From NCBI GenBank assembly GCA_026874595.1, contig CM049316.1:13010839-13074838 (forward strand): a stretch of 64,000 nucleotides of DNA, in the 5' to 3' direction. Positions 1-64,000 of this stretch are shown in pieces. This DNA comes from Sipunculus nudus. Lineage: Eukaryota; Annelida; Sipuncula; Golfingiida; Sipunculidae. Both the position numbers and the translations under genes were made by a program. Under the pieces are notes generated by a model, which worked only from the letters and a program-made list of their open reading frames with translations, was not told the DNA's origin and searched no databases. Each line of letters starts with the position of its first letter. Position 1 is the first letter of the stretch.

Positions 1-120
1 AATGGTGTCGAAAAAGTGCCAGTCCTACGGACGGACATCCGGACGGCTGGACAGACAGATGGACGGACGACGGACAATGGACCACGACTATAGCTCAGAT
101 GACTTATAGTCGAAGTCAAT
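1..120 (+). repeat. End of a hairpin-ended dispersed repeat (cut by window start)
   Basis: AATGGTGTCGAAA, the GGACGGAC-rich tract and ACTATAGCTCAGATGACTTA match the end of the family seen complete at about 1310-3201. Confidence 0.65.
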
Positions 121-1300
121 CTGCAAAATGCAAACTCGACCTGTAACGGGTCATTATCAAGCAATTGAAACATAAAAAAACAGGCCAGTATCTGCAGGTA
201 TTGTTAAAAATAGTCCATACATGTGCATTTTTCATTAAAATGTCTATTTTCATGAAATTTTCTATGTTCAGGATCTGTCATACAGTCAAAAATAGGTCAA
301 CTGGGACAAAATGCGAACTCGATCTGTAACTGGTCATTATCTACCCACACACAAAAAATCAGGCATTGCAAAACTAGAATAATCAGTTATAAATTTAAAT
401 TGGAGAGGTATGTACCATGTTTCATAACAATCCTCCAAATGCTTCCTGAGAAATAAGCTCCGCAGTTTTTTTTCTATTCTTAGCTCTGTTACTTGAAAAG
501 TAGGTCAAGATCACCCATCTTTAAACTTGACCAAGATCTTGTAAATATGCAATAGCACTGAAGAAATGTAGTTCCTGTGTTGAATACCTTTGGAGATATC
601 CTGCACAAAAGGCCAAAATTGAAAAATCGTATAAAAATTCATTAAAAAAAATCAGATATGTAGGTGATGCCATCAAAATCATGCAGCATGTACAGACCAT
701 CAGTCCAAATGACTATGGTAAGTTTTGTGAAAATCCACACAATGGTTCCTGAGATATAAGCTTCTATGTTTTTCTATAATCAGCTCTAAAAAAAAAGAAA
801 ATAGGTCAAAGTCACCCATCTTTGAACTTGGCCAAGATTTTGTTGATATACATCTTCACTGATGAAACAAAATTAAAACGTTGAATCCTTTAAGAGATAT
901 CCTGCTCATAAGTTTATAGTTAACGGACGGACGGACAACTTGGGTGACACCAAAAGCCCGTCAGCCTATGGGCTGAGGGCTAAAAAAGGCTGTACATGTA
1001 CATTTGTCATAAAAATATTTTTTTCCATGAAATTTTCATGTTCAGGCGTCATCAAACGGTAAAAAAAAGGTCAACCTGGACAAATCACAAACTTAATCTG
1101 TAACTGGTCATTATCTGCCCACATAAAAAGAATCAGGGCAGTATCTGCTGGCATTGTTAATAAAAGTCAGTACATATGCATTTGATATGAAAATTTCAAT
1201 TTTTCATGAAATTTTCTATGATCAGGAGCAGTCAAATGGTCAAAAGTAGGTCAACTGGGAAGAAATGTAAATTTTATCTTTAACTGGTCATTATCTGCCA
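120..1300 (+). repeat. Nested dispersed repeats, two families
   Basis: 120-350 and 990-1300 carry ~180-bp units with TAACTGGTCATTATCTGCC and TCATGAAATTTTC. Between them, about 400-981, is a copy of the family inserted in gene 2 intron 3, ending in the hairpin AGCCCGTCAGCC/GGGCTGAGGGCT at 955-981. Nothing coding. Confidence 0.6.
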
Positions 1301-1304
1301 ACAA

Positions 1305-3201
1305 ACAAGGGACCCATGGGTCACGGCGCTCAGCTGAAGTTTGGAATTTTTGCAAATGCAAAATATGCAAAATATTCTATTGTAATGTTTTTTATTTATA
1401 TAAGCATATGAGAACCTTAGAGGAAAGTGGCCTTCCTACTTGGTTATAGTAAAGATCTAAATATATGTTTAGAAACTAATACTCTGACAAGACTGTCATG
1501 AGGAAAAACAGTAAAAGTGTTGAGATAATGTGATGCATATGAAAAATTTACGGATGGACAGGCAAGTGGACAGAATGGACTAATACCTTTATTTCACTTT
1601 CAAGGGAATAATGCATTTAAGTTTATATATAAGCCTATTTTTTTAAGCATATCAACTTTTTCCATTAACAGTTTTTATCTGATTCATTTTTTTTATTTAC
1701 AAGTTTTATAAATTTGTAATAAAAAAACTGAAAATATAAGTTAAAATATTAAAATTCTAAGTTGCAATCATTATTTATCCAGAGTGTAGCTCATATTGGG
1801 TCATATTATGCATACACATATATTTTATTATTTTAAAATCACAAATGTTTAAACTGAAATTAAAAGAAAATAATGCCACAGAATGGCATCTACAAGATTA
1901 TTCCTTTAATCACTATTTAAAAGTTTTGCACATTGGAGTTTTCAGTGCATGCTTAATTTTATTCACTGAAATAAAATAAAAGATTCAGTAAATTTGATAA
2001 AATAAAAACATCTTTTCAAATAAAATATACACACTGTTAGTTAAATGAGGGACAAACAAAATCATTGTGCTAATTACTATCTCGGCTATAATTTATTACT
2101 GGAATTAATAGTCAATATCACATCTGGTGAAGTTTTTACTCTTCTGAAGTAAGAATTTACTTATCTGATAAACATCCACACTTTCATAGCAATTCACCAC
2201 TTCGTGGACACAATTTAATATGCACTTTAATCATTGTAACCCTGGTGGTACAATTCAAAATCTAAAATGTAGCATAGCCAAGAATAAAAGAAAATACAGA
2301 AAATTATAACATTCATCTAGTTAATGCACCATCTGGAGGGGGGGGGGGAGTGCAGGGCTGAGTGGAAGCCTGCTAGTAGTGGCTAAGCTGGGCCAAGGCA
2401 AGCTGCTTGGGGTCGGTTACATAATGCAAGTGAAGGCTGTGTTACTAGGTGGGCTAGATGTAAACAACACTTGACATGGTGTATGAAAACTTGAATAAAA
2501 GCTATTCTTTTCAATCAATTCCTTTGAAATTTCAGATTTTAAAAGATTAAATCCTTATGTATATATGCTGTGAAAATTAAATCAACAGTGCTTACAGGGA
2601 AAAAATGTGCCATTGCCAAAGTTGGACAAAATTTAAGGTATTGATTTTTTAATTATGCTAAAAACTTGAAAAATTTGCAAAATTCAGATCTAATTTTGGG
2701 TAAACCATTGAACCTTGATTAAATAAAGTTATATTCCTGAAAAAAAAGTCTCCAGCTTCAGCAATTCTCATGTTAGGTGAGTAAATATATTTCCTGATTT
2801 AAAAAAAAAAAATTGCATTATATTTGGGCCAATAACTTCAAAATAATACCTAATACTGACTTAATTTTTGGTATTTTCATAGAAAATGTATGGAAGAATA
2901 TGAATACTAAATATGATCAAAAACAGATCAGTGGTTTTGACATTAGGCAGCCTTGAAGTGTTACAATGGCTTTTTTTTTTAAAACTGGAGGTTTTTCCTT
3001 AATATCTCGAAGGAACGAAGTCCTAATGACCCAATTTTCAGTATGGTAGGAGATTTTGGGGACATCTAATGGTATGCAAAATTTTGGATATGTAGGTCCA
3101 ATGGTTTTAAAACGTGCCCTGTTAACAGACGGATGACCGGACGGCCGGACAACAGACAAAGGACCACGACTATAGCTCAGATGACTTAGTCAGCTGAGCT
3201 A
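1305..3201 (+). mobile_element. Hairpin-ended ~1.9-kb non-autonomous element, copy 1
   Basis: It starts GGGACCCATGGGTCACGG then GCGCTCAGCTGAAG and ends with a GGACGG-type tract and the hairpin TAGCTCAG...CTGAGCT. Start and end share an inverted GCTCAGCTGA. It aligns along its length with 27095-29005. No transposase or reverse transcriptase is visible. Confidence 0.6.
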
Positions 3202-3695
3202 AAAAAATCAGGCAGTATCTGCAGGAATTGTGAAAAAAAAGTCCGTACATATACATTTTTTATGAAAATTTGCTATTTTTTTCATGAAATTTTCTTTATT
3301 CAGGAGCAGTCATAAGGTCAAAAGTAGGTCAACTGGGATGTAACACGAACTCAATCTGTAACTGGTCATTATCTGCCAAAAAACAAAAAATCAGGCCAAT
3401 ATCTGCAGGCACTGCGAAAAAAAGTCTGTACAAGTGTATTTGTCATGAAAATTTCTATTGTTCATGAAATTTTGTTTGTTCAGGAGCCGTAAAACGGTCA
3501 AAGTAGGTCAACCTAGATGAAACGCGAACTCAATCTGTAACTGGTCATTATCTGTCCAAACACCAAAAATCAGGCCAATATCTGCAGGCATTCCGAAAAA
3601 AAGTCTGTAAAAATGTTTGATTTTGGAATGACGGAAGGATGGAATAACGGACATGGGTAAAACTATATGCCCCGGCCACTTTGTGGCGGAGGCAT
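3202..3695 (+). repeat. ~180-bp tandem units ending in the hairpin at 3667-3695
   Basis: Two or three units carrying AACTGGTCATTATCTG lead to GGACATGGG and the hairpin ATGCCCCGGCCAC/TGTGGCGGAGGCAT. The whole block is missing from the second duplicated copy at about 29005, so it was inserted into copy 1, right beside the hairpin end of the previous element. Confidence 0.65.
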
Positions 3696-4785
3696 GAAAA
3701 ATAGGATCTAACTGAACAAATGTGTAAACTGCTTGATTGTCAACAGCTTATCAATATTTTTAACAGCTTATCATTTTTATAAAAAGGACTTGATTGTAGT
3801 ATGGTCGGGGGGGGGGGGGGGGTTGATTCAGATGGGATCTCTGTACCTCTGAATATATTTTCTTTATTTAATACATTTTATGCAGTTCCAATAAAACAAT
3901 GACCCAAGTGCTCATGGGGGGGGGGGGCGGGGGAGGGGGGAGTGAGGGGGGGGAGGGGGGAATTCTGGAAGTTTCATCACCTTTGCATATACATACAGGA
4001 TATGAAATTAAATTCAACAGTTGGTCCTGCTTAACTGTATATCATATAAGTGTATATCAAGTTCAATTGTATAAAATAATAAAAACCTAAATCTTTTCTA
4101 TGTTTTCTTATTAAAAGTTTGTTTTTATGAATATCTGATAAATGTATACATCTGTTAATTGTATAGTATAATACGTCAATCATGCACAACCATCCCGGAT
4201 ATTCATGTGCAACAATGATCTCACAGACTGCTGACTGCCTGTTTCAGTAAATAGTCTTTGATATTGCTTGCTCAATAGGCTCAAAAGTGGTTAACTCTTG
4301 GACCACTAACCACTCCTTCGTCTATATGCCTATATGCCAAACTTCAGAGAACAATCAAACCAGTTCATTTTGACGTAGGGGTGGCGGGTGACAGCACAGG
4401 TTTCATGGTTCAAGCAATGACTGAACTTTCGCATGGAAGCCTAGAACTCTTTGAAATGCTTTCTCAATTAGTGTATGCAGAGTTTTAACCAGTAAATTCA
4501 CATTTTAATTTTGCAAACTGTGAACTGATTGCACACAGCTGATACCAGTACGTCATCTATTTCAAGAAGCCCGATGAAAAGCCTTTGACCCAGTTAGATT
4601 TTCCAAACCTCCCCCTTGAATTACTGAACGCTTAGATTCTGACCTTTAATCACTCGGGGACGTAAAATGTCAATACACGACGGTTAATTCGGGTGCGAGA
4701 ATCATGCAGGCAGTAGTCTTGTGGATCGCAACAATAGAAAAATTGTGGTAATACCCAAGTGACTGAATAACAAGGGACCCATAGG
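3696..4785. other. Segmental-duplication sequence with poly-G tracts
   Basis: It aligns with 29005-29480 and then with 34920-35350. Poly-G tracts lie at 3809-3822 and 3917-3960. No gene; the short glycine-rich and proline-rich frames are products of the G and C runs. Confidence 0.55.
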
Positions 4786-4830
4786 TCATGGCGCTCAGAC
4801 AAACTTTGTTAAATTTTAGCAAATGCAGCA

Positions 4831-6592
4831 TGTACTCTGCCAAAACAGAGTTTTGCGGATACTATGTTTTCAGCTGCACGCCCCCGCCCCCGCCACCACC
4901 GCCGCCGCGGCCGCGTAGGTTTCCGGAGAACTCCTCCGTAACCACTGGGCAGAATTTTACGAAACCCGGGATTATGTTCGGGTCAAATGTGAACTGCTGC
5001 GCCCCGATTTTGTTTTGACCTCTGACCTTTCCTCTGCGCTCTGCGTCCGTTTGTGCGTCTGTTTCCACACATAAACCCACATATCTCGGGAACCGTTTGA
5101 CGGATCAGGAAAATTTTTTGCACAAATGTAGCCCTTGGAGAGCTTTATAACATACACAAAAAATGGTGGCGCCACCTGCAACCATGTTTGCACAGTGTCC
5201 ATCTGTTCGTCTGCCTTGGGTTAAAATCACTCATATCTCTGCAGTGACTTGACTAATTCACCTAAAATTTGGCATGCGTATACATCCTGGATAGCTTTTC
5301 TGATTTTGTGACAGGTGGCCCCACCTACATTCACGTTTACGCTGCAGACATCCAAGCTCATATCTCGGGAACCGTTTGACCGATCAGGAAAATTTTTTTG
5401 CACAAATGTAGCCCTTGAAGAGCTTTATAACATACACAAAAAAAATGGTGGCGCCACCTGCAACCATGTTTGCACAGTGTCCATCTGTTTGTCTGCCTTG
5501 GGTTAAAATCACTCATATCTCTGCTGTGACTTGACTAATTCACCTGAAATTTGGCATGCGTATACATCCTGGATAGCTTTTCTGATTTTGTGACAGGTGG
5601 TGCCACCTACATTCACGTTTACACTGCAGACATCCAAGCTCATATCTGGGGAACCGTTTGACCGATCAGGAAAATTTTTTTGCACAAATGTAGCCCTTGG
5701 AGAGCTTTATAACATACACAAAAAATGGTGGCGCCACCTGCAACCATGTTTGCACAGTGTCCATCTGTTTGTCTGCATTGGGTTAAAATCAATCATATCT
5801 CTGCAGTGACTTGACTAATTCACCTGAAATTCGGCATGCGTATACATCCTGGATAGCTTTTCTGATTTTATGACAGGTGGCGCCACCTACATTCACGTTT
5901 ACGCTGCAGACATCCAAGCTCATATCTCTGGAACCTTTTGACCGATCAGGAAAATTTTTTTGCACAAATGTAGCCCTTGGAGAGTTTTATAACATACGCA
6001 AAACTGGTGGCGCCACCTGCAGCCATTTTTGCACAGCTCCTGTCTGTTTGTCTGCCATGGGATAAAATCACTCATATCTCGGCAGTGGTTTGACATATCT
6101 GGCTAAAATTTTGCAGGTTTATACATCCCCGACAGCTCTCTTGATTTTATGACAGGTGGAGCCACCTGCATTCTAGTTTATGCAGCAGACATCCAAGCTT
6201 ATATCTTGGGAACCGTTTGACCAATTAGGCCAAAGTTTTGCATGTTTATAGTTCTCACATAACTCTTTATAATACGCAAAACTGGTGCCGTCACCTGCAA
6301 CCATTTTTGCTCAGCGTCCATCTGATTGTCTGCCACGGGCTAAAATCACTCATATACATGTTGTGGTTTGACTTATCTGCCTTAAATTTTGCATATGTAT
6401 ACAACTGGGACGGCTTTCTGGATTTTGTGGTAGGGGGGGCAACCTTCATACACAATTTGGCTGCAGACATCCATGCTAATATGCAACACTTCACTCTATT
6501 TCCCCTTGCCACTTAATCCATGCATCACTTCACCCGTTCCACTTTGATTTAGGCGGTTACACGTAGTCGCTTGTTGACTACCAGTATTCTAG
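4831..6592 (+). mobile_element. Helentron/pearl-like element 1 with ~280-bp tandem core
   Basis: The second copy of the duplication (about 35390) lacks this block. The 5' end has CCAAAACAGAGTTTTGCGG, then a CCCCCGCC-rich stretch, then about four ~280-bp units with the palindrome GGTGGCGCCACC. The 3' end has AGGCGGTTACAC, an imperfect hairpin GTAGTCGCTTGTTGACTAC and CTAG at 6589-6592. There is no Rep/helicase, so it is non-autonomous. Confidence 0.7.
5160..6170 (+). repeat. ~280-bp tandem repeats, array 1
   Basis: Matching points recur at 5315, 5597 and 5877 (282 and 280 bp), with a more diverged unit after 6150. Each unit has GGTGGCGCCACCT or a variant, TCATATCTC and CGGGAACCGTTTGACCGATC. 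Repeated frames starting MAPPTFTFTLQTSKL are by-products of the DNA repeat. Confidence 0.88.
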
Positions 6593-6730
6593 TTTTCTAT
6601 TTTTTTTACATAAAGCATTTGAAAAGCTAAGAGGAAATGGCCTTGCTATTTGGTGATTATCAAATACAAAATATATGAAAGCCAGACAAATAGTCGATAT
6701 GCAGTTTTTGGACTACATTGTACATCTAAT

Positions 6731-8447
6731 TGTATCCGCCAAAACAGAGTTTTGCGGATACTATGTTTTCAGCTGCACGCCGCCGAGAACTCCTCCGTAA
6801 ACGCTGGGTGGAATTTTACGAAACCCGGATTTTGTTCGGGTCACATGTGAACTGCTGCGCCCCGATTTTGTTTTGACCTCTGACCTTTCCTCTGGGCTCT
6901 GCGTCCGTTTGTGCGTCTGTTTCCTCACATAAACCCACATATCTCGGGAACCGTTTGACGGGTCAGGAAATTTTTTTTGCACAAATGTAGCCCTTGGAGA
7001 GCTTTATAACATACACAAAAAATGGTGGCGCCACCTGCAACCTTGTTTGCACAGTGTCCATCTGTTCGTCTGCCTTGGGTTAAAATCACTCATATCTCTG
7101 CAGTGACTTGACTAATTCACCTGAAATTTGGCATGCGTATACATCCTGGATAGCTTTTCTGATTTTGTGACAGGTGGCCCCACCTACATTCACGTTTACG
7201 CTGCAGACATCCAAGCTCATATCTCGGGAACCGTTTGACCGATCAGGAAAATTTTTTTGCACAAATGTAGCCCTTGAAGAGCTTTATAACATACACAAAA
7301 AAAATGGTGGCGCCACCTGCAACCATGTTTGCACAGTGTCCATCTGTTTGTCTGCCTTGGGTTAAAATCACTCATATCTCTGCTGTGACTTGACTAATTC
7401 ACCTGAAATTTGGCATGCCTATACATCCTGGATAGCTTTTCTGATTTTGTGACAGGTGGCGCCACCTACATTCATGTTTATGCTGCAGACATCCAAGCTC
7501 ATATCTCGGGAACCTTTGACCGATCAGGAAAATTTTTTTTGCACAAATGTAGCCCTTGGAGAGCTTTATAACATACACAAAAATGGTGGCGCCATCTGCA
7601 ACCATGTTTGCACAGTGTCCATCTGTTTGTCTGCCTTGGTTTAAAATCACTCATATCTCTGCAGTGACTTGACTAATTCACCTGAAATTCGACATGTGTA
7701 TACATCCTGGATAGCTTTTCTGATTTTATGACAGGTGGCGCCACCTACATTCACGTTTATGCTGCAGACATCCAAGCTCATATCTTGGGAACCGTTTGAC
7801 CGATCAGGAAAATTTTTTTGCACAAATGTAGCCCTTGGAGAGCTTTATAACATACACAAAACTGGTGGCGCCACCTGCAGCCATTTTTGCACAGCTCCTG
7901 TCTGTTTGTCTGCCATGGGATAAAATCACTCATATCTCGGCAGTGGTTTGACATATCTGGCTAAAATTTTTCAGGTTTATACATCCCCGACAGCTCTCTT
8001 GATTTTATGACAGGTGGAGCCATCTGCATTCTAGTTTATGCAGCAGACATCGAAGCTTATATCTTGGGAACCGTTTGACCGATTAGGCCAAAGTTTTGCA
8101 TGTTTATAGTTCTCACATAGCTCTTTATCATACGCAAAACTAGTGCCGTCACCTGCAACCATTTTTGCTCAGCGTCCATCTGATTGTCTGCCACGGGCTA
8201 AAATCACTCATATACATGTAGTGGTTTGACTTATCTGCCTTAAATTTTGCATATGTATACAACTGGGACGGCTCTGGATTTTGTGGTGGGGGGGCAACCT
8301 TCATACACAATTACGCTGCAGACATCCATGCTAATATGCAACACTTCACTCTATTTCCCCTTGCCACTTAATCCATGCCTCACTTCACCCGTTCCACTCT
8401 GATTTAGGCGGATACACGTAGTCGCTTGTCGACTACCCGTATTCTAG
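6731..8447 (+). mobile_element. Helentron/pearl-like element 2, intact ends
   Basis: The element begins TGTATCCGCC; GTATCCGCC is inverted near the other end as GGCGGATAC (8408-8416), followed by the perfect hairpin GTAGTCG/CGACTAC and CTAG at 8444-8447. The empty site in the duplicate, CATCTAATTTAAGG, shows insertion without target duplication. Asymmetric inverted repeats, a subterminal 3' hairpin, no target-site duplication and a tandem-repeat core are the marks of Helitron2/Helentron-type elements. Confidence 0.76.
7010..8030 (+). repeat. ~280-bp tandem repeats, array 2
   Basis: Matching points recur at 7174, 7456 and 7735. The array is closely similar to array 1, offset by 1859 bp. The two elements are therefore close copies inserted about 140 bp apart. 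Confidence 0.88.
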
Positions 8448-9520
8448 TTTAAGATGCAGGAGCCTCTCATGATCAAATATTTGTAACACTATCTGTATTT
8501 TAACTATGTGAAAGTAATACGTTTTTGAAATACCCACTAGGAATATATGAAATCCTGTAAAATATAGAATAAGGAAGAAAGTGAAGATCAGCTGTTGTAT
8601 AATAATACACCTTTAATTTATTGACATAAATAAAATACTGTAAAAAATTAGAATTGTACATCCTCAAATGAGCATAAAGTAAATCTAATAAGTATTTATT
8701 GTACTCTGTAATACATACCTGAAACCATTTAATCATGCAATAAGGGGAAAAGGTTATGGGCCTGAGAGTTATACTAAAGGATATATTTGATAAACATAAA
8801 ATGTTTAAATGTAATTAATAATTCTAAATACAGTTAAAAGATATGAAAAAAATTAGCTAAAGATTATATTTCAGGGAAGTGTGCCCTAATTCTTGATTGA
8901 GTGTACCAGTGGTATGCATGGCAAGAGATATTAATGGAATGCTCAACACTTTTATAGCAATATATCACTTGTTTTGGTACAGTTAAATGTGTACTTTAAT
9001 CATAGTAACACCTTGTAATGCAACACAAAATCCATAATGTAGCAAAAGTTAAGAATAATAATAATGAATTAAATAGGAAAAATTAAGTTGAAGCCAAGCA
9101 AAGATAAGTTGCCTGGAGTGAGGAGTGATTACCTAACATCACCACTGTTCAACTAAGGCAAGGGAATGATTTACAGAATTGTGCCTATTCGTTAATTTTT
9201 ATATCATAGGCCTACATTTTGATCAAACTAGTTTTTTACTGTTATTTTTGTGTCACATTCTCAGGGTCTTAAACTCACACTTGTGCACTTAGGTGTCCAT
9301 TAAAGGATAGACTATCTGACAAGTTTACAAGATGACACAATGTTTTATTTTTTAATAAATAATAAATTATAAAAAAATACCTTTGGCAACTGGTTGGCCT
9401 TAACTAAATGAACACACATACATATACACAATATATATATATAAATAAATATATATTTATATATATGTATATATATATATACTCTTATATTGAACAAAAA
9501 TTTAAAACAATAAATAAAAT
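8448..9520. other. Distal upstream region of gene 1
   Basis: It aligns with about 35535-36610 upstream of gene 2. It contains interrupted AT microsatellite sequence at 9429-9481. No coding or RNA gene is seen. Confidence 0.55.
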
Positions 9521-9691
9521 CCCTCCCTCCCTACTGGAAATATTTTCTCACCTGGTCAACAAGAAACAATTTTTTTTAATGATGGCCTCAGGTAGCGATC
9601 CACTAAACAAGAGTGGGATACCTGCAGCCACTAAAAAAAGAACATGTCAGGGCCCCTTGGAAACAGTTGTTATGGTAGACCCAAACAAGTT
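9521..9691 (+). promoter_or_regulatory. Upstream region conserved between genes 1 and 2
   Basis: This stretch, from the CCCTCCC tract through GGTAGACCCAAACAAG, aligns closely with 36620-36790. It includes CAGGGCCCCTTGG. Part of the conservation may only reflect recent duplication, since gene 3 does not clearly share it. Confidence 0.4.
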
Positions 9692-9746
9692 GTTGCCATG
9701 GTAGCAATCTGAGTGGGTATAAATAAAGCCTTGTGTTTGTTAGTCA
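9692..9746 (+). promoter_or_regulatory. Gene 1 core promoter with X-box-like palindrome and TATA
   Basis: GTTGCCATGGTAGC at 9692-9705 matches the RFX X-box palindrome at 12 of 14 positions. TATAAATA at 9718-9725 begins 26 bp downstream. A TCA initiator-like site near 9746 would give a 5' UTR of about 71 nt. Gene 2 has the same arrangement. RFX binding is inferred from motif similarity only. Confidence 0.68.
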
Positions 9747-9816
9747 TCCTTTTAAGGTAGATAAGGATTGAGTGTGCCCACATCACAGTTAACCAGGGAA
9801 AGGATATAAAAGTGAC

Positions 9817-9831
9817 ATGGAAACTAAAATG
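9817..9831 (+). CDS. Gene 1 exon 1 (start, METKM)
   Basis: This 15-nt coding exon encodes residues 1-5 and is followed directly by donor GTATGT. The context GACATGG is a fair Kozak start. Gene 2 has the identical exon at 36918 and gene 3 has MDTKL at 57021. It is too short to be found by ORF length, so its support is the conserved promoter, donor and position in three genes. Confidence 0.82.
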
Positions 9832-12800
9832 GTATGTATTCTCTACTTTTTTAAACTGAGTGAAATATTACTTTTTATCTAACTTATGATATTCTTATGA
9901 GAATGTTGTGTTTAATCTTTTCATATCAATTGTTCAAATAGTCTGCCGGTAGTGATTAACAAATGCAGAATTTGAAGCTGGTGATCTCCTATTTTAAGTT
10001 AACTCCTATAAAACCCAAAAAGAATTTTACAAATCCTCTGTACTTGTTTGAGAGCCATTTTACATTTTGTAATATCAACAGGACACAATAATCTTTAACC
10101 TCTGAAACTGTTGAAAAATGATGAAAACATAGTGTATTTAGTTAAAATTTGGAAATTATAAATGCTGAGAACAACTTGTTACAATTAAGATAAAATATGA
10201 TTACACCCAAGGTGCAATGACTCGGGATTCAGTGAAGCATTAAAAATAGAGAAGAAATTTGAATAACAGGTACAAACGTATTACATGCACTTGAGCCCAG
10301 TGCTAATTTAGTCATCCAATTGTATCCAACTCTGGAATAGTAAGAGAACAGTGTGAATTAAAAAAAAATAGTTACTTAATTGGCATCAGTTCATACACAT
10401 TAGGCACTTTATAAAAAAAAAATATTTGGATTCAATATGACTAATTTACTGGTAATTATTGGTAATAACTGAGCTGTCTAATAAGACTACCTTTTAATCA
10501 AGACCACTATAGGCCAGTCCCATGAGTGGTCTTATTATACAGGTTTTACTGTAGTTGAATAAATATAGTCAAGTGATGGAGAACATAAACCATATCTCCT
10601 TAAGGCTGGTGTAGCACAATATTTAAACTTCTCACTTCAAGACAAGGGAATTTTCCTGATACAATGGAAATAACCCTTATTTTAATTTTGTCAAATTTGC
10701 ATATTATTTTGATCAAATTTTATTTTTAAGAAAAACCCATCAACTTGTATTCATAAATATAAAAAACCTTAAAATCATGAATTGGAATGAACTCTTATGA
10801 ATATTTTATTAATTAAAACTTTACATTATATATATAAATTACTTGCAGCGGAGTATGCAAAGTGGAGCAAACAAATTTATGAAAGTTCAAATTTTACCTG
10901 ATACCTAATTTCCAAAATAATATACTTTTAGGATGGTTTGAAAATAACAAGAAATAACAGCCTACAAAATTTTTTAAATTACCAACTCACACCTGTTGTC
11001 AAACTGTAATATTTAATATTTGAGGTTTACTATAAAGTTCAGCCCTATTTTGTAATACAACCAGGAATGCCACTTTCTTTGCTATTTTCATAAGAAAGCT
11101 ATACCCTTCCCTTCCCTTCCCCTCTCCCCACTAAGTATTTGTCATATTTTAAATATCCATTATAATCCTCAAATATGCATGACATATTTGCATATATATA
11201 CATGTATCACATATGTTAACAATCAAGGTAAAGATACTGAATATGGTCATTAATTATTAAATGCACAGTTATTTTTAATTAAGATCAATGTTACATTCAC
11301 TTAATTATGTTAACATTTCAGATCACCAGAATGAAATTTATATCCCCATACAGTCTTTGGTTACTTTCTTAAAACAGTATTTCATCAATTTCACCAGTAT
11401 TTCTTCAAGGTGATATACCCAATAATCATACATATCTGACTTAATTAATTCCTCTCAAATTTCTATTTTGCTCATATGTTTGGTTATGTGTAATGTGAAA
11501 TTTTTTTTACATTCTTTAATGTATGTTTTGTAGTAGTTACAGGACATTTTGATTAAACAATCACTTGTTAAATCATTCAGCATCATATAAGTGCAATAAA
11601 TAAAGTCTTGAGATATATGTATGTTTCTTGATATGATGGTATTTCTTCCCTGGAGATTATTTATACCTTCACTATCTTTTAGTTAAAATGTTAAAAATAA
11701 GAATTCATGTTGTAAAATAACAGTAAAAAGTATCTTGGAAAATGCCTAACAGGCAGTCCAAGAATACACATAATAATGGACCTGAAAACACATGTTAATT
11801 ACATTAATGGACCTGACAAGGGTACATTAAGTGCAGAAGCTTTTTCACCAAAGCCGTTTTAACGATCCAAAAAACCTAAGGCAAATTCACCTTGATGCTG
11901 CAATCCCCACCCCAATCCATCCCCCCACCCCATTTTTCCTCCATAAGGACCAATGCACACATCAGCAAAATCATTTTTTTCAAAATTCATGAATTATGAA
12001 CTCAAGGTACTGCTTTTAAGTCAAACATAATCATTACATTAGCTCACTATATTTGCGTATTCAATTTAAAATTCAACTTGTCTATCATATTTGACAGGGA
12101 AACTCCTTTAACAAACTGATATATCTTTATGAAAACAGTGACACTTCAATATTAATATTCTGGCCAATGTTAATTAATCCTATGTGATATATATAGTCAT
12201 ACTGACCAATTGAAACACTGCAAATGCACATATAAATTTGATATTTTATTCATGTGTCTGATATGAAACAATGCAATGCTGTTTTTAATATATAATACTG
12301 ACCAATTAAGGGACACCAAATGTACTTATAAATTTTATATTTTATTCATTTATATGTCTGTTACATATCTGTATGGTTTTGTCTTTTATTGATTTATTTT
12401 TATTTATTGAGCCAGCGGCTCACTTACCGAATTTATCAGCTGATTCATAGGATCGGCCGACTATGTACTGACGGGAGTACATTGTTGTGTAGTGTGACAC
12501 CCCAAGTGACACAATTTTGTCGGCGTGAGGAATTGCCGTCGCCAAGAGTCTGGCACTGTTTAAGAAAATCAGCCAATTTTGTCAAGCAATTAGCGAAATT
12601 ATGTAGTAAGCCAATGTTTGCAACAAAGTCGGCCGGTTTTGTTAATTTTTGTATGGTCAGAGTTCACTTTCTGTACGTTGCCACTATTAGTCATTATAAG
12701 TATATATTGTATAATGACATATTTCTGTATTTTAAAAAGAATTAAAGACCAATTTTGGTAAAGATTCAAATTTCATTTATTCCTTGTAAGACAACCTGCA

Positions 12801-15800
12801 ATTTATTAGTCATTATAAAGGAGTATGCATTCATATAATTACAATGGGCGAACATTTCTGTAAACATAAGACTGAACGAACTGGTCTATGTGTGCACACG
12901 CCTATTTATTGCTGGGCTGTTGAGCAATCCTTCCAAGTGTGTGACGAGCTACTCTGAACAATTAACTCAAGCTTATGTAAGGGTTTCCTGGAGAAAAATA
13001 TAACACAATTCAATATTTACAACTCATGGATGGCAATAATCAACTGTATATCTGCTTGTAATCTCTAACCATCATTATAAATTTATTTCCTTAAGGTAGA
13101 TTTTGTGTCCCATCACTTTTTTTTTGGTCCTATCACAAGTTCTCCTTACAGTCAGCAAAAACAAAGGTGCCAAAGAAGGAAGTGTATAAATAAAAGAAAA
13201 ATTAGCCCAAAGTAAGAGGAAATGAGAGAAGACATGAATGAATAGCCAAAAAATTTTGAGTGATGCAATATCTAGTCCAGTGCACGCAGCAATACCTGAT
13301 GTTTACAGGTAACCCAATAGGCAAAAGTGTTCATGTGAACAGATCTCTGGTAACTTTTTTTCACGGAGTCAGCAGCATTGTTGGCAATGCTGTACTTTTA
13401 TACATTTTAATATATCTAATCTGACAGATAACAGAGTCATAACTGATCATCACTTGCTCTGGGAATTAATAGTAAAAATTAAAACCTAACCACGCAACAT
13501 ATTTGCTGCTGCTGGCGTTTGTTGTGTCTAGCAGTCAAATAAAACAGGATGATAAAGTGTTTGCTGGTTTATACAGGATAGCAGAATTCATATCACTTAT
13601 TTGAATTTCTAGAGACAGGAAATCCTAGAAATCACACAAACATGCAAGTAGAATATTATTTTCTAAATAAGAGTTTGTGTCTGGTGAAATAGCCCTTCTG
13701 AATGTAATATCCTGATGCTGGATGTTTGGTTTTACCAAATCCTGCAGATCAGCCACCGCAATCGTTTTAAGGGTTTAAGACCAATCCTTTCGGACATTTT
13801 CTAGACCTTGGGACCTTTCTTTAGGTTGAGTTATAAGTGCTTCTGGGTTGAACCCCTCTTTTCTTAAAACCCTGGACCTGCCTCTGAGATATGCAGAGAA
13901 AATCATTAAAATCATGGAGGACAGTTCCACCCTCCTGTCTCAGTTCTCATACAAGTGAATTGTTTATATGCTTTTAGTTCCTCTCTTCTTTCAAGCCAAG
14001 GTTTAACTGACAGGTCATTCTTCTGACACAGTTTATTTCTTTGGACAAGCCACAAAACAAACAAATATTTTGTTTTAGTTTTTCTTCTAGAAAGCTCAGT
14101 ATCATATCACCATAATGAGACAGACTCCTTCACCGATAATCTAGAGGTGGGAACAAGCACGTTGGTAAATGTGACACTGAAAATTGGCCAACTAAACCCA
14201 GCTGATTTTCAGCCGATTTTGAGAAAATCTGCCCAAAAAATCATACGACAATGTCACTTGATAAAATCGGGTAGAGAGCACATGGCTTAAATCAAGCTTG
14301 CTCACTCGAAAAGTACCCTGTTCACCCTACTTAATTATAATACAGTCACCTTTTACTAGTACAACTGTGAGTGTGTAGAGCAACGTGGGCAGTTCAGATC
14401 AAAATGACAAAAAAAAGCTTACCCTATTTCCATGACTACCACAAAAGGACCATATTACTAAACTCATGGGAACAGATAAAGAATAATTAAAATATAAATG
14501 AAAAGAAAAATGGAGATACACTGGAATAAAATCAAGTTATCATAATATTATATATAATATCATATTGATATTTTTTTGTTCTTTATTTCAGATTGTTGCT
14601 GTCCTAGTGGCTTTGGTTCTGGAATCAGGTAAGATGACATGATTCATGCTGATTTAAGTGTCTGCTGTGATGTCATAATGGTTACCATAGTGATTAAGTC
14701 ACAAATAAGTTCAATCAGAGTTTGTGAATGAAGTAGTTTATGGAAATTTTCTGAAAATATCTAATTCACAATATCTCATATCACTTTTTTTCCAGAACTC
14801 TATATATCTGGAATTTGAGTATTTTACAGTTTATTAATTTTATTATTCTTAAATTGTTATTCCATTTGTGCCAGGTCTGAGTGAACTTTATTAAAAAGAG
14901 ATAAAAGCAGCCTTTTAAAAACTCTTCATTATCATATACTTTTAAATATAATACACTTTACAACTTTTTCAACATCTAGTTTACACATTGTTTATCTTGT
15001 GGTGAATAAATACTCCCATCCCATCAGCTATCAAAAAAACTGAAGGGAAAAATTAACTGAATTGATATAAATGAACTAAAAATTAATTGAAACTATGAGG
15101 AAAATTAAACTGAACTGATTTAAAATATAAATAATGAAATGAATTGGAATTGATGACCGAGTTAGATGGAGCTGAATTGACAAACCAAGTAACTATCCTG
15201 ACATTTTCCTATATATTAATTTCCCAACATCTGGGAAACACAAAAGCAGTCAAACCGAGCAAGGTAAGCAGCTGAAATGTTGCTTAACCCCTCGTATAAA
15301 CTTTTGTGCATCAGCATACTCATTTAGGATTTGTCCAGTTATCAAAAGATTTCAACATTTATTTTACTTCTGAACGGAATCTGAATTGATAAAACATTTA
15401 CTGAATTGGAATGGAAATGCATGATATTTCTCATAAACACAATGAACTGAGTTGTTGTGATTGGATTTTTTTAACTCTTGAATTGGAAACTGAATTGGGA
15501 TTGGAATTTTTGTAATTCTTTAACTGAATAATTAATCGGAATTGAAAAATCTTTACTGACCCCGAGTATGTTAATCATCATTACATCTAAAAGGAGTTAT
15601 GTTGTAAATACATTGTATCAAATTTATATATATGAATATATATATAATCAAAATAATACACATAGAAATTCAATACATCATAGTGAAAGAGCTCAACCAT
15701 GCAGGGGAGCATTAATAATGTATCATATACAGTTATAGTTTTACTTCATGTACTACGGAATTGTTTTGTGAGTACAGCTGACTAGTCTGCTCACTCTTCA

Positions 15801-18493
15801 GGTACTAAAAGAACTGATCAGATATGCAGGTATAGTTTGCCAGAATATGTAGGATTAATCTGGGGTTATTCCGTTCAGTGAGGTTGTCGTTGGGGCCCAG
15901 GTGGCTATTGTGTTGCACTGGGGATTTGTGTGATTACTTAAAGTTACAAAGAAGTTGTTAATTATATTGAAAAAAGTCTCTAGGTTCAGCAATTCTCATG
16001 TTAGGTAATTAAATATATTTCCTGATTTTTTTAAAAATTGCATTATGTTTTGGCCCATAATTTCAAAAAAATACCCAATACTGACCTAATTTTTGGTATG
16101 TTCATAGAAAATGTATGAAAGAATGTGAATACTAAATACGATCAAAAACAGATCAGTGGTTTATATTAGGCAGCCTTGAAGTGTAACAATGGCTTTTTTT
16201 ATGGAAAACGGAGTTTTTTTCCTTAATATCTCAAAAGAACGAAGTCCTAATGACCCAATTTTCGGTATGGTAGGAGATTTTGGGGACATCTAAAATTATG
16301 CCAACAGCCTGGGAAGCACAGAGATGTGCACTGAATGACCTACAGTCATCAAAGTGGACTGCTTGACAATGTAAGGGAATACAACAAGAGCCTCCAAAAA
16401 AATTCAATAACTAGCCTAATTTTGCAGCTTTTATTATCAAATTTCAGACTTTAACAGAATAAATCCTTATATATACATGCTGTGAAAATTAAATCCACAG
16501 TACTTACAGGAAAAAAATGTGCCGTGGCCAAAGTTGGGCAAAATTTAAGGTACCAATTTTATATTTTTGCCAATATTTAAAAAAATTTTAACAGATTTTG
16601 ATCTAATTTTTGGTATACAATTAAATTTTGATTAATTAAAGTTGTATTACTGGAAAAAAGTCCCTACCTTTAACACTTTTGGTCTTAAGTGACCAAATAT
16701 CTTCCTGATTTTTTTACAAAGTCCATTATGTTTGGGCCCATAACTTTTTTAAATTATACAATACTGACTTAATATCTGGCATGTACATAGGAACTATATA
16801 GAGGAATATTTATGGTAAATATGAAGAAAACCAGATGAGTGGTTTTGATATTAGGCAGTCCTGAAGTGTGAAAATAGATTTCTAATAAAAAATTGAGGTT
16901 TTTCCTTAATATCTCGAAGGAACGAAGTCCTATTGACCCAATTTTAGGCATGGTAGGAGATTTTGGGGACATCTAACTGTATGCCGAATTTCATATTCGT
17001 AAGTCCAATGGTGTCGAAATGTGCCAGTCTTACGGACTGCCATCCAGACGGACAGACGACGGACAATGGACCACGACTATAGCTCAGATGACTTATAGTC
17101 AGCTGAGCTGATAATATTGGAGAAAAGTTCCTGCCATTCCTGGCTAAGTATTTTCCCCCAGACCATAAGTTGCATAAAATACTGAAACACTGTGAAACTC
17201 AGCTACAGCTGCATGCCAAGCATGAAACAGATAATATCGGCACACAACCAAAGACTCCTCAGACATGAAAGAGAGAAAGAACTATGGAACCTGGGTCTCG
17301 ACGCTCAGCTACATTTGTCTATAAGGTTATATGTTTATGAGGTTTTCCAAAATATTGGTCCTGTGATCAGTTTGAAGCCAACCTGTCTACCCAAACTGGA
17401 ATTATCATCCATAAACTAATTTGTGAATGGATGGGCCCTGTGACCTTAACCTTTGACCTTGTGATCCCAAAATCAAAAGGAAACTTCCCCTATTGGCAGG
17501 TGCACAACATGTTAATAATGGAAAAATTGAGATGAAAAGTTTGGCTTAAAATGCATCCACAATCTTTCTAAAGTAGTGGGTCCTGTGACCTTGACCTTTG
17601 ATCCCATGACCCCAAAATCAACAGTTCTTACTTTAGTGGTGAGCCATATATAAGTCAAGTTTGAAACCAATATTTCAAACCAAACTGGCATTATTATCTG
17701 GAAACTAATATGTTGATTGATGGCCCCCATGACCTTGACCTTGTGACCCCAAAATCTATAAGTTACTTCCACTATTGGCAGGTGAGCAAAATCAGGAAGA
17801 TAGAATGTTTGGGACAGAAAGTTTGACTAAAGATACATCAACAACCTTTTTCAAGAAGTGGGTCCTGTGACCTTGACCTTTTGCCTTATGACCCCAAAAT
17901 CAAAAGGATTCTTTCATTATTGGTGGGTCATATATAAGTCAAAATTGAAACCAATATGTCAATCCAAACTGGATTATCATCCAGAAACAAATATGTGGAC
18001 AGATGGGCCCCTGTGACGATCACCTTTGACCTTGTGACCCCCAAATCAATCAGTTTCTTCCCCTATTGGCAGCTCAGCTATATGTGCAAGATGGAAGGTT
18101 TTGGATAAAAAGTTTGGCTTAAAATGCATCCACAATCTTTCTAAATAAGTGGACACTGTGACCTTGACCTTTGACCTCATTTTACCCACATATCTGATCA
18201 GTTCAGTTAGTACCTGAAGAGTGACCAGCTGGTCAGCTGTACTCACAAAACAGTTCTGTAGTACATGAAGTAAAACTAACTGTATATGATACACAGATAT
18301 GATACACAGAGGAAGTTGGGGATCCCTGTTAGCTCAGTGGTAGAGCAGATGACCGGCAATCAGAGGGTCATGGGTTCAATTCCCATAGGGGGTGATCTGA
18401 CTTTTTCTGTGTATTCTTGTTCTATATCTCTATGAGATGGACCAGCATGGACATTCAAACATCTCTCTGTATATGATACATTAAATATATAAT

Positions 18494-18539
<46 letters not shown>

Positions 18540-21500
18540 TATGATTATTGTATCCAGTGGATGCTAAGAGGTACTGCAGAGAAGATACTGACTGCAACAG
18601 CCTGGGAAATGATCTGATCTGTGTCAAAAGTTTTTGCGACTTTGGCATCTGCTCTTGCCCAAGAAGCACTGTTTCTCGTTGGCTTGGCTCAGAGCGGCTA
18701 TTCAAATGTGTACCATGTGAGTATTTATATAGCTGTTGATCATATATTCATTTTTTTTGTATCTACTGATTATCATATATATGTTGGATTTATTTAATTA
18801 AAACAAATTGATATACAATCATTTTATTGAATTTTGATATATTTTAGTCCTAAACCTATCTATGAAAGCAACATTAAGTGAGCAAATTAGAATCAGCTAA
18901 TTTTTTGCTGAGCTCTTTGTTAAGCCCCCTGACCTAGGTCTACAACACAAAGTTGCACCCTCTATACCAAGAAAAGAAGTGGTACTGGTTAATATTGACA
19001 TCAGCAAGCTGGTAAACAATACATCTTATATCAATATCTTATCAACTTGAACGTCTTGGCATGGCTGCATGGGTGGTAATTAAGTACTCCCCCCTCCCTC
19101 CAGTAAGACCTGAGATATACTACAGGAATGAATTAGAAATCTGCATTCTAATTAATGCAAGCCTCTGCCATTCACTTATTTGGCCCACATTCCCGGGTTC
19201 ATCCCAGAATAGTGAGTATTCCCTGATGACATTCCCTAATCCAGACCTGATGTTCTGGATCCAGACCTGATGTTCTGGATCCAAACCAAAATGTTATCAA
19301 TTCTTCATTGGGCCTCAAAAATTATTTTTCTGTATTTGATTAGAGATTATGTATGTATTTCAGTGAAGAAGATTGGAGAGTCTTGTTTGTATTTGATTAG
19401 AGATTATGTATGTATTTCAGTGAAGAAGATCGGAGAGTCTTGCTCCACTGACGGAGATGCAGGTGTGTGTGGTGCAACTGATTCAGAGTGTGTTGATGGT
19501 ACCTGTCGATGCCGAAATAACTACTACTCTATTTGGGGAGGGGAGCTCTGTGTAGATGGGACAAATGCTGCGAAGCACAATGGGTATGGAGAATCATGCA
19601 GTACCAGTATTGGAGAATGCAATCTTGGAGGAGGTGCTGGCACATGTGCATCTGGGATCACTGGTAGCAACAACTGGCATAATGAAATCACTGCTTTTGA
19701 TTACCCTACCTGTGCGTGTCCTAACTTTCAGGTTCTGGAGATCAGTAACGCATACGATTCATTTGAGTACATTGGCCGAAAAAAACCTAAGTGCAGGGAC
19801 AGTGAGTATTATTCAAATTATCATTCAGCTGAAAATGTTTGTGCATGTGTATGAAATATCATGTGTCCATGAGTTAATATGCATACAGTGCAACTGGACT
19901 TTCCAAGCAAGATGATGTCTGTCCAGTGTTTTTTAGATCACCTGTTAGACTCACTGAACCACTGTACACTCCTTTAAGTTCACACACATTTGCACACATG
20001 TTTTTGGAGTATTTCTCTCATATATATATGTACTAATTACACAAACTAGTCTTGCAGCATTTTTACACCCATGCATATACCATTACACAGTTTATACCCT
20101 CAGGGGTAAATGAAAAAACACCCAGTTACAGTGATCATCTTTCAATTAAATTTATAATCATTAATCAATCATCAGTAAGAGCTATAAATGCATATATCTG
20201 TTAAATACAAAAAACAGCTGATTACTTTTAACTTATTTAACTAATTTATAATTTTGTGAGAATCATCTTTCAGGGATGCAGATGAGACTATGTTAAGGTA
20301 TCATTATTGTGAAAAACCCTGTATCTAACTCAATCTAAAGGTTGTTTAAATAATTAATATTTAAAATTTTATTTTTCAACAAAAAAGAACACACAACAGA
20401 GGAAAAAAAATGTTTTTTTTTGTAATTGTCATGTACGAAGTAACGAAATGAAAATGGTCATTTTAATCTACTGAAATCTTTTTATGACTCGATTTTTTCA
20501 TGTGTTTGTAGGGCGAATTGGGGAGTTCTGCCTGACAGACAATGACTGCAGTCGAATTCCAACACCTGGCGGAGACCATGCTCAGTGCAGTAACAACAAG
20601 TGTGAATGCAGGTCTGGTGCCTTCCCGAACTATGCGGGGACCACATGTGAAAATGGCACTGGTAAATACCAAGTGAATCACTTGAAACCTATCTGAATAT
20701 CAGTGCTGAGTGCTTAACTATATTTTATGTAAATAGTTTAAATCTGTTGAAAAAAGCACTAAAAATGTCTGATAAAGAATTAAAAAAAATTATAATACTT
20801 GCTAAATAAATATGAAACATCTGAGGCATGAGAAGACCTGTTTCCTGTTAAAAATGTACCAAACTTTAAAAATGTAGTAACTTAAGCACTGTTCTCTGAC
20901 CCTTTCTCAGACAGCAGCAGTTGACTGGTCTCCTTTATCACCCATCACTGACTGAGACTAGCTGTCACAAAATGTACAGCATTCTCTTATTGAGGCTAGC
21001 TGTCACAAGATGTACAGCATGATCTTAAATTGTCACAAAATGTACAACATTCTCTAACTGAGACTGTCACCAAATGTACAGCATCATCTGATACTGACAC
21101 AAAATATGTAACATTATCTCACGGAGACTTCACAGAATGTACAGCATTAGCTTACTGAGAGTTCACAAAATGTACGTCATTGTCTGAAACTGTCACAACA
21201 TTATCTAACTGAGACTGTCACAAAATGTCCAGTATTAATCAACTGTCAAAAATGAATGTACAGTCAAAAAATGTACATTATTATCTTACTGAGACTCACA
21301 AAAGGTCTAGCATTATCTAACCTGGACTGTCACAAAATGTCCAACTTAACCTATCTGAGACTGTCACAAAATGTACAGCGATATTTAACTGAAATATTAT
21401 CTGTCACTTATATATCACCTTATCTTAGATTGTCACATATAGATATAAATATTTACTAAACAAACTATATACTTAACTGAGATTCTCACAAACCATAAAT

Positions 21501-23532
21501 AATTTCCTGCAAAAATATGTCAAAATAAGTAATACTAGTATGTTTTTTTTGTTTTTTTTTTGCAGCTCTCACCACTGTTGGAGCAAATTGTGCAGGAACT
21601 GGGCACACTTCTGGTACCTTCTGTGATGGGTCACTAGGTCTGATATGTGCTGCTCCCCTCTGTCAGATCTATGAGAGTGGTACTTATCCAGCTGATCTGA
21701 AATGCATCTGTGGGCCTGGTTATACTACCAATGGGAATTCATGTGAGAGAAGTATGTACAGAGACAAACCTGTTTTGGAGTTATCACATGACCAATACAC
21801 AATGATATAAGGGTCCCATTCTGATATCTGACATACAATGAATGCAGATAACCTTTTGAACCTTTTATATGATTAAGCCAAAACACACAAATCCAACAGC
21901 ACATAGGCTTACTGTTTTGTCTGTATATAACCAACGTTTTTATATTATGTGGGGGTTCTGCCATAAATGCCCATAATGACCTTCCATCATATTTACAAGG
22001 ACATCTAGTGCATGGCAAATCAGATGAGCAAGAGATTTGCAAATGACAAAAGATGCTGTCACCAACAACAGCTAGTGCACACTCAACTGATTTGTTTGTC
22101 AACATGGCCACATGTAGCCTTGTTTACTACCAGCATATAAAAAAACAAAGGCAGGAATCAGCCACAGGGGCATATTATAAGAATTTTTTTATTATATGAA
22201 ATAACTTAAGTAAGGCAGGAATCATATTAATTCAAGTGTATATATATAGCTGTCTTTAAATTCAAGTCACACTGAAAACATTCTGAAACCACATCTGGAT
22301 ATTCAAAATGATCACTACAGTTTGTCAAAATAAACGAAAACTTAGGCTAATTAGCAGTTCTTTTGCTCATTTTCTGAGAACCACAATGGTCACAATGTAC
22401 CAGTAATGAATTTTTATTATGTATTCAGTAAATATGTGTGCCAGGAATACCAGTTGACTTACTATGTTAACTCTTGCATCCAGAAGTATGGAAGTAATTA
22501 AACGGTGCAAGTTACAAAATACAGTGTTATTTTCCTATACAAAGTGGGTGTTATTCTATTTTCCATATTTTTAGCCCTACATATGGGGACAGTGCACCCC
22601 CTCTAAATTTGGTCCTGAAAATGCATGAAGGCTGCATGGATATTTATCTTACATCTTCTAAAATATTCCAAGTTAATAATCAGCAAATTAAAATTAATGT
22701 TTACGCAGTTTTCATAAAAAATTATATTCTCAACTACTAGATGTTCTAGCATGATAAACAGTCACATATCTGATGCATACAAAATTTGGTTTAATAACTG
22801 GTTTTGAACTGTTTTGTATTTGTATTGTAAAAAAATGAATATTTGTCTGACCCTCAAATGACATATATGGCTTTGTTGCAGGAGTTATTGGAAGTTCATG
22901 CCGTGGAGACAAAGATTGTGAAAAGGCAGGAACAAATGTGATATGCGTGGATGGTACATGCCAGTCAGGTCAGTTCTAATTCTAATCTTTGTCATATGTA
23001 CCTCCTGTATACATACAAGCTGCTAAAAAAATTTGTAAGACCACATATGCTCATGTCAAGCAGAATTACAAATATATCTTTAATCATACATATATCAATA
23101 TGCAAATTAAACTTTTACAATATTTGTAATTAAATTACATTGTAATAGTTAATGTGTAAGTTGGCTGATAGTGATTTATGATATATAAAAATATGATATA
23201 TCAAAATATTAAGTTATTTATGCATTTGCATGCCCTGTTGGATGTGTCTCAAAGTAAAATAAAGAAATCAGAAAGAACATAAGAGTACCACTTATTTGAC
23301 AAATATTTAACATCTAAGTTATCACTAGATGATAATTGTAGACTGCTTTAACTGTTTTATCAAGACTGGCTGTTAAACTTAATTATTCCACTGGAACTGA
23401 ATACATGTGGAACAAATGAAACTTATGACCAATTCAAGTATCTGTTGTATTTTCACTGCAGGTGCCAGTGCCCTGGCTGTTACCATGGTGATCCTTGTAG
23501 CCTCCTTCCTGCTCACAGTCTCCTTCAACTAG
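9817..23532 (+). CDS. Gene 1: secreted, probably GPI-anchored cysteine-rich multi-module protein, 8 exons, 361 aa
   Basis: Exons are 9817-9831, 14592-14628, 18558-18716, 19421-19801, 20512-20661, 21566-21751, 22882-22968 and 23462-23532, all with GT-AG introns. The first intron is phase 0 and the rest are phase 1. Residues 1-17 form a signal peptide (METKM then IVAVLVALVLES) with likely cleavage after VDA. Residues 18-338 are cysteine-rich modules with 36 cysteines whose spacing resembles EB/EGF-like modules (DxDC, GxCxC). One N-glycosylation sequon, NGT, sits at the exon 5/6 boundary. Residues 339-361 are a hydrophobic tail ending SFN with no basic cytoplasmic residues, which fits a GPI signal. 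The start was chosen because it follows a TATA box by about 100 bp and is shared by all three paralogues. Exon structure is seen in the sequence; family assignment is by pattern only. Automatic annotation of similar genes might say 'prion-like-(Q/N-rich) domain-bearing protein' or 'multiple EGF-like'. The function is unknown. Confidence 0.88.
9832..14591 (+). other. Gene 1 intron 1
   Basis: It is 4760 bp, against 2867 bp in gene 2, and most of the excess is the TIR element at 12411-14286. Around 10478-10560 is a MITE-like sequence (AATAAGACTACC...GAGTGGTCTTATTA) also present at 37566 and related to the 17-bp minisatellite at 55.3 kb. The rest aligns with gene 2 intron 1. I see no exon in it. 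Confidence 0.6.
12411..14286. mobile_element. Non-autonomous TIR DNA transposon in gene 1 intron 1
   Basis: Gene 2 lacks this 1.88-kb block, so it is an insertion. The first 33 bp (GCCAGCGGCTCAC... TTTATCAGCTGA) match the reverse complement of the last 33 bp at about 24 positions, giving degenerate terminal inverted repeats. Subterminal AATCAGCCAATTTTG and AATCGGCTG stretches are also partly inverted. No transposase ORF is visible and target duplications are unclear. Confidence 0.6.
14592..14628 (+). CDS. Gene 1 exon 2 (signal peptide core)
   Basis: The exon is 37 nt, encodes residues 6-17 (IVAVLVALVLES) and ends in phase 1 at TCAG before GTAAGATG. The acceptor is TTTATTTCAG. It supplies the hydrophobic core of the signal peptide. 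Gene 2 encodes FLAVLVVFVLAS and gene 3 IVAIAICIFAT in the same place. Confidence 0.85.
15960..17112 (+). repeat. Copy of the hairpin-ended dispersed family inside the intron 2 element
   Basis: It aligns with parts of 2580-3201 and 28380-29005 (GCAATTCTCATGTTA, TTAATATCTCAAAAGAACG), in two partly overlapping passes (15960-16310 and 16430-17112). It ends with GGACGGACAGACGAC-type sequence and the TAGCTCAG...CTGAGCT hairpin. It is non-coding. Confidence 0.65.
17430..18180 (+). repeat. ~285-bp tandem repeats with TGACCTTGACC blocks
   Basis: Units begin near 17430, 17716 and 18002 (GATGGGCCC.TGTGACC). Each contains CCTATTGGCAGGTG-like and AGTTTGGCTTAAAATGCATC-like segments. Short minus-strand reading frames here share KVKVTGPTTLERLWMHF-like peptides only because the DNA repeats. 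Confidence 0.6.
18294..18466 (+). mobile_element. tRNA-derived SINE
   Basis: It carries a pol III box A (TAGCTCAGTGG, 18330-18340) and a perfect box B (GGTTCAATTCC, 18373-18383) with a good T-arm (ATGGG/CCCAT), but the acceptor and anticodon stems pair poorly. It is flanked by 14-bp direct repeats CTGTATATGATACA at 18280-18293 and 18467-18480, the expected target-site duplication. A real tRNA gene is less likely because the stems are broken. Confidence 0.62.
18491..18545. repeat. (TA)n microsatellite next to gene 1 exon 3
   Basis: A TA dinucleotide run ends about 15 bp before the exon 3 acceptor. It is likely polymorphic in length and close enough to influence branch-point and polypyrimidine use. 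Confidence 0.8.
18558..18716 (+). CDS. Gene 1 exon 3 (N-terminal 7-Cys module)
   Basis: It encodes residues 18-70, starting VDAKRYC just after the signal peptide. Seven cysteines include the GICSC pattern, followed by the motif RWLGSERLFKC that is nearly fixed in all three genes. Both ends are phase 1 (donor GTGAGT). The protein sequence is identical to gene 2 exon 3, with only silent differences seen, and about two thirds like gene 3. The odd cysteine count means one may pair with another module. Confidence 0.93.
19241..19280 (+). repeat. 20-bp tandem duplication in gene 1 intron 3
   Basis: CCAGACCTGATGTTCTGGAT occurs twice in a row. Gene 2 has a single copy at the matching place, so the duplication is specific to gene 1. 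Confidence 0.9.
19332..19440 (+). repeat. 57-bp tandem duplication spanning the exon 4 splice acceptor
   Basis: The intron end and first coding bases (TGTATTTGATTAGAGATTAT through GGAGAGTCTTG) are repeated at a 57-bp interval, giving acceptors at 19361-19363 and 19418-19420. The interval is a multiple of three and open, so either acceptor keeps the frame. Gene 2 has one copy. Confidence 0.92.
19421..19801 (+). CDS. Gene 1 exon 4 (double module, 12 Cys)
   Basis: It encodes residues 71-197. The first half (KKIGESC to GGELC) holds six cysteines and is nearly identical in DNA to gene 2. The second half (GESCSTSIG to KPKC) holds six more and differs a good deal. FDYPTCACPN and ISNAY are conserved in all three genes, with TCSCPN and ISNWY in gene 3. 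A 57-bp tandem duplication places an equivalent acceptor at 19361-19363. Using it would start the exon at 19364 and add 19 residues in frame. Confidence 0.9.
20512..20661 (+). CDS. Gene 1 exon 5 (6-Cys EB-like module)
   Basis: It encodes residues 198-247 with the pattern GEFCLTDNDC...QC...KCECRSG...TC, a typical six-cysteine EB/EGF-like spacing. Acceptor TTTGTAG, donor GTAAAT, phase 1 at both ends. It ends in the glycosylation sequon NGT shared by the three paralogues. It is one codon shorter than gene 2 exon 5 (TPGG against TFPAG). Confidence 0.9.
20930..21480 (+). repeat. Degenerate ~30-37-bp minisatellite in gene 1 intron 5
   Basis: About a dozen diverged copies of a unit like ACTGTCACAAAATGTACAGC plus ATTATCTTACTGAG fill the intron between exons 5 and 6. 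Gene 2 intron 5 has a shorter array at about 45485-45730, so copy number has changed since the duplication. Confidence 0.75.
21566..21751 (+). CDS. Gene 1 exon 6 (7-Cys module, most diverged)
   Basis: It encodes residues 248-309 with seven cysteines. FCDGSLGLIC and CICGPGYTTNGNSC match the gene 2 frame, but the middle (YESGTYPADLK) is two codons longer and unlike the ETAP sequence shared by genes 2 and 3, so the gene 1 version looks derived. The acceptor follows a T-rich tract ending TTTGCAG; donor GTATGT. Confidence 0.9.
21752..22881 (+). other. Gene 1 intron 6 with a dispersed-repeat insertion
   Basis: It is 1130 bp against 391 bp in gene 2. The extra part, about 21880-22130, resembles 60405-60660 in gene 3 intron 2 (TATATTATGTGGGGG, AAGGACATCT, TTTGTTTGTCAACAT), so it is a dispersed repeat of about 200-250 bp. 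No exon is seen. Confidence 0.55.
22882..22968 (+). CDS. Gene 1 exon 7 (short 4-Cys module)
   Basis: It encodes residues 310-338, VIGSSCRGDKDCEKAG then ICVDGTCQS, the first four cysteines of an EB-like pattern. Phase 1 at both ends. It lies directly before the C-terminal hydrophobic exon, so its SG residues are candidates for the GPI attachment site. Confidence 0.88.
23462..23532 (+). CDS. Gene 1 exon 8 (hydrophobic C-terminus, stop)
   Basis: It encodes residues 339-361, beginning GASALAVTMV and ending LLTVSFN before TAG. About 18 hydrophobic residues run almost to the stop with no positive residues after them, as in GPI-anchor signals. A single-pass membrane anchor with no cytoplasmic tail is the alternative. 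Gene 2 differs by one residue (V to I). Confidence 0.9.
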
Positions 23533-23943
23533 GACGTATGTACCAGAAAGATGTGCAGATTTCTCAAAATCTCTATCAGTCTTTACATTACACAGGGTAA
23601 TGCAATATCTCAAACAGGAGTGACTTTCTAACACCAGTTAAAAAGGACCATCTCAATCAAATCTTTATTGTTAAGATTTTTTTCAGGGCTTTATTTTATA
23701 CATAAATATCAGGTATAAGGAATTCCTTAAATGTGTGACCCAGGCTCACCTGCAATAATTTTAAGGACTTTTTTTTGTCAAGTTGCTAGGTTGTGAACTT
23801 GGGGATAAAGTCTACATACTATACTTCACTAAAAGCTAATATACAGTTCTGTAATGTTACACAGTTTAATCATGGCCTGATATCCATTGGCCTTTGTCAT
23901 GGAAGTAGGAAACATTGAACTTTGAGGTTTGCTTCCTGTTGAT

Positions 23944-23949
23944 AATAAA
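23944..23949 (+). terminator. Candidate polyadenylation signal for gene 1
   Basis: AATAAA lies 412 bp after the gene 1 stop codon. The matching part of gene 2 lacks the hexamer (ATTATTAAG). A further AATAAA occurs at 24725 and, in gene 2, at 47716. The 3' UTR end is not proven. Confidence 0.35.
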
Positions 23950-24164
23950 GATAAAATTCTTAAGACTCACTAACTTTTATACATTTGTTAGGAAAATAAA
24001 TCAACATAAATCACTGTTTTACAGTATCTTCTTTTATATCTATGTATATATGTACATACATATACTCACAAACACACACACATATATATAAATCACATAT
24101 ATATATATATATATAAATCAGATATGAATATATATATATCTATATATATGTCAGAGACAAGATT

Positions 24165-24450
24165 TAAATCCAGGCTGAATTTAACTTCACCTAGATGAGA
24201 TTGCGATTGTGATCTCACTTAGGCGAGATTGCCATTGTGATCTCACCTAGATGGATTTCAGACTTGCCTAAATGAGATCACATTCGCAATCTTGCATAGG
24301 TGAGATTTATATCAAGGTGAGATCAAAATCCATCAAGGAGAGGGCAAGGATTTTATTCTTACCTAGGCAAGTTTAAAATCTGTTTGGTATTATCCAGGCC
24401 AGTTTAAAATCCACCTGATATCACCTAGGTGAGTTAAAAATCTGCCTAGA
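24165..24450. repeat. Degenerate palindrome-rich repeats 3' of gene 1
   Basis: Segments such as GAGATTGCGATTGTGATCTC and GAGATTGCCATTGTGATCTC recur every ~36 bp in alternating orientation with CACCTAGATG/CACCTAGGTG. They are absent from the matching place after gene 2. Confidence 0.65.
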
Positions 24451-25590
24451 TTTGATAAATATAATGACCTAATCTTATTTTCTAATATTTTATGCATTGT
24501 TATTGACATTTGAAAGATGTTTTCAGTAAGATTTTCAATATTTTATCACTGAATGGTTATATATAATTAATATTAACAGAATATTATAATATTAATGTAA
24601 TAATTAACATTATATATATATACATGTATATATATATATTAATCTAAGTAATCTAAGTGTGTAGGGTACACACAGTTCTGACCAATGTCTGTGATATAGC
24701 TACATACACTTTAAATGTCTTAAGAATAAATGCACTGATAATAACTAATACTGATATATATATGAAGAGACACAAACACATACACGCATGATTGATGACC
24801 AGCTCAGAAAGCATGGGAATGATCAAATGATATATATTTATCACACTACTCAAGGAACATTCAAGTGGTGATGCTTCATTACAGGATAAAGATTATATAT
24901 GTTTATATGTAAATTTAGAAAAGAACATTTTTTATGTGTTTATAATACCATATAATGTATCACATGAAAATTTTGTATTAGAAATTCCAGGCTTCACTTC
25001 TTATATATATATATATATATGTATATGATAGTTTACTTTGTTAAATAAGTAATGAGTTAAACATTAATGTATAATCCACATTGTATTAGAGTCAATGAGT
25101 TTACTTATCATATGTTATTGTTAATATTATAGTTAAGAAATATATTGTAATATGTTAATTGATAATATCTGTAAATTAGACCACCAGCTGTGCTAACTGC
25201 TAGATGTCATGCCAGGTTATCTGTGTTGTGTCTAGAAGTTGTTGACGAGTTCTGTGTGCCTCGATCTGTGGTGACATACAATCAGAATGGTATTTGGTAT
25301 CGTGATCCGCCTGGCTTTTTACACTCAACACTTTACCATTACTGATGCATTCCTGTGTATCTTTTATATCAGAATAAACTTGGTTTTTTTTCAATGTTAA
25401 GGACTGTTTCTGTACTTTTCAATACTGACAAATGTTTTGTTGGAGCTACAAAAACTTTCCCTGACTGTTTGATGTTTCAGTACAATTAAGTATGACCTTG
25501 ATGATGAAGACCAAGGTCATGAACGGTTTCCAAACTTCAATTTTATAAAATGTGAACACTTGCAATAAATTTTCCATTCCAGAGGTAGAG

Positions 25591-27090
25591 GACTTGATAG
25601 TGGGTGTGTTGGAGGGCAGTTACAACACTTCTGTAGCTCTGTATATATTTTCTTAATTTAATAAATTTTATGCAGTTGCAATAAAACTACTGTCACCAGT
25701 ACTTAGGTGGAAGGACTCAGTGGGGGGTGAGGGGGGTGGGGATGGTGGGGGTTGAGTAACAACGCTTTTGCGTTTAATTCAAGAGTGCTTACAGGAAAAA
25801 AAGGTTATTCATAATTATTCAATATTCAAAAACAGGCAGATAGGTGGAAAAACAAAGCAAATCACTTTTATTCCAATTCCACTGAGGCAAGAGAATAAGG
25901 AACAAATGTTTGCACCAGATTCTAATATTTTTTATTACATCAAATTTTTTTTCTTCAAAGTTTACTATACATTTACAGTATAAAAAATATATCAGAAAAC
26001 TTAAGTTGATTCAAAATTCTAAATTGCATCAGAATTAATCTGTAGCTGGTTGGTCAGGTGACATCACATTTTGCATGAGGATGTAGTATTTTTTTTATAA
26101 AATATATTTTTTGAATTTGCAAAACAATAAACATATCTGAAAACAACACTTGATTCAGAATCCACAATTCTAAATTGCACCTTTATATATCCATGATTTG
26201 GCTCATATATTAGCAAATTTTGCCTACTGATTTGTTCAATTATATTTTAATTGAATGATCTAAACAGAAATTATTTTCTTAAAATAATTTGTGATCTGAC
26301 CTAATGTTGAAACTGAAGCATGTAGGCAGTTTGTTAATATAAGATCTATCCTATTACAATGCTCATTGCTTGGCTCTTTGATAAGCTGTTTACAATTCAG
26401 CAGTTTATACATTTGTTAATTTAGATCTTATTTCTTTATTGAACCAATTATTTAATTTTTATTAAATGTTAACACAATTGGTTTAATAACAACAAGGGAC
26501 CCATGGGTCACGGCGCTCAGCTGTTATATATGATAAAAAAATATGATTTTGAAATGAGGCACATGCTGGCTTTGTGTGGAAATAAATATAAGCTGTATTA
26601 TGAGTTGTTGGTGTTTAGCTTATGTATGATTTTGATAGTTTCTTTGGAGACAGGGAAGAGATTGATTTAATTTATTTTATTAACAAATTGAGTGCTACTG
26701 TCATACAGATTTTGACTTGGCCATATAACTGATAAGCAGCACATATAAGATAAGAGTTTAACTATTTATTAAAATTTAATAACAAATATTGTGCCAAATA
26801 TAATTTTTATTAAAAATAATAAGAGAATCATATGATTTTTTTAATAAAATATAACTGAAATGATTATTAAAATAATATTATAGAATATATTCATGAATGC
26901 ATTCATGAATACATTTTGAAAGTATTTGCACTGGTATTCAAATACTTTCATTTTTACCTGAATTCCCATTCTTATGCAAGAAATTTTATAATGGAGTACA
27001 TATTCATATTCATATTATATACATTTGCCACGTATTCGCACCATGTCTTGTATTTATTCAGTTTTATCCAAACAATGATGTTGAGAATCC
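25591..27090. other. Spacer between the two duplicated copies
   Basis: AT-rich. 25640-25760 resembles 3840-3960 and 29185-29280 (TTTAATAAATTTTATGCAGTT then a G-rich tract). 26492-26525 holds a truncated GGGACCCATGGGTCACGG element start. No gene is seen. Confidence 0.5.
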
Positions 27091-27094
27091 AGAA

Positions 27095-29005
27095 TATAAA
27101 CAAAGGACCCATGGGTCACGACAACCAGCTTAAGTTTGAAATTTTTGCAAATGCAAAATATGAAAAATATTCTATTGTAATGTTTTTCATTTATATAAGC
27201 ATATGAGAAGCTAAGAGGAAAGGGCCCTCCTACTTGGTTATAGTAAAGTTCTCAATATATGATTGCAAACTAATACTCTGACAAGACTGTCATGAAGAAA
27301 AACAGTAAAAGTTTTGAGATACTGTGATGCATATGAAAAATTTACAGATGGACAGGCAAGTGGACAGAATGGACTAATACCTTTATTTCACTTTCAAGGG
27401 AATAATGCATTTAGGTTTATATATAAGCCTATTTTTTTAGCATATCCACTTTTTTCATTAATAGTTTTTATCTGATTCATTATTTTTAATTACAAGTTTT
27501 ATAAATTTGTAATATAAAAACTGAAAATATAAGTTAAAATATTAGAATTCTAAGTTGCAATCATTATATATTCAGATTGTAGTTCATATTGGGTCATATT
27601 ATGCATACACATATATTTTATTATTTTTAAATCAAATGTTTAAACTGAATGTAAAAGAAAATAATGCCACAACATGGCATCTACAAAATTATTCCTTGAA
27701 TCCCTATTAAAAAGTTTTGCACATTGAAGTTTTCAGTACATGCTTAATTTTATTCACCGAAATAAAATAAAAGATTCAGTACATTTGATAAAATAAAAAC
27801 ATCTTTTCATATAAAGTATACACACTGTTGGTTGAAGGAGGGACAAACAATATCATTATGCTAATTACAATCTCAGCTGTAATTAATTACTGGAATTAAA
27901 AGTCAATTTCACACCTGGTGAAGTTTTACTCTTCTGAAGTAAAGCATTACTTATCTGATGAACATCCACACTTTTATAGCAATACATCACTTTCTGGACA
28001 CAATTAAATGTGCACTTTAATCATTGTAACCCTGTTGGCACAATACAAAATCTAAAATGTAGCATGCCCAAGAATAAAATAAAATACAGAAAATTATAAC
28101 ATTCATCTAGTTTATGCACCAGCTGGGGGGGAGGGGGGGGGGGGGGTGAGTGCAGGGCAGAGGGAAAGCCTACTAGTAGTGGCCAAGCTGGGCCAAGGTA
28201 AGCTGCCTGGGGTGGGTTACATAATGCAAGTGAAGGCTGTACTACCAGGTGGGCCAGATGTAAACAACACTTGACTTGGTGTATGAAAACTTGAATAAAA
28301 GCTACACTTTTCAAACAATTTCTGTGAAATTTCAGATTTTAAAAGATTAAATCCTTATGTATATATGCTGTGAAAATTAAATCAACAGTGCTTACAGGGA
28401 AAAAACGTGCCACTGCCAATTTTGGACAAAATTTAAGGTATTGATTTTTTATTAATGCTAATAACTTGAAAAATTTGCAAAATTCAGATCTAATTTTGGG
28501 TAAACAATTGAATCTTGATTAAATAAAGTTATATTCCTGAAAAAAAGTCTCCAGCTTCAGCAATTCTCATGTTAAATGAGCAAATATATTTCCTGATTTT
28601 TTAAAAATTGCATTATATTTGGGCCTATAACTTCAAAATAATACCTAATACTGACCTAATTTTTGGTATGTGCACAGAAAATGTATGGAAAAATATGAAT
28701 ACTAAATAAGATCAAAAACAGATCAGTGGTTTTTATATTAGATAGCCTTGAAGTGTAACAATGGCTTTTTCATGGAAAACGGAGGTTTTTCCTTAATATC
28801 TCGAAGGAACAAAGTTCTAATGACCCAATTTATGGTATGGTAGGAAATTTTGGGGACATCTAATGGTATGCAGAATTTTGGATTTGTAGGTCCAACAGTT
28901 TTAAAACGTGCCCTGTTAACGGCCGGATGGCCGGCTGGCCGGACGGACTGACGACGGACAAAGGACCACGACTATAGCTCAGATGACTTATAGTCAGCTG
29001 AGCTA
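27095..29005 (+). mobile_element. Hairpin-ended ~1.9-kb non-autonomous element, copy 2
   Basis: Near full-length match to 1305-3201, ending GGACGGACTGACGACGG and the TAGCTCAG...CTGAGCTA hairpin at 28974-29004. It has a poly-G run at about 28126-28146. Confidence 0.6.
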
Positions 29006-29258
29006 AAAATAGGATCTAACTGAACAAATGTGTAAACTGCTGAATTGTCAACAGCTTGTCAAAGTTGTCAACAACTTATCATTTTAAAAAATGTTAACAC
29101 TTGTAAAAAAAGTTTCCAGTCCACAGGTGGAAGGACTTGATTGTAGGTGTGGTGGGGGAGGGAGGGTTGATACAGATGGGAGTTGCAACACCTCTGAATA
29201 TATTTTCTTTATTTAATACATTTTATGCAGTTGCAATAGAACTATGACCCAAGTGCTC

Positions 29259-29280
29259 GGGGGGGGGGGGGGGGGGGGGG
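29259..29280 (+). repeat. Poly-G tract of about 22 bases
   Basis: An uninterrupted G run after AAGTGCTC. The homologous place in copy 1 (3915-3960) has broken G runs and a related site lies at 25720-25752. It could form a quadruplex and is error-prone in sequencing. Confidence 0.85.
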
Positions 29281-29739
29281 AAGCGGATGATGGAAGTAAC
29301 ATCACCTTTGCATATACATACAGGATAAGAAATTTAATTCAACATGGCTGAAAGGGAAAAAAGTACAGTTGGTCCTGCTTAACTGTATATCATATAATTG
29401 TATAAAATAATAAAAACCTAAACCTTTTCTTAGGGTTTCTTATAAAATTCTCTGTTTTCATAAATATCTGATAAATGTATTTATCTGTTAATTATATTAA
29501 AAAAACCGGAACAGAATAGAAGTTTATTTAGGAAAAAGGCCTCAGGCCCAAAGTTTCAAACATTTCAATAAATATTCAATTTTAATAATCAATCAAATGG
29601 AAGGTAGCAGTCTTATATTTTCTAATAAACACTGCCATTAACACAAGTAACAGAACTGCATATTTACCTACATACACTATAAATCTTGGACCACTGACCA
29701 TTCCATCCTCTATATGCCTCACCAGACTGGCTAAAATAG

Positions 29740-32700
29740 TCTACCTCCTTTCATAACATGCTTAATTAAATGTGTGTTGACAAGTTAACTCTAAAACAAT
29801 GGACATGGACATACCCTGTCACAGGGTATGTTCATAATAAACATAGGACACTCTATAAACACAGACTTTGATCTGAGTGCATCATGTAAACCATCAAACT
29901 ATGGATATGTTTTATGATTTTATGATAAAATTACTTCAGAAAACAGTATCCATTTGTTTGTATAGTTAATTCAAAGTACGAGTCTGCATTTACTGGCCTT
30001 ATGTGGCCTCTGACCTTATTGACCTTTGACACATTCACTTGATATGCATGCAGCCAGACATTCACACTGCATACTCACATTGGTTTTAAAGAGTAACAAT
30101 CTCTGGTTGACTTTCCTAGAATTTTTTTTTATACTACACTTGAACAGGTAACCTATACAAACAGATAAATGCAGAGTAATTCTCTATTTCTTTTGTTGAA
30201 ACAAATAAAATGGTTAATGGTAAATCAAAATCCTTTAAGAATTGTATAAAACCTTTTCACAAACTTTGAAATATTCATGTGATCAGTAAGCTGTCTGCCA
30301 TTTGCAGTATTTGGAAACAGGTTAATATTCAGTATTTTCCCCATAGAGAATGTAAAAATTATAAAAAAAAAATAAAATATATAAACTAATTAATTGAAAC
30401 ATCATTCAAAGAAAAATGTAATAACTCACTCTGAAAGCACTAAATGATACAGAAAACATGTACAAGCCATCCTATAACAACTCATGGTATCATAGTGACG
30501 GCTACAACCTTGAAGATTAGCTTCCCGCCTATTTTAATAGCCCGCTTAAATGAATATTATCAATTGACAAATGTGATATTCAATTAAATGGGATCAAATG
30601 TATTCATAATTATTAAATATTTGACAAGTGAGCCAGTGGTCATGACCCTCAGCTGTTTTGAAAGACATTCACAAAAGAAATTTTATCATCTGAATGCCAA
30701 ATTTTGTAGGTGGTATCCCAATTCAAGTGAAGCATATAGTTAAATGATACGGATAACAGAGACCCAAGTTCAGGATTCAGAGGAGACTTTTTCATGGACC
30801 TCCAAGGATTTAAAGTTAGAAGTTTCTAAGTCAAATGGTTACAATTTGTGCCCTGTTAACAGATGACCACATCTTTGAATGTATCAAAAATAGAGAAAAA
30901 AAATTGTAAAAATTAAAAAAAAGTACAGGTGGCACTATTAGTCTGCATGAACTGATGTAACACTCTATGATGAATATGTATCCCAGGAATCATGATGATC
31001 AATGCATTAGTTGTTCAGATACTGGAGCTTTTGTATCAAATTTTAATAATTCTGGGTGGTACTACTAGGCCCCATAGCTCCAAGGATATGGGTAACAGAG
31101 ACCTAATATAAGGTTTCCTAGGAGATTTTTTTTATGGACCACCTTGGATGTCAATTTAGAAGATTCCAGGTCCAGCAGTTATGATTTGTGCCTGGTTAAC
31201 AGACAGACTGACAAAAGGACGACAGACAAGTACTAATCACTAGAGCTCAGATGGCTTTCAGTCAGCTGAGCAAAAAACAGGCAGATAAATGGAAAAACAC
31301 AGCATATTCCAATGCCACTGAGGCAGGAGAATAATAAATGAATGTTTGCATTAGAACCTCATTTTTTATTACATCAATTTTTTCAAGTTAATAAATTTTA
31401 AAATACATTTACAGTATAACATATAAATTTGAACATTAAAGTTGATTTACAATTTCATCAGAATCTATAGATAATTTGGTCAGGTGACATCACATTATGC
31501 AAAAAGATGTATTAACTAAGGTTAACAGTGTTTTTCATATCAAGGCCCTGCAGTTTTTAGGAGTCTCAACAAAATAAGTGACCAATAGGTCATGATTTCA
31601 GCTGACAAGCATAATATAATCGGAGTATTCTTACAACTGTTGTCCTATTTAGAAGAAAATGATTGCAAATGTTGTGAAAATTTTGGGATGAGGCAGGAAG
31701 ATTTGCACAAAAGTTGGTGAGGCTAGCGCTTGTAGTTTCTGAGATTGTTATACTAGTATGCTTACTTGACTTATTGACTAAGTTCAAATTCCTGTAACCA
31801 GTCCAAAATTCATCAAACCCAAACTGTTTGAATAATTTTGAGAGAGCTTGTCTCTGGGATCATTTCTGTGAATCATTAAACAATTAGGCTGAATGATTTC
31901 AGAAAAGAAGATTTTCAAAGGTTGTTAGCTTTTTCCCTGTAAAATGTAAGTTAATGCAGGTGGAGCCACAAATAGCACCATATTGGTCCTCTGACATTAC
32001 AACCAGAACACTGGCTGCCAGATTGCTTTTACATCTAGATCTGAGGATCATATTATAAAGCCCCGTGTGGATGAAAATATTTTTGTTGTTTTTTATGATC
32101 CTTCATGGCCTACAGGTAAACTGTCAATTGACATAAACCAGACTAATTGTAACATTTTTGAGTGTACTTAAAAATAACACCCAACATTAGTGAGAAAAAT
32201 TTCTGTTTTAACTCAGCTTATTGGTGAGCCCCTCTGCATGTTTGTTAAACTTCTGATGGCATGAATACAGGCATGGCACAGGGTTCTATAGACACAGCCA
32301 CTTGTACATGATACAGGAAATGACGCATTACCATAGAGGTGGGGTTTCAGTTTAGGGTGCAAAGTTCATATGTTTTCTCTTGTGTTTATTCATCATTCGT
32401 AGCATAATGTTCAGATTATGGGCTGTTTACCACAATATGATTGCACCATGATGGAAGACCACTGTGATGCAATCCTCAATATTGCTTGTATCACGACTCA
32501 AGTAGGCTTAATAGTCTAATTATCACTGCCTACTGAGTCAGGTTGTCACGGCTACGCCACAAAAAGCTCAATCCCACAACATGTGATATGTGACACAGTT
32601 TTGCATATAATTTGGAGATGCTAGTTGCTGCCATTTCTGATAAAGAAATTATGGGTAAATGTACTGATGACAAATGACCCTTGTACAATAAAGGTTGATG

Positions 32701-34920
32701 CAGGTGGCACCACCAATACCTCAATTTCAAATATGAGTCATGTGACAAATATCTGCATAAAATTTGATGAAGATAGCTTCAGCCATTTATGATATTGTTA
32801 TTTTAGTGTCCTTTTTTGGCCAAAAGCCTGAGTTCATGCAGCTTCCTGTAACTCAACCAAATTTCACAAAACTGGAACAGTTCAAACAAACTTGATAGAG
32901 ATTGTTTCAGAGATAACCCCTGTGAAATATTGAACAATTTGGCCTGACAGTTTTGGAGATGAAGATTTTAAAGTATTTTTAGCTTTTTCCCCAATAAAAT
33001 CTCAGTAAATGCAGATCCCAAAAAAATTCGCAAAATCCAATAAAGATTTTCAGATGACTGATTTTTTGCATAAAATTTGATGATGCTAGCTCAAATGGTT
33101 TTTAAGATAGCATGGTTAAAGTACAGATGACAGTCAACAGCTGACAGACTACTCCACACCATCGCATAAGCTCAAAGGTTCGCTAAAAATACTGCTGGTG
33201 CCACCACCAGTCTTCATGAAATAATTAAACAAGTCATGACCAATATTAATGCAAGGTTTTCAAAGCAATCCATGTATTATGCTCCCGAGGCAGCAGAAAT
33301 CTTGCACTACTAAAGAAGCTACTGATTTTCCTACTGCCTGGTTTGACGCTTCTAAAGGAGCTACTGATTTTCCTGCTGCCTGGTTGGACGGTATATGATA
33401 CATTTAGACACCAGGGGGTGAGTCGTAGTCTGGCAGCCAACCAAATGTCAGTTAAAAAACACTTGGCAGGCATCATGGCTCAAGATCTGCCCAAAGCTGC
33501 CCTTCAAGTGCACTAAAGTGGTTACTCATAGTAAAAAAAGTCAATTTTAATTGCTCCCTCTACATTCTCGCATCATTGACTGATTTGATTATGATATTAC
33601 AACTATGTTAGGGTATTCATGTATCCTTTTGCCAGCAAAACGGAAACCAGCCACTTGGTGTGCACTGAACCTATGTTGTTTCATTTGGTTTGAATTACAG
33701 CTCAATGGCAAGGCATCCTTTGTACACAATGATCTGTGAAAACAAGGCTTGGGGCCATTCTCTCTGAGCCTGTGTGCTGTTAAATGGTTACCGGGTGATG
33801 AGATGTCACTCAAAACAAAATGAACAACACTGGCTCTGTGTATTCTGGCAGATCCAGAGGAGGGGTCCAGGGGGCCTGAACCCCTTCCTTTTGAGCTGCA
33901 TTTAAGTTTTTTTTCCAGGGATTTGTACCAATTTTTCTGGCCTGGACCCCTCACTTTCTGGGTCAGGGTGACATTTTTTAGGGTTTTCTTACTAATATTT
34001 CCTGGTTGGACCCTCCCCTTTCCAATTTACTGGATCTGCCCCTGTGATATAAGTTACACCCCTAATAGTGTGCCTGTGCACCTATAATTTTTATAAAACA
34101 CTGATTAGCAGGTGAATTGTAGCCTTAAAAACCTGCGATGGAGTCAACAGTATGGCCAAAAGTGACAAGTCTTTTTATAGTTGATTAATGTTATGTTTCT
34201 ATGCCAGGCCTGGTTCCCCTGTGCAACCTGTGATATCAGGAAAAAATATTTACTCAATTGATTATCAATCACGTAGCAGAAACTATGGTTGAAAAACACC
34301 TGCCTTGTGGCTTGGTGTAAAGGAGTATATATATATATGCGCAAATATAATCCTGATGACAAAAATGTTCATGCATGCACTGAAAGACCAACAATACAGA
34401 GGTGTCCTAAAAAGGTGTTAGCCAAACACTCTTAGCTCACTTATGATCAGGCCACCATAAAAAAACATTTTTGTTTGAGGTTGAGTGCTGGTTTTTTTTT
34501 TTGTTTTTTTTTTGCTACTTATCTGCCAGCAATTATGATTATATAGTTATTTTTTTACAGTAATCAGCCTGAACAGTTAACATGACATATAATACAATCC
34601 CATGAGTCAGCACATTCAAAAGATTCAACAGTCACAGTTAAACTGCAGGCTAAAACTGCATCAAAATGAGCATCTTAACTTTTAAATCAGTATCTGATAC
34701 TACTTTATAACATCAAAGTTCTGTTGAGTCCACACATAGCGCCACATAGTTTTTTTTGGGTAATGGGTCATGTTTAGCCAAAGAAAATATTACTATTTGC
34801 TATTGACAAAGGAAATGCATATTAGCAAAATATGCAAAGAAATCTGTTACATATTAACTTGTGATAAAATTTGCTCCCCTGAATTTTGTAAATGCTAATG
34901 CTCAAGATTGCACAGATCTG
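29740..34920. other. Extra sequence in duplication copy 2
   Basis: Absent from copy 1 at about 4370. It contains two copies of the hairpin/GGTCATG family (about 30624-31275, ending GAGCTCAGATGGC...CAGCTGAGC, and one starting about 31571), sequence like 25830-26090 (about 31275-31500), and unique AT-rich DNA. No gene is supported. Confidence 0.5.
30624..31275 (+). repeat. Shorter member of the hairpin-ended family
   Basis: It starts AGTGAGCCAGTGGTCATGAC and CTCAGCTG, and ends GACAGACTGAC...AGAGCTCAGATGGCTTTC then CAGTCAGCTGAGC, a degenerate form of the same hairpin in a ~650-bp element. Confidence 0.6.
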
Positions 34921-36500
34921 GGTGGCGGACAACAGCGCAGGTTTCATGGTTCAAATAATGATTGAACTTTCACATGGAGGCCTAGAATTCTCCAAAATGC
35001 TTTCTCAGTAGGTGTATGTAGAGTTTGAACTGTGAAATTCAGATTTTATTTTGTGAATTGTGAACTGATTGCATATGGCTGATACCAGTACGTCATCCAT
35101 TTCAAGAAGCCAAATGAAAAACCTTTGACCTAGTTAGATTTTCTAAACCTCCCCCTTGAATTTCTGAACGCTTGGATTCTGACCTTTAATCACTTGGGGA
35201 CACCTGCGATGTGTGCTGTAAAATGTCCATACATGACAAATAATTTAGGAGCCAGAATCATGCAGGCAGTAGTCTTGTGGATCGGAACAATAGAAAAATT
35301 GTGGTAATACCTGGGGGACTGAATATCAAGGCACTCATTGGTCATGGCGCTCAGACGAATTTTGTAAAATTTTAGCGAATGCAGCATGTACTTATTTCTA
35401 TTTTTTATATATTAGCATCTGAAAAGCTAAGAGGAAATGGCCTTGCTATTTGGTGATAATAAAATTCAAAATATATGAATGCACGACAAATAGTATATAT
35501 GCAGTTTTTGGACTACATTGTACATCTAATTTAAGGTACAGGAGCCTCTAATGATAAAATATTTGTAAAACTGTCTGTATATCTTAACTATTTGAAAGTA
35601 ATACATCATTAAAATACCCACTGGGAATGTATGAAACCCTGTAAAATATAGAATAAGGAAGAAAGTTGAGATCAACTCTTGCATAATAATACAACTTCAA
35701 TTTATTGACTTAAAAAAATACTGTAAAAAAATTGTACATCTTCAATTGAGCATAAACTAAATCTAATAAGTATTTATTGTACTCTGTTATATATACCTGA
35801 AACCATTTAATCATGCAATAAGGGGAAAAGGTTATGGGCCTGAGAGTTATTTTAAAGGATATATTTGATAAACATAAAATGTTTAAATGTAATTAATAAT
35901 TCTAAATACAGTTAAAAGATATGGCAAAAAGGAGCTAAAGATTATATTCCAGGGAAGTGTGCCCTAATTCTTGATTGAGTGTACCAGTGGTATGCATGGC
36001 AAGAGCAATTAATTGAATGCTCCACACTTTTATAGCAATAGATCACTTTGTTGGCACAATTAAATGTGTACTTTATTCATAGTAACCCCTTGTAATACAA
36101 ACAAAATATCCATAATGTAACAAAAGTGAAGAATAAAAATGACTTCAATAAGAAAATTATAATATTAATTTAGTTGATGCATTCTTTCTGTGTGTGTGTG
36201 TGTGTGGAGGGGGGGGGAGGAATTATAATATTCATCCAGTTTATGCATCCTGTTTAGGGAGGAGGGGTGCAGAGAGAAAGTCAAGCTAAGCTGGACCAAG
36301 TGGTAGCCCAGCAAAGCTTAGTTTTTTCTATTATTTTTGTGTCACATTCTCAGAGTCTTAAACTCACACTTGTGAACTTAGGTGTCCATTAAAGGATAGA
36401 CTATCTGACAAGTTTACAAGATGACACAATGTTTTATTTTTCTATAAATTATAAATTATAAAAAAAAAATACCTTTGGCAACTGGTTGGCCTTTACTATA

Positions 36501-36511
36501 TGAACACACAC

Positions 36512-36566
<55 letters not shown>
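36501..36566. repeat. (TA)n microsatellite upstream of gene 2
   Basis: A long AT/TA run about 350 bp before the gene 2 start. The gene 1 counterpart at about 9429-9481 is shorter and interrupted. Confidence 0.85.
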
Positions 36567-36568
<2 letters not shown>

Positions 36569-36791
36569 ATATATATACTCTTATACTGAACAAAAATTTA
36601 AAACAATAAATAAAATTCCTCCCTCCCTCCCTACTGGAAATGTTTTCTCACCTGTTCAACAAGAAACATTTTTTTTTTATGATGGCCTCAGGTAAGGATC
36701 CACCAAACAAGAGTGGGATACCTTCAGCCACTAAAAAAAGAACATGTCAGGGCCCCTTGGAAACAGTCGTTATGGTAGACCCAAACAAGTT

Positions 36792-36846
36792 GTTGGCTTG
36801 GCAACAATCTGAGTGGGTATAAATACAGCCTTGCGTTTGTTAGTCA
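36792..36846 (+). promoter_or_regulatory. Gene 2 core promoter with X-box-like palindrome and TATA
   Basis: GTTGGCTTGGCAAC at 36792-36805 matches the RFX palindrome at 12 of 14 positions, and TATAAATA begins at 36818, again 26 bp from the palindrome start. An initiator-like TCA lies near 36846. The mismatches sit in the left half and spacer, whereas in gene 1 they sit in the right half. Confidence 0.68.
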
Positions 36847-36917
36847 TCCTTTCAAGTTAGATAAGGACTAAGTGAGCCCCACATCACAGTTAACCAGGGA
36901 AAGGATTTAAAGGTGAC

Positions 36918-36932
36918 ATGGAAACTAAAATG
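36918..36932 (+). CDS. Gene 2 exon 1 (METKM)
   Basis: It is identical in coding sequence to gene 1 exon 1, with context GACATGG and donor GTATGT. It follows TATA (36818) by 100 bp, within one base of gene 1. Confidence 0.82.
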
Positions 36933-39900
36933 GTATGTATTCTCTACTTTTTTAAACTGAGTGAAATATTACTTTTCGTCTAACTTATGATATTCTTATG
37001 AGAATGTTATATCTAATCTTTTCATATAAATTGTTCAAATAGTCTGCCGGTAGTGATTAACAAATGCAGAATTTGAAGCTGGTGATCTCCTATTTAAAGT
37101 TAACTCCTATAAAACCCAAAAAGAATTTTACAAATACCCTGTTCTTGTTTGAGAGCCATTTTACCTTTTATAATATCAACAGGACATAATAATCTTTAAC
37201 TTCTGAAACCGTTGAAAAATGATGAAAACATAGTTTATTTAGTAAAAATTTGGAAATTATAAATGCTGAGAACAACTTGTTACAATTAAGATAAAATATA
37301 AGACACAATCACTGAGGGTTCAGTGAAGCAGTAAAAATAGAGAAGGAATTTGATTAACAGGTACAAACGTATTACATGCACTTGAGCCCAGTGCTTAACT
37401 TAGCCATCCAATTGTTTTCAGCTCTGGATTAGTAACCTAACAGTCTGAATTTTAAAAATATTTACTTAATTGGCATCAGTTCATACTCATAAAGCAATTT
37501 ATAAACAAAAATATTTGGATTCCATATGACTAATTTACTGGTAATTATTGGTAATCACTGAGCTGTCTAATAAGACTACCTGTTAATCAAGACCACTTTA
37601 GGCCTGTCCGATGAGTGGTCTTATTGCACAGGTTTTACTGTAGTTGAATAAATATAGTCCAGTGAAGGAAGGAAAACATAAAACATATCTCCTTAAGGCT
37701 GGTGTAGCACAATATTTAAACTTAATTCTCACTTCAAGACCAGGGAATTTTCCTGTTACAATTGAAATCACCCTTATTTTAATTTTCTCAAATTTGCATA
37801 TTATTTTGTGTGAATTTAATTTGTAAGAAAAAAAAACACCAACTTGTCTTCATTAATATCAAAATCCTTAACAACATGAGTTGGAATGAACACTTATTAA
37901 TAATTTATTAATTAAAACTTTACATTATATATATGTTAATCACTTGCAGCTGAGTATGCAAAGTGGAGCAAACATATTTATGAAAGTTCAAATTATACCT
38001 GATACCTAATTTTTTATATACTTTTTTGCTGGTTTGAAAATATCAAGAAATATCAGCCTACAAAATTTTCTAAATTACCAACTGGCAACTGTTGTAAAAC
38101 TATGTTTAATATCTGAGGTTTACTATAAAGTTCAGCTCTGTTTTGTAATACAACCAGGAATGCCATTTTCTTTGCTATTTTTATAAGAAAGCTATACCCC
38201 TCCCTCCCCCTCTCCCCACTAAGTATTTGTCAAATTTTAAATATCCATTATAATCCTAAAATATGCATGACATATTTGCATTAATATGTATCACATACGT
38301 TCAAAATCAAAGATACAGATACAGAATATGGTCATTTATTTTTAAATGCATATTAATAATATCTGTCAGTTATTTTTTATATAGATCAATGTTACATGAC
38401 TGTCACTTAATTATGTCCACCTTTCAGAAAACCAGAATGAAATTAATTTCCCCATACAGTTTTTGGTCACTTTCTTAAAAGTATTTCATCTATTATCTGC
38501 AAGGTGTATGATATACCTCATAATCATATAATTTTGAATTAATTAATAAATTCTTAGCAAATTCTTATTTTGCTCATATGTTTGGAGATGTATTCTGAAA
38601 TCATTTTTTTTCAGTTACAGGCCATTTTGAATAAACAATCATTTGTTAAATCATTCAGCATCATAACAGTACAATTAATAAAGCCTTAAGATATATGTAA
38701 TATGTATCCTAATGTGATGGTATTTCTTCTCTGTAGATTATTTACATTTTCACTATCTTTTAGTTAAAAATGTAACAAATATGAATTCATTTTGTTGAAT
38801 AACAGTAAAAAGTATCTTGGAAAATGCCTAACAGGCAGTCAAAGAATACATATAATAATGGACCTGAAAACACGTTTATTACATTAATGCACCTGATGAG
38901 GGTACATTTAGTGAGGAAGCTATTGATCAAAGCCATAATGATCCAATAATCCTACGGCAAACTCCCCTAGATGTTGTCCCACCTCCCCACTCCAAAAGGA
39001 CCAATGTGCACATCAGCAATTTTTTTTTTTAATTTCATGAAATATATCATCTCAGGTTACTGCTGTAAAGTCAAATATACCACTATATTAACTTGCTTAG
39101 GGTATTTAATTTAAATTTCAACTTATCTTTCTTATATGATAGGGAAATGTCCATATAACATTCTGATATATAGGTCTGAAAACAGTGATACTTCCAATCT
39201 AATAATCTAGCCAATGTGAATTAACCCTATGAGATAAAGTCCTCCAGATTTTTTGTAAAAAATATCAAGGCCCTGTTTTAAAAATATCATAATGACCAAT
39301 TTAAACACTGCAAACGCACTAATAAAAATTGATATTTTATTCATGTATATGTCTTATATAAAACAATGCAAAGCCCTGTTTTCAATTAATAATAGAGACC
39401 AATTAAAGCACACCAAATATACTTATAAATTTTTATTTAATTAATTTATATGTTTGTTACTAATTTGTATTGTATAGTTTCAGCTTTTATTTATTTATTA
39501 AAATATTACGGATTAATCAAGCTTCCCTCTTGGCAAGTACCCTGTTTACCCTACTTATAACATAGTCAATTTGTATTAGTACAAATGCATGTCAGTGTGT
39601 GAACTGAATGTTTAATTCAAAAGATCCCCAAAAAAACTTAAAAACCTATTTTCATGATTACCACAAAAAATCATACATCTAAAGTTAAGTGGACAGATAA
39701 GGAATCATATTAAATATAAATGAAAAGAAAAATGGAGATGCATTGGAATATCATCCAGTAATCATAATATTGACTATGTTTTTTTTTTCTTTGTTTCAGT
39801 TTCTTGCTGTCCTGGTAGTTTTTGTTTTGGCATCAGGTAAGATGACATGATTGATGCTGATTTAAGTGACTGCTGTGATGTTGTAATGGTTACCATAGTG

Positions 39901-42900
39901 ATTAAGTCAGAAATGTAAATTCAATCAGAATTTGTGAATGAATTAGTCTATAGAAATTTTCTGAAAACATCTGATTCACAGTATCTAATATCACTTTTTT
40001 TGCAGAACTAAATTCTTGGAATTCTTGAAAGTTTATTTATTTAATTATTCTTTAATTGTTATCCAATTTTTAAAGGTCTGTGTGAACTTTATTATGAAGA
40101 GATAAAAGCAGCAATCTAAAAACTGTTGATTACCACATATTCTTTTCAAGTTTTTCAACATTTAGTTTACATATTGTTTATCTAGTTGTGAATAAATACT
40201 CCAATCCCATCAACTAGAAGAACTGAAGTGGAAATTGAATTGAATTGATATAATTGAACTTAAACTGAATTGAAACTGAAGGAAAAGTTTAACTGAATGG
40301 ATATAAATTTCAATGAAATGAATTAGAACTGAAGGGAAAGTTAAACTGAATTGATATAAATTATAATGAAATGAGCTGGAATTGAAGGGAAAATTAAACT
40401 GATTGATATAAATGGTAATAAAATGAAATGGAAGTTAAGGGAAAATCAAGCTGAATTGATATAAATGATAATAAAATGAACTGAAACTTAAGGGAAAATC
40501 AAGCTGAATTGGTATAGATTATAATTGAATGAATTGGAATTTAATTGAAATTGATGATTCAGATGGATGGAGCTGTATTGATGAACAAAGCCCTGGCATT
40601 TTTACTATATATTAATTTTCCAACATTTGACTAGTGTCAAACACAAAAGGATTCATAAGGAGCAGGATGAGTAACTAAAAATGTGGCTTAACCCTTCATT
40701 TTTATATTTTGTGCATCAGCTTACCCATTCAGGATTTGTCCAATGATTAAAAGATTTCAAAATTTTTTATTGCTCCTGAATTGTATCTGAACTTTCTATA
40801 CATCATTTGTACTGAAGTGGAACTGATATTTTTCATAAACACATTAAAATGAGTTGTGATTGGATTTTGTTTAATTCCTGAATTTGAAACTGAATTAGAT
40901 TTTGTATGTTTCTAATTCTTGATTTTAAAAATTAATTGGATTAGAAAAATCCAAGTCTGTTAATCATCTGAGAGGATAAAAACCTCTTAATAACCTCAAA
41001 TAACCTCTTGTGTCACCTTGTATATTATATAAAGTATCATCTGACTTTTGTTTCCAGTGGATGCTAAGAGGTACTGCAGAGAAGATACGGACTGCAACAG
41101 CCTGGGAAATGATCTGATCTGTGTCAAAAGTTTTTGTGACTTTGGCATCTGCTCTTGCCCAAGAAGCACTGTTTCTCGTTGGCTTGGCTCAGAGCGGTTA
41201 TTCAAATGTGTACCATGTGAGTATTTGTATTACAAGTGATGATATGTTCAATTTTTTTTTATATCTACTGATTCTCATAGATACATTGGATTTATTTAAT
41301 TAAAAGATTTTAATATATAACTAGAATATCAGTTAACCTGACAAAAGCATTCAGCCAAAGGAACAGTATTTATGGGTGGTAACAGTAACACGTATGAAAA
41401 ATTTGTTTTTACATGGATGTTCTGTACATACGTCTCTTGTTCAAGTCATAAATTTGAAGTAGGGAGGTATGTAGTACCTTTGCAAGTTTGGCACCCCCAA
41501 ACGCATGCAGCACTTAGAAATCATCAAAGGGCAAAAGGCCATACTATGTTTCAAAACAATCCACCCAGTGGTTAATAGCTCAGAAATAAGTATTTTTCTA
41601 TTATAAGCTCTATGACTTTGAAAAGTAGGTTAAGGTGACCCATCTTCAAACTGTTGTGTCGACGTCGGCAGCTATATTCAAACCTGACCAAGATTATGTT
41701 TATATGCATCAGCACTGAAACAGGGAAGTTCCTGTGTTGAATACTTTTGAAGATATCCTGCTCATGAGGCAAAAATTGAAAAACGACAATAAATTCATTA
41801 AAAATCAGAAACTGTTGGTGATGCCCCTTAACTTGTACAGCACTTCAGTAAATTGACTGTAAAATGTTTCATAACAATCTACCCAGTAGCTCTTGAGAAA
41901 AAAGCTCCTAAGTTTTTTTCTATTATAAGCTCTGTGACCTTAAAAAGTAGATCAAGGTCACCCATCTTTGAACTTGACCGAGATTATTTTATATGCATCA
42001 GCACTGAGGAAATGAAGTTCCTGTTATGATTACTTTTGGAGATATCCTGCTCACAATGCCAAAGTTGAAAAATCTGATAAAAATTCTTTAAAAAATATGA
42101 AATTTTAGGTGGTGCCCCCAAACTGTGCAGCATTTACAGACCATTAGTCTCACTGATCATAGCATGTTTTATAACAATCTATCCATTGGTTTATAAGAAA
42201 CAAGCTTGTAAGTATTTTTCTATAATAAGCTCTGAAATGTTGAAATATATATGTCAAGGTCACCCATCCTTGAATTGACTGAGATTTGTCAAAATACATC
42301 TGGACCGAAGAAATAAAATTCCCACGCTAAATCCCTATAGAGATATCCTGCTCACAAGGTAAGACAGCCGGATGGCAAGACTGCCTGACAGAGGGCTTGG
42401 GTGACAACAGTAGCCCATCAGCCTAAGGGCTTTAAATGTTATTGATTTTTAATATTTTATAAATCATAAACCTTTCCTTTGAAAGCCACACTTTAAAATC
42501 ATAAAGTGAGAAAATTAGAATCTTTTAATTGTTTGCTGAGCTATTAGATAAGCCCCCTGACCAAGGTCTCTAACACAAAGTTGCACTCTCAACACCAAGA
42601 AGTGAAGTGGTACTGGTTTAGTGTCTGGGCACAGCTGCTGAGGGGTTAGTACCCCCTCCCCCTGTGAGACCTGAGATATACCACAGAAATGAACTAGAAA
42701 TCTGCATTCTAATAAATGCAAGCCTCTTCCATTCACTTATTTGGCCCACATTCCCCGGTTCATTCCAGAATAGTGAGTATTCCTTGATGACTCTCCTTGA
42801 TCCAGACCTGATGTTCTGGATCCACACCAAAATGTAATCAGTTCTTCATTGGGCATCAACAATTATTTTTCTGTATTTGATTAGAGATTTTGTATGTATT

Positions 42901-45900
42901 TCAGTGAAGAAGATCGGAGAGTCTTGCTCCACTGACGGAGATGCAGGTGTGTGTGGTGCAACCGATTCAGAGTGTGTTGATGGTACCTGTCGATGCCGAA
43001 ATAACTACTACTCTATTTGGGGAGGGGAGCTCTGTGTAGATGGATCTAGCGCTCAGAAGTACACTGGGCCTGGGGAATCATGCAGCACCAGTATTGGAAG
43101 TTGTACTCTTGGAGGAGGTGGCAGCACATGTGCAGCTGGATCCAGTGGTGGCAACAACTGGCATAATGAAATCACTGGTTTTGATTACCCCACCTGTGCG
43201 TGTCCTAACACCCAAGTTCTGGAAATCAGTAATGCTTATGCTTCATTTGAGTACCTCGGCCGAAAAGAACCTAAGTGCAGGAACAGTATGTATTATTCAA
43301 ATTTTCATTCTGCTGAAAATGTTTGTGCATGTGTGTGAAAAATCACTTATGTATCCATCAGTATACATGCATAAGGCAACTGGAGATTCCCCGCAAAATA
43401 ACGTCATTCAAGTGTCTTTAGATCACCTGTTAGATCCATTGTTATGCTTCCGTAAGGTCACATATATATTATCACACATGCTTTTTGAAGTATTTCTCTC
43501 ATATATGTGCACTGATTACACACATGGGTTTTTTGGAACATTTTTTCCACCCATATACAACAGGGATAGTAATACTGAGCCATTAATACAGGTTTGCCTT
43601 TCTGCAAAAATATTTGCCTTTCCACTAAAGATGCATCTTACCATCAAACCAAACTTTTAGTCACACTTTGCTCTGTGTAAACCTGATTCTGCCATCTTAC
43701 ATGTACACTTGCATGCAAAAAGAACTGAATGTTCCCAATAGTGACCTTGTTATATCAGAAATATGATTGTGCAGTGAAAAAACGAAACATCTAGGAGATG
43801 AGGGTATAAATGCTGGAAAGTATAAGACATTTTAGACCTTTTTTTATAGGAAAGTATAGGATATATAGACTGTTGATGGAATGCTACCTGTCAAATATAT
43901 TGTTTTTGTGTCATGTTTCTTACTACTTATCATATACTAATGTGGAAAACATCTAGAGGTTCACCTTCCAAATGGATTGGTACAAAAAGAAAATGCCTTT
44001 CCATGCACATATTTGCCTGTCAGAGACAGGCGGAAAGGCGTTTCTTCAATAATCAATCATCTATGATTAAAATATATCTGTTAAATACAAAAACAGCAGA
44101 TTACTTTAATTTTTTTTCATTAATTTATTTTTTGCAAGGATCATCCTTCAGGGAAGCAGATGATGATCTGTTAAGGTATCATTATTGTGAAAAACCTTAT
44201 ATCTAAAATAAATCCAAAAGTTGTTTTGACTTCATATTAGACCCCATAAAGTATATACATTATTTTAAACCTGGTACAGTGATGTTTCTGGTGGTAAACA
44301 TACTTTTGAACTTTTCATTTATTTTCACATGATTTTGTAACATTCTAAAACTTTCTAAAAGGTATGCAATTTTAAGCAACCAGTAACAGTGAGTTACTTT
44401 AAAGTGTACCAATACTAGTAATATTAAATGATAAGATAATATCTCAGAAAAGTTTTTTTTATTTTCCTCTTTCGTGTTTCTATCTACCCTAAAACTGAAG
44501 TTTTAAATGTTGAATCAATCAAATATTTATAATATAATTTTTCAACAAAAAGGATCAACACACAGCAGGGGAAAACAAACAACATTTTTGTAATTGTCAT
44601 TTATTGAAATAAAAAAGGTCATATAATTAATCTACTGAAATCCTTTTATGACTGATTTTTTTTCATGTGTTTGTAGGGATACTTGGGGAGTTCTGCTTGA
44701 CAGATAATGACTGCGCTGCAATTACAACATTTCCAGCAGGCGACCATGCTCAGTGTACTGACAACAAGTGTGAATGCAGGTCTGGTGCCTTCCCAAACTA
44801 CGAGGGGACCAGATGCTTCAACGGCACAAGTAAATACTTAGTGAATCTTTTGAAACCAATAGACTTTATGTAGATATGGTAAAATATGTTGAAAAGGTAG
44901 TAAAAATGTCTAATGAAGTATGAACTGTTGATAAAAATATGAAACATCTGAGGCATGAGAAGACATGTTTCTTGGAAAAAAAGTACTGAACTTCAAAAAT
45001 GTATCAACTCAAGCACTGTTATCTGACACTGAAAAAAATTACTGGCGGTACTTGACCCTGACTGGTGGTTATTAACCCTGACTGGCTGCACTGGTCCCCC
45101 AACTGTTGGCTGCATGGCTGGTTACTGGACATAGAAGACTTCCCAACTGCGTCTGCCCACACTATGTATGCAGCCCTCTTAAATACTCTTCTTTCCTTGA
45201 GGCTCATCTACATTCATAAATTTAATACAAAGCCTGGACTGCTTTGCTTCTAAGGCTCATCTATATTCATGAGCACGCTGAATACTAAATAGGCTGGAGA
45301 CAATGTCCCAACTACAATGGCATACCTCAAAGCAGTGCACTAGGTGACCGCTCTGAATACCCCTATAGTCTCATGACACAATGACTTGACCAGCAACCCT
45401 GGCCTACTTTCAACACATACAAAGATAAGGCAAACCTGAGAAAAAAACATGTTTAAACAAAATAACACAATTTATTTTGTGATGCTGAGACCTTCACAAA
45501 ATGTACAGCATTATCTGACTGAGACTGTCATAAAATGTGTAACATTATATGAGATTGTCACAATTATATACCTTTTGCTGAGATTGTCACAATTATACCT
45601 TATTATCTTACTGGAAGTCTTAACAAACTGTGTAGCATGACCTGACTGAGAGTATAACAACCATACAACATTATCCTACCAAAAATTTATAAGAATAACC
45701 CTGCAGCATGACTTAACTCAGATTCTCGAATCATTTACTGCCAAGAGATGTCAATATTAGTAATACTGGTATGTATATTTTCTCCCAGAGCTCACCAGTG
45801 TTGGAGCAACTTGTCAAGGAACTGGATACACTGCTGATACCTACTGTGATGGGTCAGTAGGTCTGACATGTGCTGATCCATACTGTCAGGTCTTTGAGAC

Positions 45901-46937
45901 TGCGCCAGCTAGTAAGAGCTGCATCTGTGGATATGGTTACACTACCAATGGAAACTCATGTGAGAGAAGTAAGTACACAGAACTGTTTTGGAGTAATCAC
46001 ATGAACAATACAATGGTCAATTGGTAAATGGCTAAAGAGGTCTATTCTGATATCTGACACGCACTGTATCAAAATAATCTTCTGAACCTTTAACATAAAT
46101 AAGCCAAAAAGCATCAACCCCACATTGCTATGGCTCACCATTTTGATACCTTATATTCATGAGCAGATTAAAATAATCCTGATATGGTTGTCACAAAATT
46201 TTAATTTCATAAACTAATTTATACCATGATAAACAGTCACATATCTGATGCACACAAAATTTAGTTTAAATTACACTGGTGTCAAATTGTTTTGTAGTTG
46301 TATTGTAAAAAAATGAATATTTGTCTGACCCTCAAATGACATATATGGCTTTGTTGCAGGAGTTATTGGAAGTGCGTGCCGTGGAGACAAAGATTGCGAA
46401 AAGGCAGGCCCAAATGCGATATGTGTGGATGGTACTTGCCAGTCAGGTCAGTTCTAATACTGATCTTTATCATATGTACCTCCTGTATACATATAAGCTG
46501 CTCAAAAGACTTTGTGAGACCACATTTGCTCATTATAAATAAAACTTTTATCGTAAATATATCAATATGCAATTTTAAACTTTAACAATATTTGTAATTA
46601 AATTATAATATTATAACCAATGTGTCAGTGGGCTGACAGTGATTTATGATATATAAAAATATGAAATACCAAACTATTAAGTTATTTATGCATTTGCATG
46701 CCATATACAGTTATGTGAGAATAAAGAAAACAGAAAGAAAAATAACACTTTCACTTATTTGACAAATATTTAACATTCAAGTTATCACTAAATGATAATT
46801 GTGCTGTTTTTGGACTGTTTAAAATGCTTACGACTAATTCAAGTATGTATTGTATTTTCACTGCAGGTGCCAGTGCCCTGGCTGTTACCATGGTGATCCT
46901 TGTAGCCTCATTCCTACTCACAATTTCCTTCAACTAG
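36918..46937 (+). CDS. Gene 2: close paralogue of gene 1, 8 exons, 360 aa
   Basis: Exons are 36918-36932, 39800-39836, 41058-41216, 42905-43285, 44677-44829, 45789-45968, 46360-46446 and 46867-46937, in the same phases as gene 1. Residues 1-17 form the signal peptide (METKM, FLAVLVVFVLAS), 18-337 hold 36 cysteines in the gene 1 order, and 338-360 form the hydrophobic GPI-type tail. Exon 5 is one codon longer and exon 6 two codons shorter than in gene 1. In the second half of exon 4 and in exon 6 it is closer to gene 3 than gene 1 is (TGPGESC, ETAP), so gene 2 looks nearer the ancestral state. No frame break is seen. It is probably a secreted, membrane-anchored glycoprotein of unknown role. 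Confidence 0.89.
36933..39799 (+). other. Gene 2 intron 1
   Basis: It aligns along most of its length with gene 1 intron 1 but has no TIR element at the matching point (about 39500). It contains the same MITE-like sequence at about 37566-37640. No exon or RNA gene is seen. Confidence 0.6.
39800..39836 (+). CDS. Gene 2 exon 2 (signal peptide core)
   Basis: It encodes FLAVLVVFVLAS, ends in phase 1 before GTAAGATG, and follows a strong polypyrimidine tract ending TTTGTTTCAG. Flanking intron sequence aligns with gene 1. Confidence 0.85.
41058..41216 (+). CDS. Gene 2 exon 3 (N-terminal 7-Cys module)
   Basis: The encoded residues 18-70 are the same as in gene 1; the three base changes I see (ACT/ACG, TGC/TGT, CTA/TTA) are silent. 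The flanking introns differ much more, which points to constraint or gene conversion. Confidence 0.93.
41330..42435 (+). repeat. Repeat insertion in gene 2 intron 3
   Basis: Gene 1 intron 3 lacks this ~1.1-kb block. It contains about three diverged units spaced ~300-330 bp apart, each with TTCTATTATAAGCTCTGTGA-like and GGTCACCCATCTTTGAAC-like segments. It ends AGCCCATCAGCCTAAGGGCT, a hairpin. The same family occurs at about 400-981. There is no coding capacity. Confidence 0.7.
42905..43285 (+). CDS. Gene 2 exon 4 (double module, 12 Cys)
   Basis: It encodes residues 71-197 with a single acceptor, unlike gene 1. About the first 140 bp differ from gene 1 at one visible silent site; after GGELCVDG the two diverge with many amino-acid changes (for example SSAQKYTGPG against TNAAKHNGYG). 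Donor GTATGT. Confidence 0.91.
43286..44676 (+). other. Gene 2 intron 4
   Basis: It is 1391 bp, about twice gene 1 intron 4; the extra lies mainly in 43560-44060 and 44210-44500. I see no recognisable element. An overlapping 206-codon frame entering this intron is a shadow of exon 4. Confidence 0.5.
44677..44829 (+). CDS. Gene 2 exon 5 (6-Cys EB-like module)
   Basis: It encodes residues 198-248, LGEFCLTDNDC through RCFNGT, with the same six cysteines as gene 1 and the NGT sequon at its end. Acceptor TTTGTAG, donor GTAAAT. Confidence 0.9.
45789..45968 (+). CDS. Gene 2 exon 6 (7-Cys module)
   Basis: It encodes residues 249-308, KLTSVGATC to GNSCE. The acceptor must be CCCAG at 45788, because using the next AG at 45790 would break the frame. 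Donor GTAAGT. The module has many replacement changes against gene 1 but keeps all seven cysteines. Confidence 0.9.
46360..46446 (+). CDS. Gene 2 exon 7 (short 4-Cys module)
   Basis: It encodes residues 309-337, VIGSACRGDKDCEKAGPNA to DGTCQS, differing from gene 1 at only a few residues. Both ends are phase 1. Confidence 0.88.
46867..46937 (+). CDS. Gene 2 exon 8 (hydrophobic C-terminus, stop)
   Basis: It encodes the last 23 residues, ending LLTISFN and TAG. Apart from one V-to-I change it is the same tail as gene 1, which supports a kept membrane or GPI signal. Confidence 0.9.
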
Positions 46938-47530
46938 GAAGTATGAACCAGAAGGATGTGCAGATTTCTCAAAATCTCTATCAGTCTTTACAGTACACAG
47001 GGTAATGTAATATCTCAAACAGGAGTGACTTTCTAGCTAACACTAGTTAAAAAGGATCTTCACAAACAAATCTTTATTGTTAAGATTCAGTATTCTATTT
47101 TATGTATAACTATCAGGAAATGAGGAATTCCTGAAAGTCATGTGACTTAGGCTAACCTGCAATAATTTTTAAGGAAACAGAAACAGGGCCTTTTATATCC
47201 TGATAATGTCTAGTTGCTAGATCTTGATTTTGTGGATAAATTTTACAAACTGTACATAATTCATTACAAGGTAATATAGAGTTCTGAAATGTTACATACT
47301 TTATTCATGGCTTGAAATCCACAGGCCTTTGTCATGAAGTTAGAAACACTGAAATTGGAGGTTTACTTCCAGGAGATTATTATTAAGACTCGCTGACTTA
47401 ACATGGTGTATGCATTTGTTATGAACTGAAATCAACATAAATCAGTTTTACAGTTAAGTCTTTTATATCTATTTATAAATGTACATACATATACACACAA
47501 ACACACATAAATATATGAATATAATCATAA

Positions 47531-47563
<33 letters not shown>

Positions 47564-48879
47564 GGTCATTATGTATAGTTGTACATATATATATATATGT
47601 ATATATATATAAATCTATGTATATATATTTATCTACTTAATCTAAGTGTGTTAATTGGGTACACACAATTCTGGCAAATATCTGTGATAGCTACATACAT
47701 TTTGAAAATCTTAAGAATAAAATGTGTTGATAACAACTACTATTGATATGTATATGGAGAGACACAAACACATACACGCATGATTGATGACCAGCTAAGG
47801 AAGCAAGGGAATGATCAAACGATGAAAATTAATCACACCACTCATGTAATATTCCAGTGGTAATGCTTCATTACATAATAACAATTATAAATGTTATATG
47901 TACATCTTGAAGTATTTTTTTCATGACTTTAAAAATAACATATAATGTAACACCTGAAACTTCATATTAGAAGTTTCAGGCTTTATTTTATATATATAAC
48001 ACTTTATTATATAATATTAATATATAATCCTGATTGTAAAGGTAAATGATTTTACTTATCATATCATATTTTATTGTTTTAATATAATTAAAAAATATAA
48101 TGTAATATCATAATTGATAATATCTGTAAATTAGACCACCAACTGTGCTAGCTGCTAGATGTCATGCCAGGGTATGTGTTGTGTCTGGAAGCAAAAGTTG
48201 ATGACAAGTTCTGTGTGCCTCGATCTGTGATGACATACAATCAGAATGGTATTTGGTATCGTGATCTGCCTGGCTTTTTACACTCAACACTTTACCACTG
48301 CTGATGCATTCCTGTGTATCTTTTATATTTGAATAAACTTGTTTTTTCAATGTTAGGGATTGTTTCTGTACTTTTCCATACTCACAGTGGTATTGTTGAA
48401 GATAAAGGAGGATTTTTTTCCGCACAGAATCAAATGGACGACTTGTCCTCCTGCCTGTTTGATGTTTGAGTGCAAGTATGACCTTGATGATGATGACCAA
48501 GGTCACTGTTAACTACCCTAAGAATTTGGCTGAAGCAAATTCATACATCAAAATTGCAAGGATAAATTGTTCAAGGCGTTGCATGTACACCCAAAATCAG
48601 ACACACAAATATGGACAATGACTTACAAAACTCAAGTCTCACCCCAGGAACGGAGATATATCATTTCTTCTATTTATTTCACAAGAAATACTATTAATTT
48701 TGCATCATTGCTAGCCAGTCCATTACAGCTATCATTGATTTATAGTAATTAACTACCATTCACTTCCTAGAAATTTTTTTTTTTCATTTCATAAGAATTA
48801 CCAATGGTTTTGCATCATTACTAGCCATTACTTAGGATAGACAGCCAGTCTTTACAATGGAGCACACTGCCATATATAA

Positions 48880-48880
48880 G

Positions 48881-48940
<60 letters not shown>

Positions 48941-48993
48941 CCACACAGTTTAGGACTTAAACACACTTAAGTTCAACAGTTCTTTTTCATAAG

Positions 48994-49037
<44 letters not shown>

Positions 49038-49273
49038 CCACACAGTTTAGGACTTAAACACACTTAAGTTCAACAGTTCTTTTTCATAAGGGCCCTTGTG
49101 GGTCCAAACTCATAACAAAAACTAACTCAAGTGTTCCTAACACGGGGACCCACAAGGGCCCTTAGGAAACAGAACTGTCGGACACATTAGTAAGTGTGTT
49201 GAAGTCCTAAACAGTGTGGATATATTACAGCTCCATTTATTAGTTGAGCACTTGGTTTTTACACAAGCTCGTT

Positions 49274-49325
<52 letters not shown>
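48880..49325. mobile_element. Fold-back (hairpin) element within TA microsatellites
   Basis: An arm at 49034-49108 (CCACACAGTTTAGGACTTAA to AAGGGCCCTTGTGGGTCC) is inverted at 49144-49226 (GGACCCACAAGGGCCCTT to GTCCTAAACAGTGTGG) around a ~35-bp loop. A third, direct partial arm is at about 48938-48996. TA runs flank all pieces, fitting insertion into TA targets. The class is not identified. Confidence 0.72.
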
Positions 49326-49329
<4 letters not shown>

Positions 49330-50198
49330 AAATTGATAATATAATTCAGTCCATATTCCAAGGTTCATTCATGCATAAGTGACTATGCATTTGTGAATAC
49401 TCTTTGAGGATGTTCCTGGATCAGGATCATGTACCAGATCCACATCAAAATCTAACTGATTCTTCATTTGTCCATTCCTGTAATGCTCTGAAAATTTCAT
49501 GAGCTTCTATTCATGATTGTATGAGTTAATGTCATAAACAAACACAGGCACATGAATGGAAATGTACTTATTCCCTCCTTGCCAAGGACATTGGTAAGTA
49601 TTTTTATTCACACCCATACTTCTGTGTCACTGACTATGACTGCACCTGGACTAATGCTAGGTCCAGCCCCCATATATGTATGGTGTACATACAGTTTATT
49701 CACTCATTTTTTCATCACTATTAAAACTGGGAAACGTTAACAGTATGTTAAGGGCCTTCTAATAAAATTAAAAGTATTTAGGAAGGGCATGCAGCTTAAC
49801 CCCTGGTGAATGGCACAAGAGAGAAGACTGGTTATCCCATGTGGAACCCTGACCCCAAATTTGTGCATGCGCAGTGGAGAACTAACAAAGTGTGATAAAT
49901 TGATAACCAATCAGATTCCGATCTCTCTCCACCTTCTGTATATGATAGATTACAAAATATATGTGATATATAAGAAATCCCGAATGCATGTGTGGTCCTA
50001 AATAAATACTTTAATGGTCCTTCAACCCAGAAAGGTCAATAATTAAACAAGCGTCTCATATTTTTGTGACTTCTTATTATAAAACATATAAATCATGTAG
50101 ACTGTGAAAGAAAACATACACAGAGGCCCTGCTGAACTATGATACAAAACCAGTAGTTACTCAAATGGGCATGTCTGCATTTGTGATACCCAATGTGA

Positions 50199-50492
50199 GT
50201 GAAGTTGGTACACTCTACTTTATTTGGGTGTTGTTGGTACTGTCTACCTTATCTGGGTGTTGTTATGGCTGTCTACTTTATCCAGCTCATGTTGGTACTG
50301 TCTACTTTATCAGAGTGTAACTGGTACTGTCTTCTTTATCTGGGTGATGTAGGTACTGTCTACTTTATCAAGGTGAAACTGAGTGATGTTGGAACCACAT
50401 ACCTTATCTGGATGAAGCTTTTACAGTTTACCTTATGTGATGTTTTTACTGTCAACTCTATCTAGCTTACATTGTTACTGTCTACTTTATGC
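50199..50492 (+). repeat. ~30-bp minisatellite
   Basis: About nine degenerate copies of a unit containing GGTACTGTCTACTTTATC and GGGTGATGTT. A continuous open frame through it reflects the repeat, not a gene. Confidence 0.8.
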
Positions 50493-53028
50493 AGGTGAAA
50501 CAAACCTTCTTAACATGATCATCTGTATATAAATAAATCATGTATAATTTCACGCAGAAATTTATTAACACAAATGTTTTTGGATTACTGAAATAAAAAT
50601 ATTTTCTTGCAAAATACTGCTTTACACTTCTAAAAAGACCATGAAAGCTGGCAAGCAATTTCATATCAAACAGGGACCCTGCACATCCTAAATCAAAGGT
50701 TGATTAAGACCTTTATACCCAAAACAAATTACTGCTGAGTTCACCTTTTTCCCATCAATAATAAATCCTTTAAACCCTGCAGTCCAACTGGCCTGCCATT
50801 AATTTACCAGTGGTTATAATCGCGTGACATCTCACCGTGAAAGGTTATATCTGGATTCAATTCACTGAGCACAGTTTAAGTAGGCGATTAACAAGGCACT
50901 CCCTTCATCCCCGCACACTGAGTCTGTACGCCAGGCTACACAGTGCACTCTGGTCAGTGTATTATTTCCGCTCCGTGCTACATAAACCATATTTACTCCA
51001 TCCTCAGGGGCTGGGTTATATTCAAATACCTTTATTCAAACCCCTTATTATTATTTGGATCTGATGTTTAAGTTTCATTGTGAATATCAGTCTGTCTGAG
51101 GTTTTACACAATGTTATATACATTTCAGAAGGTTATAAGGATAGGGGTATAATTCATTGTATCTTTAGACTGAAGATACCAGTATAGAACCACATAATCA
51201 AGATTACCGAGTTTTTTCTTAAATAGAGATGACAAGAGTGCTAAACTCTTCAAGTGTCTATGGACTTGCAACATCCCTGCCCCTCCCCCAGCCACCTACC
51301 AAGTAAGTTTATATATTATAACCAAATGGTGTAATTTGATAATGCCTTTGACAAAAAAATCCAATTCATATATAAATATAATAGGGCTGGGTATTGCATA
51401 CCCTCCTGGGGGATTCAATAATTAATATATATTATGACCATATTTGGTACTTCTTTCTTTTTAAGTGCAAAACTATTTTGGTTCTAATAAGTCATCAAGC
51501 AGACTTTCAAATTTCCTGGGATGCAGTTATGCTCATATGGTCCATCAAGCTTACTTCAACATCACCTTGCAGGTTCTAACTTCAGCCTTTCATAAATCCT
51601 AAATAATTAAGATGTATAATTTTGTATCATAGCTGTTATTTATACCACAATGAATCAGTTTCTGTCATATTTGACAAAATATCTATAAATATCAGAATTT
51701 GAAAAAAAAATTGAAGTAAGTAATACACAAATGGCTGTATCAAGATATACTAATATAGCAATAATATTGCACATACCTAATATACACATATATCTATTAA
51801 GAGAGTGAGATCGAGACAGAAAGAGATACAAATATACATCAATGATGTAAATGAGAAAATGAATTCGAGATTATATATGTCAGAATTTAAATTTAAGGCT
51901 CCTGATAAAGAACTAAGGCTTGATCATACATTCCCTTTTTTGTAATATTCTGTTAGTAGTTTCACACATGAACATGAGGTCACAGTATTTGAAAGAGCTT
52001 TTTCTACTGGACTTGAGATGGACTGTGCGTGATTTCTCGAGTCCTAACCTGCAAGTTCCAGTATGTCACTGGGTATGCGAGTATAGAGCAAGGGATAATT
52101 ATCTTGTCCAGTCTTTTTCTCAAAGTATTACACTTACTGGTAAGTACAATGGATTGTCTGTATTCAGTTTATGAGTTTCCTTCTAGTTTTCTATAAAAGA
52201 GGCGAGGAATATATGAATATATGACTAAGAATTTAGATACACATTTTAGAAGCTATGATGAAATTTCATAAATTTCCCCTGAGCTAGCTATGAATGAGAA
52301 AAAATTTCAATGACCTAAAAAAAAGACTGCACATGGCGAGTCTTAATTATGATGTGGCTTCAAGCTGAAGATATTGCAGAAAGTTTGAAATTTTACTGAC
52401 TAATATCTGTGCATATGCAAACATTAAAAGTAATTTGGCCAAAAAATATTTAGTTGTATTTCCCACATTTATAAGGTTCAGACTGTTCAGTGTACCTGAC
52501 ATTTGACTGAAGCCAGGACCCCTACTGTCTGTTTTATAGGTAAAATTTATTTTGAGATTTTTATTGTGAAATCCAATTCAAGGGCAATCCATCCACCCAA
52601 GTCTTAAGACTAATATTTTGTGTGATTTTTCCCCCAAAATTTACCAAATCAAGTTCAAGGTCACTCTTATAATGAAGGTCATGAACTTTTCTTTTAAAGA
52701 GCTTTATTCATTTGTTGGTCTTCAAGGCCAATACCTCAGCACATACAAAATCATTTTTTTTTCAAGGACTGTCCATGGTGGCAGTTGTGCAGCAGCAATG
52801 AAATCATGATATCACCAACCTAGGATAAAACTGAATACCCGGGATACAATTATGATAGCAATTTACTACATTAAAGCAGGAAATAATTATAACGTAAATG
52901 TTAAATATCAAAGGTAGAAACCTTTATAATATTTATGTGAAATATTAAAGGTAGAAACCTTTATGATATCAATGTGAATGGTAATGTAAGACAATAATAA
53001 CAGTACAATTGTAATTTATAAGGCAAAA

Positions 53029-53286
53029 AAAAAGGTATGGTTCTCAGGCACTTTTTCAGAAATCAGTGCAGGCGGGCGGTATTTTATTTTTACCTTTTTT
53101 TTGTATGTTTCAATAAAAATGTCATAATCAGAGAAAAGCATGAAAATAACAATTTTTTGGGGGAAACAGGTAAAAGCACTACATAAATTGTATTATTTAT
53201 CTTCTTGAAAGATAAAAATCAAAATCAAAATTTTTAATGCGGGGGGTTAAATTTGACACGGGTGGTGCCTGAAAACCAAACCTTTT
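53029..53286. mobile_element. MITE with ~21-bp inverted ends
   Basis: AAAGGTATGGTTCTCAGGCAC at its start is inverted at its end as GTGCCTGAAAACCAAACCTTT (18-19 of 21 bases). The ~258-bp interior has no coding capacity. It lies among three copies of a short repeat with GGTAGAAACCTTTATGATAT (52910, 52950, 53340). Confidence 0.7.
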
Positions 53287-53289
53287 ATT

Positions 53290-55300
53290 TTTTTGGCCTA
53301 AAAGCAAGACAATAATAATAATGTCAGTGTGAAATATTACAGATAGAAACCTTTAAAATATCAATGTGAAATAATAAGCAAAAATAAAATATAGCAACTA
53401 TTTTATGAAGGAGAGTATCTCATATGTAAGACTTAAAACAACCCAAGGTGACACTGACATTGAAATTATCCGAACACACAGCATAGCAAACAAGGTGTTT
53501 AAAAGGCTCATGGTTATAACCATTCAGCTCAACACACTGAACCAAGTGTAGTGACCCCAGGGGAACAAATATTCCTCAAGTCATGGACAGGTCAATAGCA
53601 CGAATATTAGTGTCCGAAGTGATTTATTCATTGAGTGGGTTATTTTTGTGCTCACACTTTGTGCAAGCACATAAGATGAATATGTAATTAACATATAGAC
53701 TGGCTCTGGGCTCATATCAATACTTCTGGGCTGACCAAGACGTTGGTACCGTTACACACATTTAGTATATGCTTAGATCAGCTTGTAATGTTTGTCATCA
53801 AAACTGTAGTAATTTTTTTTAATAAATATGATTCTGTACCGGTGTCAACTCATTGGATCAAAATTTATTTTCTTATTGTTCAAGTAAACATTCTGATATG
53901 TTGGTTATATGACCACTGGTATATGATTTCAATGTACCTGATCCTGTATATCATTGGAAAATTCTTTTTTATATAATAAATTCATAGAGGTGTCATGAAC
54001 ATTTAATTAAGGTACTATGTCACATTATGCCAACTTTCAGATAATACTGGTTTCTTCATAAGGACAAACCAAAACTTTCCTTAAAATAAGTGACCCACAG
54101 GTCATAATGCTGAGCTGACAAGCAATACGTTAAATATGTCCTAACATTCACAACAGGAATTTATAATCTGGATACCAAACTGAGAATTACTTAATGTGTT
54201 CTGGGTCTTTGACTGTCTGACACCAATTTCAACATGTTGTTCCTTAAGTGATGGGTCACAGGTATGAAAAGTCTAAATCAAGTCATGCCTGCAGGTTATA
54301 TGCAGATTGTATCAGAAAGGAATAAGATTTCTCAAGAATTAGTGGATCAATTTTGTTCAAATTTTGCATGTTGACTGTGATACATGTGTTAACTAGATTG
54401 TCTTTTTGTTGCAGTCTCAAAAACCAGCAGACTTTTTTTTACCCATTACATAACTTTGCAGATAAATTTCCATGGGAACCTTAAAATCTGAATATAAATA
54501 TGAAATTACTATACAGAGTTGTATACAGAGCTGTTTGCATCAAAACTGTTCTTAATATATTTTCTGGACCATGTTATCATGTTTTTCTTTGCTCTGCAAC
54601 AGGAAGAAGGGATGTAACAATGCACAGAATGATCAATGCATTTAACAATAACCCCATGATTAAATTGTTATCAATTCTTAATTAACCTCATTACTGATTT
54701 GTCTCATTTATTTATTCATTTTTTTTTTGTATTTACCATGTACCCCAGCCCCAGAGCCCTCTGTGAGCTGTCAAATTTAAGGGAAGATGCCACGTTGTTA
54801 ATCATACTTAATATCATATCATATTTGTATGCAAACGATATTTAGATTCAATGTACACTTGCAGGTAGATCACTTAACCTGCACAAAAACAAAATGGTGG
54901 GGATAAAGAGTGCGGGAGTTACATTGTTCCTTCTTTTTTTTTAATCGATCAGATTAATTAACAGTTATCTGATAAAATGTTTGCCTTTATTTAAAAGATA
55001 TGTACTACTACAGTAATTATTGAATCAAGAAATAAATCTATGATAGAAAATCCATAATCAATTAGATTCTAAGGTATCCCCAAATTCAAAGGCCTTAAAT
55101 AAATTAACAAAAATTTAACCCCTACTTGAGTTTATCTGAGTCTATAGTTCATACCAGTTTTTACATAATGTTTTATACTAGTGAGCCATGTGGCTTATGA
55201 ATTTCTGATCCACAGGTTTTCTGAGAGGTATGCATCCTGCAAACTGCCTGAGCTAAAAATAATGTTTAACACTGAACTAGTAGAACACAAATACAGTGGA
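53290..55300. other. Intergenic, middle part
   Basis: It contains an AAGTGACCCACAGGTCATAA element start at about 54090 and otherwise AT-rich sequence with no recognisable gene, RNA or complex repeat. Confidence 0.45.
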
Positions 55301-55310
55301 ACCAGTCTGA

Positions 55311-55640
55311 AAGACCACCTGTCTAATAAGGCCACCTGTCTGATAAGGCCACCTGTCTGATAAGGCCACCTGTCTAATAAGGCCACCTGTCTGATATGGC
55401 CACCTGTCTGATAAGGCCACCTGTCTGATAAGCCACCTGTCTAATAAGGCCACCTGTCTGATAAGGCCACCTGTCTGATAAGGCCACCTGTCTGATAAGG
55501 CCACCTGTCTCATAAGGCCACCTGTCTGATGTGCCACCTGTCTAATAAGGCCACCTGTCTGATAAGGCCACCTGTCTCATAAGGCCACCTGTCTGATAAG
55601 GCCACCTGTCTGATAAAGCCACCTGTCTGATAAGGCCTAC
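55311..55640 (+). repeat. 17-bp minisatellite (GATAAGGCCACCTGTCT)n
   Basis: About 19 copies with a few one-base variants and two units one base short. Its neighbourhood (AAGACCACCTGTCTAATAAG before, ACTTTAGCCAGTTCCATGGG after) resembles the MITE-like sequence in intron 1 of genes 1 and 2, so the array probably grew inside such an element. Confidence 0.92.
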
Positions 55641-56830
55641 TGTGTACTAAGACCACCCTCGAGAGAACCGAATGTACTCACATTGGTTATAAGTGAACTT
55701 ATCTTATATGACCACTTAATTGTGAAATAAGACCACTTTAGCCAGTTCCATGGGTAGTCTTATCTTTACAAAAGCTCTCACACAGGTCCTGCCCAGCTCT
55801 ACTGCCAAGATGTATTTCACTCTATCCATTGAGATTAACAAATTAACCCAGTTGCCAAAAAAAAACCTTTTACATGATCAGATATTACTCAACACAATAC
55901 TGACTTGTAGTGTATGTGACAGTTAATGCAGTATATCGATGACTGGTGATTTTCTTTTATATTCCATTACATAGGTTGTATTTTTGCATAATCTATGACA
56001 AAAGATTATATGTAGCACATTCAACTAAGTTATGTTATACAGATAGAATATTCTTATTCTATCAGAGATATAAGAAAGATGGGGCACAAAACATTGAACA
56101 GCATTTAAAACTGAATCTACCCTTGTGCAATGTAAAAGTGTCAACAGTGCCGTCCATTACTTGATTCGTCCTTGAATTTTGAGAGTGATGAAATGTTGAG
56201 GTCATACTTGATTTACATGGTCAACATTTTAGGTATAATTCTATTCATCAGATTTCATGGTTGTAAAGAAATTAAGGTACCTTAAATAACTGATGATAAT
56301 TGATCACCGGTGGTTTTTTATCTTTGAATCATTAAGTATGACTTTACCCTCAATTCCTACCACTAATATTGAAGAAGCATCTACAGGTGTACTTCATCTG
56401 GCTAGAAATGATTTATCACAAATAATCATTAAACGATTATCAATCAAACACCCTTACATTTGGTATTTAAATGGACTACAGGTCTGTTTCAGGCAAATTG
56501 AAATAAAGATAACTTTTAAAAGTGATTTGATCAAAACTGATAAAGGAAACTAGCAAATTTCACCCCTGAATTTCTAAACATTATATATATTTATGAAGTT
56601 TCATTTTACACATGATTTGTATGGTGGACATTTTACTGTCACTGTTTGATAGCAGCAGGGGGTCAATCCTTGCATACTACACCAAATAAACACACTGGTT
56701 TCCATCTGAACTGTACAAATACGCTAGTCAATGAAATGGGCACTAGGTACATAGTCACCATTGAAGGACAAAACAAAATGCAGTGAGACTGGACAGTGGT
56801 GGCCTGGCAGTGTCATATCCCAGCAGGTCC
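55641..56830. other. Upstream region of gene 3
   Basis: 55660-55760 is the rest of the MITE-like sequence that hosts the minisatellite. Beyond it I see no repeat and no gene until the gene 3 promoter. Confidence 0.45.
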
Positions 56831-56892
56831 ATGCCAGTCAATAAACACTCTCTCAGCTAGTTACCGTTACTGTGCTTGACCATAACAATATG

Positions 56893-56947
56893 GTTTCCAA
56901 GGCAGCAGGATAGGATGGTATATATACAGGCTGGTCCTCTGGTTATG
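56893..56947 (+). promoter_or_regulatory. Gene 3 core promoter with X-box-like palindrome and TATA
   Basis: GTTTCCAAGGCAGC at 56893-56906 matches the RFX palindrome at 11 of 14 positions. TATATATA begins at 56919, exactly 26 bp on, as in genes 1 and 2, although the surrounding DNA is not otherwise alignable by eye. The start site is predicted near 56947. Confidence 0.6.
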
Positions 56948-57020
56948 TTCACTTTAAGCAGGGAAAGCTAACCAGAAGCAGGATAGGTCACAGAAAACAG
57001 GGAATATTACAACAAGAATA

Positions 57021-57035
57021 ATGGATACCAAACTG
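57021..57035 (+). CDS. Gene 3 exon 1 (MDTKL)
   Basis: A 15-nt start exon with ATAATGG context and donor GTAAGA, placed 102 bp after the TATA box as in genes 1 and 2 (99-100 bp). Confidence 0.8.
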
Positions 57036-60000
57036 GTAAGAGGAATTACTTTGACCAAACTCTCTTAAAACTAACCCCATAATATATTATGCATCCATGG
57101 GAATTAAACCATTAGCTGTAGGTACAGTGATGATATAAATATATATATATAATTATAAAAATAATAAATAATACTTATGTGTAACTTATCAGGATACCTC
57201 AACATGTATCATTCCTCATCATATTATCAGGTGTACAACATTGGTTTATGAGCAAAAAACTCCATAATTTTATTAACCTAGACTGAGGTTGCTGAGTAAG
57301 ATAATTATAATTACAACACCCTGATAAACATTTCAGATTTTTCCTAACATATTTATTAACCTCAAGCATTTACTGTTATTATAAATATTTGCATTGCCCT
57401 TGACAACAAAAACTACTGGTCTATAAGGTAACCAAGGAAGCAACAGCACATAAGCAAGTTTACTTTAGATACACATATGTAATATTTGTACTCTAATATA
57501 TAGCAATCATATAGCTAGAATATGACATTTTTTTTAAACAGTTTTTTAATAAAGCAGAATTCAAGATATGTTCTAAATGACACTTAAACTGCAACTAAGC
57601 TCAGCATATGCAGGACAACACTGAAATATTCTAAAATAAGTGACCCATGGGTCATGATGCTCAATTTATTGACCTTTGACATTCAGGCCAAAGGAGAGCT
57701 GAGTTTGATCTGACTGAACACTGACTGGGATAATGTGGCTCCCTGAATTGTCTATCTAAATACATTATAGCAAACCTTTAATTATTTTCTAACTAATAGA
57801 CACTACACCTTTAATTATCTACAAAGGTTATAGAGCACTTTCCCTTATAATGGTAGCCATTCCATATGTTAGTATGCAGTATATATGTAGCATCATTAGT
57901 TTGGCTGCGGTAGGGATCCAAAATGCAGACACAAGGGCACTAATTGGGGATGTTCCACACCTAAAAGTCAGTGATCAGATATTCTTCCTCACTTGGGGAA
58001 ATAATATTTTTATGTGTTGTTTTTTTTTTCCTAAATTGTTTTGGCTGCACTCCCCATCCCTCTTCCTGCAGTTGTGGACATTTTTAGGGTACTAGTAAAT
58101 GGTCAACTCCTACCTTCTCCATGCTCTGGATTAGCCCCTGCCTTTTTAGCCAAAACTTTCATGAGATCTCGATGAAACTATTTGTTATAAACATCAGACT
58201 TTCAATTATATGTATCCTTTGTGTGTATGCTTAGATTTCAGACATAGGTATGTTAAAAAAGAACCAAGAAATATTCTATAATATTATAGGACATCATCAG
58301 GATTACAAACTGGGCATTAACAACCATATCGTACAGAAGACTCCACTGGGTTGGGGGGGGGGGGGTGGTAGGGATACTAAAATATCCATACAAGCAGAAA
58401 ATTATTATCTGACAAGAAGCAGTCAGAGACTACAATCTTTGCAAGAACTCTCATCAAATTTGCTGCATACACAGCTGTCACAGGTCAACAACTCCATCCC
58501 TGGTCTCCTCCAGAACAAAGCCACCTTTAATACCAATCAATACCATCTTGCACTCAGCCAAATTCAAGAGATAACCCTGTGTCACAAAGGAATGGAATCA
58601 TTTGATTAAAAACATAATGTGGTGATTAAGGCTGTCTCCAAAATTTAAGATTCTCCTTGGGTGTTATCATAACCCTACAAAAAATTCATCAAAATTTTTC
58701 CAGAACTGTGAAGTTGCTAACAGACAAACCATTCAACCAATGGGAATACAACACTTTTCTCTGCCTGAAAATACCACTGAAATACTGAAAACACTGAAGA
58801 TACCAAATAGTAATACATGATACAAGAGTATACACTGTAGAATAACTACCTTAACTGTAATATTTAACTGTGAATACTGTAATTATGTAAACACAGAGAA
58901 AGTAATTCATAATTGTCCAAGTAGCTGTAACATGAAGAAGAAAATTATTTACTTAGGGGAGGGGAAATACTGAAATTATCTATTTGGAGAGAAATTAATG
59001 AATTAATTATACCAGTTAATTAATATTAACTAGCTTATTAATTGGCACATTACTGAATAGATTTTGTATGGACTGGAATTTATTTGAATATCTTTTTTTT
59101 TGTTTCAGATTGTGGCTATTGCAATCTGCATTTTTGCAACAGGTAAGTCATGCATTAAATGCTTTAACAGATTTCTCTCAGCTTGTTAAATTTACTATAT
59201 GATTTAATATTGAAAATGTTGTTTTAGCCAAAATTTCCTTAGAAAAACATGACCACTGTAGCATAAAGACTTTGAATGATGTTATATTACTGTTTAGTGA
59301 CCGCTTTATGTTCATAAAGAGATTCTTTGTTACTTAAAAATTAAGTCTGTAAGTCAAAGGGTTAAATGCATAGCTGAAACAACCACATTTCAGCACATCT
59401 GTTTCTATAACAAAGTTTATGAATATGATTATGAATATGTATGTTAATATCCTTAAAAACAGATAATAAAGGAGAATGTTAATTCATTTTTTTTCCCAAC
59501 AAAAATAACACCAGTCAAAATAATTTTTAAAACATGAGGCCCAGTCATACAAAAATTCATTTGTGATTATTAGTCTTGATTAAGATTAAAAAAGAAAAAT
59601 TTTTTGTACAGTCATTAGACTATCCCATAACCACAAATGACTACCGGTAGTTGTGTGACAATGGTGGAAAGTCACTGTCTGTATGGCAAGTCCTTATACA
59701 AATCACAGGTCGCTGGGACTTGTGTCTTATCACAAATGTAACCATAAAGGGGCCCAATCACCTATCTGACCATTATAAACTAAAGTCAATCGCTTACAGC
59801 TTTCATACATGTAGTATGTCCGTATTCAAAAAGTTTAACGAGACATGGCCTCACAGACAACATAACACGTTGAATGCATACTTCCGCAGTGGCGCCCTCT
59901 ATCTTTATTCATACAAACTAAACATAGACTGGCATCTGCCATTAATATATTACACTACTCCCCCTTTGAAGAGAATGGCAACAGCATTATTCAGTTTTTA

Positions 60001-63000
60001 CATCACATAATACTCTGGACATTGTAACAACACTTATAAATGAGACAAACATAATATACCAGTATAGCACATACAGGTAACACATATGATCTTGGTTCAT
60101 CATTACAGATTTAACTTCTGCACTGGTTTTCTTATTCTCTCAGATCTTCGCAATGGTACAAGTTCAGGTTTATCAACATTTAAAGATACAGCTTCATTTT
60201 GCAAGTCATCCATAACATCATCAGTGGTCACATCACTGGTTGGATTTACCCTTAGATCAAAAGCATTAATATCAGTCTGACCATCAACATTTTCATACTT
60301 CCGCAGTGGCGCCCTCTATCTTTATTCATACAAACTAAACATAGACTGGCATCTGCCATTAATATATTACAATACAAATAGGCCAGAATTGTGGATATCA
60401 CTGCACACAGGCTGCTTGTTTTGTTTATACCAATGTGTTTATAATATGTGGGGGCCCGCCAAAATAATCAAAACAAATCCAACAAGGACATCTGGCAGCA
60501 AGTCAGATAAGCCAGAGCGATTGGCATTTTGCTACAAGTGACCTTCCCACCTCCTTCGCATATATGCAAACTACCATCTTAGATTACATGTTTTTCCCGT
60601 TTGTCAACATTGCTGTGTTTACAAACATGTTGTTGTCGATAAACAAGTTCACGCATCCTTCACGAAGGCCTTATAAGAACTTTTCACAACCACAATTACC
60701 CATAGATCATTAATATATACACAGAGGAGGCCAGCAATCACATAGATTCTTTTGCAAAAGTTAGGTGATTGGGCACCTTTAACATATTTACTAGATAACT
60801 GTTACTAGGTAACTGTTGCCATGGCATATGGTCATTGCTCAGAGGTGACTGTATTTTTTGTTTATTAGTTATCTTTGGCCTTTGTAGTGCAAGCTAAGAA
60901 ATACTGTTCACAAGATTCTGACTGCTCTGAACTTGGAGGACTCTTCTGCATCAAGAGCTCATGTAACTGGGGTATCTGCGCCTGTCCACGATCAACAGTT
61001 GCTCGCTGGCTGGGCTCAGAGCGGCTGTACCAATGTGTGCCTTGTAAGTCTGAACTATATAAATATTTCTGATAAAAATATATTTTTTAATTTATAACAG
61101 AAAAAAACTGATATAAAATTCTACATTTTTTCCCATATGTAAATGTACAAATCTGATGTTAAATTAAAATGCAGAACACTTGTTTTACATATGTAATGTA
61201 AAACTTCTGCTTTGGTTGCTGATGCCTGCATCTGATAACACACAGAAGGTGAAACCTGCAATTTTTTACCTGCATTACCAAAAATGTTTTATAACCACTG
61301 TTTATGATGAAATAGGAGCCACCAGTTAAACAGAAGTAAAAAATATTACACTGAACAACAATTAGATTTATTTGTGTAATATTGCGCAAATTGCACTGAG
61401 ATGTCCCCAAAGTTACATACACTATTTCTACTCTCTAGTGAAAAAGGTGGGAGAGAGTTGTTCCACAGACGGTGATAGTGGTGTCTGCGGTGCTCCAAAT
61501 TCTCGTTGTAACTCTGGAACTTGTGAGTGTAGCACCGGTGTCTCCATCTGGGGAGGAGAATACTGTGCCACTGACTCTCAGAAGACAGGCCCTGGAGAAT
61601 CCTGCAGTAGTAGCATCGGAAGCTGTACTTTGTCCTCTGGCGGCAGCACCTGCATGTCAACAACCGGCGCCAACTGGCATGACGAAGTGATCAGTTTCGA
61701 TTACCCAACTTGCTCCTGTCCCAACAACCAGCAGCTCGTCATTTCTAACTGGTACAACGCCTTTGACTACATTGGCCGCAAACTTCCCACCTGTGTCCAG
61801 AGTAAGTAGCATTTTTTTTTTAATTTTACAGTGGGGGAGGGGGAGGAGATTGGGCCAGGGTTGTGACCCACCTTTCATAAGGCAAATGCAAAAAGGGTTT
61901 CAAACCAATTTGGCTGAAACATTTTAAACCCAGCTCGGGAGTTGGTTTCAAACTGTTCTCTGCAAATTTAATTATCCGCTCTGCTAATGTGTCTTGTGAA
62001 GACCTAGTTTTAAAGCAGCAACTAAGTCACAGCACAAGTACTAATGTTTTGGGCGGCATGTTGTTACATTATTCAACAGGCGAAATGTACGGCATTAGTG
62101 CATACATGCCATTGTGAACACACAATGCGGTAATAAAATGGATTTGACAAATATGCTTTGAACAAAACATTTTAAAACCATTTTGTGTGTGAAAGGGGTA
62201 TATGAAGAGAGTGTGGCGGGGGGGGGGGGGGGGGGGAAGGTGCAGGTTATCATTTGCAACAAGTACTTATCTACAAAAAGAAAGAAATTTGGTCCACCAG
62301 CTCCTTAACAATGTCACAGGAGTAAGATCGTTCATGGCTCAAACTATTTAAAACAGATAAATGGAGAAACAGAGTTGTACATAATGTTTGTGATATAGCC
62401 TCATTGTTCGATTCTTGACATGTATGCAACCTTATTAATTTTCTCCCCAGCAATGCTTTAAGCAGTGACTGAGAAACCTTTTATACTGAAAGCAATACAC
62501 ATACAAAGTATTAAGTTAAGACCTTGGTATTGTGAAACAAAATTATCATTTTCATTTATTCTGTAAAAAAATGTTTTCATCACAGCGTTTTGTTAAAGAA
62601 CATTTTTACTATTACTTGTTATTGTATGGGATCAATTTATTTTCAGAGGTTGTTGGTAGTTTTTGTTTGAAGAACTCTGACTGCGACCAGATTGGTGGTA
62701 CCAGTACTGCCGTTTGTGTCAACAATGCATGCGCTTGCCCTTCAGGTTCAGTAACTGACTATTTAGGCGCAAACTGCAACAATGGAACAGGTAATGATTC
62801 AGTTTTCTTTAAATGCGATAACTTCTCTTAAAGAAATATTGATTTACAAGGAGATGAAGGTCCTATTTTCATATGCAAATATTTCTCCAAAAGGAAACTT
62901 CTTATTTGCAATTCAAAAAATAATTTCTGCTTATAAGCAAGAAATTCCTAAAACACATTCTTTTTACACATGCTGCATAATGTCAGCTTTAAATTTTTTT

Positions 63001-63470
63001 TCAGAAATGGGATCACAGAAATATTGTTAATGTTAAAAAAAAGGAATGTGAAGTTAAATGTCTAAAAAGTGTTTTGACCACATTATTAGGTGACACTGAA
63101 GAGGAAATTGTACATTTTACATGATCAGCCCTGCAACATCAATATTACAAACAACGAGAAATTTTAAATTATTAAAAAATATTAAATGTACATGTAAATA
63201 ATTGATTTTATGGTGTCAAATATAATTTGTGGATCTTTATGGTTTGTAAATAATTTTGGCTTATACTACTTGACTTGATCTATATATGTTTTACAGCACT
63301 TGGCTTTGGAGGTGTCTGCAGTGGAACAAACTACCAAGCATTCACATTCTGTGATGGGGCTGCTGGCCTTGTTTGTGGAGATACATGCACAATCTATGAG
63401 ACTGCTCCCACACAGTCACTCTGCAGATGTGGTCACCGCCATACTGTCTCTGGCACTACTTGTAATGCCA
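57021..63470 (+). CDS. Gene 3: diverged paralogue, exons 1-6 (3' end outside window)
   Basis: Exons are 57021-57035, 59109-59142, 60888-61043, 61439-61801, 62647-62790 and 63297-63470, in the same phases as genes 1 and 2. They encode 295 complete residues plus a split codon. The signal peptide is MDTKL plus IVAIAICIFAT. The mature part keeps all 32 cysteine positions of the matching exons (7, 12, 6, 7). WLGSERL, SIWGGE, GPGESC, FDYPTC and the NGT sequon are shared. Exons 3-5 are slightly shorter than in genes 1-2. The donor at 63471 (GTAAGT) points to further exons, presumably the short 4-Cys module and the hydrophobic tail, beyond 64000. It has diverged throughout, so it is an older duplicate. 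No break is seen. Confidence 0.86.
57036..59108 (+). other. Gene 3 intron 1
   Basis: It contains one GTGACCCATGGGTCATGATGC element start (about 57639), a poly-G run at 58353-58365 and otherwise unremarkable AT-rich sequence. It is not visibly alignable with intron 1 of genes 1-2. Short open frames inside are not supported. Confidence 0.5.
59109..59142 (+). CDS. Gene 3 exon 2 (signal peptide core)
   Basis: It encodes IVAIAICIFAT, one codon shorter than in the paralogues, and ends in phase 1 before GTAAGT. The acceptor is TTTGTTTCAG after a T-run. Confidence 0.85.
59877..60371 (-). mobile_element. Collapsed LTR retrotransposon in gene 3 intron 2
   Basis: Identical 78-bp direct repeats lie at 59877-59954 and 60294-60371. 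On the minus strand each begins TGTAATATATTAATGG and includes AATAAA, as an LTR start would. The polyprotein tail lies between them, followed by a purine tract (AAAGGGGGAG) directly before the 3' LTR start. The order LTR, pol tail, purine tract, LTR fits an element whose interior was deleted. The identity of the repeats suggests a recent event. The 3' LTR probably continues below 59877, end not determined. Confidence 0.65.
60103..60293 (-). pseudogene. 3' end of an LTR-retrotransposon polyprotein (fragment)
   Basis: Read on the minus strand, an open frame of about 63 codons starts at the junction with the LTR fragment and ends in TAA at 60103-60105. Its end contains RRSERIRKPVQKLN, the basic motif typical of the C-terminus of Ty3/Gypsy or Copia polyproteins. 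Everything upstream (gag, protease, reverse transcriptase, integrase core) is missing. It has no start codon and is not a gene. Confidence 0.65.
60405..60660. repeat. Dispersed repeat shared with gene 1 intron 6
   Basis: It shares TATAATATGTGGGGG, CAAGGACATCTGG and TTTGTCAACAT with 21880-22130. It is non-coding; the class is unknown. Confidence 0.5.
60888..61043 (+). CDS. Gene 3 exon 3 (N-terminal 7-Cys module)
   Basis: It encodes residues 17-68 starting VQAKKYC, with all seven cysteines, GICACPRSTVARW and LGSERLYQC. Acceptor TTTGTAG, donor GTAAGT. Confidence 0.92.
61439..61801 (+). CDS. Gene 3 exon 4 (double module, 12 Cys)
   Basis: It encodes residues 69-189, LKKVGESC to PTCVQ, six residues shorter than genes 1-2 through small deletions, with all 12 cysteines kept. 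Its KTGPGESC and SIGSCTL match gene 2 rather than gene 1. Acceptor CTCTCTAG, donor GTAAGT. Confidence 0.92.
62218..62236 (+). repeat. Poly-G tract in gene 3 intron 4
   Basis: A run of about 19 G, potentially quadruplex-forming on the transcribed strand's partner. The remainder of the 845-bp intron shows nothing else. Confidence 0.8.
62647..62790 (+). CDS. Gene 3 exon 5 (6-Cys EB-like module)
   Basis: It encodes residues 190-237, KVVGSFCLKNSDC to NCNNGT, with six cysteines and the shared sequon. Acceptor TTTTCAG, donor GTAATG. Confidence 0.9.
63297..63470 (+). CDS. Gene 3 exon 6 (7-Cys module)
   Basis: It encodes residues 238-295, LGFGGVCSGTN to SGTTCNA, with seven cysteines and YETAP as in gene 2 (FETAP). 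Acceptor TTTACAG, donor GTAAGT. It is the last exon of this gene in the window. Confidence 0.9.
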
Positions 63471-63504
63471 GTAAGTAAAGCCCACCATCTCTCATTCCAT
63501 ATAA

Positions 63505-63848
63505 AGAGATGTTAAGTACATCCTACCATCTTGCTGGTTCCAAATATAGAGACGTTAAGTACATCCTACCATCTTGCTGGTTCCAAATATAGAGACTTTA
63601 AGTACATCCTACCATCTTGCTGGTTCCAAATATAGAGACATTAAGTTCATCCTACCATCTTGCTGGTTCCAAATATAGAGATGTTAAGTTCAGCCTACCA
63701 TCTTGCTGGTTCCAAATATAGAGACGTTAAGTTCATCCTACCATCTTGCTGGTTCCGAATATAGAAACGTTAAGTTTATCCTACCATCTTGCTGGTTCCA
63801 AATATAGAGATGTTAAGTACAGCCTACCATCTTGCTGGCGCCAAATAT
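63505..63848 (+). repeat. 43-bp minisatellite in gene 3 intron 6
   Basis: Eight copies at an exact 43-bp interval, each beginning AGAGA(T/C)GTTAAGT and containing CCTACCATCTTGCTGGTTCC, followed by one or two degenerate copies to about 63940. It begins about 35 bp after the exon 6 donor. The low divergence suggests recent expansion. Confidence 0.93.
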
Positions 63849-64000
63849 AATTAATTGGTGCATCCTGCTATCTTTCAGGTTCCAAATATATAGGAATGTT
63901 ACTCACATCCTACCATCTATCTGGTTCAAAATATATATACATTATCCTATGTATCATCTCTTTTACCAACATTCAACTGTGTCTTTTCTTTCTCATGAAG

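Follow-up and report, generated by a model that had tools for sequence, protein, structure and literature searches.

Ten genes of Sipunculus nudus, nine of them on one strand over about 210 kb of the sequence C11 and the tenth on C5, form a family of cysteine-rich proteins in which, among the three youngest copies (genes 0, 1 and 2), modules A and B1 are identical at all 98 compared residues, while the following modules B2, C and D have changed as fast as introns. We explain the family best, with a probability of about 0.5, as GPI-anchored EB-module surface proteins that carry a constant binding head (A and B1) on a looser, cysteine-scaffolded stalk (B2, C and D).

The window is the whole stretch of 64,000 nucleotides that was analysed, and it holds genes 1 and 2 together with gene 3 as far as exon D. 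The initial annotation had placed three such genes between 9817 and 63470, and its exon positions were confirmed; the ATG of gene 1 begins at 9817. The gene models are given below in window positions, except for the last two exons of gene 3.

9718 to 9725, + strand: gene 1, TATA-like box, 99 bases upstream of the ATG
9817 to 9831, + strand: gene 1, exon 1 (METKM), with a phase 0 donor
14592 to 14628, + strand: gene 1, candidate signal-peptide core exon, phase 0 to 1
18558 to 18716, + strand: gene 1, exon A, 7 cysteines, EB-like
19331 to 19442, + strand: gene 1, 57-bp tandem duplication giving exon B a second in-frame acceptor
19421 to 19801, + strand: gene 1, exon B, 12 cysteines, B1 (EB-like) and B2 (no Pfam match)
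20512 to 20661, + strand: gene 1, exon C, 6 cysteines, EB module
21566 to 21751, + strand: gene 1, exon D, 7 cysteines, weakly EGF-like
22882 to 22968, + strand: gene 1, exon E, 4 cysteines, half an EB module
23462 to 23532, + strand: gene 1, exon F, putative GPI-type hydrophobic tail, then stop
36918 to 36932, + strand: gene 2, exon 1 (METKM)
39800 to 39836, + strand: gene 2, candidate signal-peptide core exon from the exon scan
41058 to 41216, + strand: gene 2, exon A
42905 to 43285, + strand: gene 2, exon B
44677 to 44829, + strand: gene 2, exon C
45789 to 45968, + strand: gene 2, exon D
46360 to 46446, + strand: gene 2, exon E
46867 to 46937, + strand: gene 2, exon F, putative GPI-type tail, then stop
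59109 to 59142, + strand: gene 3, candidate signal-peptide core exon from the exon scan
60888 to 61043, + strand: gene 3, exon A
61439 to 61801, + strand: gene 3, exon B
62647 to 62790, + strand: gene 3, exon C
63297 to 63470, + strand: gene 3, exon D, with 63470 as its final base
C11:13075319-13075405, + strand: gene 3, exon E, outside the window
C11:13075915-13075985, + strand: gene 3, exon F, outside the window

The exon order is common to all ten genes: a candidate signal-peptide exon is followed by five exons with nominally 7, 12, 6, 7 and 4 cysteines. In the nine array genes all 45 module exons have an AG acceptor and a GT donor in phase 1; the scan took phase 1 only and so demonstrates such sites without excluding other phases. 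In five cases, namely exon B of genes 0, 1, 2 and 4 and exon D of gene 3, the second-listed site was used for the model, because this site matches the homologues. The shared phases and cysteine order noted before for the window genes are thus reproduced, and so are their signal peptides: hydropathy and the exon scan gave one candidate N-terminal signal peptide for each of the ten genes. When the signal-exon scan was run on 254 kb as a control, 11 matches were obtained on the + strand and five on the - strand, and nine of the 11 were the single match upstream of exon A, one per array gene. Exon 1 was found in four of the ten genes (0, 1, 2 and 4), with the same peptide in all four; a first coding exon of gene 3 was looked for and not found.

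Modules A, B1, B2, C, D and E contain 7, 6, 6, 6, 7 and 4 cysteines, respectively, and 33 of the 36 cysteine columns are invariant across the ten genes. The EB family is described as having eight conserved cysteines per module. The Pfam protein scan covered the nine array proteins, all of which matched the EB module (PF01683) at E up to 1, the best value being 4.1e-11; the only score given is that of the spliced gene 1 protein, which matched in four stretches with 41.8 bits against a cut-off of 24.3. In a scan of ten single-module peptides, modules A, B1, C and E each leaned to EB, only module C of gene 1 passed the EB cut-off (25.1 bits), and B2 had no match. Module D of gene 1 leaned to the EGF-like side, its cEGF score of 19.4 bits lying below the cut-off of 26.6, and module D of gene 3 showed no EGF-like match in the Pfam scan. 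The Dickkopf N-terminal region (PF04706) was matched by one of the nine array proteins, with E 0.058; gene 1 gave no match to it within the E limit of 1. The initial annotation had proposed EB, EGF and Dickkopf-like models for a search. Its view that no named family applies stands for the exact module order, which is unnamed among the matches listed and was not met among those listed in the literature search, but not for the domain, because EB was matched and gene 1 lies above the cut-off. The AlphaFold2 model of exon B was poor (mean pLDDT 45), and any likeness to the Pfs25, MSP1-19 and NELL1 EGF modules would be one of fold only, a weak comparison.

The array had been described as one of three genes; its same-strand, tandem nature was retained, but it extends to nine genes plus the one on C5. 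The genome-wide search with exon A of this 1.43 Gb assembly reached the same ten places as the search with exon B, and no solitary copy of exon A was found in it. Genes 1 and 2 go back to a segmental duplication, introns included. A search of the whole genome with the EB model gave five matches, one of them inside the array, which is not a count of EB genes because most single exons fall under the limit of this search. No relatives were found in phages with exon B of gene 2 as the only query, none of 12 pattern matches in viral contigs or 23 in prokaryote genomes was confirmed, and none was found in the PDB by sequence. The mollusc hemocyanin family PF14830 was not matched in the assembly, but neither was the control of that search, and an APGWamide repeat query met 72 weak matches, of which the two inspected, on C8 and C16, proved to be other repeats. 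As judged from the sequence, the earlier description of a locally expanded, cysteine-rich and probably membrane-tethered surface family is supported.

The head of genes 0, 1 and 2 carries no nonsynonymous change on about 229 sites, as compared with about 54 expected at the intron rate, and its excess conservation is significant (P about 9e-14) even when its own low synonymous rate is used. Synonymous change is lower in A and B1 (8 on 65 sites) than in B2 to F (58 on 159 sites), so that gene conversion may add to the identity of the head. The stalk of the same genes has 101 changes, where the intron rate predicts 103 (P 0.91). The switch lies inside exon B, with 0 nonsynonymous and 5 synonymous changes in B1 as compared with 35 and 17 in B2 (P 0.006). 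Across the ten genes, too, mean identity is highest in the head (0.67-0.68 for A and B1), followed by E with 0.56, and lowest in the stalk modules B2, C and D (0.43-0.45). The contrast is milder in the older pair of genes 3 and 4 (dN 0.13 in A and 0.31 in D), whose overall dN of 0.22 against a dS of 1.36 indicates that the intact frames are constrained. The intron rate was taken from BLAST-aligned stretches, which are biased to better conserved introns; the neutral rate may therefore be too low, and claims of positive selection are weakened accordingly. Synonymous changes in module C exceed this rate (17 vs 7.2, P 0.0002), so introns may understate mutation in the exons. A whole-gene MAFFT alignment of genes 0, 1 and 2, which gave an intron divergence of 23 to 33 percent, misaligned exon A and was set aside.

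The equality of stalk and introns would also be expected if constraint had been relaxed after duplication, the young copies being partly redundant and the stalk drifting within the needs of the fold, with only head and tail needed and no recognition by the stalk. The change of module D at its own synonymous rate and the constraint on every module in the older pairs fit this explanation. However, the young trio has lost no cysteine of B2, C or D and has every frame intact, and A and B1 show no relaxation at all, so that we consider it rather unlikely. Unlikely as well is diversifying recognition, in which the stalk, above all module D, would be the recognising surface driven apart in an immune or gamete role, while A and B1 dock a common partner. 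The per-site nonsynonymous to synonymous ratio of module D is 1.17 in genes 0, 1 and 2, the stalk changes at the intron rate with every cysteine in place, and the closest copy pair varies by exon (genes 0 and 2 in D, 0 and 1 in A and B, 1 and 2 in C and E), as expected from module exchange, although this last point is without a statistical test. On the other hand, the ratio of D is indistinguishable from 1 (P 0.69), and its nonsynonymous changes number 38 where the intron rate predicts 31.7, which is no significant difference (P 0.19). B2 and C lie significantly below their own synonymous rates, with ratios of 0.53 (P 0.02) and 0.45 (P 0.002), module D is under constraint in genes 3 and 4 (dS 1.49 for the dN given above), and the variable part would sit closer to the membrane.

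In the preferred explanation, a constant head on a cysteine-scaffolded stalk, the tandem-duplicated EB-module proteins would enter the secretory pathway, fold by up to 18 disulfides and be held on the outside of the cell by a GPI anchor. The head, distal to the membrane, would be the shared working part, with a single conserved ligand or co-receptor as its probable partner; since no part of the protein would lie inside the cell, this partner would itself have to span the membrane or be coupled to it. The stalk would be far less constrained among young copies, with D apparently unconstrained. Unequal crossing-over may have produced the new copies, in units of about 27-28 kb, and the symmetric phase-1 exons would allow single modules to be exchanged with the frame kept. 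A bolder proposal, which we regard as distinctly unlikely, is that these are membrane-anchored receptors in which one head of some 98 residues, frozen by selection, recurs while the stalks of neighbouring copies diversify, with the phase-1 exons as cassettes and the array as a germline surface-recognition repertoire.

GPI anchoring is suggested by the last exon. GPI signals consist of a cleavage triplet of small residues followed by a C-terminal hydrophobic stretch without a cytoplasmic part. Exon F, which codes solely for a hydrophobic tail of this type, was found in nine of the ten genes, including genes 1 and 2, for which such a tail had been proposed, and all nine share one layout after the last module cysteine: one residue, then N, S or A, then a pair taken from G, A, S, N and D, and finally the hydrophobic stretch before the stop. 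Scanning blindly for tails proved unspecific (21 matches on the + strand and 16 on the - strand), and the tails were therefore accepted by position and likeness, that of gene b being the weakest. Exon F of gene c was looked for and not found, and a gene lacking a tail is what would be expected if the tail were removed or the proteins shed, to be cross-linked outside the cell as barrier, mucus or matrix proteins. The very high cysteine content and the odd cysteine numbers of A and D, which make bonds between modules or molecules possible, point in the same direction. We nevertheless find such a secreted role improbable, because the tail exon is otherwise kept and is constrained in the young trio, with one nonsynonymous change against 11 expected. 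That the copies are artefacts of gene modelling or assembly is hardly credible: the gene models are predicted from genomic sequence, but phases, cysteines and selection agree over the loci, and outside the exons the aligned DNA of the three closest copies diverges by 13.7 to 15.5 percent, which we judge too high for haplotype duplicates.

We know of no agreed function for the EB domain. In the flat oyster Ostrea edulis (assembly of 876 Mb, smaller than the present one), tandem expansions of EB-domain (IPR006149) genes, orthogroups OG0002210 and OG0013280 with 31 and 11 copies, were reported as specific to Ostreidae, and the domain was termed uncharacterised (PMC9679249). The likeness to our array is one of description, and the passages on these genes mention neither a module order nor a GPI tail nor a constant/variable split, features found or predicted in the present family. 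The domain is thus already known and its tandem expansion is in print; what appears to be new is the frozen head against the changing stalk in the three youngest copies. A full EB protein can now be laid out as predicted signal, six cysteine modules and putative GPI-type tail, and selection singles out the head for expression and for a search for binding partners, so that its function can be tested directly. As minor features, the alternative exon B acceptor of gene 1 gives an exon starting at 19364, and genes 0 and 2 likewise have a TATA-like box, 99 or 100 bases upstream of the ATG.

The window (C11:13010839-13074838, C11 being contig CM049316.1; assembly of 1.43 Gb in 153 contigs) contains genes 1 and 2 completely and gene 3 mostly, all on the plus strand. 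The initial annotation had described a tandem array of three genes. The common strand and the shared exon plan were confirmed, but the count was not, as nine genes lie on C11 and a tenth on C5. The exon B region of gene 2, searched against the genome, yielded 11 rows (two being parts of one gene), which represent nine distinct plus-strand loci on C11 and a single locus on C5, and the exon A search returned the identical ten places and none beyond them. The order along C11 is a, b, c, 0, then the window genes 1, 2 and 3, then 4 and 5. In the region analysed, C11:12890001-13144000, exons A to E were present in 9/9 C11 genes, and phase-1 acceptors and donors were found at 45/45 module exons by a splice-site scan that sought phase 1 only, five exons using the second-listed site, chosen by homology. 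On C5, the gene comprises exons A to E together with a candidate signal exon and a tail.

In each window gene, the signal-peptide core exon begins in phase 0 and ends in phase 1. Exons A to E, all read phase 1-1, carry 7, 12, 6, 7 and 4 cysteines, respectively, and the final exon F (about 70 bases) codes for a hydrophobic tail and the stop, and nothing else. Just two of the ten genes deviate from these cysteine counts: b, with 8 in exon A, and c, with 10 in exon B. Across all ten genes, 33/36 cysteine columns were invariant; two of the varying columns are due to gene c and one to gene a, where the exception is a gap, perhaps made by the alignment. A tiny first exon encodes the METKM start of genes 0, 1, 2 and 4, with a TATA-like box 99-100 bases upstream of the ATG in genes 0, 1 and 2; the first exon of the six remaining genes, including gene 3, was looked for and not found. 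The signal-exon scan of 254 kb gave 11 plus-strand and 5 minus-strand matches, and nine of the 11 were the single match upstream of exon A, one per array gene. Two genes carry peculiarities in exon B:

Window 19331-19442: 57-bp tandem duplication (98 percent identical) giving gene 1 exon B a second acceptor in frame; with use of the outer one, the product would be 19 residues longer and gain two cysteines; a single copy of the unit was seen in genes 0 and 2
C11:12959347-12975093 (pieces L018 to L020): gene c, in which B2, the second module of exon B, lacks its first and fourth cysteines (alignment columns 128 and 168)

Because the two cysteines of gene c were lost together, they suggest a pair bonded with each other. 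A tail exon was sought in gene c and not found, and its product may be secreted or the gene decaying.

Genes 0, 1 and 2 are the most similar copies (first-exon spacing 28.4 and 27.1 kb), and the duplication between genes 1 and 2 takes in introns. All three (0, 1 and 2) cluster in the tree with support of 100/99, joined by the C5 gene at 100/98; deeper forks are less supported, and a and c lie on long branches. In genes 0, 1 and 2, non-exon DNA alignable by BLAST differs by 13.7 to 15.5 percent, and the three-way count over 5052 non-exon columns gave 0.234 changes per site, used as the intron rate. In the head (A and B1, the first module of exon B), 8 synonymous and 0 nonsynonymous changes were counted, where about 54 nonsynonymous were expected at this rate, and the 98 compared residues are without difference. 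Divergence starts at the B1/B2 border, within exon B (B1 versus B2 in this exon alone, P 0.006). B2, C and D together showed 101 nonsynonymous changes against 103 expected, with about 44 synonymous; E showed 8.5 of each, and F showed 1 nonsynonymous against 11 expected.

Since synonymous change was lower in A and B1 (8/65 sites) than in B2 to F (58/159; P 0.0003), gene conversion may contribute to the identity of the head. The closest pair among the three genes changes from exon to exon, which would fit exchange between copies. The probability of zero nonsynonymous change, even at the head's own synonymous rate, was about 9e-14. Set against the synonymous rate of the module itself, B2 (ratio 0.53, P 0.02) and C (0.45, P 0.002) were constrained and D (1.17, P 0.69) was not. 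Synonymous changes in C exceeded the intron rate (17 versus 7.2, P 0.0002), and introns may therefore understate mutation in these exons. The same gradient persists, in milder form, in older copies. Between genes 3 and 4, dN was 0.22 and dS 1.36.

A GPI-anchored protein has nothing inside the cell, and its task is keeping a binding surface outside the membrane. For the function of the family, we infer throughout that these presumably GPI-anchored proteins hold such a surface there. The membrane-distal head, marked by selection, would be this surface, with one partner common to the copies, and B2 to D would form a stalk braced by disulfides, whose variation may be drift or else recognition. The stalk reading takes precedence, as change across B2 to D matches the intron rate without exceeding it, and in none of these three modules was nonsynonymous change demonstrably faster than synonymous change.

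The earlier statement that no named family has this order may hold for the exact signal/A-F layout, of which no description was met in the literature searched (larger result sets covered in small part), but tandem families with the EB module are a known kind. According to the available portion of the flat oyster (Ostrea edulis) genome paper, two expansions of 31 and 11 tandem genes with 'the uncharacterized EB domain' are Ostreidae-specific (PMC9679249); the likeness is one of description, and protein layout is not given in that portion.

Several repeats and putative mobile elements accompany the array:

C11:12946671-12949875 (L017:6671-9875), outside the window, between genes b and c: 362-aa frame resembling the N-terminal part of RAG1
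C11:12923277-12928667 (L015:3277-8667), within the gene b intron that separates exon A from exon B: 1797-aa open frame
Window 18323-18394, directly upstream of gene 1 exon A: tRNA-like sequence (Rfam tRNA, 43.3 bits)
Window 5080-6482 and 6938-8213, upstream of gene 1: two arrays of a 280-bp satellite
Window 1303-3205 and 27098-29009: pair 91 percent identical, above most of the remaining gene 1/gene 2 duplicated units

The 362-aa frame matched Pfam RAG1_imp_bd (7.5e-6, above the cut-off) and RAG1 by phmmer (3e-7), and the frame after it, of 676 aa, carries DUF1280 (3.5e-15), an arrangement reminiscent of the Aplysia N-RAG-TP transposon as described in the accessible part of PMC8355894. The 1797-aa frame reads like an LTR-retroelement polyprotein. 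The tRNA-like sequence, with anticodon GGC (Ala) by ARAGORN, is possibly a tRNA-derived SINE, and the 91 percent pair would be explained either by a dispersed repeat or by a more recent exchange. Peptide fragments resembling those of the satellite were also seen by eye near gene 4.
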